64,000 nucleotides of DNA, taken from NCBI GenBank assembly GCA_918797485.1, contig CAKKNE010000002.1:3438501-3502500 (forward strand). The letters run 5' to 3'. The notes beneath the pieces are model-generated. The model was not told the origin of the DNA, made no database searches, and saw only the letters and a program-made list of their open reading frames with translations. Below are positions 1-64,000 of this stretch, one piece after another (positions within the stretch are counted from its first letter, which is position 1; each line of letters starts with the position of its first letter). A program made the position numbers and the translations under genes. Origin of the DNA: Pelagomonas calceolata. Its lineage: Eukaryota > Sar > Pelagophyceae > Pelagomonadales > Pelagomonadaceae.

Positions 1-1403
1 CGGAGCGCTTAGGTACACTAGGAGACGGCGTGCCCCCCCTCCTCCTACTCCCCATGTACTCGCAGCTGCCGGCGGACCTCCAGGCGAAGATTTTTGAGTG
101 TGCCGAGCAGAACCAGCGGAAGTGCGTCGTCTCCACGAACGTCGCGGAGACGTCGCTGACCGTCGACGGCATTAAATATGTTGTGGATTGTGGGTACTGC
201 AAGCTCAAGGTCTACAACCCGCGCGTGGGCATGGACGCGCTGCACGTGACGCCGGTGTCGCGCGCGAACGCGGGCCAGCGCGCGGGCCGCGCGGGCCGGA
301 CGGGGCCGGGCTTTTGTTATCGCCTGTACACGGAGCGGCAGTTCCGGGACGAGCTGCTGGAGACGCAGGTGCCCGAGATCCAGCGGACGAACTTGGGTAA
401 TGTGGTCTTGCTGCTCAAGTCGCTCGGCGTCGAGAACCTGCTGGACTTCGCGTTCATGGACGCGCCGCCCCAGGAGAACATTCTGAACAGCATGTACCAG
501 CTCTGGGTGCTCGGGGCGCTCGATAATGGGGGGGGGCTGTCCGAGCTGGGCCGGAAGATGGCCGAGTTCCCGCTCGACCCGCCGCTCGCGAAGATGCTCC
601 TCTTCGCCGAGGCCTTGGCGTGCACGTCCGAGGTGCTGACCGTCGTGTCCTGCCTGAGCGTGCCGGCCCTCTTCTTCCGGCCCAAGGACCGCGAGGCGGA
701 GTCGGACGCCGCGCGCGAGAAGTTCTTCGTGCCCGAGTCGGACCACCTTACCCTGTTAAATGTGTATGAGCAGTGGGCGGCGCGGCGCTTCGACAAGGCC
801 TGGTGCGACCGGCACTACGTGCACCACAAGGGCCTCCGGAAGGCGCGCGAGGTCCGCGGCCAGCTCGAGGACCTCATGGACCAGCAGCGCGTCCCCGTGA
901 CGAGCTGCGGCGAGGGCGCCTGGGACGCGGTCCGCCGGGCGATCTGCTCGGCCTACTTCTTCAACGCGGCCAAGCTCAGGGGCGTCGGCGAGTACGTGAA
1001 CCTCCTGAGCGCGATCCCGTGCCACCTGCACCCGTCGTCCGCGCTCTTCGGGCTGGGCTACACGCCGGACCACGTGATCTACCACGAGCTGGTGCTGACG
1101 TCGCGGGAGTACATGAAGTGCACGACGGCCGTCGACGGCGAGTGGCTCGCCGAGCTCGGGCCCATGTTCTTCTCGGTGAAGCAGAGCTACGCGGACCGCG
1201 TCGCGAAGCGGAAGCGGGAGCGCACCGAGGCGGACGCGATGGAGGCGGACTTCGAGGACGTCCGGCGGCTGCGCGACCTCGACGCGCGCCGCGAGGCGCG
1301 CGCCGCGGCGGCGACGCCGCGGCCGGGCACGCGCATCTGCACGCCGGGCCTCGGCCGGCGGCCGCCGCGCGCGCGGCCGCCCGTGCCGCGGGGCGGCAAG
1401 TAA
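1..1403 (+). CDS. PRP16: DEAH-box splicing helicase Prp16/DHX38, C-terminal part (5' cut by window edge)
   Basis: This is the spliceosomal ATPase that remodels the spliceosome between the two splicing steps. The frame is open from the first bases of the window, so the start lies outside it. Visible parts in order are [16 protein letters not shown], helicase motif V ([12 protein letters not shown]), motif VI ([12 protein letters not shown]), the winged-helix and ratchet region, and the OB-fold ([12 protein letters not shown], then [10 protein letters not shown]). The tail GTRICTPG resembles the KIYTPG tail I recall for DHX38, which favours Prp16 over Prp2, Prp22 or Prp43. TAA stop at 1401-1403. 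No intron seen in the visible part. Confidence 0.93.
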
Positions 1404-1533
1404 GCGTGTTGTGCGATACTAGTAGGGACGGACACGTGCGACAAAAGGACGTTGTAGGCAGGGGGGCTCCCGCGCGCGCGGGAGGGTCCAGGGGGGGCGA
1501 CAGGCCTCGCGTGGAGGGGGGGGGCGCTCGCGC

Positions 1534-3079
1534 TCACTCGGAGTCCGAGCCGTCGTGGTCGCTGTCGTGGTAGCGGTTCGTGCGGTGGCCGAGCGTGCCC
1601 ATGATGCCGTTCACGGCGGCGCCGGCCGAGCGCGCGACGAACGCGCGGAACCGGCTCGCCCGGACCTGCGCGATCGCCGCGAGGGCGGCCGGCGACGGCT
1701 GCGGCGGCGCGGCGGCGACGTCGCCGTGGCCGAGGAAGGAGACGACGTGCTCCGCGACGACGTGCCAGGGCACGCGCGCGACCGGCAGGCGCTGGCGGCC
1801 GGCCGCGCGCCGGAGCGTCGCCAGGGCGACGTGGAACTCCGCGCCGAAGAGGTGCGGCGCGTCGCGCCAACGCGGGCCGACGAGGCGGACGGCCGGCCGC
1901 GGCGCGGGCGCGGGCGCGGGCGCCGCCGCGTCGCGCGTCACGTCGTCGGCCGCGTCGGCCGCGGCCGCCTCCTCCTCGTCCTCGTCCTCCTCCTCCGAGT
2001 CCGAGTCCGCGTACGCGTACGCGTACTCGCCGTCGTCGTCGCCGTCGTCGTCGCCGTCGTCGTCGCCGGCGGGGCGGACGAGGTTCGAGAACTGCACGGG
2101 CAGGAGGTCGTCGAGTTCGAACTCGTCGAAGCCCTCGAGCGCGTGCAGGCGCGTCACGCGCAGCAGGGCCTGGGGCAGGCCCCAGGGCGGCCGCGGCTCG
2201 AAGTCGTCCTCGAAGGGCCCCACGAGGCGGCCGTCGGGCTTGAAGAGGCGCCCGAAGCGGCGCGCGTCGCCGTGGCGCGCGCCGGCGCCCACGTAGATGC
2301 GGTCGAACTTCATCGACAGGTCCAGGTCCACGTCGAAGGCCGAGGCGCAGACGACCTGCACGTCCCGCAGCGCCGGCACGGGCCCGCGGCCCAGCGCCGC
2401 GAGCGTCGCGCGCGACCGCGCGGCCAGCGCCGCGTCGAGCTCGACGCAGACGTGGACGCAGCCCTCGCCCAGCAGCGCCGCGGCCAGCGCCGAGAGGTAG
2501 CCGCTGCCCGACCCGAGGTTCAGGAAGCTCAGCTGCCGGCGCCAGCGCGAGACCTCGTCGAGGCCCAGCGCCTCGAGGGCCGCCGCGTAGATCGACGGCG
2601 CCGAGAGGTGCACCACGCAGCCGCTCGCGGCCTCCGCCGCGCGGAGCGGCGCGTCGTCGAAGGCGCGGTCGTCGTGGCCGGCGGGCGCGAACGCGGCGCG
2701 GTCGACCTGTGTGGAAATCAACCGGTGCGTCGGGGGCACCCGATAATTCTTCGCTACGTCATGCCAAAGCGATGAAAGGGCGTGCTGACCGAATCGAGTG
2801 GTGAGCGACCCGCACCGCCACGCCGTCGAGCGGGCGTCGCGTCGCCGGCGAGGCCGACGCGACGATTCAGCACGAACGCGCCGTAAAATTTTGATTTCCA
2901 CGCAGCGGTCGGACGCGCGCGAAGGCGGCCGCGACCGCCGGCGTGCTGACGGCCCCACGCGCGACGAGGCGCCGCGCCATGGCCTGGGCCCGCGCCGCCG
3001 GGTTCGCCCCGAGGCGCTCGCGGTCGATCGCGCGCAGCGCCGCCGCCTCGTCGGCCTCGCGCGCGGCGTCTTGGTCCAT
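1534..3079 (-). CDS. PCMT-like (protein-L-isoaspartate methyltransferase family) protein with acidic C-terminal extension, two exons
   Basis: Exon 1 is 3079-2915 and exon 2 is 2706-1534 (445 aa). They are separated by an introner intron, 2707-2914. Joining them gives AFARVDRAAFAP, the PCMT-family start motif (V-x-R-x-x-F-x-P), which the unspliced frame destroys. The SAM-binding motif is LNLGSGSGYLSALAA. The C-terminal half is not standard for a repair PCMT. It has a DDDG microsatellite stretch, an acidic block, and then a conserved-looking tail (PRWRDAPHLFGAEFHVAL). This is longer than the roughly 225-residue repair enzyme, so it may be closer to PCMTD-type proteins. Substrate and location are not evident. 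Confidence 0.85.
2707..2905 (-). mobile_element. Introner copy 1, acting as an intron in the PCMT-like gene
   Basis: A 199-bp element with terminal inverted repeats. The + strand left end is CTGTGTGGAAATCAA and the right end is TTGATTTCCACGCAG. The flanking target duplication is slightly diverged: in gene sense, GTCCGACCG upstream and GTCGACCG downstream. The intron is the upstream TSD copy plus the element (2707-2914, 208 bp, GT-AG). The 3' AG comes from the element's TIR and the 5' GT from the duplicated target. The internal sequence matches copies 2 and 3, including the AATTTTACGGCGCG and GAAGAATTATCGGGTG blocks. No coding capacity, so non-autonomous. Confidence 0.92.
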
Positions 3080-5101
3080 GGGTTGAGCTGGTTTTTTGAG
3101 ACTCGCGAGCTGCCGGTGGGCCTCTGCGTGGATTTTGGGGGGGTCGTTGGGGCCCAGGCGTGTCCACGCACCTACTATTCTGGCACCCGGACCGGCTTAA
3201 CGACGGCCGTTAAGGACGTAAAAAACACCTCAACTCAGCCTTACGCGGTCTAACTTATCACCGAGGCGGATCCGCTGCGAGAACCCAAACCAAGGTGCGG
3301 AGAGCACCGATATATTGGCTCTCGAAGGGGGACTCTAGAGTGGGTTGCGGATTTCAGTCGGAAACCTGAAACTTCCGGACTTCCAAAGCCGGAAACCTGA
3401 AACCTCCGGCGAGAATCGGGCCGCAACCACCCGCGCACCATCTTTTTTTCTAGTGTGTCGATACGCTAGATCACCAGGTCTTGCGGCTCGCCAAAGTACA
3501 CCAGCGTTTGACGCCGCCATCTACTACCCAAATAGTACATCATATCAACTCCAGTCCAGTTTTTATACATGTCCGACGGAACCGGAGCCGACGGCCCGCG
3601 CTCGGAGGGCCGGAAAAGAATTCTACTAGACAACTCCCGAGTTTATGTTCGTTTCCTTCTATTTGTTAGGGGTAGAGTCCATCTAGGCCAATAGAGCACC
3701 TAACTAGCATGATCATATGCTCCATTTTCTCCGCGCGATTCGGCAACTCCGCGAGCCCACGATGGCGTAAAGGGGGAGCCAAAACCTGAACCCGCGAGTA
3801 TCAGCGACGCCACCACCCAGATGGACCATAAAGCCGTTGTTCTATTCACAATCGACCGACTTGCCCGTTCTCCGTGGACGACGGTGCGTTGACGGAGCAC
3901 CAGAAAGGCCCCAGACCGGTGTTTTATAAAATAAATTCGCGTTTCCGCCGCTTCGGGTGTGGGACGGGCCTGCGCGCACGGCTGAACGGCTACTACATTT
4001 CATTAACGGTTCCGTACACTCTTGGCGGCTCGGCCATCTCGCGAGACCACGATCTCGTCTAAATGGGGCGCAATACCAGACCTGCGACCATCAGCCCGTG
4101 TACCATCACCATGGACCTTGACGCGATCATTTGTTCCATGATCGACGGACTTACGCGAGGTCCAGATAAAGATGTTCACGTCCCGAGCGTGGGCAGCCAA
4201 AAGTACCCTTCTCGTAATGTAGATGGCATATACTCGTAATTGACTATCGTTGGGGTAGTATAGGGTCCAACGAGACCGCTACGGCGACTACTGGGGGCCC
4301 TCAGGTAATTGGCGTTTTTGCCGGGAACGAGGTGCCATCGGGTCCAAATTGCACACTTTTTTCGGGGGTAGATCGGCTCCTGGAGGGCTCTCGGGGTAGG
4401 TCTGGTGTTGGGTAAGCGCCTGCACCGCTTACGCCATCGATGCAGCAGCCTAGAGGTCTCGGAACCCAGACCTGCCCTCCTTCCTTATGACCTACGCAAC
4501 CGCAGGAACCTAGCCCGGGGCGGGTACTCCTCGAGTCCAGTGCTTGACTTGCAAGGGCAAGCCCGGCGCCGGCACTCCTTTCCCTAAACTTGCTAAAGCT
4601 CCTTTGTCTGCTGAGAGAATTGGCCAAAATATGCTTGAAGCGGCGGCGTGTGCGGTGTAGGCGCTTGCGCGCGACCACTGCCGACCCAAAGCGACCCCAG
4701 GGAGACCTCCGCGCCACGAACCGACAGGATTCCACTGGCGCGGCCGCCATGGCGGGACCGTCAATATCGCGAATTAAAAAAATTATTTTTTTCGCCTCCC
4801 AGTAAGTGTCCCATTGATCTCTTTGGACCAGTATCGAACCGAACGATACTCAAACGACTGCATGGCGCATCTCGGAGTTCCTCGCGGAATCCGCGCCTAC
4901 CGGGCGCGGACGGGAGCTGGGGCCCGCAACCTGAAACCTCGGGCGCCCGTTTCCGTGAACCGGAAACCTGAAACCTCCCACAACTCGGAGGCGGAAACCT
5001 GCAACCTGCAACCCACGTCCCCCCCCTTCTCTCGTTAGGGACTGACGCGGAGGTGAGGGCTCCTGGCGGAGGGCTACGACGGAGGAGTCCACACACTACA
5101 C
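3080..5101. other. Gene-poor interval
   Basis: About 2 kb without a convincing gene. Short open frames here have no family features and codon use unlike the flanking genes. A few copies of a short repeat are present (3360-3407 and 4926-5014). Confidence 0.5.
3360..5014. repeat. Scattered copies of a GGAAACCTGAAACCTCC repeat
   Basis: Near-identical 17-mers lie at 3360-3376, 3391-3407, 4926-4941 (GCAACCTGAAACCTCG) and 4962-4978. A related GGAAACCTGCAACCTGC lies at 4993 onward. They come in pairs spaced by about 14-20 bases at two places 1.5 kb apart. Function unknown; they could be remnants of one decayed tandem or mobile repeat. Confidence 0.7.
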
Positions 5102-5494
5102 TTACGCCACAAGCCGCACGTGGGCCGAGCAGCCGTCGCACGGCACGAGGTCGCCGTCGGCGCAGGGCTCGTCGTCGAAAATTTCAAAGGCGCCGCCGCA
5201 GCGGCACGGGTAGCTCCGCGCGCCGGCGCCGCCCGCCGCGAAGGCGCGCAGGGGCACGTCCATCCACACGACCGCGCGCGCCGCGGGCGCCCGCGCCGCG
5301 TCGTGCGCCGCGCGCGCCTCCGGCGACCCGAGCGCGGCCCAGGCCGCCTGGAGCCGCGCGAACGCCGCCGCCGCCGACGGGTCCTTGTCGGGGTGCAGCC
5401 GGAGGGCCAGCCGCCGGTACGCGCGGCGCAGCGCCGCCGCGTCGGCGTCGGGCGCCAGGCCGAGAACAGCGTAGGGATCGTCCCCGGCGTCCAT
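5102..5494 (-). CDS. DPH4: Diphthamide biosynthesis protein 4 (J-domain plus CSL zinc finger)
   Basis: A 130-aa protein matching the DPH4/DNAJC24/JJJ3 layout. The N-terminal J-domain is DPYAVLGL..., with the HPD motif in LRLHPDKDP. The C-terminal CSL-type zinc finger is YPCRCGGAFEIFDDEP followed by LVPCDGCSAHVRLV, four cysteines in two pairs. In the family, DPH4 supplies electrons or iron to the DPH1/DPH2 radical enzyme in modification of eEF2. Length is typical of the family. Start MDAGDDPYAVLG; TAA stop at 5102-5104. Single exon. Confidence 0.92.
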   Translation of the reverse strand: MDAGDDPYAVLGLAPDADAAALRRAYRRLALRLHPDKDPSAAAAFARLQAAWAALGSPEARAAHDAARAPAARAVVWMDVPLRAFAAGGAGARSYPCRCGGAFEIFDDEPCADGDLVPCDGCSAHVRLVA

Positions 5495-7275
5495 TACCCT
5501 GACCCGCGACGCGGGCTTAATTCGCAGGACTGCGCCGCACGTGCGTCGATACGTCGGCAGTACAAGACAGCTCTCCTGTAAGTTGACCAGTCCGCCGTCC
5601 GCCGGCCGGGTATTCCGTTGCGCGATTTAGTTCGGCATCGCTTCTCGCCAGTCGCTTTAGACAGCTGTCCATCCAAGCATAGAGGACGTGGTCGAGGAGC
5701 AGCCCGGAGCTAGCGGTCTGAGATACTAGCAAGCCGGACGGGGAGCGGAGGGGTACGGGGAACCCTGCGACGTAACTAGCCTCAGCCTCAGCCTCGGACG
5801 GGTGGGCCCGGGGGGAGCGGGAGGGGTACGGGGGACCCTACGACGTAACTAGCCTGAGCCTGAGCCATTTCGAGACTCGTACGCAAGACGCGGCCGGCGC
5901 GCCGCAAGTAAGGACGAGGACATCGCACGGCTCGTCATCGATAAGACAAGATAAGTGCTAGTCCCAACTTATCCTACTTCCATCGCGGGTCCGCCCGACG
6001 CGGACTACCTCTGCAGTGGCAGCCCTCGATGCGCCATGACCTTTTCAGGACGGCGCGGCCCGCGTCGAGCAGCGCGAGCCGCATGATGATCATGATCTGC
6101 CTGACGCCGTGTCGCCGCCGGTCGAGCCGAGAGCCGCCTATCGATGGCCGCATCTAAATCATAAATCCGAAGCGCTCGCACGTCGCGTTGCCCTTCCGTG
6201 GAGATCAGATTCAGATCAGATCACCCGGGTCTCTGGCAAGAACGTATGCCCGGCCTTGCCGAAGAGCCCCGACGCGCTCGCACCGGTCACCGTAGAGGTG
6301 GTTCGCCCACAATGAAGCGTGCAGCAGAGCGTAGCTCTGGACAGGCTAGTATCAGATGATACACGCCAACTACCGACCAACACTCAACCTCGACCACTTT
6401 TCGACGGCCACGTGATCACCCGGTTATCAGGTAAATTACTTCACCCAAGAGGACGCGTAGTCCAGCGGCGTGAATCACGGACGGACATACTAAGGGATCG
6501 TGGGTCGTGTGGCGGCGCCGCCGTGTCGTCCTTGCATGCGGCGACGTAGTGCGTAGCCGCTCGTCGTCGAGCCGTCACAGTTCTCGTGACACCCTTACAC
6601 GTAGATGAGCCGGCGCCCGCAGCTCTTGTTGGCGTCGATTTTTTTTTTTTTTTCCTTTGCGGCCGCACTCGTGCGGCCTGCAGCGCTATCACGGCGCCGT
6701 GTCTTTTTTTCTTTTGGCCCATGGCGAACTGGTACGCTATAGCTGAAACGCAGCGCGGTGCGTCAGCGGCTTCGCAGAGCGATGACGTCCGAGCGATGGT
6801 GTGTGACACAGCGCTCCAAATACACGAGTGGTGATTAGCGCGGCGGCGGGAGGCGGCAGCAGGTTTCCTGAACGTGGCTTGGAAGCGGGCCGCCTTGCTA
6901 CGCATCGCTGCAATCAAGCAACGCGAGGAGACGCCTAAAACCTCGTCACGTGAAAACCAACCCGAACCAAATCAGGATCGACGGCAAGAGCCGAAGCAGA
7001 CGAGGCAATACGTGAGCTCCTGTGTCCAAATTATCCGTGCGGGCAGTTATTTGGCAACATCTGCAGCGGTGGAACGGCCGGCGCTGCTCGAAATCGCCAG
7101 TTCGACGCGGCTTTGGCTTGTTTTGTGATTTGGAGCTCCGTCTGACGGGAGGCGCGGTCGACGACCGGCCGGCTGGCGCTGCCTCGTGCCGCCGCCCTCG
7201 CGCGCGGGGGGAGGAGGAGAGCAGCAGCCGCCGGGGGCGCGCGAGAGAAAACGGGGACGCCGCGCGCAGGTCGAG
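5495..7275. other. Intergenic interval between DPH4 and the LHC gene
   Basis: About 1.8 kb with no convincing gene. It holds a two-copy repeat (5742-5866), a run of T at 6641-6654, and small open frames without recognisable features. The last few hundred bases are presumably the LHC promoter and 5' leader; no TATA box is evident. Confidence 0.5.
5742..5866. repeat. Tandem pair of an about 50-bp repeat, third copy at 9827-9865
   Basis: Copies at 5742-5790 and 5814-5863 share GGGGTACGGGG followed by CGACGTAACTAGCCT and then a CTCAGC or CTGAGC doublet. A further copy with the same core lies at 9827-9865. All copies are intergenic and in the same orientation. Confidence 0.75.
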
Positions 7276-7875
7276 ATGGCCCGGAGTCTGGCCCTGTGCC
7301 TCGCGGGCGCGGCGGCGCTGCAGGCGCCCGCGCCGCGGCCGGCGCGGACCGCGCTCGGCTCGACGGAGATCGGCGTCGGCCCGGAGACGGGCGGCGTCAT
7401 GTGGGACCCCGCGGGCTTCGGCAAGCTCGCGTCGCCGACGACCATGAAGTGGTTCCGCGCGTCCGAGCTCAAGCACGGCCGCGTGGCCATGCTCGCGACG
7501 CTGGGCTGGGCCGTGCAGTCGAACGGCGGCGGCGTCATCCCCTTCCCGCTCGAGTCGGGCCTCGCGCCGCTGTCGACCAAGCCCCTCGAGGCGAACGCCC
7601 AGCTCTGGGGCATGGCGAGCGGCATGGGCTTCCTGCAGATCATCCTGACGTGCGGCGTCATCGAGCTCGTCACGGAGTCGACGGGCACGCACTACATGTC
7701 GGCCGGCGGCAACGGCTACATCGACATCTTCGGCTACTCCAAGTCCGGCGAGGACCTCACGGAGCTGCAGACGCAGGAGCTCAAGAACGGCCGGCTCGCG
7801 ATGATCGGGATCGCGTCCTTCTTCTCCGCGTGCCTCGTCCCCGACAGCGTGCCCGGCTACCCGTGGCCCGTGTAG
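7276..7875 (+). CDS. Fucoxanthin/chlorophyll a/c-type light-harvesting protein
   Basis: A 199-aa LHC-superfamily protein. Start chosen at ATG 7276: MARSLALCLAGAAALQAPAP gives the short hydrophobic signal of a bipartite plastid-targeting peptide with an alanine-rich cleavage region. An upstream in-frame extension is arginine-rich and unlikely. Helix 1 carries the chlorophyll-binding motif ELKHGRVAM and helix 3 carries QELKNGRLAM. Between them is a less conserved helix 2. The product should insert in the thylakoid membrane. The N-terminal mature motif (VMWDPAGF) is LHC-like, but the subclass (LHCF, LHCR or LHCX) is not resolved. Single exon. Confidence 0.92.
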   Translation: MARSLALCLAGAAALQAPAPRPARTALGSTEIGVGPETGGVMWDPAGFGKLASPTTMKWFRASELKHGRVAMLATLGWAVQSNGGGVIPFPLESGLAPLSTKPLEANAQLWGMASGMGFLQIILTCGVIELVTESTGTHYMSAGGNGYIDIFGYSKSGEDLTELQTQELKNGRLAMIGIASFFSACLVPDSVPGYPWPV

Positions 7876-7953
7876 GGGCCTAAGCCGGCGCCGGAGGGTA
7901 TCTCCCCGTGTTTCCGCGGGCTGCGCGCGCGAGGAGGCGTCGCCGGCTTAGGC

Positions 7954-9045
7954 CTAGTCCCCCTTCTCGCGCTTCGCCTGGTACCGCGCGAGCGCGTCGC
8001 GCCGCCGGGATCGCGGGAAGAGGACCTCGTGCGCGTTGCGGAGGGCGCCGAGGTCGTAGACGTTCGCGGCCGGCGCCGCGCCGCCCCGGGCCCGCCGGCG
8101 CCACTTGTAGTGCTCGTTCGTCGTGCGGCCGCGCCAGACCAGCCGGAGGTGGTAGCCGAGGAAGCCCGCGACGACGGCGCCGAGGACCGCGCACGCCAGG
8201 AGCAGCGCGCACAGCAGGCGCTCCGTGTGGAGCAGGTAGTGGACGACGACGCCGCGCGTCGCGGCGACGGGCGCGTCGCCGAGGTAGAACGTCGCGCGCA
8301 TCAGCTGCTTCGCGTCGACGACGTCCCGCAGGAGCAGGGCGGCGCAGGCCGCGCCGTAGGCCAGGAGCAGCGCGTGGCTCGCGAGGAACAGCAGGAACCA
8401 CCGGTAGTTCTCCTCGCCCACCGCGTTGTTCACCCAGGGGCAGAAGTGGTCGAAGCGCGCGACGACGCGCCGCGTCGTGCGGCAGAACTTGGCGCGCGCC
8501 GGCTTGGGGACGCCGGTCGTCGGGCACGTCCCGCCCGCCTCGTAGAGGCAGCCGTCGTACGCGTAGTTGTCGTGCTTCGCGAACGTCGCGGCGTCGACGA
8601 CGTAGCCCGGCGGCGCGGTGCACGCCTTGGCCCAGGTCCCCAGGCAGAACAGCACGAGCGCCAGCGCGGCCGGCCGGTGGTGCGGCCCGAGCGCGGCGCA
8701 GGGCACGCGCGGGTACATGTCGGCGACCGCGAGGCCGTAGCCGCCGCCGACCAGGAGCAGGTACAGGAGCTGCAGCACGGGGTTCGGCTCGTCGCACAGG
8801 TACGCGGCGCAGCGCGCGCCCCGGCGCGCGCCGACGCAGGCCCGCAGGAGCCGCTCCGGCGCGTCGAAGAGCCAGTTCGCGATCTCCGCGAGGCGCCCGT
8901 CGCCCTCCGGCTCGACGCATGCCACGAGGAACAGCGCCGCGGCCGCTGAGCCATAGCTCGCGAGCAGGCCGGCCTGCAGGAGCGCGAGCCACATGCGCTG
9001 CGGTTTTATGGCAGGAGTGGCAAGTTGTTGCGAGTAACTATCCAC
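7954..9045 (-). CDS. DHHC-family protein with a degenerate cysteine-rich domain (DHFC)
   Basis: A 363-aa polytopic membrane protein with two hydrophobic segments before and two after the CRD, the usual arrangement of protein S-acyltransferases. The CRD is recognisable (KPARAKFC, FDHFCPWVNNAVG, ENYRWF) but many canonical positions are changed. The second cysteine of the first CxxC is T. The HC before the next CxxC is FC. The following cysteines are T and V. The DHHC motif is DHFC, and the later NNCVG is NNAVG. The catalytic cysteine is kept. Start MDSYSQQLA at 9045, with an alternative at 8994. Intact frame, so not obviously a pseudogene. Confidence 0.8.
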   Translation of the reverse strand: MDSYSQQLATPAIKPQRMWLALLQAGLLASYGSAAAALFLVACVEPEGDGRLAEIANWLFDAPERLLRACVGARRGARCAAYLCDEPNPVLQLLYLLLVGGGYGLAVADMYPRVPCAALGPHHRPAALALVLFCLGTWAKACTAPPGYVVDAATFAKHDNYAYDGCLYEAGGTCPTTGVPKPARAKFCRTTRRVVARFDHFCPWVNNAVGEENYRWFLLFLASHALLLAYGAACAALLLRDVVDAKQLMRATFYLGDAPVAATRGVVVHYLLHTERLLCALLLACAVLGAVVAGFLGYHLRLVWRGRTTNEHYKWRRRARGGAAPAANVYDLGALRNAHEVLFPRSRRRDALARYQAKREKGD

Positions 9046-10182
9046 TCATGCGCTTCTGATGTGCTTGCTTGCGAGTGCTTACAGGCCGCTCTCCACACTC
9101 TCGCTGCCGTGATCGGCGCCGGCATCGCGTACGCCTGCCTCAAGGAGTGAGCGGCCGTTCTCCCACTGGCAAGTCCCGACGCGACTTGGCGATTTCCCCC
9201 TCCCACAAGTCTATCCGCCTGGATAAGATACACTACTTATTAAAGCGACCGTTTCCCCAGAGCGATCGTTTGCCTGAGCAGGGCGCTCATCTCCTTTTTG
9301 TAAGAAACCGTCAATGCAAACATGAGCGACGACTTGCTCCCGGGCGGCCAAATAAGATCCCTCAGGAACCATGCGGAAAGTGCCTGTCCTAACTGAGCGA
9401 TTTTTTGCTTTTTCCTCAAAATTTTATCTCCAATACCGTATAAGACTCTGACGCGTTCGAGCCATGTACACGCGGCGGACGCCGTCGATTTTGCCGTGGT
9501 ACCAGCGCTCTTCCCCGGGCCAAAACAGCTTGACGCGCGATCCGACGCGCTCGTCGACTGGTGCGGGTAGTAGGTACGCTACGGTATGTGTCGCCACGCT
9601 AGCTCTGTATAAGCACAGAGCGTGATACTCCCTTCGTCAAGGTTAGAGTTACACTACGGCCCTCACCGATAGAGGTTGAATGGTTTCTGAACGCTGCGCA
9701 ACCTCGCGTGCGCTCCTCGGCTGCCGCACAGAGCAAGCTCTCTTAGCAAGGCTGTGATCGGCGGCGAGACCCGCGGCCAGCACTTGCGCAATATAAGAGG
9801 CCTAGCGACGTGTAAGACACTAGGAAGTACGGGGGAACCCCGCGACGTAACTAGCTGAGCCTGAGTATGAAAGACGCGGCACGCGCCCGCCGCGTCGGCG
9901 ACGCCCCCGGGGTGTCTGCCCCCCAGGGGCTCCACCCACTAGGCCTAGCACCGTAACAAAAAACTCTTGAGGGGCGCCCGGCAAGTCTTCATTCGCAACC
10001 GCTAGTAGTGGGCGAGGGGGGGGTGTGCACACACTAGTAGTAACTGGCCATGCTGCCCTATGGCTCCTGGGGGCCCGGCCCCCGGCGCCGCGTCCGACTC
10101 AGCATGACAGCATCGAACGCGCCGAACTCCGAGTCGTTCCCCAATCTTGAAGCCCGCATTGTTTAGTATTGGGGGGGGGGCG
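9046..10182. other. Intergenic interval with one possible small exon
   Basis: Mostly featureless. A third copy of the 5742-type repeat is at 9827-9865. A weak candidate exon is at 9085-9150 on the + strand. No other coding signal seen. Confidence 0.4.
9085..9150 (+). CDS. Possible terminal exon of a small membrane protein
   Basis: After TTACAG the frame reads 21 residues (AALHTLAAVIGAGIAYACLK then E) and stops at TGA 9148. It is hydrophobic, GC-rich in the third codon position and begins GC after AG, like other exons here. No upstream exon could be fixed. It would be transcribed away from the DHHC gene. Speculative. Confidence 0.2.
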   Translation, partial: AALHTLAAVIGAGIAYACLKE

Positions 10183-11496
10183 TCACGCGACCGCCAGCGG
10201 CGCGGCGCCCTCTAGGAAGACACACTCGGCGCCGCCGGCGCCGAAGCCGCCGTCGCGCGAAAGGTAGTACGGCGACGGCGGCGGCGGCGCGGCCGCGGGC
10301 GGCGGCGGCGGCAGCCCCGCGTCGTGCGACGTGCGCGCGTCAGTCGGCGCCGCGAGGAAGACGGCGCCGTCGCAGAACGCGGCGACGCGGTGGGCGTGCA
10401 CGGGCGCGCGGGCGAACTCGAGGTCGCGCGTCGCGGCCGGCGGCGGCGGGTACGCCGCCCACCCGGGGCGCGGGCGCGCGACGCGGACCTCGTAGACGCC
10501 CGACGACGCGGCCGACGCGTCGTCGGCCGGCGCGCGCGACGCCTGCCGGCGCGCGCACGACGCGGCGCAGCGCGCGGCCTTCTCGGCGGCGGCGGCGGCG
10601 CGCTTGGCCGCGCAGACGGCCTCGTCGACGCGGCCGGAGGCCGCGGCGTCGGCCGACGGGTCCACAGGCGGCGCAACCGGGTCCAGGAGTGCGGCGGCGG
10701 GGGGGGGCGCGGCGGCCGACGGCGCGGCGGCCGCGGCCGGCCGCCGCGCGCGCTGGGCGGCGACGGGCGCGGCGGTCGCCGCGCCGACCGCCGGCGCGGC
10801 GCCGGCGCGGGCCGAGGCGGCGGGCCGCGGGGCGCGGCTCCGGGCGGCGCGTTTCGGCCCAGGCGCGAACGGTGCGGCGGCGGCGGCGGCGCGGGCAGCC
10901 GGCGGCGCCGCCGCGGCGTCTCCGTGGTAGCCGCCTCGCTAACGCCTCAGTGGCACGGCGTAGTAGGCGGCGTCGCCGCGCGCGGCGGAGGCCGCCGCCG
11001 CCCTTTCCGCCTTTTCCGCGCGGCGCGCGTCACGGCGCTTCGGCGGCAGCGCGCCGCCGCCGCGGTCCGCCGCGCCGCGCGCGCGCGCGTCGGCGGCGTT
11101 CTTGGCGTCCCTGGCTTCGTCGAGAACGGCGAGGTGCCGGTCCGCGTCCCAGCCGGCGACCGCGTCCGAGATCCGGCGCGCGTCGCCGCCGAGCTTGGCG
11201 CGGTGCGAGCGCGCGGCGGCCGCCAGGCCGAGGGGCGCCTCGAGCGCGAGGCGGTTGAGGCGCTCGTAGCCGTCGCACAGCTCGCGGAGCCGCGCCTCCA
11301 ACTCGGCGGCGCGCGCCGCCGCGCAATCACTCATGTCTCGGAGGTCCGGGCCCGCGGCGTCGACGGCCGGTGCGCCGTCCCCAGCCGGCGCGGGCGCCGC
11401 CGGCGCGGGCGCCGTGGCCGGCGGGGACCGCCCCTGGCGCGTGAGGCGCACTTTCGGCGTCTTGCGCGGGACCGCCGCCCGCGCGCGCTCGCCCAT
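10183..11496 (-). CDS. Low-complexity protein of unknown function, probably two exons
   Basis: The minus-strand frame is open across the locus except for one TAG at 10939-10941. A 45-bp GC-AG intron at 10935-10979 would remove that stop without changing frame. It fits the window's pattern, because its first eight bases GCGGCGAC nearly repeat the exon start after it, GCGGCTAC. Exons 11496-10980 and 10934-10183 then give 422 aa. The N-terminal part is basic (PRKTPKVRLTRQG), followed by a charged helical region, an Ala/Pro-rich linker and a more ordered C-terminal part (SGVYEVRVARPRPGW). No family recognised. Without the intron these would be two adjacent short frames. Confidence 0.55.
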
Positions 11497-11727
11497 AGTT
11501 CGCGCGCTGGCAACGGCCGGTGCTCGCAGCTGCCCCTGATATCTCGGCGTATCCAGGCCGGGGGGCAGTCACTCGGCCAAAGGACGCGCGTGCTGTGTGC
11601 GGCGCGCGGCGTGCGGCGCGCCTTTTGCAAATCGTTGCAGCAGGCGAACGTTACAAACTTTTAAACCTTGGGACCCCCCCCACGTGGAACGCACCAGAAA
11701 GCAACAGGACTGCTCCGTGATAGCTGC

Positions 11728-12486
11728 CTACCTACGGCGCGCGACGGCGCACCCGGCCAGCATCGCTGCCAGCAGTACGAGGGCGGCGGCGCCGACGACG
11801 TCGCCCGGCCAGTCGTCCTGGACCGCGAGCTCGTCGTCTTCGTCCGCGGTGAGCTCCGAGGCGTCGTCGTCCTCCGCGGCCGGACGCACGTCGAGGTATA
11901 TATACTCGTCGCGGAACACGGTGCCGCAGTAGCGCGCCGGCGCGTCCGGGTCGCGCTCAGCCGCGAGGCCCGCAACGAGCCAGTCCGTGTCGTCGAACGC
12001 GCCTAGGCGCAGGCGCAGGTCCTGCGCCGCGGTGAAGGAGCCGTAGCGCCGGAGCACGTGAACCGTGCGCAATGCCTCGTCGGCGCGGACGACGACGTAC
12101 TCCGCGGGGAGGCGCGGGCGCAGCTCGTCGCGCTCCGCGGTGACAGCGAGGAGTCGCTCCCGCAGGACGTCGCGCTCCGCGGTGACCGCGAGGAGTCGCT
12201 CCCGCAGGGCGTCGCGCTCCGCGGCGAGCTCGGAGAGTGCCGGGGCCGGCTGCGTCGTCGTCGCGGGAGGCGCGACGACGACGACGTCGCCGTGGAGGTC
12301 GTCAGTGCCTAGGTCCGACCAGGAGGTGGTGTCCTCAGGAGAGGCGTTTGTTTCCTGGGCCTGGTGCTGTCCATGACCCGCCCCCGCTGTGACCGCCTGC
12401 GCCTCCGCGCCTTCCGTTGGGGCATCCCCTAAAATATGCGCCGCCGTGGGAGCCGCCTCGCTGCCGTCCAAGTTCATCTCGCTCAT
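11728..12486 (-). CDS. Tail-anchored protein with a three-copy coiled-coil repeat, function unknown
   Basis: 252 aa from MSEMNLDGSE; an in-frame start 51 bases upstream is possible. The middle has three tandem copies of a 14-residue unit (AERDALRERLLAVT), encoded by 42-bp DNA repeats at about 12126-12240 and predicted to form a short coiled coil. A compact region follows (EYVVVRADEALRTVHVLRRY to CGTVFRDEYIYLDV), then an acidic linker. A single C-terminal hydrophobic segment (VVGAAALVLLAAMLAGCAV) ends in RRR, as in tail-anchored membrane proteins. No homologue recognised. It is divergent with ATAD3. Confidence 0.65.
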   Translation of the reverse strand: MSEMNLDGSEAAPTAAHILGDAPTEGAEAQAVTAGAGHGQHQAQETNASPEDTTSWSDLGTDDLHGDVVVVAPPATTTQPAPALSELAAERDALRERLLAVTAERDVLRERLLAVTAERDELRPRLPAEYVVVRADEALRTVHVLRRYGSFTAAQDLRLRLGAFDDTDWLVAGLAAERDPDAPARYCGTVFRDEYIYLDVRPAAEDDDASELTADEDDELAVQDDWPGDVVGAAALVLLAAMLAGCAVARRR

Positions 12487-12848
12487 GCTTTTGCGTGCGC
12501 CGCCTGTATGACCCTTTTTGCCTTTTGTGAAGGTCAAATTGCTTCACACGCCCGACCCGCCCAGACCCAGCCAGGGAGCGGTCTCTGGACGTGTGAAGCG
12601 AATCACAAGAACGAATCAGAATCCTTTTAGTAAAGGAACGGACCGTTGATGTAGCGTCCGCAGCGCACTTGGCGAGTGTGCCGCGGCAAAAAAAGGAGGC
12701 CAGAGCAGACCGCTGTGCGCATTGCCCGGCGCAGGACCCGCCCACAGCGGCCGGCGCACTGTACCTGCACCGCGACAGGTGGCCGCGGCTGCTTCCAGAG
12801 GTGGACCTGAGTAAGCGGAGAGCCTGAGCAAGCGATTTGCGCGGAGAG
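12487..12848. promoter_or_regulatory. Shared divergent promoter region of the tail-anchored protein and ATAD3 genes
   Basis: A 362-bp region between head-to-head genes. It contains a perfect 10-bp inverted repeat, GCTTCACACG at 12541-12550 and CGTGTGAAGC at 12590-12599, with a 39-bp spacer. This could be a bidirectional regulatory site. No TATA box seen. Confidence 0.4.
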
Positions 12849-14474
12849 ATGCTGGGCCTCTTCGGAAAAAAAAAGGAGCCCGAGACGCTCCTCAAGAAGG
12901 AAAAGGACCGGTACGGCGGCTCGGGCTTCGACCCGACGGGCCTCGAGCGCGCGGCCAAGGCCGCGCGCGAGATCGACGCGTCGGCGCACGCGCGCCTGGC
13001 GTTCGACGTGATCCAGGCGCGCGAGGCGACGAAGCGCCTGGAGCACGGCACGCGCCAGGCGGCCTACGAGATGCGGGCGCGCGAGTACGAGATGCAGTCG
13101 GTCGGGAAGGAGGGCGCCGAGGCGCGGCAGACGCTCGCCGCGCAGACGGACCACGCGAACCGCCAGGCCGAGTACGCGGACCAGCTGGAGCGGCGGCGCT
13201 ACGCGGCGAACCTCGGGGCCCAGCGCGACGCGCGCGCGGCGGAGCTCCAGCGCCACGAGGCGTCGCTCGCGCGCCAGGAGGAGCTCCGGCGGCGGACGCT
13301 GCGCTACGAGGCGGAGCTGCGCGAGAAGACGGAGCTGAAGCGGGCCGAGGCCGAGGCGACGGCGCGCGCGCGCGCGGAGCGCGAGACGCACGACCTGAGC
13401 CTGGCGCGCATGCGCGCCGAGGCCGCCGAGCGGCGCGAGACGCTGCTCCGGTCCATCGGCGTGTCGTTCGAGACGGCCGGCGCCGGGCTGCGGGCGTTCC
13501 TGGGGGACCGCGAGCAGATGGCGCGCGCCGTCGGCATCGCGTCCGCGCTGGCGCTCGGCGTCTACGGCGCGCGCGCGGCGGCGCGCGTCGCCGGCGACCA
13601 CGCGGCGGCGCGCCTCGGCCGCCCGTCGCTGGTGCGCGAGACGTCGCGGGCCAGCCCGCTCGACGCGCTGCGGCCGGCGGGCTGGCGGCGGCTCCTGGCG
13701 CCCGCCGAGGCGGGCGGCGCGCTCGACGGCGTCGTGCTCGAGCCCGCGCTGGAGAAGCGGCTGGGCCACGTCGCCGCCGCGACGAAGAACACGCGCGCGA
13801 ACGCGGCGCCCTTCCGCCACGTGCTCCTGCACGGCCCGCCGGGCACGGGCAAGACGCTCTTCGCGAAGAAGCTCGCGCGCGCGTCGGGCCTCGACTACGC
13901 CATCCTCACGGGCGGCGACGTCGCGCCCCTGGGGCGCGACGCCGTGACCGAGATCCACCGCCTCTTCGACTGGGCGGCGACGTCGCGCCGGGGCCTGCTG
14001 CTCTTCATCGACGAGGCCGACGCGTTCCTCCGGAGCCGGCGCGAGGCGACGAGCGAGGACCTGCGCAACGCCTTCAACGCCTTCCTCTACCGCACGGGCG
14101 AGCCGAGCCGCGACGTCATGCTCGTCTACGCCTCGAACGCGGCCGAGGACTTCGACTGGGCGGTCAACGACCGCATCGACGAGATGGTCCGCTTCTCGCT
14201 GCCCGGCCGGGCCGAGCGCGCGCGCATGCTGCGCCAGTACCTGGACGAGTACTTCGGCGCCGGGGACATCGCGGACGCAAAGCTGGACGGCGCGGTCGCG
14301 GCGACGGAGGGCTTCTCGGGCCGCGAGATCAACAAGCTGGTGGTCGCGTGGAAGGCCGCAGCCAGCGCGGGCGCGGGCGGCGCGCTCGACGACGCGACGC
14401 GCGCCGAGGTCCTCGACGCGCACGTGGAGCAGCGCGCCGTGAAGAGCGGCTGGAACGCGCTCGCCGCCGCCTAG
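12849..14474 (+). CDS. ATAD3: ATAD3-type mitochondrial AAA+ ATPase
   Basis: 541 aa with the ATAD3 layout: N-terminal GFDPTGLERAAKAARE motif, long charged coiled coil (residues about 45-205), a membrane segment (VGIASALALGVYGARAAARV), then one AAA+ module. Walker A is GPPGTGKT and Walker B is LLLFIDEADAF, with a sensor-1-type YASNAAEDFDWAVNDRIDE and an arginine-finger region. In the family, ATAD3 sits in the mitochondrial inner membrane and supports nucleoid and cristae organisation. Start at ATG 12849 rather than an upstream non-ATG. Single exon, complete. Confidence 0.95.
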   Translation: MLGLFGKKKEPETLLKKEKDRYGGSGFDPTGLERAAKAAREIDASAHARLAFDVIQAREATKRLEHGTRQAAYEMRAREYEMQSVGKEGAEARQTLAAQTDHANRQAEYADQLERRRYAANLGAQRDARAAELQRHEASLARQEELRRRTLRYEAELREKTELKRAEAEATARARAERETHDLSLARMRAEAAERRETLLRSIGVSFETAGAGLRAFLGDREQMARAVGIASALALGVYGARAAARVAGDHAAARLGRPSLVRETSRASPLDALRPAGWRRLLAPAEAGGALDGVVLEPALEKRLGHVAAATKNTRANAAPFRHVLLHGPPGTGKTLFAKKLARASGLDYAILTGGDVAPLGRDAVTEIHRLFDWAATSRRGLLLFIDEADAFLRSRREATSEDLRNAFNAFLYRTGEPSRDVMLVYASNAAEDFDWAVNDRIDEMVRFSLPGRAERARMLRQYLDEYFGAGDIADAKLDGAVAATEGFSGREINKLVVAWKAAASAGAGGALDDATRAEVLDAHVEQRAVKSGWNALAAA

Positions 14475-14656
14475 GTAGGGCGTCGTCGTCCCTTCCCTCG
14501 TGGAACTTGCGTGAAGGTATGCATTTCTACCCAGCGAGACCGCGAAGAACGCGGTCGCCTCCCGGGCCGCGCTCGGTGGACGTCCAGCCTTCCCCGCCTC
14601 CCTCCTCGTAACGCACGCGAGGTATGTCTCCCTAACTTGCGAGAAGTACTTACTAC

Positions 14657-15433
14657 CTAGAACGCGAGCTCGGGCATCGGCGGCTTGGGGATCGCGCTCG
14701 TCTTGGTCTTGACGACCTCGTCGATGATGCCGTAGGCGACGGCCTCCTCGGGCGTCATGAAGAAGTCGCGGTCGCAGTCGTCCTCGACCTTGGCGACGGG
14801 CTGGCCCGTGTACTCGGCGATGAAGGTGTTGAGCTGCTGGCGCACGAAGAGGATCTCCTTGGCCTGGATCTCGACGTCGGCCGCCTGGCCCTGCGCCCCG
14901 CCCAGCGGCTGGTGGATCATGATGCGCGCGTTCGGCAGCGACCGGCGCTTGCCCGGCGCGCCCGCGCCCAGCAGGAAGGCGCCCATGGACGCGGCCGTGC
15001 CGAAGCAGACCGTCGACACGTCGCAGGGCACGAACTGCATCGTGTCGTAGATGGCCATGCCCGCGCTCACGGAGCCGCCCGGGCTGTTGATGTAGAGCGT
15101 GATGTCCTTCGTCGGGTCCTCGTTCGCGAGGTAGAGGAGCTGCGCGACGAGCACGTTCGCGACGTCGTCGTCGACGCCCTGGCCCAGCAGGAGGATGCGG
15201 TCCCGCAGCAGCCGCGAGATGACATCCATCTGCCCGTCCTGCGTGTCGACGACCGGCATGCGCACGGGCGGGATCGGCCGGCTCGGGTCCGGGTCCTTGC
15301 GCCGCGGGTCGACCTCGGGCGCCGGCTCCTCGGGCGCCATGCGCGGCGCCAGGCGCGTCGGCCCGGGGACGAGCGCGCTGACGCACAGCGCGCACGCCGC
15401 GAGTGCAAGTCCTCGTCGCATGGTCTGCTGCAC
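14657..15433 (-). CDS. CLPP: ClpP-type serine protease, probably plastid-targeted
   Basis: 258 aa. The ATP-dependent Clp protease proteolytic subunit is recognised from [17 protein letters not shown], the serine motif [11 protein letters not shown], the histidine motif MIHQPLGG and the aspartate region [11 protein letters not shown]. An N-terminal hydrophobic segment ([17 protein letters not shown]) followed by RLAPRM looks like a bipartite plastid signal; a mitochondrial role is possible but less likely. Start MQQTMRRG; a second methionine is four codons in. All three catalytic residues present. Single exon. Confidence 0.93.
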
Positions 15434-15746
15434 GCTGCTACGTGTTGTATAGAGAAACTCGCGTTGCTACGTGCAATTAATCCCCACCAGCGTCGCTAGA
15501 GTATGCTAATGCGGGTGTAGTTTGCAAGCAAGCGAGGAGCTCGGTGTCACCTAAGCAGGAGGCCTTAAGGCCCGAGAGCCGGCTGTAGCCCCGGCGGGGC
15601 AAGACACAGATATAGTACAGTCTTAAAACACAGCACTAACAAACAAGCTTCGCCGCCGACTCGACTATCCTGTGCGCGTTTGGCAGACGACCACACGACG
15701 GACGGCGAGCAGCCGTCGACTCCATCGCTTGATCGACCGCTGCTCG
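15434..15746. other. Short divergent intergenic region, ClpP and COA3-like genes
   Basis: 313 bp between oppositely oriented genes. It presumably holds both promoters; no distinct motif seen. Confidence 0.4.
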
Positions 15747-16049
15747 ATGTACGCGCGCGCGCTCGCGCACACGCTGTCCCGCCAGGCGCGGCCGCGCCGC
15801 GGCCCCCGGCGCGGCCTGAGCGCGCCGGGCGGCGGCGCGGCGCAGCAACGCAACAACGTCCTGCTCGCCGGCGCGCTCTTCGCGTTCACGGGCGGCGTCT
15901 ACTACACCGCGATGGGCAAGATGCGCGCGACCGACGAGCTCGGGGAGCTCGAGGCCTTGGAAAACAAGGTGAACGTGCACGAGAGTGGTCTAAAGATCAC
16001 ACGGCCGCGGAGCGTCCACGACGTGCTCCAGCCCCGGAAGGAGGACTAG
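15747..16049 (+). CDS. Small single-pass membrane protein resembling cytochrome c oxidase assembly factor COA3
   Basis: 100 aa from MYARALAHTLSRQ. The basic N-terminus is followed by RNNVLLAGALFAFTGGVYYT, a transmembrane segment preceded by RNN and containing GVYY, and then a charged tail. This pattern is what I recall for COA3/CCDC56, an inner-mitochondrial-membrane protein acting early in COX1 translation and assembly. The match is short, so the call is tentative. An upstream in-frame methionine at 15672 would add 25 arginine-rich residues. Confidence 0.6.
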   Translation: MYARALAHTLSRQARPRRGPRRGLSAPGGGAAQQRNNVLLAGALFAFTGGVYYTAMGKMRATDELGELEALENKVNVHESGLKITRPRSVHDVLQPRKED

Positions 16050-16928
16050 CGGGCGGCCCGCCCGCCGCGATCGCCGTATGTAAATGACCTATTTGTGCTT
16101 GGATTGAGACGGCAGCCCCCCTCCCCTCCCCCTTCCTTCCTCGGCCGGCGAGCCTCGCTCGGTGATACTGGTGTGGGAGAGTTAGTAGAGGGGCGGGGGT
16201 TAGCGTGCGGGTTGTGCGCGCTGGGTGGATTCCCTAGTGGGGGTCTAGTGGGCTAAGGACGCAGTACTCGCCGTAGAGTACTCGGAATAACTACATTACA
16301 GACAAGCGGACGACGGTAGGTCGTGGCGGTCGACGGGCGCGGCGGTCGCGCAGACGAAGAAACAAGCTACCGTCCATCGACAGTTGTGCCCCGCTGGTCC
16401 GAACCCACCTCCACGACGCGCCCATCCCTTCCCCCAGCATATATCATATGCGCGCGAACGAGGCGTGTCCCAGATTTGACTGCCGGAACAGAGCATCTGA
16501 TGCACCCTAAAGACAGGCGATTCGAAACTGAGCTAGTTATAACCCACTAGCCCCAGTTGCCTCTAGCCAGGAGCTCTGTATCTAGTACCTCTTGCTCCTA
16601 GGCCTATGGCGAACCTCGCAGGGCATCGCAGGGCCCGGCGCCGCGGTGAAACAACACCCGGGCCCCGTCGCCAATCCCTAGAGTACGCCGCGGCGACACA
16701 CTCGGGGTCCGAGCTAGAGGGGCTAGCACAATAAGCGACTCTCTCTCTCGCGCGCGGACCCCTAGGCTAGTCGCTCCCGCTCCTCCGGGACCCATCCGTC
16801 GGGCTAGGACAGAGTAAGGTGGTTACGTTAGAGGCGGGTTTCTCTAGCATCGACCCCTAAGTAGCGTACCGCATGCGGTACATTAGTCGGTGACATGTCT
16901 AGGCGCCTGTCGACGCAGGTCTAAGGGC
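16050..16928. other. Intergenic interval between convergent genes
   Basis: About 880 bp between the 3' ends of the COA3-like and EF-hand genes. No gene, repeat or RNA recognised. Confidence 0.4.
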
Positions 16929-17729
16929 CTAACCCGGCAGCTTAGTCACGGGCGCGCTGTACTGTGGCACGAGGGCGGCGCCCTCGGTCCGCATATTCTT
17001 CTGACGAAGCCGGTCCAGGACCGCCACGTCCCGGACCTCGCGCGCCGGCCGCCGGGAGAGGGCGGCGGGCGCCGTCAGTGGCCGCGCGCGGGACCGCGGG
17101 CGGCGCGCGGTGGGCGACCCCGGCGCCGCCGCGCGCCGCCCGGGCGCGGCGCCGGGCGACGCGGCGCCCGCCGCCGCGCCCCCCGCGTCCGCCTCGCCCG
17201 CCGCCGCCTCCGCCGCGCCGGAGTGGCGCATCGTGTTCGCCAGAAAGCGCGCGTAGGCGACCGTCCCGTCCTTGCGCGGTTTGAGCTGCTCCGCCAGGGC
17301 CTTGGCTTCCGCGGGCGCGCAGCGGCCCCTGCCGAGGTTGACGAGGGCGTGGATTAGCTGGGCGTGCTCCATGCGCCCGTTGCGCGGCGCGCGCGGCCCG
17401 GCCAGCAGCCGGAAGCACCGCAGCACCTCGTTGGGCGAGTGGCGGCACGGCGGCAGCGCGAGCATGACCTCGGCGAACTCCTCGCGGTCGATCTCGCCGG
17501 AGCCGTCGGCGTCGGCCTCGCGCATGACCTCCGAGATCTCCTCGGGCGACACGTCGACGCCGACGAGCGCGAAGAGCTCCTCGAGCTCGTCCTCGTCGAT
17601 CTCGCCCGACCCGTCCGTGTCCACCAGGTTGAACAGGGCCTCGACCTCCTCCCGCTGGGCCTTGGTGATCGTGTTCGTCGTCTGCGTGGTGGCCGTGAGT
17701 TGCGTAAGCTGCGAGAGGTCGTCCGCCAT
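16929..17729 (-). CDS. EF-hand calcium-binding protein with a basic, alanine-rich tail
   Basis: 266 aa. Two canonical EF-hand loops, DTDGSGEIDEDE and DADGSGEIDREE, form one pair in the first 90 residues. A degenerate calmodulin-like second lobe follows (EVLRCFRLLAG...RMEHAQLIHALVNLG...VAYARFLANTM). The last 100 residues are low-complexity Ala/Arg/Pro with a short conserved-looking end. It resembles calmodulin or centrin in the N-lobe but is much longer. Probably a calcium sensor; partner unknown. Single exon. Confidence 0.85.
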   Translation of the reverse strand: MADDLSQLTQLTATTQTTNTITKAQREEVEALFNLVDTDGSGEIDEDELEELFALVGVDVSPEEISEVMREADADGSGEIDREEFAEVMLALPPCRHSPNEVLRCFRLLAGPRAPRNGRMEHAQLIHALVNLGRGRCAPAEAKALAEQLKPRKDGTVAYARFLANTMRHSGAAEAAAGEADAGGAAAGAASPGAAPGRRAAAPGSPTARRPRSRARPLTAPAALSRRPAREVRDVAVLDRLRQKNMRTEGAALVPQYSAPVTKLPG

Positions 17730-18800
17730 TTTCGCTACTGCAGTGTGCCGTGCGTTGGGGCTGCTCCTGTGTGCGCTTTTAAATTGGGCCTTTGCCGCGG
17801 TACCTTATGCAACGGAATGGAGAGTCGAGCGGCGCTCTCGTGAGCCGCGGCCGCGGTGAGCCCCTTGCCAACCTCGGTCCTAATAGTTTCGCTTGAGTGT
17901 ACGCGATAATAATATTTTGGCCCCCGGTATATCGTATTACAAGTGGTAGAGATACTAAGGAAACCTACTAGCCCTTCCTACCCTAGATATGTATCTCCCA
18001 CTCTCTAAGTTTGAGTCTATACAGCGAGTGTCTCTGACGCTACGGTGTAACAACAATTTCCTATAAAACACTCTCGTAGTTAGGTTGGCCCAGCCCTCGG
18101 CTGGTGAGCTAGCCTGAGGACCCTGCTACCTTACATGACGCTGCGACATACTCTTGCTACCTACCGTAGGTACGGTACTATACTTACATATATATACTAT
18201 ACTATACCGTAGGTACTTACGTATATATAAGGTTAGTTCCTCTTGGCGCTGGGCTTGAGGAGTACTCGCCCCGGGCTAGGCTCCTGCGGTTGCGTAGGTC
18301 CATAGGATAGGATAGGTATAAATGTATCTACAAAAGCTAAAAAAGGGACATACACCAAGCCTCGGAAGGCCTTCTCCCTGCGCGGCCAGGATATGCCGGC
18401 GCTTTAAACAAGGGACGTCACGGTCGGAAAACTGCAAAGCAAGTTCTCAGTCTCCTGCCAGCCTGAGTGGGGCATCATCCCCGGGCCCACGAGTAAGGCC
18501 AAACACTCCGCGTTCGACATATATCGCGCGTCTCGGGTAGGATGGTTCCTAGTCTCTGGAAGAAAACGCTTCCGACGTCATCCAATAGATAAACGGGTGT
18601 AAAAGATGCACACGAGACGGCGCTCACACGTCACGGTGCCCCAGCAGCCTACGGACTTATAGGTTGCACACATCGAGAGCGCGCTCTCGATGTGTGCAAA
18701 GCTCGCGGGAGCTCGCGCTCGCGAAACGAAAGGCCCGGACAGGCCCGGTGGAATTGTTTGGTCGACTAATACTACGCACCCCCCCCCGGGGGGCTCGGAC
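17730..18800. other. AT-richer intergenic interval with palindromic repeats
   Basis: No gene seen. Holds TATATA-rich DNA and GTACCGTAGGTAC-type repeats at about 18168-18225, and a perfect 36-bp palindrome at 18664-18699 just beyond the formin stop. Confidence 0.45.
18664..18699. repeat. Perfect 36-bp palindrome downstream of the formin gene
   Basis: The 18-base left half (TTGCACACATCGAGAGCG) is followed directly by its exact reverse complement with no loop. It lies 102 bp past the formin stop codon. It could extrude as a cruciform or form a hairpin in the transcript. Confidence 0.9.
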
Positions 18801-21554
18801 TCAGTCGTCGCCCCAGCCCGAGTCGCGCGGGTCGAGGCGGTCCGCGGCGTCGTCGTCGCCGTCGCCGTCGACGGCCGCGCGCTGGCGGCGCGCCCTCGCC
18901 AGGACGTGGTCGACGTTCGGGAGGTCGTCCTCGGGCGGGTGTTGCGGCGGCCGCGGTTGACAGGTGGGCGGCGCGCCGGCGGGCGGCGTCGGCCGGAGCG
19001 CCGCCCGGAGGTCGGACGCCGACCGCCGGCGCGCGCGCGCGGCGGCGCGCCGGTCCGCCTCGCGGCGCCGAGCGCGGCGGGCGCGCCGCTGCGCGTCGCG
19101 GCTCTCGCAGAGCGCTCGCAGGAAGTCCCGCAGCGTCGCGTAGATGGAGTCCAGGGGCTCGCGCGCGCCGCACGCAAAGTAGGTCCGGATCTCGCGCGCC
19201 TGCACGAGCAGCGGCGCCAGCGCCTGCGTCTCCGTGGCGAGGCACTGGCGCCGCGCGCGCTCGTGCAGCTCGAGGAGCCGCCGCCGCTCCGCGTCGCGCG
19301 TCGACGCCGGCCACGCCCGCGGGCACTCATCGGCGGTCGTCGCGCGCGCGTCGCCGAGGAAGAAGGCGGCGTGGCTCCGCGCGACGACGCGCGGCGGCAG
19401 CGACGCGCCGGCGTCGTCGACGGGCGCGAACTCGCGCGCCGCCTCGCGCGCCTCGCGCTCGAGCCGCGCGAGGCCCTGGCCCCGGAACTTGCGCAGCTCC
19501 CCCTGGATGGCGTGCTCGTCCGCGCCGCGCGCCGCCTCGAGCGCCGCCAGGATGCCGTCGCGCTCGGGGAAGTCCAGCAGGTCGTCGGCGTACGGGTCCC
19601 GCAGCGTCTCGGCGACGAACGAGGCCGCCGCCGACGGCCGCCGGCCGCCGCCCCACGTGTGGCGCCGGTGCCGGCCGCCGTCGTCGTCGCCGTCGTCCGC
19701 CGCGAACGCCGCCGGGGCGCCCCGCGGCGACTGCTCCCCGGGGCCCGCGTCCGCGCGCCGGCTCCGGCGCTCGGCGCGGTCGAGGATCAGGCCCACGACG
19801 CCGTCCAGGAGCGTCGTCTTGCCGTCGGCGCCCCGCGTCCGCGCCGCGGCGAGGAGCGAGGCGAGCTTGACGGCCGACGCGCCGCCCTTGCTGCTGCCCG
19901 CGTTCACGGCGTTGCCCGCGGCGAGCACGTGCCGCAGCAGCTTCGCGAGGCTGCGGCTGCGCATGACCTTGGCGGCGCAGTCGGCGTAGGCGTCCGCGCG
20001 CGCCGCGACGGCCGCGAGCGCGGGCCCCGCCGAGAGCGCCGTCACGAGCGCGTCGAGCCGCCGCGCCGCCGCGCCGTCGCCCGCGCCGCCGTCGAGCGTG
20101 GCGCCCTTGCGCGCGTCCGGCGCCGCGAAGCGCCGCAGCTGCCGCTCGCACTCGCCCACGGCGAACACGAACTTCTCGGCGGGCGCGAGGCGCTCCACGA
20201 CAAAGGCCGTGCGCAGCCGCGCGAGGCGGTCGCCGCGCGCGTCCTTCTGGACCTCGCGGAACACCTCGGCGGCGCCGTGGGGCCGCACGGCCACGTCCTC
20301 GCAGACGCGGCGCTCCCACGCCGACGCCAGCGCCCCGGGCACCGTGCGCTCCGCGCGGCTCGGCTCGCGCGGGTCGCCGCCGCGCGCGCGCTTCTCGACC
20401 TCCGCGTCGAGGCGCCGCAGCTCCTCCGGCGACGCCGCCGCCAGCCCGTCACGCACGGCGGCGTGCACGCGCCGCTGCTCCTCCAGCGTCGGCATGGCGC
20501 CGCGCAGCGTCTCGAGCTGCTCCACCGACGCGCGCGGCGGCGCCGCGGCGAGCCGCGCGACGCCGCAGGCCAGCGCCGCGAAGCTCCCCTCGAAGGCGCG
20601 CGCGAGCGGCGCCACGACGATGGCCAGGTTCTGCGACCGCTGCGGGTCCAGCACGCGCGCGTTGGCCACGGGCCGCCCGTCGAGCGTGATCGCGCCGGCG
20701 TCGCCCTCGGCGCCGCCGGCGCCCTCGGCCCGCGCGCGCGCGGGCCGCCGCGCGGCGTCGTGGCTGAACAGCGTCGCGAGGCGGCCCATGTCGCTCTCGC
20801 CGAAGGTCGTGAAGCCCAGCCGCGCGCCCACCTCACTCTCGCCGTCCGAGTCGTCCTCGAGCCCGCCGAACGCGTCCGCGGCCCAGACGCTCGCCGACAT
20901 GGCGCCGTCGTCGAGCGTCATGGCGTCCCAGTGCAGCTTCGCGCGCTTGGCGCCCGGCGTCGCCGCGGCCGCGGGCTCCTCGACGACCTCGAGGCCGAAC
21001 TCGCGCGAGAACGCCGCGATGGCCCGCGCGTCGACCTGGTCGAGGCCCATGCGCTGGCGCACGGACGCCGGCGGCACGCCCAGCTTGCACATCTTGCGGT
21101 AGCGCGCCAGGACGCCGCCGAAGTCGTCGCCGTCCGCGCCCGCCGCCGCCGCCGCCGCGGGCGGCGCCTCCGCCGCCGCCGCGCCGCCGCCGCCGCCGCC
21201 GCCGCCGCCCTGGCCCTGGCGCCGCTGGATCGCGGCCAGGACCGCCGCGCGCGGGTCCGGCTTCGCCGCGGCCGGCGGCGCCGCGGCCGGCGGCGGCGGC
21301 GGCGGCGCCGCCGCCGCCGCCGGGGCCGGCGCCGCGGCCGGCGCCGGCGGCGCCTCGGCCGGCGCCGGCGCCCCGTCGTCACGGCGGCCGCGCGACGCGA
21401 CGATCGACCGCAGGCTCGCGACGATGCGGTCCGTCGTCGCGGGCGGTACGCCGGCGGCGCGCATCTCGGCGACGATCTCGTCGAGCGTCGCGCCCGTCTG
21501 GAGCAGGCGCTTGAAGACGGCGTAGTTCCGGTCGTCGCGCGCGTCGGGCGGCCG

Positions 21555-21585
<31 letters not shown>

Positions 21586-23187
21586 GCCGCCGCCGCCGCC
21601 GCCTCGGCGACCGCCGCGTGCGCGGCCGCGGCCGGCGCCGGCGCCGCCGGCGCCGCGGGCGCCGGCGCGGGCTCCGGCGCCGCGCGCCGCGCGCGCGGGG
21701 ACCGGTCGCCGCCGCCGCCGTCGCCGGCGCCGCCGTCGCCCGTGACCGTCGCCGCGAGCGCCGCCGTGCCCCAGAGCTCGGCGCCCGAGAGCTCGGCCGC
21801 GCGCTGGGCCTCGGCCGGCGCCGCGACGAGGACGGCGCGCGGCGCGGCCCGCGCCGCGGCGGCGAGGTCCGCGGCGCGCGCGCCCGGCCGCAGGTAGTTG
21901 AGCAGGAGCTTGCCGTCGGCCGCCCAGTCGCCGAAGAGCCGCGCCAGCGCCGGCGCCGGCGCGGCCGCGGGCACGGGCTCGTAGTCGAGCCCGACGAGCA
22001 CGTCGCCCGGCCGCAGGCCCGTCGCGCGCGCCGCCTTGGGCACGCGCGTTGCGACGAAGTAGCCGTCGTAGACGTCGCCCGTGTCGGCCACGCGGCGCCA
22101 CTCGACGCCGGCGGCCGCGCTGCGGAAGCCCGCGACGGCGTAGGCCACGCCCTGCTGCCGGGCGAGCTTCGGGCGCCAGAGGCACGCGTCGACCGGGCTC
22201 AGCATGTAGCGCGGGTTGCCCCGCAGCAGCGCCATCAGCTCGCCCGCGTCGAGCTTCGGGGGCAGCGCGCGCGCGTTCAGCGAGAGGAGCACGTCGCCGA
22301 CCGCGACGCCCGCGCGCCGCGCCGTCGGCGCCGCGCGCGCGACGACGACCCGCAGGCCGCGGTCGTCGTTCGCCAGGGCCATCTCGCCGCCCAGCACGCC
22401 CGGCCCGAGCGAGCACTCGACGCGCGCCGCGAGGCCGTTCGCCGCGACGACGCCGACCGGCTCCGCCTCCGCGGGCGCGGCCGCGGCCCGCGGCGCCGCG
22501 GCCGGCGCCGGGCGGGGGGGCGCTGCGGCCGCCGGCGCGGCCGGCGCCGGCGCCGGCGTCGGCGTCGCGGCCGCGGCGCGGAACCGCGCCTCGAGCGCCT
22601 TGGCCTCGGCCGCGCCGACGCGCGCCGCGTCGCGCAGCGCCCCGAAGCGCCCGCCGTCGACCGTGAGCACGAAGCGCGACGCCTCGCGCACGGCCGCCGC
22701 GTCGCCCTCGCCGCTCTCGGCGGGCTCGGGCGCGAAGACGCGCTCCTCGACGCCGAAGCGGCGGCCGCCGTGCTCGAACCTGCGCGCGCGTCCGGGTGGG
22801 GGGGGGGTGGCGTGCTACGCCGGGGGACGCCGGGGCGCCGTACGCGTGCGCGAAGAGGGGCGCGTCGGCGCCGCCCGCGCCGCCGCCGTGCTCGCGGAGG
22901 CCGAGGCCGCCGCTGTGCACGAGGCAGCCGTCCGCGAAGACCTCGCGCTTGCGCGACTTGCGCGACGCCGTGCACGTGACCTCGTAGGCGCGGCCGCCGG
23001 GGCCGAAGCGCAGGCACCACGTCGCGCGCAGCTTGGTCGTCGGCTGGAGGCGCCCGACGAACGCGCAGCGCTTGCCGACGCGCAGCGGCGGCGCGTGGCG
23101 CATGCGCGCCTGGTCCTGGGCCGTCAGTGGCGGGCCGTAGTCGTGGACCGGGCGCCGCGCGCCGCCGCTCCGCCGGTACGCCGGCAT
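18801..23187 (-). CDS. Formin with unusual N-terminal domain, two PDZ-like domains and FH2
   Basis: Exon 1 is 23187-22844 and exon 2 is 22779-18801, separated by a 64-bp GT-AG intron (22780-22843). 1,440 aa. In order: an unrecognised beta-rich N-terminal domain (GKRCAFVGRLQPTTKL to RFVLTVDGGRF), two PDZ-like domains (GLRVVVARAAPTARRAG and GYFVATRVPKAARATG), low-complexity Ala/Pro FH1-like stretches, two short Y-x-K-M/GVPP motifs (RYRKMCKLGVPPASV), the FH2 actin-nucleating domain (KLHWDAM; LAAGNAVNAGSSKGGASAVK; KTTLLDGVV) and a basic C-terminus. It should nucleate and elongate actin filaments. FH2 is confident; the N-terminal domain is unassigned. Confidence 0.88.
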
Positions 23188-23952
23188 TGGCGCGGCGCGG
23201 GCGCGGCGACGTGCGTCGCGCGCGCCGGCGGCGGGGGCAGCCTTCGTTCGCCCGGCCCGGCCGCCGCCGAGAGCTCGCGGCGCCGCGGCTCCAGCTAGCA
23301 CGCGCCCCTGCCGCGCATATATTCGCGGGGGCTCCCTGTGGCCGGTTGCTAGTGGCTCACGCCGCTAGCCCATGTACGGCGGGCGTACCCCCCGAAAGAC
23401 TCATCACCTACTCGACCGGCCCAAGCTTGTCCACGGCGCGCGGGTTCCCCCGCCTTCAGGGCCGCATGGAAGCACATTCGTATAACATTCGTACACCGGA
23501 AAACGACAGTCGGATAAATGTATGCGAGTTGTCGCAGCGCGGGGCGCGTAGGCTCAAGTTTCGTTTCCCTGGCATCAGTCCCGATCGCGCGGTCGCTCCG
23601 AGGGGGGCGCTCACTACTCTATTGAAAATCCGTTGTACCGTTATCTTATTGCTATTTCGAAGCTCCGGTTGGGTATCCTGACTGAGCACTGAGAAGGTTC
23701 TTAGGAGCTTGTTCCTATTTGTAGGTCTTCCTTAATTTATTTGTTTGCTTTCTTACGAGCTACTCAGGCTAAGGCCGCCTAGCTACTTGACAGTGTTTGT
23801 TTATTTATTTATTTATCTAGCCTGAGGGTACAGAAGGCCTCTAGAGGCTTGGTGTATGTCCTTTTCCTTTAGGATATTCCTTCCTTAATTATTTATTTAT
23901 TTATTTCTTCTTTATCTAGAGTACAGGTTCCTTTCCTTTTAGCGGGGCGCCC
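23188..23952. other. Intergenic interval with ATTT-rich repeats
   Basis: No gene seen. The segment 23690-23745 (AGAAGGTTCTTAGGAGCTTG and following) recurs at 51720-51780. A segment around 23643-23680 (CTATTTCGAAGCTCCGGTTG) recurs near 26886. TTTATT microsatellite tracts follow. Confidence 0.5.
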
Positions 23953-25030
23953 TCAGCCGCCGCCGGCGGCGCCGAGCCACTTCACGGCGGCGGTCGCCGC
24001 GGCGACGGCGCCGGCCGCGCCGGCCGGCGACGCGAGGGCGCCGAGCCCGGCGGCGTGGAGCTCCGTCAGCGGCCCGCGCGCCGCCGCGGCCGCGTGCTTG
24101 ACGTGGACGTAGTCCGGCGCCCGCGGCGGCAGCCGCGCGAGGCGCGCGCCTGCCGCGCGGGCCGCGCGGAGGAACGCGCGGTCCTCGTCGTAGCCTGTGT
24201 GGAAATCAAAATTTTACGGCGCGTTCGTGCTGAATCGTCGCGTCGTCCTCCACGCCATCGACACGACGCCTGCTCGATGGCGTGGTGATGCCTGTTCCTC
24301 GCCGCTCGACCGAGCCAGGACGGCCGCGTCATCGCCGAGAAATGACTTAGTGAAGAATTGTCGGGTGCGCCCGACGCACTGGTTGATTTCCACACAGGTC
24401 GTAGCTCGCGTCCGGGTAGGCGCAGGCGTCGAGGAGCCGTGCGTCGTAGCAGAGGCTCGCGATGGCCTCGTCCAGGAGCTCCGTGCCCCGGCCCAGGTCC
24501 CCGTCCAGCCGGTGGAGCGCCACGCCGGCGAGCCCGCCCCAGGTCATCGTCCGCGCGCGGCCCGCGTCGTCCTCCCAGCGCCACGCGTAGGGCGTCGCCA
24601 CGGTCGCGTCCGCCGCGCCCGCTGCGATCGGCGCCACCTGGCGCGCGAGCCGGTCGGCCCCGTACGCGTCGTCGTCGTCCCACGTCGCGATGACGTCGCA
24701 GCCGAGCGCGTCCCGCAGCTCCGTCGCCGCGCGCTGCCGCTTCGCGCCGATGCTCGCGCGCCGCGGCAGGTGCACGTAGCGCGAGCACGCGAGCGGCGCG
24801 CCCGTGCGGGCCTCGACCGCCCGCCGCGCCGCGTCGCCGGGCGTGTCGTCGACGACGAGCACCTCGGTGCGCGCCGCGGGGTACGTCTGCGCCGCGACGT
24901 TCGCCAGGCAGCGCTCGAGGTAGCGGGGCCGGTCGAAGGTGACGACGGCGACGCCGACCCGCGGTCGCGCTGGTACCCGGACCGCCTCGGGAGATGGCGC
25001 AATGGCGCCTAGGAGCAGCGCGGAGCGCAT
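23953..25030 (-). CDS. GT-A fold glycosyltransferase, GT2-like, with an introner intron
   Basis: Exon 1 is 25030-24406 and exon 2 is 24194-23953 (288 aa). A signal-anchor-like start (MRSALLLGAIAPS) precedes VAVVTFDRPRYLERCL, VLVVDDTPGDAARR and the metal-binding TWDDDDAYG. Splicing gives YPDASYDEDRAFLRAARAAG, the ED-containing acceptor region expected in this family. Without splicing the frame runs into introner sequence. The intron (24195-24405, 211 bp) is GC-AG. Probably a Golgi or ER sugar transferase; donor and acceptor unknown. Confidence 0.82.
24195..24397 (+). mobile_element. Introner copy 2, opposite orientation to its host gene
   Basis: 203 bp with perfect 15-bp TIRs, CTGTGTGGAAATCAA at the left and TTGATTTCCACACAG at the right. 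It is flanked by a perfect 8-bp duplication, GTCGTAGC at 24187-24194 and 24398-24405. Relative to the host gene it lies in the reverse orientation of copies 1 and 3, yet still provides the 3' AG because both ends carry the same TIR. The 5' splice site is the GC that starts the TSD in gene sense (GCTACGAC). Non-coding. Confidence 0.95.
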
Positions 25031-25872
25031 AGCTGTGGTGGCTACGATCGAGCCGTCGACCCACGGATACGCGACTGGTGTCTTAGCTAAGCGTCTGACC
25101 TCTTATGCGTCGGGTCCGGTGAGTGGCTCTCAAATCTCTGAGAGCCTTTTTAAAGGCCGCTGGCCGATGGCGTCGGCGTGTGTACGTGGGCCAGCTGCAC
25201 CTCGCAGCTATAATATATGCAAATCTCGCGCGTGTGCCAGCCTCTGAGATGTAGTCGCGGCGTTTAGTCGCGCAGCCTTGCAGTGCGCTTTTAACTCAGT
25301 AAATTTTCAATAGGGATCTTTCTCGTGCTCGAGGGAGCAATCATTCCACCCTTCGTGCGATTTCTTCCGGCAAAGAAAAACCCGACGCTCGCCCCAGCGG
25401 ACCATCGCTGGTGCAGCGGGCATAGCGTACAGAGGTCCTTAGCGGTGTCTGGAATTGACAAGCTGTGGCGAGTAGAGAGCTGAAGGTGTGGTTGGCGGAG
25501 AATGCAAAAGAGCGGCACGCGGCGACCATGTACGGCGAGCACAAGGCGGCCTCGCTTGCAGCTCTCGCTTTGCCGCCGCGCGGGACGCCACGGCCCTGCG
25601 CGGAGCGAACGAGTGGCACCAGCGGGACGCCGGCACGCCAGCACACACACGGACTGCTGCGAGACGCGCCCGTGGACGGAGAGACGGACGCGCGGCCACG
25701 CCGTCACGCCACGTCGAGCGAAAGCAGACCTCGCGGCGTCGCTGGCGTGGAGGTCGGCGACCAAGGGGAGAGACGACGCCGCCGTCGCGCCAAGCGTACG
25801 GAGATCGCGACCCGCCGCCGGCGCGCAGGTCCGTAGCCACCGGAGGGCGACCCGTAGCGGCGAGAGGACACC
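25031..25872. other. Divergent intergenic region, glycosyltransferase and eL21
   Basis: About 840 bp, no gene recognised. The GC-rich 3' half directly upstream of eL21 is presumably its promoter and leader. Confidence 0.4.
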
Positions 25873-26352
25873 ATGCCGCACTCGTTCGGCAGCCGCGCGC
25901 GCACGCGCGACATGTTCTCGCGGCCCTTCCGCCAGCGGGGCATGATCAAGATGTCGACGTACATGACCCAGTACAAGCTGGGCGACTACGTCGACATCAA
26001 GTGCAACCCGGCCCAGGTCAAGGGCATGCCCTTCAAGCACTACCACGGCCGCACGGGCCAGGTCTACAACGTCACCAAGCGCGCGGTCGGCGTCCGCGTG
26101 GCCAAGCAGGTCAACGGCCGCATCATCAACAAGCACCTCAACGTGCGCGTGGAGCACGTGATCCCCTCGAAGTGCCGCGACGACCTCAAGGCCCGCGTGG
26201 CGCGGAACGAGGAGCTCAAGAAGGCGGCGCGCGCGGGCGGCGCGCGCGCGGCGCTCAAGCGGCAACCGGCGCAGCCCAAGGGCGGCTTCACGATCGCGCT
26301 GCCCGCGGAGGTCACGACGATCCAGCCCATCCCCTTCTCGGACCTCTTCTGA
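25873..26352 (+). CDS. RPL21: Large-subunit ribosomal protein eL21
   Basis: 159 aa with the eukaryotic L21 signature: MPHSFGSRARTRDMFSR, GDYVDIKCNPAQVKGMP, KHYHGRTGQVYNVTK, AVGVRVAKQVNGRIINK and RVEHVIPSKCRDD. Length is that of the family. Cytosolic 60S subunit protein. Start is unambiguous. Single exon, which is unusual for ribosomal protein genes in intron-rich algae but fits this block. Confidence 0.98.
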   Translation: MPHSFGSRARTRDMFSRPFRQRGMIKMSTYMTQYKLGDYVDIKCNPAQVKGMPFKHYHGRTGQVYNVTKRAVGVRVAKQVNGRIINKHLNVRVEHVIPSKCRDDLKARVARNEELKKAARAGGARAALKRQPAQPKGGFTIALPAEVTTIQPIPFSDLF

Positions 26353-27572
26353 GGCGCCGCGGCTAAAAAATATAATACTGGTACCCAGAGCGGGAATTAG
26401 GTCTGAGCTTCGCTGTTCGAACGTGCCCCTCGTCTCTCCGGGAAAGGCGGAGGCTTAAGACGAAGTTCCGTGCGATGCATAGGGAAATAGAGTGTGTAGC
26501 TCCGGACTTCCCCGGCAGCGTAGTGTAGTCGTCTAACGAAATAGTTTCTCCCATGTTTGATGGGGGTTGTGACGGGGAATTGCGTCCGTCAATAAAAGTG
26601 ACTCAGGATGATAATAGTTAGGAGTGAGAGGCGACTTCCCCCTACTAAGGGGATATCGGAGTACCCTAGGATGGGAAGTAGCCTAGACGGGTAATACAAG
26701 TACGGGTTGTGCTTGGATACGTCTCGGTTGAACCTTGGGAGATCTCAGGCTCCTACTAGACGTGTATTTCCATTGCATTCCGTATGGGCTGCCACGATCT
26801 ACGGAGCTCGTGTGGCACGCGGGCCTCTTGATGGGGGACGTTTTACCACGCGAGACTGAGAATACTGTATACAGGTACCTTCTTGCTATTTCGGAGCTCC
26901 GGTTGGGCATACGAACATACGCCGAGCGTCACGGCGAAGCGATCTTTGCGTGCGAAATGACCGCCGGTCGACTGCCAGCTCATGGCGACGACGCGCGTCC
27001 GCGTGTCGCGAAAGGCAGCCACTGGTGCCCGCCCGACAACGCCCGCACGTACGCCAGCCGGTACCCGCGCGGCGCGAGCGACGCGTTGGCAGCCGGAGCG
27101 ATACCGATGCATTAACCTCGAGGTCGCCGAAGTCTAAGCTCCTGGCGCAGCATCCGTCGCGACGTCGCGGCGCTCGGAGCCAAGGCATCAAAGTCGAACC
27201 CCATCGTCCCCAGCCCGTTGCGATCGCCCTTTCGCGATCAACTAAGACGCCTAGCCGCACCCCTAGCGATCCCCTAGCGGGCATGCTGACGGTCGCGGTA
27301 CCGTGGTACCCATGGGCGCTAGGTCATGAGTAAGGAAGGAAGGAAGGGAAGGTAGCGCAGTTCAGGCGGCGATTGCAGATATACCCGTAACGCAGGGAGC
27401 TACGCAATTGACCTTCCCAAAGTAACTCAGGGATAGGCGGCCTAGCCGCCCGGAGTTCACCAGTCTAAATCTACTGTACTAGTTGAAGAGGAAAGAAACG
27501 AGCGCAAGCTTAGCCTAGAACGGGCGCAAACGACGCCGTCGACGAAGTCTCTAGGGTTTTGGCGGCGTAAAA
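26353..27572. other. Intergenic interval between eL21 and the GT64 gene
   Basis: About 1.2 kb, no convincing gene. It contains a second copy of the CTATTTCGGAGCTCCGGTTG repeat at about 26886-26912 and a short GGTACC palindrome near 27298-27311. Confidence 0.4.
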
Positions 27573-28520
27573 ATGGGCCGCACGCACGCCACTCCGTCGA
27601 TGAGGACGCGTCGCGCGCTGCTCGCGCTGCTGGCCGGCCTGCTGGGCGCCGCGGCGCTGGTGGTCGGCGCGCTCCGCGCGCAGCTGGGCGTGGACCCGCG
27701 CCTCGCGGCCCGGCCGGCGCGCCCCGCCGGCGCGCGCGGCTGCTCCGTGCGCGTGAACACGTTCCGGCGCAACGACCTGCTGGCGGGCTTCGTGGAGCAC
27801 TACGAGCGCTGCGAGGCCGCCGCCGAGATCGTCGTCGTCTGGTCGGACCCGGCGAACGCGCCGCCGCGCTGGCTCGCGCGGCGGAGGGCGCGGGGGGGGG
27901 CGGCGCCGCTGCGCGTGGAGCGCTTCGCGGAGGACTCGCTGAACAACCGCTTCGCGCTGCAGCGGCGGCCCGCGGCGGACGCGGTCTTCTCGGTCGACGA
28001 CGACGTGATCCTGGCCTGCGCCGACCTGCGGCGCCTCGTGGACGCGTGGGCCGCGGCGCCGGCGAACATGGCCGGCGTCGCGCCGCGGCTCGTCGCGCGC
28101 GACGCGCGGACGCGGCGCTGGCGCTACCTGCGGAGCTGGCACGTCTGGTGGACGGGCCGCTTCTCGCTCGTGCTCACCAAGGCCGCCGTGCTGCACCGCG
28201 ACCACTTCGCCGCCTACCGGGCCCCGGCGCTCGCCGCCGCGCGGGCGCGCGTCGACGCGGGCCGGAACTGCGAGGACCTGCTGATGGCCTGCGTCGTCGC
28301 GAACGCGACGCGCGCGCCGCCGCTCTGGGTGTCGGCGCGCTACGTCGACCGCGGCCAGGCGCTGCTTGGGCTCGGGGGCCACCAGGGCATCTCCGCGGCC
28401 GCCGGCCACGTCGCGGCGCGCGGCGAGTGCCTGGACGCGTTCGCCGGCCCGTTCGGGGGTCTGCCGCTCGCGACCGGCGCGGCGAAGCTCTCAGACGCGC
28501 GCGCCGCCTGGCTCTGGTAG
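27573..28520 (+). CDS. Exostosin-like GT64 glycosyltransferase
   Basis: 315 aa type II membrane protein: short cytosolic N-terminus, one signal anchor (ALLALLAGLLGAAALVVGAL), then the GT64 domain. Family landmarks are RVNTFRRNDLLAGFVEHY, IVVVWSDPANAPP, SLNNRFALQ, the metal-binding FSVDDDVIL, and VDAGRNCEDLLMACVVAN. GT64 enzymes such as EXTL2 transfer N-acetylhexosamine with retention. Golgi location expected. Complete, single exon. Acceptor unknown. Confidence 0.9.
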   Translation: MGRTHATPSMRTRRALLALLAGLLGAAALVVGALRAQLGVDPRLAARPARPAGARGCSVRVNTFRRNDLLAGFVEHYERCEAAAEIVVVWSDPANAPPRWLARRRARGGAAPLRVERFAEDSLNNRFALQRRPAADAVFSVDDDVILACADLRRLVDAWAAAPANMAGVAPRLVARDARTRRWRYLRSWHVWWTGRFSLVLTKAAVLHRDHFAAYRAPALAAARARVDAGRNCEDLLMACVVANATRAPPLWVSARYVDRGQALLGLGGHQGISAAAGHVAARGECLDAFAGPFGGLPLATGAAKLSDARAAWLW

Positions 28521-28954
28521 GAGATGGGAGTCGACGTGTGACTTGTGTGGCCTCTTTGTCATCTGGTGAGTAAGGACCTCAACGTACTACAAGTAGGCCC
28601 ACTGGCAGAGACAGGCAAAACGCATTCCCGTAGTATCGTCCGGGGACCCCCCGCCATCTTACATCCTCTAGAGGGACCCAAATAAGTCGGAGTTGGTACT
28701 TGCGCGGGAACAAACGGATCGGGTGGTGCGAAGCTATGGTTGAGGGCTCGAAAAAAAACAAATACCGTTTTGCATTTAATTAAAAATTTGCCCGGGCCTA
28801 GGCGCGGCTTCCAGGGCTCCCCCGTAGGAAATCTGCTAGCGGCATGTACCATGTAAACAGGTAAGACACTGGGCATCCCTAGCAAAGCAAGCGTAGCAAG
28901 CAGCACACCTCAAAATCAGCCTGGTGACACCTTGCTCTCTCCGTTTTCAACTGC
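28521..28954. other. Short tandem-gene spacer
   Basis: 434 bp between two same-strand genes. Holds a TTTAATTAAAAATTTG stretch and no recognisable gene. Confidence 0.4.
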
Positions 28955-30313
28955 ATGCTAGGCCGGATAGCGCTTGTCCTGGCCGCGGTCGCGCGGGCCC
29001 TGCGGCTGCGCGCAGGGCCGCCGCTGGCGCCGGTGCGCCGGGCGCTCGGCGCCGCGGCCTGCGCCGCGGCCCTGGCGCCGCCGCTGACGGGGCCGGCCGT
29101 CGCCGCGCCGCCCGCCGCGGAGCCGGACGCGCCGGCGGCGGCGCGGCGCCTCGTGGAGGAGGCCTACGACCTGCTGGACAAGTACTACTACGACGGCGAC
29201 TCGCTCGCGGCGCCGCGGTGGCGCGGCGCACGGGAGCGGTACGCCCGCGCGGCGCAGCAGAAGCCGCGGGCGGCGCCGGCGTTCCGGGCGGAGGCGCTCA
29301 AGGCCCTCGACGCGGACCGGTACACGCGCATCGTTGACGAGCGGACGTACGCGGCCATCTCGCGCTTCGACATCCTGGGCGTCGGCCTCATCCTCGCGCC
29401 GGGGCCGGACGGCCGCGCGGCGGTCGCGAGCCCGCCGCTGCCCGGCGGGGCGGCGCAGCGGGAGGGCTCCATCCGGCAGGGCGACGTCGTCGACACGATC
29501 GACGGCGTCAAGACGGGCGGCAAGTCGTCCTTCGAGCTCCTCGAGATCGTGGACCGGGCCGCGGACGCGGGCCGGGCGACGTTCGGCGTCGTGGGGGCGG
29601 GCGACCGCACGCCGCGGCTCGTGACGCTCGAGCGGACGGTGCGGTCCGTCGGCGACCCCGTGCGCGCGGCGCGGGGGCCCGCCGACGGCGTCGGCTACGT
29701 GCGGCTGGGGGAGTTCAACTCGCGGACGGCCGACCGGCTCGCCGAGGTCCTGCGCGACCTCGCCGCGCGCGGCGCGGCGCGCTTCGTCGTCGACCTCCGG
29801 GGCAACGGCGGCGGCGCCTTCCAGGAGGCCGTGGCCGCCGCCTCGCTCTTCCTCGACGACGGCGCGCCCGTCGTGACTGTCGTCGAGCGGTCCGGCGGCG
29901 GCGGCGGCGCGGACCGCCGCGAGACCTTCGCCGCGAAGGCGCCGCCGCCCGCGCGCCGCGCCTTCGCCGCCGCCGCGCCGCCGCCGCGCGTCCAGCTCTG
30001 GCTCGACGGCGGCACCGCGTCCGCCTCCGAGATCTTCGCCGGCGCGCTGCGCGACAACTGCGCCGCGGCGCTCGCGGGCCGGCCGAGCTTCGGCAAGGGC
30101 AAGATCCAGGCCGTCTTCGGCCTCGCGGACGACTCGGGCCTCATCGTCACCGTGGCCAACTACCTCACGCCCGCCGGCACCGCCATCCAGGGCGTCGGCC
30201 TCACGCCCGAGGCGGGGCTGCGCGGCCCGGGCCTGGGCCTCCTCGAGCCGCCCCTCCCGTCGGCGGCGCAGTTCGACGACGCCTGGGACCACCGGGTGTG
30301 TGCCACGAAATAA
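28955..30313 (+). CDS. CTPA: Carboxyl-terminal processing peptidase (CtpA/D1-processing type)
   Basis: 452 aa S41 protease. An N-terminal targeting region ends in a hydrophobic, alanine-rich thylakoid-lumen-type signal (AAALAPPLTGPAVAAPPAA). Then come a helical region (EEAYDLLDKYYYDG), a PDZ domain (GSIRQGDVVDTIDGVK) and the catalytic domain with VDLRGNGGGAF, nucleophile Ser in GGTASASEIFAGAL and Lys in SFGKGKIQ. In plastids CtpA removes the D1 C-terminal extension to allow Mn-cluster assembly. Serine and lysine are present. Single exon. Confidence 0.92.
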   Translation: MLGRIALVLAAVARALRLRAGPPLAPVRRALGAAACAAALAPPLTGPAVAAPPAAEPDAPAAARRLVEEAYDLLDKYYYDGDSLAAPRWRGARERYARAAQQKPRAAPAFRAEALKALDADRYTRIVDERTYAAISRFDILGVGLILAPGPDGRAAVASPPLPGGAAQREGSIRQGDVVDTIDGVKTGGKSSFELLEIVDRAADAGRATFGVVGAGDRTPRLVTLERTVRSVGDPVRAARGPADGVGYVRLGEFNSRTADRLAEVLRDLAARGAARFVVDLRGNGGGAFQEAVAAASLFLDDGAPVVTVVERSGGGGGADRRETFAAKAPPPARRAFAAAAPPPRVQLWLDGGTASASEIFAGALRDNCAAALAGRPSFGKGKIQAVFGLADDSGLIVTVANYLTPAGTAIQGVGLTPEAGLRGPGLGLLEPPLPSAAQFDDAWDHRVCATK

Positions 30314-31156
30314 AAAATTCTACGAACACTCTGTCACTGGCACGGTTGGTTGTTTGACTGAAGTTACTTTCCCAGAGAGAGTAGGGGGTGGGGTTTTTGG
30401 CAGTGTCGGGGCTGATCGCCCCTTCCCCTTCCATTGAAGTTCCAAAAAAGCCACCCCCGTGGGGCTGATCGCCCCGTCTAGCCCCGAGTTTCCCATTTTG
30501 ATTATCGCCAAAATTTCGCCAAAAAGTTCAACATAATAATTTTTGCCAACGCCCCTTTTGACCACCGCCCCCCTTTTTGACCACCGCCCTTTTGACCAAC
30601 CCCCCTTTTTCATGTTGACGTCACCGCAAAAAGCAGAAAAGCAAAAAAGCCTCAGGCTGTTTTTCTAACCCCCTAACATGTAGTCAGTTTAGATTTTTTA
30701 ATTATGAGGGACGTTGAGGGCGGTGTGATAGGGACCGTCCCGCTGTCTCCTGCTGGGTTGTGGCAGATTTTGGCGAACCCACTATACTCTCTCGTTGGAA
30801 CCGGCACCTGGCAGGGTTTCAATGACGTTTAGTAACGAAATGTCACTGGCAGAAGTAATAAAGGAAAATTTTTAATCTCTGACAATTCATCCACAGAAAA
30901 CTGAATGTATTTGTACTCATACTATTTGTGAGCCTTGATGTGGGCGCTCATCGTGATCGGTGTCGGAACCTCGGGGTGTGGCGGGGGGCGCGACGGGCGC
31001 TGCGGTCACGCAGGGAGGGAGGGGTTGGCTCCGCGGCCAGGCGGCTAGCTCTAGGCAAAGCACATAAATGATCAGTGGCCCCGGCGGGCAGATGGAGTCC
31101 TCGCCATCCCAACGAAAATACCGACTCCATGCTTACTCGGCCACTGGCATCCCGTC
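30314..31156. other. Intergenic interval between convergent genes, repeat-bearing
   Basis: Contains the GGGGCTGATCGCCCC repeat (30387-30497) shortly after the CtpA stop and an imperfect TTTTGACCACCGCCC tandem repeat at about 30548-30608. No gene seen. Confidence 0.5.
30387..30497 (+). repeat. About 110-bp dispersed repeat with two GGGGCTGATCGCCCC hairpins, copy 1
   Basis: Shares with 51403-51500 the blocks GCAGTGTCGGGGCTGATCGC (one base different in copy 2) and GGGGCTGATCGCCCCGTCTA followed by GCCCCGAGTT. Each copy has two GGGGC-TGATC-GCCCC stem-loops. Both copies lie downstream of a + strand gene's stop codon, in the same orientation. Confidence 0.85.
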
Positions 31157-33259
31157 CTAAACGAGTTCATCCTCGAGGTACGCGTATTCGAAGGTGAAGT
31201 CTGACTTGATGCGCTGGCACCAGCCGGTCTCGTAGTCGAAGTATACGTACGTGCCCTGCTCGAAGGCGTCCGTCGTGGCCTTGGGCTCCTCGTGACGCTG
31301 GAACCACGTCATGTACTTCTTGTGGTAGCGCCAGGACTGCTTCTTGAGCTCGCGCGCGGCGAGGTACTGCTGGTACGTGCCCTGCTGGTAGTAGAACACG
31401 AAGAAGAGCGTGTCCGTGCCGAGGCGCGCGAAGACGGCCGCGCCGTCGAAGACGGCCGCGGGCTGCGTCGGGAAGGCGGCGGGCGTCGCGTAGGGGTTCC
31501 GCGGCACGTACTGCCGCGGCCGCTCGGCGTCGCGCTTGCGCGGCGCGCGGCGCATCGACAGCGCGAGCGCTGCGAGGCGCCGCGCCTCGGCCGCCGCGCG
31601 GTGCGCGCGCAGGTCGTCCGCCGAGGCCGCGCCGGCGCCCGGCGGCGGCGGCGGCGGCGCGCGCGCGTCGAGGAGGCGCGCGTACGTGTCGTCCGCGGCC
31701 GCGGGGTCCGTGCGGTCGAGGAGCGGCTCGAGCGAGGCGCCCGGCGCGAAGCACGCGTCGACGCCCGGCGCCGGCGCCGGCGCGGCGCCCGCCGCCGCCG
31801 TCGCCGGCGCGGCTGCCGCCGCCGCCGCGGGGGGCGCTGCGGGCGCGGGCCCGATCGCCGGCGCGGCCGCCGCCCCCGCCGCCGCGCCGCCACCGCCGCC
31901 GCCCCGTGCGAGGCGCGCGAGGAGGGCCGCGTCGCCGCCGGCCGCCGGCGGCGCGGCCGCCGCCGCGCGGCCGCTGGCCGCGTAGGGCGCGTAGCCGCCG
32001 GCCGCGCCGGCGGCGCCCGGCGGCGCCGGCGCGGCGCCCGGCGGCAGCGCCTGGCGCGCGGCGGCGGCGAACGGCGCCGCCGTCGCCGGCCGTGGCGCCG
32101 GGCGGTCCGTGCGCTGCTTGAGGATGGCGGCGAGGCTCGAGCCGCCCGGCGCCGCGGCGGCCGGCGGCGCCGCCGGCGCCGGCGCCGCCGGGGCCTTGGC
32201 GGGCGCGGCGGGCGCGGCGGGCGCCGCGGCCCGCTTGGCCGCCGGCGCCGGCGCCGGCGCCGCCGGCGCCGGCGGCTTCGAGGCGACGGCGCGCCCGATC
32301 GTCAGCGGCACCGCCTGGACCGGCTTCGCCTTGGCCGCGCGCGCGAGGCGCTTCTCCTCGCGCTCGCGCTCCTTGAGCAGCGCGCGGTCGCGCTTGCGTC
32401 GCGCCTTGGCGTCGAGGCCGTCGTCGTCGTCGGCGGGCGCGCCGCCGCCGCGCGCGACCGCGCCCTCGTCGCGGGCCTCGCGCGGCGCGCCGAGCTCGAG
32501 GCCCTCGAAGATGTCCATGGTCTCGTCGTACGCGTCCGCGAAGTCGGGCTCCTGGTTGGCGTCGATGTAGTACTCGACGTCCTCGCGCACCTCGTCGACG
32601 CGCTCGGGCGTCAGGACGCTGTTGTCCAGGAGCCGCGCGATCTGCTCGAGGCGCGCGACGTGCCACTTGTGGCGCCGCACGCTCGCCTCGAGGGCCTCGA
32701 CCTCGGCGCGGTGCTTCTTCGCGCCGCGGCCCGCCGAGAGGCGCTCGACGTCGGCCTCGGCCGCGTCGACCTGCGCGCCGAGGCGGTCCGCCGCGTCGCG
32801 GAGCCAGGCGCGCGTGCTCCGCCGGGCCGCCTCGTGCGGGTCGACGCGCGCCTCGCGCGCGAGGCCCTCCTTCGAGTACGTCTTGGTCTTGGTCTCCTTC
32901 TCGCAGACCTTGAACTGCTCCATCTTCGTCTCGATGAGCTTCCGCGCCGTCGCGAGCGCGCGCTTGTCCTTGACCTGCGCGGAAGACAACCGGGGCTCCG
33001 GCGCGCGTAACGTAACAGAAATTGCCCGCGTCGCGGCGCGGCGGCCGACGTCGCTCGACGCCGCCCACGTCTTGATCTGGTCGCGGTGCCGCTGCAGCTT
33101 CTTGATCTCCTTCTTGAGGTCGACCTCGTACTTCTCCTTCTGGTTCTGCTGCGTCGCGCTGTAGACCTTGTCCCACACCTCGTCGAAGACCTCCACGCCC
33201 TCCTCGACCTTCTTGAGCGTGCGGTCGATCTCCGTCTGGAGCTTGCGGTTGGCGCTCAT
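31157..33259 (-). CDS. CNOT3: CCR4-NOT complex subunit NOT3/NOT5
   Basis: Exon 1 is 33259-33050 and exon 2 is 32974-31157 (675 aa). The N-terminal Not3 domain starts RKLQTEIDRTLKKVEEGVEV and contains KEIKKLQRHRDQIKTW. After splicing, KTWAASSD is followed by VKDKRALATARKLIETKM, matching the family, which lacks the 25 residues encoded by the 75-bp intron. A long Ala/Pro-rich linker follows. The C-terminal NOT box contains TDTLFFVFYYQQGTYQQYLA and KYMTWFQRHEEPK. The protein is part of the mRNA deadenylation complex. The intron has no stop and is in frame, so retention would give a readable protein. Confidence 0.94.
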   Translation of the reverse strand: MSANRKLQTEIDRTLKKVEEGVEVFDEVWDKVYSATQQNQKEKYEVDLKKEIKKLQRHRDQIKTWAASSDVGRRAATRAISVTLRAPEPRLSSAQVKDKRALATARKLIETKMEQFKVCEKETKTKTYSKEGLAREARVDPHEAARRSTRAWLRDAADRLGAQVDAAEADVERLSAGRGAKKHRAEVEALEASVRRHKWHVARLEQIARLLDNSVLTPERVDEVREDVEYYIDANQEPDFADAYDETMDIFEGLELGAPREARDEGAVARGGGAPADDDDGLDAKARRKRDRALLKEREREEKRLARAAKAKPVQAVPLTIGRAVASKPPAPAAPAPAPAAKRAAAPAAPAAPAKAPAAPAPAAPPAAAAPGGSSLAAILKQRTDRPAPRPATAAPFAAAARQALPPGAAPAPPGAAGAAGGYAPYAASGRAAAAAPPAAGGDAALLARLARGGGGGGAAAGAAAAPAIGPAPAAPPAAAAAAAPATAAAGAAPAPAPGVDACFAPGASLEPLLDRTDPAAADDTYARLLDARAPPPPPPGAGAASADDLRAHRAAAEARRLAALALSMRRAPRKRDAERPRQYVPRNPYATPAAFPTQPAAVFDGAAVFARLGTDTLFFVFYYQQGTYQQYLAARELKKQSWRYHKKYMTWFQRHEEPKATTDAFEQGTYVYFDYETGWCQRIKSDFTFEYAYLEDELV
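32975..33049 (-). mobile_element. Decayed introner remnant acting as the NOT3/5 intron
   Basis: 75-bp GT-AG intron. In gene sense its 3' end reads CCGGTTGTCTTCCGCGCAG, 15 of 19 identical to the end of introner copy 1 (CCGGTTGATTTCCACACAG). The 5' half is too changed to align securely. The TSD copies (GTCGGCCG, GTCAAGGA) keep only the first bases. Read as an old, shortened introner. Confidence 0.65.
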
Positions 33260-34127
33260 GGTGATCGCTCTCGGCTTGAGCTCTAAAAGGACTTGATAGT
33301 AGAGAACCCGAACTCACCCTAGGGGGTCCGAGCCTCGGTTGATCAGGAAGCGTCTTCAGGAAGCAAAGCTAGCTAGCGTTGAGATGTTACTGCTGCTCCA
33401 CACCTAAGGCTTGAGCGCGAGCTCGTTTTAGCCGCCTAGTGTGTTCCGCTAGACCCAAGTTAACATAAAAAATATAATGTTCGGAAATCGCCGTAGCTCT
33501 CCCAGCCGCTATTAGCCTTCTTAGAACCCTCTGTATGATCGATATAAGTTGTATTGAATTTTCTTCTCCCGCAGACAGCGTCTCCAACGGTCTCTGCGAT
33601 GCAAAGCTCCACGTCCATAAACACACGTGCCTCCTACGAAACTACTTGAAGGCAACTTCACCCAACATATTAACCTACTTGAAGGCAACTTGACCCCCAA
33701 ACTAACCTACTTGAGGTCAAGTTGCCTCTAACCTCAATCCTAACACTTTAATCCTAAGGGACGGGTTTTGACGCAATTCAATTTAGGGCAGGAATTGGCG
33801 CCAAAAAAAAGAAGACGCAGGTTAGGAGAGGCCGTTGGGTGGTCAACGGCGTGTGATTTCACACCCGTTGCCAGTCAACACACTCTCTCTCATATAATCG
33901 TTCAAGGAACTCGCCACGTTCTTTCTTCTCGGAGGCCTTGTATATGTACGGGAGGGAAAATCGAGGACGCCAAGGACTTCTGCTTAAACCGCTTGGCAGT
34001 CTTCCGCCCCGCGCGGGCCCGGGGCTTCCCAGGGGAGTAGACCGAGCGGTAAAGGAGGTCTCGGGGCTGCCGCCCGCCCGGGGGACTTCGGAGACGTCGG
34101 CCGCGTGTTGGCAGGCCCGGGTACTTA
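33260..34127. other. Intergenic interval with a short tandem and inverted repeat
   Basis: No gene seen. At 33641-33726 three copies of CTACTTGAAGGCAACTT-like sequence occur. Within them GGCAACTTGACC (33684-33695) is inverted as GGTCAAGTTGCC (33715-33726). Confidence 0.5.
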
Positions 34128-35931
34128 TCAAGATGTGGGCGGCGCGGCCGGCTCGCCATCGACGGGCTCGGCGAGGACCTCGCGGACGCGTCGCGCGTCC
34201 GAGCGCGCGACGGTGAAGCGGTACCCCGAGTCGACGACGGCGACGCCGACGGCGGGAATCTCGCCGTGGACGGCGCAGAGGTAGCCCGACAGCGTCACGC
34301 AGTCGAACGCGCGGTCGTCGAGCGGCGGCGCGGCGGCGCCGCCGCTGCCGCCGCCGCCTCCGCCTCCGGCGGGCGCCGGCGGCGGGCCGAAGAGCGCGGC
34401 GCGGACGTCGTCCAGCTCGGCCTCGCCGCGGACCACGTACGTCCTGGACGCGCCCCCCCGGCCGCGGTCCCCGGCGCCGCGCACGACCTGGATGAGCGAG
34501 CGGTCGGCCCGGTCGGCGCCCTCGGCCGCGTCGTCCTCGTCGTAGATCTCCCCGACGACCTCCTCGAGGATATCTTCCAGCGTCACGATGCCCGCGGTGC
34601 CGCCGTACTCGTCCACCACGACGGCGAGGTGCCGCCGCCGCCGCCGGAGGCTCTCGAGCGCGGCCCAGACCTGTGCGTAAATTAACCAGTGAGTCGGGTG
34701 CACCCGATAATTCTTCACTAAGTCATTTCTCGGCGAGAACGCGGCCGTGTTGGCTGAAACGAGCGGTAATAGACCACAACTCCACGCCGTCGAGCAGGCG
34801 TCGCGTCGATGGCGTGGAGGTCATGATTGAGCCGTGGCGAGGCGCGTCGCGAGAAATTGATTGAGCACTGGCCCAGACGCTCATGGAGCCCGGCACGAAG
34901 TACGGCGACTCGAGGGCCGGCTCGTCGCGCGCGCGCGTCGCGCGCAGCGCCGCCGCGCCGCCGCGCTCCGCGTAGCGGATCAGCGTCTTCGCGAGGAGCA
35001 CGCCCACGACGTCGTCGACGTCCTTCTCGTAGACGAGGACGCGGCTGCGCTTCGCTGCGCGCATGAGGTCCAGCGCCTCGCTGAGCGGTGCGCCGCCGGC
35101 CAGCGCCACGACGTCGACGCGCGGCGTCATCACCTCCGCGACGCGCGTCGCGCGCAGGTCCAGCACGCCGTCGACCATGCGCGACTCCCGCGCGCCGAGC
35201 GCGCCGCTGCGCCGCGCGCCGGCGACCAGCAGCCGCAGGCCGCGCTCCGAGACGCCCAGCGCGGCGGCGTCGCCCCGCGCGGCGAGGCCGAGCGGCGCGA
35301 GGCACAGCTGCGCGAGCGCGCCGAAGAACGCGCCGACCGGGGCGAGGACGACGGCGGCCGCGCGCACGAGCGGCACCGCGCGCCGCGCGACGCGCTCGGC
35401 GTTCGCGACGGCGAGCGTCTTCGGCAGCAGCTCGCCGAGGAAGATCGAGCCCGCGGCGAAGCCCAGCGTCGCCGCCGCCGCGCGCCGCGGCGCGCCGGCG
35501 CAGAGCTCGGCCAGCGCCGACGCCGCCAGCGCCGTGCCGCAGACCGTGCACGCCGTCGAGCAGACCAGCAGCGTGTAGAGCACGCGCGTGATGTCGCGGT
35601 CGAGCATGGTGAAGACGCCTGTCGACGGCTCGGCCTCGGCGAACTCCTTGACCTTCCACGGGTACAGCGTCGTGATGGCCACCTCCGCGGCGTGCAGGAG
35701 CGCCGACGAGAGGAAGAGCGCCGCGAAGGTCGCGAGCTTGCGCGCGTGGCCGCCGCGCGCGGCAGCCACCGCCGCTCCCGGGGATCCACCAAACGAGAGT
35801 CCCGCGGCCCGGAGCCGCGGGCGCGCGCGCCGCGCAGCGGCGCCCGCGCGCCTCGCGCGCCAGTCGGGCGCGGCGACGAAGCTCTGCGCGGACCCCAAAG
35901 CTGCGGCTAATAGCCAAATGGAGGGCCTCAT
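34128..35931 (-). CDS. CNNM/DUF21 plus CBS-pair plus CorC-type transporter protein, probably plastid
   Basis: Exon 1 is 35931-34879 and exon 2 is 34670-34128 (531 aa). The signal-like N-terminus ([17 protein letters not shown]) suggests plastid import. The DUF21 membrane domain has several hydrophobic helices and the [17 protein letters not shown] motif. Then comes a CBS pair starting [15 protein letters not shown]. Splicing gives [20 protein letters not shown] then [20 protein letters not shown], the conserved second CBS half. The C-terminal CorC/HlyC transporter-associated domain follows. Family members handle Mg2+ or related cations. The intron is introner copy 3. Confidence 0.9.
34671..34870 (-). 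mobile_element. Introner copy 3, intron in the CNNM-CBS gene
   Basis: 200 bp flanked by a perfect 8-bp TSD, GCCCAGAC at 34663-34670 and 34871-34878. TIRs are more diverged (CTGTGCGTAAATTAA at left; the reverse complement of the right end is CAGTGCTCAATCAAT). The interior matches copies 1 and 2, including CTTCACTAAGTCATTTCTCG and the CCACGCCATCGA / TCGACGGCGTGG stem. The intron is TSD plus element (34671-34878, GT-AG). It lies in the same orientation to its gene as copy 1. Confidence 0.93.
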
Positions 35932-36713
35932 GACAGTACCCCTGAGGCCGCCGAAAGTCGAACTACGGCGACCAGGACGCGGCCGAGGCTGAGGCTAGAT
36001 ATAATATGATTGTAACCTTACCGTAGGTACCGTACCGGAGGTAGGCTGGAGGAGGGGAACAGGTCGGGGGGGGAGTTTCAACAATAGTCGCCGGCTTCGA
36101 CGCGAGCGGCGCGCATGGTAGCCTAATCATCTCTAGGCGGCTCCTCGGAGCACTCGCCAAGAACGCCGCGGACTTCAACGACATGCTCCACAACGCCCGC
36201 GCCGACGTCTTGGAGATCGACGACGTCGTCGCGTTCTTCATCATCCTCATCCGCCACGTCCAGGAGGAGGCGGCCGCGGGGGCCGCTCCGATGGAGGAGT
36301 GATTGCCTTAGGCGACGGCCAACAGCTAGTAGGGGGGACACCCAAAACTCAAAATTCTATGACTCCCCCGGGACCCCCAGCCCACCACCATGCTTTAGAG
36401 GGACCTTACCGGGGGCGGGGGGCACCCGGAGAGTGCTGTAATGTCGCCGGGGGCCGGCCCGAGGTACTCCGCGCGCGCTGTAATTTAGGAGGAGTACCAA
36501 TGCCAGTGGGTCACTATTATACCTTTGGATAATATGGAATAGTACTCGCTTCTTTTATACTATGTTAAGTTCACCGGGTAGGCACACTGCTCCGGATAGC
36601 GTGCGCATAACCCGCGAGCACACCCCCGGGGACCTTTACTCACTTCTTTACTCTGCAGCCTAATGTGCTCGTCAGGTCAGACCTCGCTCCCTCCCGAGGA
36701 ACCCGTTTTTCTC
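35932..36713. other. Intergenic interval with a candidate exon
   Basis: Contains a GTACCGTAGGTAC repeat at 36019-36037 (upstream of the CNNM-CBS start) and an open + strand segment at 36138-36302. The rest is featureless. Confidence 0.4.
36138..36302 (+). CDS. Possible terminal exon of a small helical protein
   Basis: After ATCATCTCTAG the frame runs 54 residues to TGA 36300 with strong GC-rich codon bias (RLLGALAKNAADFNDMLHNA then ADVLEIDDVVAFFIILIRHV). It looks like an amphipathic helical protein end. No upstream exon or start could be fixed. No family recognised. Confidence 0.3.
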   Translation, partial: RLLGALAKNAADFNDMLHNARADVLEIDDVVAFFIILIRHVQEEAAAGAAPMEE

Positions 36714-37733
36714 TCAGTAGAGCTTGGCGATCTCGTACTCGTCGTCGGCGATGTGCCGCCTGCGAACCTCGTCCGAGTCCTCGCGGCGGCGGTCCGCGTC
36801 GCGCGCGAGGCTCGCGGCGAAGCGCGCGGCCTCGGCGTCGGACATCGCGTAGGGCGAGTACTCGTCCGAGGGAAACGCGCCGGTCCGCACCGCGTCCCTG
36901 AACGCCGCGAGGCCGCGGCGCGACTCCTTCCCCACCTCCGCGAAGACGCGGCAGAACCGGGGCACGTGGCTCGCATGGTGCGGGTGCGCCAGCGACCCCA
37001 GGAGGTCCGAGTACACCAGGACCTGGCCGTCGCAGCCGGGGCCGGCGCCGATGCCCACGCACGGCACGGCGAGCGCCCGCGAGAGCGCGGCGCCGACGGT
37101 CGCCGGCACGCACTCGGCGACGACGGCGAACGCGCCCGCCCGCTCCAGCGCGAGGGCCTCGTCGACGAGGCGCCGCGCCCGCCGCGCCGTGCGGCCCTGC
37201 GCGCGGAAGCCGCCCGTCACGGCGACGGCCTGGGGCGTCAGGCCCACGTGGCCCATCACGGCGACGCCCGCGTCGACGAGCGTCTCCACGGTCGCGGCGA
37301 CGCGCGGGGAGCCGCCCTCGACCTTGACGCCGTCGGCGCCGCCCTCCTTGACAGCGCGGTGCGCCGCGCGCAGCGCGACCGCTGGCGACTCCTCGTAGGC
37401 GCCGAACGGCAGGTCCATCACGAGCAGCGGCGCGTCGCCGACCGCCCCCAGGCCGCGGCGCGCGGCGCGGCAGTGGTGCAGCATCTCGTCGAGCGTCACG
37501 GGCCGCGTGTCGGCGTAGCCCAGCGCGACCATGCCGAGCGAGTCGCCGCAGAGCGCCACGTCGACGCCGGCGGCGCCGACGTGCGCGGCCGACGGGTAGT
37601 CATGCGCCGTCACCATGCAGATCTTCTCGCCGAGGCGCTTCATGCGCAGCAGGCCCATGGCCGTGACCTTGCGCCGCGCCGCCGCGGTCTCACCCGAGAG
37701 CGCGCGGACGGGCGCGGCCGCCGCGCGCCGCAT
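36714..37733 (-). CDS. panB: Ketopantoate hydroxymethyltransferase (PanB)
   Basis: 339 aa. 3-Methyl-2-oxobutanoate hydroxymethyltransferase, first committed step of pantothenate synthesis, using methylene-THF. Recognised by KICMVTAHDYPSAAHVG, the metal-ligand CGDSLGMVALGY, DLPFGAYEESP, GADGVKVEGG, GHVGLTPQAV, a VPATVGAALSRALAVPCVGI region and IGAGPGCDGQVLVYSDLLG. An N-terminal basic leader (MRRAAAAPVRALSG) suggests mitochondrial import. A 36-bp palindrome lies 70 bp upstream. Single exon. Confidence 0.96.
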   Translation of the reverse strand: MRRAAAAPVRALSGETAAARRKVTAMGLLRMKRLGEKICMVTAHDYPSAAHVGAAGVDVALCGDSLGMVALGYADTRPVTLDEMLHHCRAARRGLGAVGDAPLLVMDLPFGAYEESPAVALRAAHRAVKEGGADGVKVEGGSPRVAATVETLVDAGVAVMGHVGLTPQAVAVTGGFRAQGRTARRARRLVDEALALERAGAFAVVAECVPATVGAALSRALAVPCVGIGAGPGCDGQVLVYSDLLGSLAHPHHASHVPRFCRVFAEVGKESRRGLAAFRDAVRTGAFPSDEYSPYAMSDAEAARFAASLARDADRRREDSDEVRRRHIADDEYEIAKLY

Positions 37734-37795
37734 GGCCGCGCCAGCCCCTGTGGCTCAGCACCCTGTGGCTCCGAGTGCGCTCCCCAAAGGTTACT

Positions 37796-37840
37796 GGTAC
37801 CGTAGGTACCGTAGGTACCTACGTAGGTACCTACGGTACC
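37796..37840. repeat. Palindromic GGTACC/GTAGGTACC array upstream of PanB
   Basis: Positions 37805-37840 form a perfect 36-bp palindrome made of GGTACC and CTACG units. The array extends a few bases beyond on both sides. It lies 63-107 bp upstream of the PanB start. Related arrays occur at 36019, 49921, 61029, 61501 and 62158. Confidence 0.85.
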
Positions 37841-38417
37841 TAGGGGACCGCAGGTACTTACCTAGTAGGAGGTCCGAGGGGCCAGCGCTGGGTACTAGTA
37901 GGAAGTGCGGGGCCGCGCGAGAGCTCCGGGGGACGCGCAAAAGACAACAGGTAAACCGGAATATAGTATCCCAAGCGGCCCTAGCGGCGCGGCAGCTGGC
38001 CGCGAGCCTCTTCGCCAAAATCGGGAAACCGACTCAGCAGTGGCGTCCTCGGGAGTAAGCGGAAACGCTCGTTTCGCCATCGAGGTCGAAGTGGCCGTGG
38101 CGCGCGTCGGGCGGCGTGCGGCACGCATCGCACACGTCACACGGTTTTCGGAACAAGCGAAACCGCAGCGTGGGACATGGCCCTATACGAGACGTCGGAA
38201 AATAGCTGTTACTCGGATTTTGGGGCGCAGGACCTGAGGTCCAGTCCTCTACGAGTCCAGGCCCGACATCTGGACGTGACCGTCCGGCGGGGGGGCCGAG
38301 CCGTAGCGGGGGGGGGGGAGTTAGGTGATTGGTTGCCACCAGCCAGGTACGACCCGTGCTTCCGCACGAACCATCACGATATTTAAGTAAAGCCTTCAAA
38401 GGGGGGGACGCCAGGTC

Positions 38418-38452
38418 ATGAGTGAGTGAGTGAGTGAGTGAGTGAGTGAGTG
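38418..38452. repeat. GAGT tetranucleotide microsatellite
   Basis: About seven tandem GAGT units (ATGAGTGAGTGAGTGAGTGA and onward). Confidence 0.9.
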
Positions 38453-38596
38453 TGAGTCTTAATCGATCCGAAATTACCGGCTTTTTCGCATGAAGTCTCC
38501 GAGGGCTCGGTCCTTCCCCCCCCCCGGTCAGGGGTCTGTACGGAGGTCGATGACGCCGTGAGGGACTGCCCTGCGTGAAACCTCGTTTTGGCCTGG

Positions 38597-38678
38597 CCCC
38601 AGCGTGCCGGTGCGGTCTCCGGCTTGCTAAAACGGTTTTTCACGCGGGCAAGCCGGAGACCGCACCCGCACGCTGGGG
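38597..38678. repeat. Long hairpin: 31-bp arms with one mismatch, 20-bp loop
   Basis: Left arm 38597-38627 and right arm 38648-38678. The right arm's reverse complement differs from the left by one base (CCCCAGCGTGCCGGTG versus CCCCAGCGTGCGGGTG). There is no neighbouring gene within 900 bp. Confidence 0.9.
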
Positions 38679-39311
38679 TCAGTGTGAAAACGCTGTCGAC
38701 TTCGAAACCCGCGAGCGTCTAGGGCCCGGGGCTCAGCGTCAATTGATTTTTCTTTAGCTTTCTCTTAGCTCTACGGCCTGTGTGCTCATCAGGCTGCTCC
38801 AAACAGCGCCTCCTCGTCACGCGTTTCGCCCACAGCAACGACGCGCGACACGCTTTTCGTTTGGTTAGGGCGATGCACTGGCGGCCGGCGCGAGGATGTA
38901 CGCACGGTAGAGTAAAGTCTCGGCGTTGCTCGGCGGCGGCGCTGTAGAAGTGAGGAGGTCAAAAACCCGTTTAGTAGATTTAGCTACCTGCGCCCCCCGC
39001 AGCTGCATGCGTCCAGCAAGGCGGCTACAACGGTCCAGGTGATTTGGCCGTAGCGCCGCCAGCAAGACGTCCGTGCCTATAATACCCTTCTTTTAAAAAT
39101 TCAATTGCTCTTTTTTTAATCATGATTGGACCTTTATAAAAAAATTACTAGTATTTGCCAAGTTGTATGGGCGGGATCGCTCCACGGGCAACGTTCATCA
39201 TCATCAGGTCGCGTGCCAATGTAAATTTAAGGGCCTTGGAGCAGCGGTGGCGGCATCTGTGATTAAGACACTGCACCCTGGTCTGTGAGGCCGCGGCCGA
39301 CGCACGCCGGG

Positions 39312-39681
39312 CGCGGACACCGAACCCCAAATATAAGCTCTATACATAGGCGTCTGGTACGGACGCAAATTGAGAATAGGGGACCCACATACCCCTCTAG
39401 GACGTGACCGAAACGGGTAAGCGAAACGATTAGGTTTGGAAATTTTAGTGGCCTGCGAAGGTCGCGCCAGCCTGAGTGGCGTTTCGTGCCGCGTCAGGCG
39501 GCATCTGGCAGCCCACCGGGTACCCGGCCGCGCCTACGCATTCGCCCCACGTCATGTACCCGAGGGCCCCTGGGAGACCAAACTACCAGCATAGAAGCGA
39601 GTTTTTTTTTTCAGTCCAGAGGATATCCAGGGGCCTCTGAAATACCCGCATGTTAGGCCCCAGATGGGCAACTTCGCGACC
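39312..39681 (+). repeat. Dispersed repeat copy A (partner at 49187-49562)
   Basis: About 370 bp. From GGACGTGACCGAAACGGGTA through CAGATGGGCAACTTCGCGAC it is nearly identical to copy B. The first 80 bp are more diverged (CGGACACCGAACCCCAAAT). Non-coding. Copy B continues further 3' and may be the fuller form. Confidence 0.9.
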
Positions 39682-39874
39682 TCTATTCTTCCTCGACCCT
39701 TGATAATATCCACATATGGTACGAATAACCTTGTGGTCCTATCAAGCGATTTAGGCCCAACGCACCGAGCACCTGTGCATTTAGCACGCCGAGACTTACC
39801 GGGACTCTCGCCCATTGTACGCTGCATCGTAGCTCACTCTAGCTTGATCTCGCCATTATGATGACATCACCACA

Positions 39875-40642
39875 TTACAGAATCTCGCCACTAGTCATCG
39901 CACCAGATGAAGTCTGTGGGCTTGAGCCTGAAAAACGAGGTCCCTTGTCATTTTTCGCGATGGATGGATTGAAACCGGTATATCCGGGCAAATTGTGTTG
40001 ATGGTAGAAGAGCTGATTTGAAGCTTTTGTCCGAGCCATTTCACCATCAGCATGGTCAGCCGCTGTGTGGTTTCGAGATGAACACGGAATATGGCCACTG
40101 TAGCCTGGGACATGATACGTTGTCTTTGCGCTTCCATCGCAGAGGTCCATGGTAGTTGATGCCATACCTGTTTTGGCCACAAAAGGGCGACCAGAAGGAC
40201 ACTCCCCCGCCATTCCCATGTCCATCTGGTAGCTGGATTTTGTTTGGTCTTCAACTATAAGGTCACAGGCTACGCTTGATGACCATTTCGGCTGATGAAA
40301 TGTAGGACAAGCAGCGTGGTCTGAACTACTTCTTCCGTACGAATGCCGGCTCATCGTCATTCCCGCGCACGGCTTAGTTGCAGGCTTGTTTGAAAATGCA
40401 GCGCTTATACCAAGTGGGTCGGGCACGTGATAGTCTGACAGTGTCAGTCCTTGTGACATCATTACTGAAATTGTCTTATCGCGCATCCCTAGCAAACAAG
40501 CGCTTGGTGTGGGATAGTTCCCAGGGTTGAGATACTTGGATCTATTTGATTCGAGCGTCTCTCCCGGTTTGAGCATGGGAGGAGGTCGCAAACTGAAGCC
40601 TCGAAAGCCCTGATATCCAGTGGTACCGTTTGCCATCATCAA
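39875..40642 (-). CDS. CIMIP2/FAM166-like ciliary microtubule inner protein
   Basis: 255 aa with repeated P-G-Y-x-G-x-x-P style motifs: TTGYQGFRGFSLRPPP near the N-terminus, YHVPGYSGHIPCSS around residue 180 and HNLPGYTGFNPS around residue 220. This spacing is characteristic of the FAM166/CIMIP2 family of proteins inside ciliary doublet microtubules. Otherwise Ser/Met/His-rich and low in secondary-structure signal. Single exon, start MMMANGTTGYQG. Codon use is much less GC-biased than upstream genes. Confidence 0.7.
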   Translation of the reverse strand: MMMANGTTGYQGFRGFSLRPPPMLKPGETLESNRSKYLNPGNYPTPSACLLGMRDKTISVMMSQGLTLSDYHVPDPLGISAAFSNKPATKPCAGMTMSRHSYGRSSSDHAACPTFHQPKWSSSVACDLIVEDQTKSSYQMDMGMAGECPSGRPFVAKTGMASTTMDLCDGSAKTTYHVPGYSGHIPCSSRNHTAADHADGEMARTKASNQLFYHQHNLPGYTGFNPSIAKNDKGPRFSGSSPQTSSGAMTSGEIL

Positions 40643-42881
40643 GACGACGTTAGGCGCGGATACCTAGATGGATATGGATATGATGCTACCGCGATACGGC
40701 CTACGAGGTTTTAGCTCCAGTGAAATGCTCAAGTGGGGCTGCCTATTCTGCAATGGAAATACACGTCTGATGTGATCTCTTGGTCCGAGTCCGCGTCGGA
40801 GTCCCGGGCCAGCGGGAACTCAGAAGTTGAACTTGAACTTGAACTTGAAGGGGTCACGGTACCGTGACGCCCCTCAGGCTTGAATCTAAGGCTTGAAGTT
40901 TGCCGCGGGCCAGTGGGAGTGCACTGGCAGCCTGAGCCTCAGCCGCTGAGCGGCTCAGGCTGCCGCCAGTGACTCGGAGACGGTCCGCCGGAGAGCTACC
41001 ATGACCCTTCCGAGTCAACTTGAAGTTAAGAATACCGTGACACTATCTAGTTTTGGTGAACGTAAGCAGCCTTGGAAGTCGGATATTCCCTAGCAGCCCT
41101 ATATAGATATGGAACGATAGGAAATAATTAGTGGGGAATTAGAGGCCGATTTATCCCGTCCGTTGGAGCGATTGGGTTTCGGGCGGGTTTTATCTCGGAC
41201 CATCGCACCGCGTAGCAGCTGATTTTTCAGCGTGAGGCTGCCCACACGGTACCAAAATGCGCACAGCCCATTATCATGATTTTAGCATACGGAACCTGCG
41301 CCTCAGCAAAAATTTGCCGCCATTCGGTCGGCGCGTGGCTGTACGCTCAATTGCGCCAAAACCTCAGGCTGCCAACGTCGACTATTGCGCTCGACCCCCC
41401 TATAAATTTCGAAGTCTCCAAGGAGCCTTAAGCGTCGCAGGCTAATTCATTCTAATTAGAGCTAAGAGAAGGTAAGGAAGAATGTTCAAGTTACTCCAAC
41501 GAATTAACCGACTTCCGGCTAGGGGGAGGTGAACGGTGTTTTATTGCGCGTTTGCGTGTGTTGTGTATGAATATAAGTAGGAAGGGTGTAGGGATAGGGA
41601 TAGGGGGGTATTCGCTATAAATCGCCGCGGCCGCACTCCCGCCGGGCCCCTTTTTTATCAGGCCTCTTTCATCGAAGCTAGTGGAACGCGCAGCCATCTG
41701 CACCAATCCCATCGCTGAGATCAAGTGCGGCGTACCGCCCCGCGGCGCGACGCCGTAGCAGAAATGATCGTCCGGACGTCACGGTTGGCCTTACAGTTCT
41801 AAAGTGCACTGGCCCGGGCAATTTACGTGGAAAAAAACGCGTAAATTGCGCGTAAAGCACCGCTACAGGAGATCCCACGTGTAAAAAACGGCGTCACGGT
41901 AAAAAAGGAGGTATGCAAAAGTCCTTCCAGGGCTCTTCCGGAAGCCCGCGCAGGTGTCACACGGTCAGCTAGCTGCCCTTTAAGACACCGTGACTAGCTC
42001 GCGATCAGCTGCCCAAAACGTTGTCAGAGCCGAGTCGCTGCGTGTGTCCGGGTTTTATAAATAAAAGCACGCGTAAAATACGCGTAAAACGCGCAAATTG
42101 CACCCTAGGCCTTACTCGGATTCGGCGAAATTATCTAAATTTCCCTAGGAGTCCGTGTCTCCGGCGCCCAGGGACCCAAGTGGCTCTCCCTCGCTCCGAT
42201 GCCGCATTTCAATGCACGGTTTTTAGCATCTTTTTGGGCCCGTCGCAGCGTAATTACCATCTTAGTGTCCGCCTAATTTGATGGCAGCCTACTTTGCATG
42301 GCACGCGACAACACCATAAGGAACACCCACGCCACCCTGCCTCGGCGAGAGTCGGCCCGCAAGGCCGGCAGCAGCAAAGCTCCGCTCGCGCTAATCGGGC
42401 CAAACGGACGACCAAATCGGCTGGTGTCCCCCGGATTTTAAAGGGGGCCTGGGAGGGGAGAACTCCGCTCGAGAAGAGACCTAAACGCGTCAGCGGCTCG
42501 GGAGGCGTGGTCTAAACGATAGCGTAGTCACGGTTCAAGGAAGAGTCTCGGGAGTGCAATGGCCGGTTTAGTGCACAATCTCTGGCCTCCGGAACCGACC
42601 CTCTCAGCGGATGGGCACACATCACTGCGGCTAGAGTATACCGCAGCATAATTGCTGCCAATAACTCCACCGAGACTGGGTGTGTTGGGTCCGAACCACC
42701 TCTAATGGACTCTATATACCTTTCTGTATTTGATTCTGAGTCCATCTAATTTGGAGGATCAGCATAGGATTCAGCAATTCACATGAGCAGTTCATTTGTA
42801 GGGTGAAGTGACTGCGAGGCCCGTGATTTCCAGTAGCAGTTCGCCTGGATCAAGGAGGGGGCGACAGAATAATGAATAATT
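40643..42881. other. Gene-poor interval with small palindromes
   Basis: 2.2 kb, no convincing gene. Holds a TTGAAC microsatellite (about 40830-40850), the palindrome TCACGGTACCGTGA (about 40855-40868), an inverted repeat GGCAGCCTGAGCC / GGCTCAGGCTGCC (about 40926-40965), and CGCGTAAA motifs at 41838-41855 and 42068-42100. Confidence 0.5.
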
Positions 42882-45797
42882 TTATCCGGGTACACTGGAG
42901 TAGACAAGAGAGGTGCTCTGGTGTTCTGGATACATCGAGGTCCCCTGGCCCGCAAAAGGGTGGATTGGGGATAGCCCAGGGTCAGTAGCAGGGGTAGCTG
43001 ATCCGGGTCCTTGTTTACGATGGGGCACATGGTAAAAGGAATTTATGTGCCTGAGAGTCATCGTGGGTGTCTTAAAGGAAGTTTGTGCGCAAGCCTCGGC
43101 TAGATGTGGGCTGTGTTGTATCCCCACGTCTGTATTTGTCTCTAGTCGGAAGCGTTCACCTTGAAGCATATCCTCGTACGCCTGTTGTGTCTGCTCAAGT
43201 TTAAGCTCCATTTTTGAGATATCTTCTGATCTTGTCTTCAAAGCAACGGTTAAAACTTGCTTTTCACGTGTCAATGAAGCAATTCCAGCTTGAGCGAGAT
43301 TCAATTGCATCTCTGCGCGCTCCCTGGCTTTCCGTGAACTAACCTCGATTTCAGCCTTCTCTGTGAATTCGTTTTCTAAAAGCCGATATCTCTCTTCAAG
43401 TTCGCCCTGCTGTCGCTTCAGTTCGTCTGCTGCAAACATTAAACTTTTCATGTTAGTTACTTCCTCTTGAAGCTCTATTATGAAATTTTGCTGTGATGCA
43501 CTGCGCTGCTTCAATCGCTGCAGTTCCTCCTCACGTCCTTCCTTTCTACCAGATTCTTTCTCCCGTAATTCCTTGGTGGTTTGCTCCAACATGCCAATTC
43601 TGGTCAACGTTTCACTGTATGAAAAGTTTTCGGGAAGCGAGTTCGCCAATTCGCGCAATGTTGACAGCTCCGTTAAAAATTGTTCCAGTTTTGATGAGAG
43701 ATCTCCTGTGAGTGATACTAGACGACTGGCTACTCTTTCGCTGCCTTCGAGCTCCAATGCACTTGTACTAGGAATATCAGGGCCTCTTTCTGAGTCCAAG
43801 AGCCGATATAGCACTTCTGATATCTGCGACACGGCTGAAACGAGCGCTTTTTGCAATTCAGCGGTCTCGTTATTTGACGACATGGCTCTTTCGCACCCAG
43901 GACTGGCCATCAGAACTGATGGTGAAAGTTGCACTTCGTGTGCAGTATGGGGCCTCTTTCTGGCTTGCACGTCAATTTGTCCAAGTTGCAGCACCATGCC
44001 ATCGATTTTTTTAAAACGGTTTGTTAATTGTAGGACCTCGGTGAGCGCACCAGCGTACTTATGCGAAAAATCATGGCCAGAATCAAGCTCAACACACATT
44101 ACTCTGCTCAGGTGCGCTTGAGCAATTGCGGTAAAATATCTTGTATCTTTATCTTCTGAAACAAGTTCACTTAATTCGGCTTGTGCTGCCGCGAGACCTT
44201 CCAAGGTTTCCTTATTTTTTGCCTGTAGTTGGGCTTGATGAGCCATGGTTGACTTGTCTGCGTTTAAGAGCAGGGAATCTTTATTTTGCAGTAGTCTTGG
44301 GTTCAAGTTTGAGTTCGAATTTATCTCCTCAGGTACGGCCTTTGCGCTCAAGTTTGCGCCAGTTAAGCTAGCTTCAGATTTTGTCTGGTATTGATCTAGT
44401 TGTGTGGTTAAATGGCAAATCTCTGATTCTAGCTGTTTCATCGTGGTCAGGAGTTCAGTGACATTGCTTTTGACAATTTCTAGGCCATCTGGCACACCGC
44501 TTTTTTTTTTTAAGATTTCACTCACATCAAGGCCCATCAGCACCAATATTTCGTTAATTTTGGTGCTGCAGCCTAGCATATCATCTAAAGTTTGACCGCG
44601 ATGCTGTCCCTCGATCCGCAATTCACTGAGCTCAGCTTCAATGGTAGCACGTTTCTCCTGCTCTAGCTTGAGCTTTGCATCAGTTTTGCTCAACTTTTCT
44701 TGGAGTAGCAGTAGTCCGTCTTTTAAGTGCTGCACCTCAAGTTGATGTTTGGAACGCAACTTTTCTTCAATCTCACTTCGCGCCTTCAGTGCTTTGTTGT
44801 GGATCAACTCGGACTGGCAATTTATCGCTTTTGCATGCTCCAATTCATAATTAAATGACTCTACTTGGGAGCGAGCAGCTTCAAGCTGCCGCTGGAGCTC
44901 CTCGTGCTCTGATTCCTCACGTTGCATTGCTTCCGTGTATTCAACTTGAAGGTCACTTAGCTTTTGTCTTAGTTCTACCTCTGATCTGCGGTGTTCGTCC
45001 AGAGAGATTCGGACTGAGGTCAACTGTGTCTTCGCTTCGTCTAGTTTGAACGCAAACTCGGAACAGTTTTGCCGTAAAGCCTGCTTCTGACTACTTTCAA
45101 CACATATCTTTTTCTGTAGGGCGGAGTATCTTTCAAGTTCTCGCCCCAACTCCCTGTTCGAACGTTCAAGCCTAGACTCAAGCTCAGCAATACGGCGATC
45201 CTTTCCAACAACCAAGATCCCAGTCTGGTTTGCTTCGTGGCGACTACGAACAGCGTCTCTAGCAAGAGGGACAAGATCGCAAACCTGAGCTTCCGACATT
45301 TCTAATTTTTTTTGTAGGCTCTTAATAGTTTGTTGCGAGTTCTTTAGTGCATTTTCATCGAGGCAATTGAGCCGTTTTTTAAGCATGGATACATGTGCAC
45401 AAAGTTGCTCTCGTTCATCACAATAGATTGTCCGCTGATTTTTCAGTGCATTCTGGTCCTGTTGTAGTCTCACTTCTAATTTCGCAGCCTTGAGCCTTGA
45501 CTTTTGTTCAACTTCTAGTAATTTCCTCACCTTTTTTGAAATGTCTGCGACATGTTTTGATTCGCGGTGGATAATTTCAACATGGCCACCATGGTCAATG
45601 CCCTCCCCGTGAATAAGCTCATAGGTACATTCTGATGGTGCGTAGAGCGCCAGCATTGGCTGCAAATTAATTGCAGAAGCTCTTTTTTTAATAGGGGCAT
45701 TGCTGGCAACAAGATCGCTGAGATAGGCTTTTCTGACTTCATCTAAGAAAATATTACGTCGCTTAAGGCGTTTTCGCATTCCATCGAGTATCTCCAT
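42882..45797 (-). CDS. Large coiled-coil protein, function unknown
   Basis: 971 aa, uninterrupted frame, start MEILDGMRKRLKRRN. A basic N-terminus and about 60 residues of non-coil sequence precede nearly continuous heptad-rich coiled coil (residues about 75-470 and 650-880), broken by a Ser/Asn-rich linker (EEINSNSNLNPRLLQNKD). The C-terminal 70 residues are Pro/Ser/His-rich. Size and layout suggest a cytoskeletal, centrosomal or basal-body scaffold; its neighbour is a ciliary-type gene, but that is only context. No family motif recognised. Confidence 0.75.
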   Translation of the reverse strand: MEILDGMRKRLKRRNIFLDEVRKAYLSDLVASNAPIKKRASAINLQPMLALYAPSECTYELIHGEGIDHGGHVEIIHRESKHVADISKKVRKLLEVEQKSRLKAAKLEVRLQQDQNALKNQRTIYCDEREQLCAHVSMLKKRLNCLDENALKNSQQTIKSLQKKLEMSEAQVCDLVPLARDAVRSRHEANQTGILVVGKDRRIAELESRLERSNRELGRELERYSALQKKICVESSQKQALRQNCSEFAFKLDEAKTQLTSVRISLDEHRRSEVELRQKLSDLQVEYTEAMQREESEHEELQRQLEAARSQVESFNYELEHAKAINCQSELIHNKALKARSEIEEKLRSKHQLEVQHLKDGLLLLQEKLSKTDAKLKLEQEKRATIEAELSELRIEGQHRGQTLDDMLGCSTKINEILVLMGLDVSEILKKKSGVPDGLEIVKSNVTELLTTMKQLESEICHLTTQLDQYQTKSEASLTGANLSAKAVPEEINSNSNLNPRLLQNKDSLLLNADKSTMAHQAQLQAKNKETLEGLAAAQAELSELVSEDKDTRYFTAIAQAHLSRVMCVELDSGHDFSHKYAGALTEVLQLTNRFKKIDGMVLQLGQIDVQARKRPHTAHEVQLSPSVLMASPGCERAMSSNNETAELQKALVSAVSQISEVLYRLLDSERGPDIPSTSALELEGSERVASRLVSLTGDLSSKLEQFLTELSTLRELANSLPENFSYSETLTRIGMLEQTTKELREKESGRKEGREEELQRLKQRSASQQNFIIELQEEVTNMKSLMFAADELKRQQGELEERYRLLENEFTEKAEIEVSSRKARERAEMQLNLAQAGIASLTREKQVLTVALKTRSEDISKMELKLEQTQQAYEDMLQGERFRLETNTDVGIQHSPHLAEACAQTSFKTPTMTLRHINSFYHVPHRKQGPGSATPATDPGLSPIHPFAGQGTSMYPEHQSTSLVYSSVPG

Positions 45798-47733
45798 TAA
45801 TTTTTGTCTACCTTGTATAATCTTTCCTGTAGCTTGACCTCCGTTGTTTGCTACGTACCTATCCGGCGGTGCGGGTAATTTGGGCCGAAATCTATTTGTT
45901 TAGGCTTGTTTGGCACAAAGATCGCTGCCGATAGGCATGCGGGCACAGGGGAGGCAAGACCGCCCATTCTTCTCGATATAGACAGAAGGTGGTGGCCAGT
46001 AGACGGCGGATATATAAAAAAAGTTTTACTCCAATAATAGCAATAATAGGACGTCTGTAATTTGGGCCGCCCTATATTGCTACCTAACTAGGGGCTTACC
46101 TGGGCGACCAAGCGGTCCGCGCAGTTCCCACGAACCCTTCGAAGCCCCACGCCAACAGGTTTTGGCCGTGGAGCCCGTTTCGCACTTCGCGTACGCGCCG
46201 TCGAACGCCCCTCGTTCAGGCCCGCGTTCACAGTCAAGACCGCATCGTGCAACAAATCCCTCCCAGTCAGGCGTACGTCGGCTCTGGGCGAACGTTATAT
46301 CGAAAAACTGTTGAGCTACGAAGCCGTGCGGCGGCGCATGATCTCGGGACGTTTTCGTCGCCGAGGGCGCGGGCGCACCAAATCGTTATTACGTCACCAC
46401 GACCTCCAAAAATTGGACTGTAGATTGCTCATGTATGATCGCATGACATACTAAGAGCTCGCACCGAACGGGAAAGCGGAAGAGGGCAAAAACCGCCATC
46501 GCTCAAGCAGCAGGAGGGCAGCCGTGCACCCGCCGCGGGGCTACCGCCAGAGCAATCTTCGGTCGGCAGTGGCGCAGAAGGGTCCTGCCAGGCACCTGAC
46601 GTGCTGGCGCGCGCCGGGGGCTGGTTTAAGCCAGCCCATTTGCACCGGCCCAAATTGAACGCCTGATACCTAGGACCAGGCTAAGTAGCACTAGCCTGAA
46701 GCCTGAAAGCCTGCAAGGCAACATAAGGCGGGCTAAGGGACGGGTACTCTAGAGCACACAGTGTCGCCACGACGCTGTTGTCTGTTCGTTCGACTTCCTC
46801 CCCAAACAAAAATGCCCGAGTGAATAAAATTAAGGAATGCCCGACGGCCCCGGGCCGGCCCGGGATCTTGCGTCATCAAACACCCGGGCCGCACTCGACG
46901 GCCCCGGGCCGGGCCTTCTTTGGCGCCGTTTCCGAGTCGAGCCAGTCGGGCCACCGGGCTGTCCCCATGGTGGCCATCGACGATCTGATACAAGCAGAAG
47001 AAGCGGCCTACGGAACATTTAAAAAGTAGCTAGGGTACTATCTCTAGGTCCGGCTTTCAGCGTCGGGGGAATTGGCTGCGCACGATAACTCTGTAGGGCA
47101 GCCGTGTGATGACTACACTAGCTTTCCCGGTTAGTTTGATAGATTCAGTGACTAGGAGCTGCCGCGGCGTGGGTACGGTGATGCTGCCATGTTGGCCGCG
47201 AGTTTCAAGTTGTGCGCGGCAGCCGCACCATATAGGGAAATGCAAAGGCGCCATCGCGCCTAGTTACTACCGGCATAGTTACTCCCCCCCCCCGTACTGA
47301 AGTAGGGCCACCTTAGGTCCGCCGGCGAGTTTCGGGGCTCTGGAGGACGGCCCGGCTAGCCGCGTTTTTGGGGCGTTTTCTTTTTTAGGGCCAGGGGCGA
47401 CCGCCTCTGACGGCCACTTAATCGACCCGAGGTTAGGGCTTTTGCCCCCCGGGTAGCTCCCCTGACACAGGGCGACAGCCAGTGCAACTCATACCCCCAG
47501 AGGTGGGGAGGGTGTGCGTGCGGCCCGGCGGCCCGGCCATCGGCTTGTAGGCGGGGGGTTCAAGTTCGTAGACCCCGCGCCGTTTTGGCCAGAGGACTGG
47601 AAGCGGCACGTGAGCCCAGTTTAACGAACGCAAAAAATACTAGTGAGGGGCGGATCTGGGACGCGTAAAAAGTAAGGAAGCGGCAGCCTAGTGTGTTCCT
47701 TTCATTTCCTAAACGGGGTTGCGATGGTCGAGA
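45798..47733. other. Gene-poor interval
   Basis: 1.9 kb without a convincing gene. Two copies of CGACGGCCCCGGGCCGG lie at about 46845 and 46898. A short segment (46849-46960) is more GC-rich than its surroundings. Confidence 0.4.
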
Positions 47734-48850
47734 ATGGTTGCGTTTTTCAATGCTCTTGTGCTGTTAAGCTTTCGCTTGGTTGCAGCGTCAAAAAAGTCTT
47801 CGGCGAAGCTTCTAATTCCACCTCGCTTAGCTGAACCCTCTGATAGACTGACTCGTAGACTGATTAACCCTTTGCGGGGCATGCTAAAAGGCCCGCGCGA
47901 CAACCCGGCACCAAAGTTTGTGGCGAGTGGAACCACGAGGAATTTAAAATTTCTTGCAGCTGGTGCAATTGCTGGTGTGGTGTCACGGACATTAGTTTCA
48001 CCCCTAGAGGTGGTCGCAACAATTAACATGGCAGCAGTGGGCTCAGTAGATGGGCCCCGCGATTCCCTTATGCGCCTTTGGGCGGTAGAAGGATTAGCTG
48101 GATTTTACAAAGGGAATGGAGCAAACTGCCTCAAGGTTGCGCCAACAAAGGGAATTCAATTTGTCTCATTTGAGTTTTTTAAACGTCAGATATTGATGCT
48201 TAAGCGATGGCATAACATGCCTGAGATCTTAGAACCAGTCGAACGACTGATAGCAGGCGGCTTTGCATTATGCAGTGCCACTTGTAGCTCAGCAACATTA
48301 TGTTTTTGGTCTGTAGGCTGGCATGATCGCTGCAGCCTGCGTATATCCGCTCGAGACTGCGAAATCCTTACTTACAATTGAGCGTGGGCGCTATGGGGGC
48401 AGCATCTTTAACTCGCTGAAAGCTGTGGTTGATGAAAATGGGTTGGTGGCTCTCTATCGTGGTCTCGTGCCCACTCTTATTGCGATGTTTCCCTATGTTG
48501 GTGTTGAATTCTGCACATACGAAACCCTGCGCTCAGTTCTATCCTCTCGTTGTAATGCCAGTGCTATTCAAACAATGAGTCTAGGCGCATTTGCTGGCAC
48601 AGTTGCTCAGGCCAGTTGCCATCCACTTGATGTTGTGCGTAAGCGGCTTCAGCTGCAAGGCATAGGAGAACGGCCCGTGAAATTTAATAATATGTTTGAT
48701 GGGCTCGCGGGCATCTCAAAAGCGGAGGGCAGACGGGGGCTTTACAAGGGCCTCAAACCTGCCTGCCTCGCTACTCTCCCAAGCACTGGATGTTCCTATG
48801 TTGTGTACGAATATGCAAAAGGAATCTTTGGCATCGGCTCGGTTACGTAG
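47734..48850 (+). CDS. Mitochondrial carrier family protein, BT1 (adenine nucleotide)-like
   Basis: Exons 47734-48264 and 48317-48850 (354 aa), with a 52-bp GC-AG intron. Three Solcar repeats: FLAAGAIAGVVSRTLVSPLE, LIAGGFAGMIAAACVYPLET (completed by splicing) and GAFAGTVAQASCHPLDVVRK, each with the P-x-[DE]-x-x signature, plus GFYKGNGANCLKVAPTKGI and GLYKGLKPACL. The N-terminal 70-residue extension and the SRT...PLE repeat recall plant Brittle-1 plastid or mitochondrial nucleotide carriers. Six membrane helices expected. Substrate inferred only from family resemblance. Confidence 0.88.
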
Positions 48851-49995
48851 TCGCGTCTGCGGCCCTTATTCATTGCCGCCCTGAAAATTCCAGGATGCTA
48901 GCTATAACTAACGCTTCGGGCGAGCGGTTAAACACACGCACGCATGGTGCCTTGGCGCTGGATCCTACACGAGACCCCGGACCACTCAAGTTAAATAGGA
49001 AGTCACCCAGGGCGAACTGGCGGATGTCGGGTGGGAATTTCTCTGGGAAACCTCTGGGAAACCTTTCCTGCAAAGATTAGCCGGGGACTTAGCCGGGGGC
49101 TAGAGGGGCTGTGGTACCACATCAGAGAAGCAAGATTTGCGTCATAAGTTTAATGATGGATGTAAAGACTTATGTGTAAAGACAGGGGCGGACACCCAAC
49201 CCCAAATTTGCCGTATCTCTATAACTAGACGTCTTGACCAGTGCCAAATTGAGCCAGAGGGGCCTATATACTCCTTTAGGACGTGACCGAAACGGGTAAG
49301 CGAAACGATTAGGTTTGGAAATTTTAGTGGCCTGCGAAGGTCGCGCCAGCCTGAGTGGCGTTTCGTGCCGCGTCAGGCGGCCTATCTGGCAGCCCACCGG
49401 GTACCCGGCCGCGCCTACGCATTCGCCCCACGTCATGTACCCGAGGGCCCCTGGGAGACCAAACTACCAGCATAGAAGCGAGTTTTGATTTTTCAGTCCA
49501 GAGGATATCCAGAGCCTCTGAAATACCCGCACGTTAGGTCCCAGATGGGCAACTTCGCGACCGCGTCTCGCCGCGAAAGTGACCCCTTCCCCCAGCCCGG
49601 TCTCGGGGCGTACAAAGGGACTCTTTGGGACCCCGCAGCCAAAATCGCCCCTGGCCAAGTGGCTAGGAACTCGAATCTCAAATTTGGGGTCCGCCCTAGC
49701 ACCCTAGCAATAAAACAGCCAATGCGCATTAAAACGCCAACAAAAGCTAATATCAACGCCGCGCCGCCGTCATCAACAGTGCGGGTCGTCCCATACCCGG
49801 TACGCGCGGTCAAGGCGCTGGGCCGGAGATATCTCTCGCGGGCAGCCTGCGAAAAAACCGCGGACGTGTGCGGGTCGCCCCGGCGTCGACTACGAGTTGT
49901 AGGAGGTATACTCCCCCGATGGTACCGTAGGTAGTGGCCCAGCTTGCAAGCGCTCGGGAGGTAGTGACACACGAACGCCCGGCGCACCGACGACA
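48851..49995. other. Intergenic interval with dispersed repeat copy B
   Basis: No gene seen. Repeat copy B fills 49186-49696, and a GGTACCGTAGGTAG motif lies at 49921-49934, 62-75 bp upstream of the HIR start. Confidence 0.5.
49186..49696 (+). mobile_element. Dispersed repeat copy B with TIR-like ends
   Basis: 49187-49562 matches copy A (39312-39681). The left end has GGGCGGAC followed after six bases by CCCCAAATTTG. The right end (49679-49696) carries CAAATTTGGGGTCCGCCC, the inverted form without the six bases. This suggests a non-autonomous DNA element of about 510 bp, of which copy A lacks the 3' part. No target duplication could be fixed; class uncertain. Confidence 0.55.
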
Positions 49996-51249
49996 ATGGC
50001 GGCAATCTGCCAAGGTTGCTTGTGTTTTCAGTGCGTGACGACGTGCTTGCAGAGTTGGGAACAGATAGTCGGTGCTAAAACCCGTAGAGATTTGTTACGC
50101 AGGTCGGAGATAGGCATTATCGAACGCTGCGGCAGATATGAACGGCTGGCGCCGCCCGGATTGCGATGTGTCTGTTGGCCGCTAGAGACAGTAGCAGGGC
50201 TCTGCGCGGAAATTGGTCGATTCGATAGCCATAAACTTTGATTTCCGTGCAGGCGGGACGCATTAGCCGACGGATCCAGCAGTTGGACGTAGCCTGCGTG
50301 ACTCGGCGTCCTGCGAGGGAGTTGCTGCGTCGACGCGCGCACTGTCGAGCACGTCTCATCGGCACGTCCTGCGCAGGCGAAACAAAGACAAGTGATAACG
50401 TATTTCTAAACGTGATCATATCCGTACAGTACAAAGTCAAAGAAGAATATGTATATGAGGCGTTCTACGTGCTCAATGATCCATCGGAGCAGATCAAGAG
50501 CTATGTGTATGATGTAGTGCGGTCGACCTTGCCCTTGTTGACGCTCGATAAAGCGTTTGAATCGAAAGAAATGGTGGCCCAATCCGTTAAGAGGGAATTA
50601 TCAGGCACTTGCTGCATCGTCCTATGGCTCAAGGAACCTCGTCAAAATTGGCGTTGTGTAGGTGTTATGAGCGAGTACGGATTCGTCATACACAATGCCC
50701 TGGTAACTGATATTTCGCCCGACGGTCGGGTCAAGACTGCCATGAACGAAATTAATGCCTCGAAGCGCCTCAAGGAAGCTGCTTTCGAAAAAGCGGAGGG
50801 CGTGATATATCAGTGTGCAAACAAAACTCTTTAGGAAAAAGGCACCTTTTCTTTTACCGCTGATACTTCTAGGAGAAAATATTGCTGGTGAAATCCGCAG
50901 AGGCCCAAGCTGAAAGCAAATATCTATCTGGTCAGGCATGAGCCGCAATATTTTAGTTGACCCTGTGGGGCCTTGAGATTAATCTCCACCCTTAGGTGTC
51001 GGCGTAGCGCGCCAACGAAAAGCGATCGTCGATGGCCTGCGGGATTCGATATCGCAGTTCTCTGGTAATGTCAAAGGGTCGACACCAAAGGATGTGATCG
51101 ATCTACTTCTCCTGACGCAGTACTTTGACATGTTGAAAGAGGTGGGAACTCAGCGCGGTACACGTGCAGTCTTCCTCCCAAGAAAGAAGAAGTCCCAGAT
51201 TAGTGCTTTTCGCGACGGGTTGTTGCAGGCGCAGGCGGGGAGAAATTAG
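49996..51249 (+). CDS. HIR-type SPFH/prohibitin-domain protein, seven exons
   Basis: Exons 49996-50030, 50103-50193, 50253-50295, 50377-50604, 50662-50801, 50873-50930 and 50996-51249 give 282 aa. This is close to the roughly 285 aa I recall for plant hypersensitive-induced reaction proteins. Landmarks: EIGIIERCGRYERLAPPG, RISRRIQQLDVACETKT, DNVFLNVIISVQYKV, VKTAMNEINASKRLKEAAF, AESKYLSGVGVARQRKAIV, LLLTQYFDMLKEVG and the end ISAFRDGLLQAQAG. An N-terminal CQGCLCF may be acylated, as in HIR proteins that coat membranes in microdomains. Six introns of 57-81 bp, three of them GC-AG. Confidence 0.92.
50202..50252 (+). mobile_element. Miniature introner remnant in HIR intron 2
   Basis: A 51-bp core beginning CTGCGCGGAAATTGG and ending TTTGATTTCCGTGCAG, so its two ends are inverted repeats of the introner TIR with almost no interior. 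Preceding GCAGGGCT and following GCGGGACG look like a worn 8-bp duplication. The intron is 50194-50252 (59 bp, GC-AG). Splicing gives ETVAGRISRRIQQLD, as the family requires. Confidence 0.75.
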
Positions 51250-52109
51250 TACTGCGCCTAAGGGTGATGATCGGATAAAGGGCCGGACTGCCCGGACCCC
51301 ACCATGGGTTTTCGCTCCATCGCGCCTGTACCTGGGAATTCGTTCGGGGGGACTCGTGGGGCCCTCTTGTGGGCCGCCTGGGCTCAGAGGGCCTTACAGT
51401 GCGGTGGGTTTTGACAGTGTCGGGGCTGATCGCCCCTTCTGCTTCCAAAAAGACCACCCCCCGCGGGGCTGATCGCCCCGTCTAGCCCCGAGTTCCCGGA
51501 TTTAAGCTACGAAAGGGGGAACTTCGGAAAGTTCAAGTCACAGTTACTAGTAGCCCGGCGTGCCAGTGGACTCCGATCTCCACTCAGCCTCTGAGGCTTC
51601 AAGTTCGATTTTTTAAGTTTTCATTTGCCAGTGGTCCAATTTGGGGGTTCGGCCCTGATCTGACAATTTTAGTTACTTGTAAGTTCAAGTTGATTTTCAA
51701 GTTTTATAGTACCATGCAGGGAGAAGGCTCCTAGGAGCTTGTTCCTTTTTTAGGTCTTCCTTAATTTATTTATTTATTTATTTATTTATTTTATTCATTT
51801 GCACTAGGTTGCCATAACCCGAGGGGTTATTAACCCCTTGAGCCGCCGCCCGGGGTTATTAACCCGGCCGGTTTAGTACGGGTTGTTAACCCCAGGAGCT
51901 TGTAGAGGGGTAGGGGAGGGTTTTCCCGTGAGCCGCTGTGAGCGTCCGTTCTGATGTAAAAAAAACGCCGAAACTCATATACTGCGGGGGTGATGACCCT
52001 CCCCTCATCTCGCCACTTAGCTGTCTTCTCGCTGCGCCCCCGGCTTCCCAAGGGCGGAAAACTCCACGTAGTCGGCCAGGAAGCAAGAACAAACGGGCAC
52101 CAATCGCTA
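51250..52109. other. Intergenic interval, repeat-rich
   Basis: Between convergent HIR and NRPS-PKS genes. Carries the GGGGCTGATCGCCCC repeat copy 2 (51403-51500), TGCCAGTG motifs (51561, 51626), and an AGAAGGCTCCTAGGAGCTTG plus TTTATT tract (51720-51800) also present near 23690. No gene seen. Confidence 0.5.
51403..51500 (+). repeat. Dispersed GGGGCTGATCGCCCC repeat, copy 2
   Basis: Partner of 30387-30497, with the same two stem-loops and the same CCGTCTAGCCCCGAGTT end. It lies 154 bp past the HIR stop codon, in the gene's orientation. Confidence 0.85.
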
Positions 52110-55100
52110 CTACTGCAAGGAAAAATGGTCCCTGAGAAGCACGGCAAGCTCGCCAAGGGTGCGGTCGGCGTCAGCGAAGTAAGCTAAAGGCGGGAGCTTT
52201 GGGCCAAGCTGAGTTGTGTCAGCCCGTATTTGCGCAAGATCTAGCGAGTCCAGGCCAAGTGCTTCAAGGGTCTGATCGGGAAGCCAATCCGATACTCTAG
52301 CCTCAAGGAAAAGTCGAACACCGTCAGGGGAGCTTGAGGCGGCAGACATAATTTGTGGAGTGTTACGTGCACGAGCAGGGACCAAATGTGTCGTGGCCGC
52401 TAGGAATCTCCAGGGTGACCAGGACCATTCCTCGACAGAAAAGATGGCGGGGCGGGCTGATCCCCGTCGGTGGGAAGTGAGGACCGCCCCAAGAGCCGCA
52501 AAAGCGACTTCAGTTGGAAGAGGCTGATCACCAGACTTGATGGCTGTGTCCCATGCCTTTGTTCCCTCTTGAGCCATCCCAGCGGCACCACCCCAAAGAC
52601 CCCAGTGAATAGCAGCAACCTGTGGAATCAAGCATTGAGTCAGGTTTCAACAACGCGGTCGTTCTGCACTGACTATAACTGATGGGTGTCGTTCTCCGCG
52701 ATTGTCATTATCATCGTCACCAAAATCAGCAGCAGCGTCAAGGATTGAATTGGCAGCTGCGTAGTTGGTCTGGCCGCCAAAGCCGTATAGGGAAGTTGTG
52801 CTTGAATACGCGACAAGGCTCCGCACAGGCCAGTTCGAATCAGAGCTGAGGCGTCGAAGTGAGATTAAGCCACCAGCCTTGGGTACAATTGGCTTTGAAA
52901 AAGATTCATACATGAGCGAGGGCAGCATGGCATCCTTGAGGGTGCCAGCAAGGTGAAAAATAGTTGAGCAAGGGGGGAGTTTGGCAGCCTCGAGGTCATC
53001 GAGGCAGTGAAGGAGCTTGGCAACACGAATGCGCGGTCTTACATTCCAGCTATCAAAGCGTGATGCTGCGCGTCCGTTTCGGACTACAAGAATCAGTCGA
53101 CTGGCAAAGATCTGTGCCATGTCAACTAGCCAGTCAATAAGGGCGACCCCAAGGCCGCCCGAAGCGCCCGTGATGAGGATATAGCTCGAGGTCCCCAGTA
53201 CGGATTTTGCGTGCGCATAAAGCGAAGCATGGTTCTGCACCACCGACTCATGAGCACGCGCTCGCTGCCCGGTACAAGTCCATTTCATTGAAGTGAGAGT
53301 TCCATCGTCTGGTGTCAGGATTGTATCCGTCTCTCCAGCAGGGGCTGCGATAGCAAGGAAGGAGACAAGTCGGATGCGCGCCTGCTCGTCAAGGGCCCTC
53401 ACGGCAGCCGAGGACACGCGGAGATAAACACGTCGGCAGTCCAGCTCAGGCACCTCAAAGCCCGCGCACTTCGCGGTTCCGGCCACTAGTGCACCGCGCA
53501 TTGACGTACGACTGACTGTGTACACAACGCATTTTTTCGCTCTCTCTGCGAGGGCTTTGAGGACCTGAACAAAGGAAAATGCAGCGGCCTCCTCGCGCAT
53601 CAGCCATTCAGTGTCGCCATCTATTGGCCATGGTTCCAGACAGTCCAGAATTAAGTAGCCAGCATGTGTTGTGGCTGCCAAGACATGTTTTATAGCTTCT
53701 CTGTGGAGCGACCGAAGATTTACTACATGGGCAGTTGGTGGGTCTGCCTTGTAGTCGAGAAGATGAAGCTGATCCCAGCCTACGATGTAAGCTACGGTTG
53801 GTGGCAATGCGAGCGCGCGTCCCATCTTCAAGGCAGTCATAGGTCGCGTGTACTCGAGGAGCGTGACGACTTCGGCAAGGACGGCACCAATAGCGTGGAG
53901 GAGAAACCCATGACCACCGGGCATAACTATGAGCAAAGAGTCAGGGCAAGATGTAGAATCGCACCAGTTTACCGCAACGTCAAGGGAGAAAGACGAGTCG
54001 TGAGCACCACACAATACTAGCAGCGGCTTATCTAGGAGGAAGCCCACAGAATCCAGACGGCACGAGAGACGATATTCAGCTCGCGCGTCTCGTCCAAGAT
54101 CAGCTTTGAGCCGTGGGAGTGCGATGCGTGCAAATGCGTCAGACACCATCATGTCCTGTGGCGCAAATGCGTACATGCGCTTTATCTCGTCCTCGCTGGG
54201 AATTAAAACTGTGGGTCCAGTCCAAGTATGGAGCGGCGCGCGACCGGCAAGAACAACTCGCATCAGTAACGGCCATGACTTTGAATTGATAAGCTCAAGA
54301 CACAGGAGCGCACCCGCACTTAGACCCACAAAAACCCAGGGAAGTCCATCAGAGACGAGTGAATCAACAGAAATGCGTAGCGATGCAAGCTCAGACTCGT
54401 CGGTGGCATCATCTTCGGTAGAAGCCTCGTCGGCACGTGTGCCTCGACCAGCAAGCTCAATAACAATAATATCAAGCCAACGAGGAGCTAATACGCGCCA
54501 TGTGTTAAACGTCGAGCTTGTCCCGCCTGCGTATGCTGCGCAGATAGCACGTGCAGTCCACGGTCCCGAGTTGGAACTCTTTCGCACAAGCGCCGAATGA
54601 TTAGGCAGGCACGCAATCGCTCGTCCTGTTGGCAACTGACACAATTTTGAAGGTTTCGACGTCGATTTCCCCCCCTCCGCACACTGGCCGTCGACGGGCG
54701 CATAGCAGGATGCTTTGGGATTAGTCCAATGTGGAGTGGCAGCAAAGATATAGCCCGGGATGCCGGATATGATTTGCGGAGGCGAGCGCGCGCCGTCAGA
54801 CCCGTGTGTTGCAACACGCATATTATTCCAATGAACGTCAACGCCGTGTACCCACGCTTGAGCAAGACAATTGGTGATGGCATAGGCGCCTCTTGTGCCA
54901 GCGGTTATGCACGCTGCAACTGGAGCGGTAAATTGGCGACCACGCATCTCGACCAAATTCAAAGCAACATCAGCATCTTTCTGGCGTACACAGTCAATGG
55001 CAACAACGAAGGCTGGCTGCCAGCTCAGAAGTTGTTCGAGATTTTTTGTCCAGGTCGAGCCGAGATTGCACGCATGATCCTGCTCCGCGTGGCGACGCCA

Positions 55101-58100
55101 GTAGGCCGGGTCCCTGGCATCAAGCAGACCGAGCCATCCGTCGCCACGAACACCATCTGCGATCGGAGCACGCTGGGGCGCGCGAATAAGCCCGGGCCGA
55201 TCCTGAAAACGGAGGTTGAGCAAAGTTTCAAAAGTGTCATATTCTCCGAGGTGTAGGCCACGCTCTAGAGCAAGGAGGCACGCATCATCGAGTGCTATGG
55301 CGCCATCAAGCGCTAGAGCAACAAGCTGGCCGATGCCTTTGCCGGCAACAGCGGCAAAGTAGGGGCTCAAAGGAAAGGCCGGTGCATCGCCATGCCCAAA
55401 GGCCAGGCAGGATCCGAGCGCGTAAAGAAGGGCAAATGTCGCCGGCTCGGCAACAGCAGGCCGTGCAAGCCTGCGGGGTGCGTGTCAGTCATTAGAATAT
55501 TGGACAGCGATGCGCAATGATGGCGAGGTACTTTCACGATAGATAAAATATGCCCGCATTCATCACAGGAGAGCGCGTCAGGTCGGCAGCAAGGACAGAC
55601 GACTTGCCGTGGGTCGCAAGCGTCGAGCGAAGGCGTGCCGCTTCCGTGTAGCCTAGTGCGTCAAGGAGGGAGTCCGGGGCAAAGGTTCGTCCTTGGGGCG
55701 TGTCGTAGGGCGGAAGACTCCGCAGTGGCCCGTCCAGGATCGATGCACAAGCACGGATCCGGCTTCGAAATGCAGCATGGGTCTCATATAGATCAAAGGC
55801 CACGCCAAAAGGAATACAAGTCAGCGAATCCTGGCCACCTGTGAACCCACCGATGGCCACACAGAGTTCTCCATTTGTTGCTGATACTGGCGAAGCTGGG
55901 GCGACAAGCTCAGCTTTTGCAAAACCTTGCGCCGCTTCTGCAGCTGTCTTCGCAACAACAGCGACACGCCATTCGGGCCAGTGATTACGACCTTCCTGAA
56001 GCGTAAAAGAAACGTCCTCAAGACTGGACTCGGGCGGAAGTTCAGTCAAGAAGTCCCGAAGCTGCGCAACAAGCCCTCGAAGTGATGCCTCAGTCCGCGC
56101 TGACAAAAGGAGAACTTCGGGCGCCCGTGGATTTTCGGCCGCACCAACGCCATCAATTGACTCCGACCGCGCTGCAGTAGCGATTTGGCCACGGTTACAG
56201 CTACGCTGTGCAGGAGCCACGCATAAAGGTCGAGACGGGGCTAATGCGTGGTCAACCTTATCAGCCAAAATGGCAGCAGTCACCTTCGCGCTTGCAGTAA
56301 GCGGCCGACCAACAACAAGTGCTGCAGACGCCGCGGCTTTTGCTGCAGCATCGCGCATAGCAGCATAGGCGATTGCTGCAAGGAGACCATTCTCGCCATC
56401 CGGTGCAGAAGGAACTACATAATGGTCAGATTGATGGTAGTTGCAGTATGTGTCCCTATTATCAGCGCGAGACAAGCCATAGTGGCCAGCAGCGTGCACA
56501 GCCACATGTGGCGCTGCACACAGCACCACATGCGCATTTGTGCCACCAACACCGAACGAGCTGATGCCAAGATGGTCGATATCGTGATCCAGGTCAGAAG
56601 TAACGATTCGGGCGCCTGTTGGTACTCGTATCTTTGGATTTATGGCTTTAAAATGGGCTATAGGCGTAGCAGTATCGTGACCAAGCATCAGGCAGGCTTT
56701 TAGTAGGCCAGTTAAGCCGGCTGCACAGTTTGCGTGGCCAATATTGCCTTTGATGCAGGTAAGGCGTAGAGGCGCGTCGGTAGCCGCCTCGCGCACACCA
56801 AGTGCACGCGTAACTCCGCTGACCTCGATGGCATCACCGAGCTTGGTAGCTGTGGCGTGCAGCTCAACTGCGTCTACGTCGCGACCTGTTAGTCTGGCGC
56901 GGCGGGTAGACTGAGTGATGGCACGTGCCTGGGCAAGTGCTGATGGCGCTGAGTACCCGGCTTTGGCACGGCCATCATTAGTGACCGACGTCGCCACAAG
57001 CTGGCAGAGGATAGGCCGACCTGAATTGCCGTCGTCATCCACTTCGAGGCACAGCACACCGACGCTGTCGCCAAACAGCGTACCACTCGCAGCCACGTCA
57101 AGCGGCCTGACACGCCCATCTGCGCTGTGCACAAGACCGTCGACAAACTTGTAGCCTAGGTTTGGAAATGTGAGGCTCGCTCCACCGACAAGAGCCGCAC
57201 GGCAATCACCGACAAAAATAGCTGTTGTAGCTAAAGCACATGCAACAAGAGACGAAGAGCACGCCGAACCCACAGATACACTCGGGCCTGTCAGGCCAAG
57301 CTGATACGAAACCCGTGTAGGGGCGTAGTCCTTTTCCGAGCCAGTCTCTCCGAGCCAGACGGCACCTGGATTCGCCATATCAAGCAATGGGGCACCACCA
57401 AGGTGATGAATCAAGTAACCATCAATGCCTGTTGACGCAAAAACACCAGCATCATCAAAAATTCCGGTAGCATCAACGAAGTTCGAACGCAGCCGCACAC
57501 CCCGGCCTGCACGCTCTCGCGCGTGCCAGGCAACCTCAAGAAGCTTTCGATGCTGTGGATCCATGATTCGGGCCTCCCGCACGCTAATTCCCCAAAAGAA
57601 AGCATCGAAGCTAATAACAAGCGCTCCACGAATCATTTGAGCTACTGGTACAAAGTTTGAGTCGGCAATTAGGCTTGGTTGCACATCCCTTGATCGTAGA
57701 TCTCCGGCTGTAAACACTGAAAGACTGTCGTAGCTTGATATCATATTGTGCCAGAGGGTGATCAAATCATCCGCACCAGGTAGGATTGCTGCAGCGCCAA
57801 CAACGAAAAGTGATTGCTGCCACGGGCCTACATTTCCTGTTGCGGCTTTCACATTTGCAAAAGGGAACTGGTCGCTGTCCCCTGATCTACGTGTACTGGC
57901 CCTGCCGATCATATCGTGGCGTCTTCTAACCAAGAGACCAGTAAGCTCCACAATACTGGGTGCCTCGAAGAGGTCGACAACGGCAAGATCAACGCCAAGC
58001 GTCGTGTTGATCAACCCGACTGTCTTGGATGCACGAAGACTATGGCCGCCGAGCTCAAAAAAGTTGCTGTTAAGCGGCACAGTGCGCTCAAGCACGGTAT

Positions 58101-60916
58101 TGAACGCATCTGATATAGCACCTGCAGCAACGCGGCCCCAACTGTCGTAGAGGGGGTCCTGAGTGTCCCCTGTAGCAGCATCAAGGGTTGAATGACGAAA
58201 GGCAATCTCTGCTGCAGTATCACGCTTTTCTGCGAGGCGGATCACATTTTCTGTGAGTCGGTCCGCACACGTCGGCGCCGGAAGCCGTGAGTAATCAACT
58301 TTGCCGCTGCCAGGCTTACTTGGAAACGCTTCAAGCAACACGATATGGGATGGAATAGCATATTCTGGAAGCACTTCTTTGAGGTGCTGCGTGATATGTT
58401 GCATACTGAAAGCTAATGTCGCAGTAACATACGCGACAAGGCCCTTGGGCTGCTGTGACTGGTCGATGACCGGACGCACAATGCATGCATGAATGCTCGG
58501 CGCTGCTGCAATGTTACGTTCAACATAGTTGAGCGCAACCTTGAACCCGCGGATTTTAATCGTGGCATCGGCGCGGCCGAGTAGAAGGAGCGAACCGGTT
58601 TCGAGAGCAATTCCCCGGTCCCCCGTGTCATAGCAGCGCACCGCCGCATCTAGTAACCATGGGACTGCCAGAGTTGCCCTCGCGACACCATCATGCGACG
58701 AAGCAAGCATTGGCATAGGATTAGTAAAGAATCTCGTCGCTGTTTTCTCGGGGTCTCCTAGGTAGCCACGCCTGCGAAGGACCCAACAGTAAAGCACGCC
58801 CCCGCGTTTTTCACTAAGGAACTATCTAGCACCAACGCTGGGGATGCTTACGCTACAGACTTGGCAACGACGTGGATAGTGCCAGGGACACCACGCGGGA
58901 CAATGTGGCCAAAGGCCTTGTCCCGAACAAGAAAACACACCCAGGGGAGAGGCCTCCCGACTGGAGCGAAAGCTGAACCAGGTGGGAGTGCACGAAGCCA
59001 CATTTTGGTTCGATTCTTCCTTGCTGGATCAAAAAGCGTAGTGCATGCTACGTCGAGTGATTCCCAGGTGCTATAATAGTTGACGAGCGTAGTCCGGGAC
59101 GTAGCAAACGCAGAAGTGAAGTCAGCGACGAGTGTTGTTGGCACCAGTTCCCCTTCGAGTAGAACATACCTTAGTTGTGAGCCAACAAAGCGGGCAAAAT
59201 CCAACCTCGGTTGATCCAAAAGATTACGGAGCAACGAAGGTGTGACCATGAAGCGGGTAGCTCTGTAGTCGACAAGAAACCTGAGAAGTTGCTTCCCGTC
59301 AACGACAACATCATTTGGCACAACAAGTGTTGATCGGCCGTAGGTGGGCGCACGCAGGGCCTCCCACACGAAAAATACATTACATGCCTCGATGTCCACC
59401 GTTGGATTTGAGTCATATGGGCAGACTGCGTTTCGAGCCCGAATGTTGTGCATAAAGCTGTGATGCTCGACAAGAATAGCCTTGGGCGCTCCGGTTGTTC
59501 CGCTAGACATGCTACAGTATGCGAGTGACCGTGGGTCAACGCGCGAGTCAAGGAGCCTGGAAATGGCTCCTGCATTGAGTGCGGCACGCGCAACGAGAGC
59601 CCACAGCTTTGTCTCCCAGCTCGCGTCGAGTAGCACATGGGCCAGGCCCTCGGGGAGGTGTGCCGACAGTCGCTTTTGTGTCAGTACGCATAGAGTGCCT
59701 GATGCAGTAACCAAGTCTGCAATCAATTTTCGCGTGTAATTCACCTCGAAATAAACCATGGCTGCACGAGCCGCAAAAATGGCCAGATTTGCGATCACAT
59801 ACTCGACTGAAGCCGGAAGGTAAACAGCGCAGACAGTCTCGGATAATAAGTAGAACGGCGACCCGACAAGAGCCGCAGCCAACACACAGACAAGATGGTA
59901 TATTCTTGAGAAACTTGTTGTTGGCTCCCGTGTGCCTGGAGAAATAACCGCTGCCGCGTTTCGCCTCGAGGACGACGCTCCCGAAAGCAAACCAAGCTGC
60001 TCAATAACTAACGCGCTTGCGTCAGCACTCTCTGGTGTCTTCACGAGGCCATCAGACAATGCCAAGACACTCCTCTGCAGGGAGAGAAGGCAGCGCTCCT
60101 AGAATGATAAGTTTCAAACGGCAAGCACGCATGAGTGGAGCTCATGCCAAACCCAGATTGTATCGACACCGCTAGGCGCACGATGGAAGAACTGATCATT
60201 GCACGCATTAATTCCGCATGTGTCTCAATGTGAAAGTGCCCACCCCCACGCACAATTTTGACTTCAAACTCCGAATCGGACCACATACTCCAGGCATCTA
60301 GCTCCGCCTGCGATACACTTCCATCCAACTCGCCCCCAATTGCTGTGATAGGCATAGGCTTTGCTGTCGAACAACACTGATAAGTTTCTAGGAGCCGTAG
60401 GTCCACACGAAGAGGCGGTAGGCCATATTTTACCATAGCCGGGCCGCCAATCTCGCCTACTGCGGCGCTCAACCACCCCCGTCGTGCCAATGCGGTCAGT
60501 AATTGGGCGTCAGGCATTGCCGTCAGCGACAAACTCCATCGACGCATCAGCTGGGGGGGGGGCATCGAAGACGCGAAAACCCGCAGGGGAGTCAACCCAT
60601 CTGCATCGAGACGCAACGCCACCTCAATGGCCACCAGAGCCCCAAACGAATGCCCCAGAAGGAACAAAGGTCGGTCTGCAATCATGCGAATTGCCGCGCA
60701 GCACTCCGTCGCCACAGCCTCCAGACTCTCACAAAATGCGTCACCAAGGCGAGAACCACGCCCAGGGTAAGCAACGCTGTGTACTTCCAGCCATCCTGGC
60801 AATGATTGACCCCAATCAGCGTAGGCATGTGCACCTCCGCCCGTGTGAGGGAAGCAGATCAAGCGCGCGTGCGACTCGCCACGTTGCTGAAAGCATGTTA
60901 GCGCAGGATGCTCCAT
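52110..60916 (-). CDS. Hybrid NRPS-PKS megasynthase: TE-A-PCP-KS-AT(inactive)-TE-KR-ACP
   Basis: Proposed exons 60916-60182, 60074-58852, 58771-55577, 55470-52680 and 52619-52110 total 2,817 codons plus stop, in frame throughout. Domains in order: type II-like thioesterase (LICFPHTGGGAHAYADWG, GHSFGA, GGGHFHIE); adenylation (SSGTTGAPKAILVEH, YSTWES, YDTGDRG, IRGFKV, PGSGKVDYSRLP); PCP (FFELGGHSLRASK); KS with Cys in VGSACSSS, His in HATATKLGD and NIGHANCAAG; AT-like region with GKGIGQ in place of GHSxGE; second thioesterase (AYAGGTSSTF, GLSAGA, GAHDSSF, PGGHGF); KR (ILITGASGGLGVAL, GGQTNYAAANSILD, IHWGLWGG); ACP (LGLDSLDLAQIR). No condensation or terminal release domain. Intron 60075-60181 is the least certain junction. 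Confidence 0.88.
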
Positions 60917-62259
60917 CGGCGCTGCGTAGGGTTCATTCTTGCGGCCAATATTTTCGCCCGCCCACCGCCAGGCACGCCATCACTTTAACGGCATCACTCC
61001 GCGACAGACCAGTTGCTCAGACTGTCGGTCGTATGTACCTACCTACGGTACGGTACCTACGGTACCACGGTACCGTATTCACTAGCCCTATTCTATCCGG
61101 GTATTTAACTAGGATAAATGAGACTAGGATAGTGAAGCTAAGATAAAATTTGGGAGATTTATAAGTGGGAAAAAGGCCGTTGCCACAACGGGCGCCAACC
61201 CCAGGGCCCCCGGACCACTGGCACGCGCCCCCGCGCCAAAACAACCAAGGGAGGGTGGGAGGGCCAAAATTCTTGCTCCTTTGTCCTGCGCTCTCACAAT
61301 CGGAGCGCTATGGGACACGAGCAAGTATAAGAAGGTATCTTGTAGCGAGCCACTAGGTGTGACGATATTGCTACCAAGATACCAATCATACTAGCTCAGG
61401 CTGACAGACCAGAGTCAGCCTTACATCATGGCCCATGATAGGTTCGGGACAGCCCTTGGGTTTCTTATTAAAGCTCCTCCTATAAACAGAGGGCTGTTGA
61501 ACCGTAGGTCGTGTGCACCGTAGGTACCATGGTACCTACGGAACCGACGTACCGTAGGTACCGTAGGTACCGTACCGCAGTAAGTCACGGGGGTGCCACC
61601 TACCGTAGGTACGTTATAAGCTATAAGGTTATGATGTCGGAAGGAGGGGGGAGGCATCACGAGTTGGAGTAGCAAGAGTCTTCGCCGGCCGCATGCCAGT
61701 GATAATAGTCACTGAGTAACTCAAGTTCGGCAGCCTGAGTATAGTAACTCAAGTTCGGCAGCCTGAGTATAGTGTGCAGAGTCGGCCCGCCGGCGGCGGG
61801 CCCGGGGCGGCCGCGGCCACGGCACTCAGGCTGGCATCACTGGCATGAAGGGCCCGGGCTGCGACGACTCGGAGTCTGAGGTATGCCAGCAGTGATTGGT
61901 GCATAATCCCCCGGGAATCCAAGATAGACCGGTGCTGCCAGTGCGTGCTGAAGGCCCCCGGAGCTCCGCGATATGTTTGTTACGTGCGGCAGAGGCGGCG
62001 GCGGCCCGGGCGGCGGCCCCGGGCCGCCGGCGGGGCGGCCGCCGGGGGTCACCGTGTCCGAGGGGACGCCGTCTGTGACGGCCTCCTTTCCACTCACCAT
62101 TCCCTAACTTTGCCTTGGCTTTCACCTAGTGGTGTTCAGGCTATTGAATTTGTCGATGCTACCGTACCTACGGTAGGTAGCGACGCTGGGCTCTTCAATT
62201 ATATCTTGAATACCACAGCACCTGCTACCGTTACCTCCCCAAAACATTTAAAAAGACAC
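60917..62259. other. Divergent intergenic region, NRPS-PKS and IFT139 genes
   Basis: 1.34 kb, no gene seen. Palindromic GTACCGTAGGTAC arrays at 61029-61075, 61501-61620 (24-bp perfect palindrome 61518-61541) and 62158-62183. A 31-bp direct tandem repeat (AACTCAAGTTCGGCAGCCTG and following) at about 61708-61770. Several CACTGGCA motifs. GC-rich islands at 61790-61825 and 61990-62055. Confidence 0.6.
61501..61620. repeat. Palindromic GTACCGTAGGTACC array
   Basis: Several overlapping copies of CCGTAGGTACC. Positions 61518-61541 are a perfect 24-bp palindrome centred on CCATGG. Same family as 37796-37840. Confidence 0.85.
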
Positions 62260-64000
62260 ATGTCTACGCACAGTACTACAGTGGCGCTATTATCACATTA
62301 TGCGCGTCATGGGTTCTGGGGGTGCGTAAACTAAACACAAATGCATAAAATAGCTTCGTCTCAGACATGTGGAACACGAATCGAACAAGCTCCTCGCAAA
62401 GGGATTATCCGACCTGAGTTCAATAAATTGGTGGCGCGCCATAGCCGTAGGATTTATGTCTATTAGCAATCCAAACGGGGAAGGTAGAGGACGCCTAGGG
62501 GAAGCTTTGCGCGAACTTAGTTTCCTCAAGACGAGACAAGATCTTGAACTGTCTTCTGTCGTGGCGTTGCTTTTTTTCCATAGGCTTGCTGAAAACATAG
62601 ACTACGAAGAAATTGAGATACTATCCAACTTGGCGGCGAGAGCGACGGAGCGTGCATCTGAGCCAAGCCTTTTGCTATGTGCTCAATTCCATTTGTATGC
62701 TGGTATCCATGCAACAAGTAATGAACGCTTGTGTGAGCAATTCAAGGCATCCCGCAGCCTCATTAGAAAAGCCTAATTCAGCGTAAAAAGCTACGCATAT
62801 CTCATGATAAGGTAGTGTTATTTCCAGGTAATCGAAGCTGATACAATTGCAGAGACCGAGACACAAAAACAGGCCCATATTCTCTGGGCATGGATCCAAC
62901 TTTCTAGTCCAATGGATTCGTGGCATAATGATGGTCGAGACGTACTGCGGCACCTTGATGGTGCAACATGTGGTTCCGAGGAGTCTGTTTGGGACTTGGA
63001 GAGTTTGATGGCACATGCGTCTGCGCTATAAGAATACTATTTCTCCTGAGCGAATTATATGCGAATCTCCCTGTAGGCTCGTGCGTGTTACTACGAACTC
63101 ATGAAGCAGTACCTAAGCGCATTAGATTTCCTGAACCAGGCCGTTGCTCTTCAATCGTGGAGCCCGGCCCTTTTAGAAAAAGCGAAAGTGTTAGTTCATT
63201 TAGGTGACTGGGAGCAAGCGGCGGAGACGCTTCAGCGTGTTTTGCAACAAAACGAGGGGTCTATGGAGGGACTGCGTCTTAATGTTCTGATGCATATGGT
63301 GCAGCAAGCAGATGATCAAGTTACTCAGGAACTGCTTAGACGAATGATCAAGTCAATGGAAATATACGAGGGATTAAATGCCGACCTTTTCTACAAAACA
63401 GCCCGTACTCTGAGTCGTCTGGCTGGTCGAAAGCCCCAAATTATGAATCTCATTTCCGGGATTTGCAAGAAAGCAATTCAATTGAATCCATCGTCAACGT
63501 CAATCTACATAATGGAGCTCGCTTATGAGAAGGCAATGCTGTGTGACTATGATAGCGCAATGAAAAGCTATCGTGAAGCAGGGCGAACTGATGAGACTAA
63601 TATTGCAGCACTTTATGGGACTATCTACAGTCATATTATGCTGGGTGAGCTTAGCAATGCAGAGCAGCAGCTAGACTTTCTTGTGGCTATCTCGGAATCC
63701 ATAGAGCCATCAGCCCACTTGCCTTTTCTTAAGGCACTCCTTGCATGGCGGCATCTTGGCGACGCGGATAAGCATGCTAACCTGTTAGAGCAGGCCGAGA
63801 TACTTCATTTTAAATCCATGGCTAGTTACAAAGCATCGGACACATATGAGAAACTTTTCCTCTTAAATCCTGACTTTCTAATTCAATTGGCAAAGGAGTA
63901 TATACTACATTTGCAATTTGCCGTCAAGTTGATGCATGCGGGCAAGGCTAGGGCAGTTGGTCAAAGCAGGGCTGTGCGCCGTGGCATGGATATATTAGAG
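62260..64000 (+). CDS. IFT139: Intraflagellar transport protein IFT139 (TTC21), 5' part, cut by window end
   Basis: Exons 62260-62321, 62365-62746, 62828-63022 and 63077 to beyond 64000; introns 43, 81 and 54 bp. Spliced start MSTHSTTVALLSHYARHGFW matches the short N-terminal helix of TTC21B, followed by TPR-like helical repeats: LRELSFLKTRQDLELSSVVA, QAHILWAWIQLSS, ALLEKAKVLVHLGDWEQAAE, SSTSIYIMELAYEKAMLCDY, LGELSNAEQQLDFLVAISES and LNPDFLIQLAKEY, all in the order of the human protein as I recall it. IFT139 belongs to the IFT-A retrograde transport complex. A further intron may lie near 63910-63970. The 3' end is outside. Confidence 0.93.

Follow-up and report, generated by a model that had tools for sequence, protein, structure and literature searches.

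Introners are a leading explanation for mass intron gain, and those of Aureococcus are said to carry one splice site and to co-opt the other from the duplication, a finding attributed to Huff, Zilberman and Roy (2016, Nature 538:533). Citing papers describe the Introner Elements of Aureococcus anophagefferens as ~210 bp long (PMC9481584) and as having direct repeats, terminal inverted repeats (TIRs) and canonical splice motifs (PMC7789003). Passages of Gozashti et al. 2022 describe introners with target duplications (TSDs) and TIRs that bring a 3′ splice site of their own and obtain the 5′ one from the TSD, and they give donor frequencies of up to 50% GC and up to 40% GA in some families (PMC9860276). 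Because the method set out in those passages compares introns as opposite-orientation insertions would predict, insertion in both orientations is no new idea (PMC9860276). For Pelagomonas calceolata, passages of the genome paper report an RCC100 assembly of 32.4 Mb (six nuclear contigs plus plastid and mitochondrion) and an intron-length peak near 210 bp that is tied to Introner Elements (PMC9481584).

We analyzed a 64,000-nucleotide stretch of P. calceolata DNA (the window; contig CAKKNE010000002.1, positions 3,438,501 to 3,502,500) in which three related segments interrupt open reading frames. Judged by sequence, these segments are very probably introners, that is, non-autonomous TIR DNA transposons present in more than 1,000 copies and predicted to serve as introns in either orientation. 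The predicted introns have the traits of introners: they are near-identical, lie in many unrelated genes, and combine a TSD with TIRs; their acceptor is in the element, their donor comes from the duplicated target and their removal would leave mRNA length unchanged. A full element plus one TSD measures 203 + 8 = 211 bp, which fits the published peak, and the family is very probably the set of ~210-bp introns described in passages of PMC9481584.

Results

Three related elements interrupt unrelated genes in the window

All three elements belong to family 1. Copy 1 (2707–2905, plus strand, 199 bp) has its P end, AACCGGTG, on the left and its Q end on the right; copy 2 (24195–24397, minus strand) spans 203 bp; and copy 3 (34671–34870, plus strand, 200 bp) has diverged TIRs. 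Copies 1 and 2 lie on opposite strands and align over 203 bp at 81% (E 5e-51); copies 1 and 3 share a strand and align over 149 bp at 77% (E 2e-25). These alignments reject chance similarity and bear out the initial annotation, which had described about 200 bp of shared sequence. A profile search of the window at E up to 0.01 returned these three copies and no more. Across 38000–64000 the G+C content of the window drops from about 0.64–0.83 to 0.45–0.58, and the same search found no introners in that part; low-GC regions with repeats are mentioned in passages of the genome paper (PMC9481584).

The host genes are mutually unrelated and, as first annotated, all on the minus strand. Their joined open frames encode a PCMT-like methyltransferase (copy 1, 1537–3196), a GT2 glycosyltransferase (copy 2, 23956–25102) and a protein with CNNM transmembrane and CBS domains (copy 3, 34131–35994). 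Copies 1 and 3 are antisense to their hosts and copy 2 runs in its host's direction, which is the arrangement previously proposed. Cutting out the element and one TSD joins the reading frame at all three copies. At copy 1, the junction AFAR|VDRAAF aligns gap-free with AFRAIDRGDY of PCMTD1 (9oma), and the joined protein of copy 3 aligns with PYFVPENMDAWSLLKELRRRK of 7cfk with no gap at the junction. The earlier claim that removal restores conserved protein each time thus stands for copies 1 and 3; at copy 2, where no homologue in PDB and plasmid searches reached the junction, it reduces to frame continuity.

As had been noted, each element is flanked by 8-bp duplications, two of them perfect: GTCGTAGC/GTCGTAGC at copy 2 and GCCCAGAC/GCCCAGAC at copy 3. 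The copy 1 pair, CGGTCGAC/CGGTCGGA, is imperfect, most readily explained by an additional base in the upstream duplicate. In transcript sense (minus strand), the downstream duplicates are GTCGACCG at 2699–2706, where the downstream exon of copy 1 starts, GCTACGAC at 24187–24194 and GTCTGGGC at 34663–34670. The upstream duplicates, at 2906–2914 (GTCCGACCG, with the extra base), 24398–24405 and 34871–34878 on the same strand, would provide GT, GC and GT donors, respectively, in line with the proposal that the 5′ site comes from the duplicated target. The predicted introns run along the minus strand from 2914 to 2707 (208 bp), 24405 to 24195 (211 bp) and 34878 to 34671 (208 bp); each length is one more than a multiple of 3, so that a retained intron would cause a frame shift. 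A further statement, that both termini end in CAG when read outward, fails for copy 3, whose right end, the upstream one, reads ...GAGCACTG and has decayed to CACTG while the downstream end is still GCACAG.

The elements form a family of more than 1,000 members

In the whole genome (32,445,274 bases, 8 contigs), the TIR CTGTGTGGAAATCAA with up to 1 mismatch has 1261 forward and 1255 reverse matches, as compared with 2 and 0 for a reversed control pattern, and this TIR count suggests about 1,250 elements. Family 1 is 203 bp when complete, with AACCAGTG as its P end and AAAATTTTACGG as its Q end; family 2 has the same TIR and the Q end AAATTTCGGGCGCCCC, and shorter forms among the sub-families reach down to 60 bp. 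In IMG/VR, the 15-mer TIR matched 43 stretches once each and the 21-mer P and Q ends matched 0 and 0 times. All 43 are taken as chance matches: 42 had no facing match within 1.5 kb, and for the remaining one (L088) the facing match has 3 mismatches and lies 1.4 kb off.

For closer study we assembled 72 elements from the window, 30 loci that were the best matches to copy 1 (a choice that favors family 1 and intact ends) and 20 contig 1 regions around perfect left TIRs, among the matches listed (100 places). Because TIRs served to find these elements, the presence of TIRs is in this set a selection criterion. TIRs were paired at a threshold of 3 mismatches, giving a list of 78 rows; four unpaired TIRs (L026:2884, L039:7175, L048:3743 and L048:8974) and two over-long pairings (L006:235 and L025:543) were left out, and copy 3, unpaired at this threshold, was re-entered by hand to give the 72. 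About 12 further diverged or partial profile matches lie outside this set. TSDs of 8 bp with at most 1 mismatch flank 57 of the 72; the other 15, copy 1 included, have TSDs with at least 2 mismatches and were set aside. The genome search and tally that the initial annotation recommended yield more than 1,000 copies, both orientations and recognizable TSDs in most sampled elements.

To call the host strand we trained a codon model first on the three window genes and then again on long frames, with the window genes among its training data. The strand was called for 52 of the 57 elements with good TSDs and was unclear for 5. A call demands that the joined frame be open for at least 10 codons on each side, so that open joins in 52/52 arise partly by construction, a dependence that scoring the flanks separately (below) avoids. 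Neighboring elements stayed in the flanks during calling.

Several loci show unusual arrangements. At L026:1290-1703, two family-1 elements stand in tandem (TSD-element-TSD-element-TSD) with the same 8-bp TSD three times and sequence variants common to both; its middle junction, CACAG|GTCGCGGA, forms an AG|GT site that could permit recursive splicing with a zero-length exon. At L017:1500-1702, the 8-bp flanks are inverted rather than direct (GTTCTGGC and ACCAGAAC, 7/8 matching as reverse complement), and the joined frame is nevertheless open on the called strand. The perfect P-end TIR at L039:7175, whose subterminal sequence resembles family 2, faces no partner end within the 2.7 kb on its right and may be the acceptor of an intron that has lost its upstream end to decay.

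Probable use of the family in both orientations

Among the 72 elements, the acceptor is predicted at the Q end in 33 and at the P end in 20 of family 1, and in 8 and 5, respectively, of family 2, with 6 elements lacking an assignment. Elements with good TSDs (n = 51) split 32:19, which by itself falls short of significance (p 0.09). Genome-wide, an exact P end is followed by GY in 334/565 cases and an exact family-1 Q end in 174/232 (difference p 3e-5). If every element obeys the donor rule described below, these counts would imply a ratio of about 38:62, with GY at 34% of non-splicing ends; the ratio is approximate because the P-end counts include family 2. The observation that, according to the initial annotation, would speak against two-way use, namely copies in one orientation only, is not what the elements show.

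These arrangements bear on whether the introns spread as RNA, by reverse splicing, rather than by DNA transposition. Introns borne by RNA are expected in coding-like frames, and host strand could be called for 67 of the 72 copies. Reverse-spliced intron RNA should, however, insert in the sense orientation and without a TSD, whereas the copies have near-perfect TIRs, 8-bp TSDs and both orientations. We therefore reject this route, which we regard as very improbable.

A strand-specific donor rule and one-sided loss of AG

All 52 elements with a called host strand have a TSD that opens with G when read in transcript sense (GT 32, GC 19, GA 1), against a flank background of 5% GT and 13% GC. The single GA donor, GAAACGAC on the called host strand, belongs to L025:1501-1703. 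The pattern does not depend on strand calls: before any were made, all 56 TSDs considered (copy 3 not included) had a GY start or an RC end, as compared with 18–48% at 12 shifted positions. Where only one end of the TSD qualifies (G first or C last), the codon-based host strand concurs in 31/31. For the 15 elements with decayed TSDs, the 8 upstream bases begin with G in 11, all of them GT; the exceptions are L001 (copy 1, owing to its one-base shift), L009:66, L016:2818 and L034:3734. Set against the 32 GT and 19 GC of elements with good TSDs, the 11/11 may mean that older copies favor GT, a comparison made post hoc.

Because both ends carry the same TIR, they differ in what splicing demands of them. 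The terminal AG is intact at 55/55 downstream ends and lost at 7/59 upstream ends (p 0.013), a test that omits the left ends by which regions were picked. TIR mismatches occur at 17/55 downstream and 15/59 upstream ends; apart from its AG, the downstream TIR is kept no better.

These two asymmetries also speak against removal by something other than the spliceosome, either at the DNA level, in the manner of internal eliminated sequences, or at the protein level. Such removal would agree with the restoration of the frame by exact loss of the element and one TSD, which does not tell the level at which the loss occurs. DNA excision would have no reason to track the gene strand, yet the strand on which the TSD starts with G is the transcribed one in all 31 informative TSDs, and AG is lost at the upstream end only. 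DNA-level excision is accordingly rejected, and removal at either level seems to us very improbable.

Reading frames continue across the elements

When flanks of 150 bp were scored apart at a margin of 5 nats, strand and frame continued across the element in 33 of 34 clear cases, the chance level of such agreement being about 1 in 6. Outside the 34 were 16 unclear cases, 6 with an element in the flank and 1 lacking a flank. The sole disagreement, L022, differs in strand and has a weak left score. At the same margin, continuity was 16/16 with 90-bp and 33/35 with 210-bp flanks; raising the margin to 8 gave 8/8, 24/24 and 30/30, and removing it gave 37/43, 40/44 and 35/40. The element runs with the gene in 19 of the 33 continuing cases and against it in 13, with no direction assigned in 1. 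Retention would cause a frame shift or a stop in 48 of the 52 elements with called strands.

Long wrong-strand frames are common in this GC-rich genome, so ordinary MITEs scattered at random might look like introns as a by-product of base composition and spurious frames, a reading about as improbable as non-spliceosomal removal given the 56/56 GY or RC ends at the true TSD position, the 33/34 continuity with separately scored flanks and the gap-free homology over two junctions.

Taken together, our results support the view that the elements behave as introns in both orientations. The initial annotation had held that such use is seen directly in three copies. What is seen directly is G at the donor position in 52/52 and frame continuity in 33/34, with elements lying both ways; splicing is the predicted part of that statement. 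Both-orientation use appears to be routine in this genome, well beyond the three copies in the window.

Target choice and the search for a mobilizer

Beyond the donor position, TSD composition in transcript sense departs from the flank baseline at C3 (26/52, p 0.004), G6 (30/52, p 0.0007) and A7 (18/52 versus 17%, p 0.002), all p values being uncorrected. There is no enrichment of C8 (p 0.10) or of AC at positions 7–8 (5/52, p 0.18), and RC at these positions is weakly enriched (16/52, p 0.02). This composition suggests a palindromic, GTCNNGAC-like target bias, which resembles the targets of hAT and P elements without proving membership of either.

Such a bias raises the idea of an element suited by design to creating introns regardless of orientation, with an acceptor at either TIR and a palindromic preference that tends to place G[T/C] on both strands. 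We consider this doubtful. The AC and RC counts at the non-splicing end indicate that a second-strand donor is mildly favored at best, and this lowers our estimate from somewhat below even to clearly below it. Were the idea correct, transposase target choice would have pre-adapted a MITE for an intron role in either direction, and the genome would constitute a natural library of more than 1,000 donors filtered by selection.

The transposase gene with matching TIRs that the initial annotation had proposed looking for did not emerge: family searches of the genome found no transposase or autonomous partner with these TIRs. They did find one single-copy hAT-like gene with a 721-aa frame (C4:4499880-4502042), and the 4.2 kb examined at this locus contain no TIR, even with 3 mismatches allowed. 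The zinc-finger-like N-terminal part of this gene (L094:781-3651) seems to be broken by a decayed introner at L094:2933-3067, with an imperfect TSD (GCAACCGG/GTAACCGT), as judged by eye. Models of the KDZ, MULE, P and Merlin transposases had 0 matches each in the genome; the PF21787 and PF18758 models, for P and KDZ, had no working control and so say little.

Comparison with hAT features gives a mixed picture. The 8-bp TSD is that of hAT MITEs. hAT elements have the target bias nTnnnnAn, to which the enriched A7 may correspond, T2 being confounded with the donor. The hAT TIR has the form CAGNG, and the TIR here begins CTGTG, differing at base 2.

Discussion

The reading that we favor, introners acting as introns whichever way they insert, builds on what the DNA itself displays: the family, its TSDs and TIRs, the strand-specific G, frame continuity and downstream AG retention. 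From these we infer splicing itself, a branch point, a selection step and a transposase. A transposase acting in trans would insert elements of ~203 bp and duplicate 8 bp of target. Both TIRs end outward in TTGATTTCCACACAG, so that a 3′ splice site would be available at whichever end lies downstream, composed of a pyrimidine-rich TTTCC followed by CACAG; TTGAT may act as the branch point. The upstream target copy would begin with the donor (GT or GC, rarely GA), and splicing would take out the element and one TSD to restore the mRNA. On this model orientation hardly matters, because splicing removes element and TSD alike; what matters is G[T/C] at the target start on the transcribed strand. 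The simplest reading of the lack of donor-less insertions in our sample is that selection removed them.

The family makes the acceptability of new introns countable, as a single element with the same acceptor at both ends varies mainly in donor and orientation. Three features bear on selection for splicing after insertion: a donor rule that follows the gene strand, an orientation bias of about 62:38 and the loss of AG at one end of the element.

Comparison with known introners

A literature search returned nothing matching introners with the phrase 'either orientation', nor introners with hAT. The introners in passages of Gozashti et al. 2022 are like the family described here in that GC and GA donors occur (PMC9860276). 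They differ in detail: the example in Fig. 2B of that study has 4-bp TSDs as compared with 8 bp here, and in its Aureococcus sp. example the transcript gains 12 bp, as against apparently none in the present family (PMC9860276). Pelagomonas is not named in its main text (PMC9860276). For the ~210-bp introns of P. calceolata, the passages of PMC9481584 give the length peak alone. Compared by description, the family resembles the Introner Elements of A. anophagefferens in its pelagophyte host, length of ~210 bp, direct repeats, TIRs and canonical splice motifs (PMC9481584, PMC7789003), and it differs from them in that 19 of 52 donors are GC. For this genome our analysis adds the strand-wise donor rule, the ratio between the two orientations and the loss of AG from one end only.
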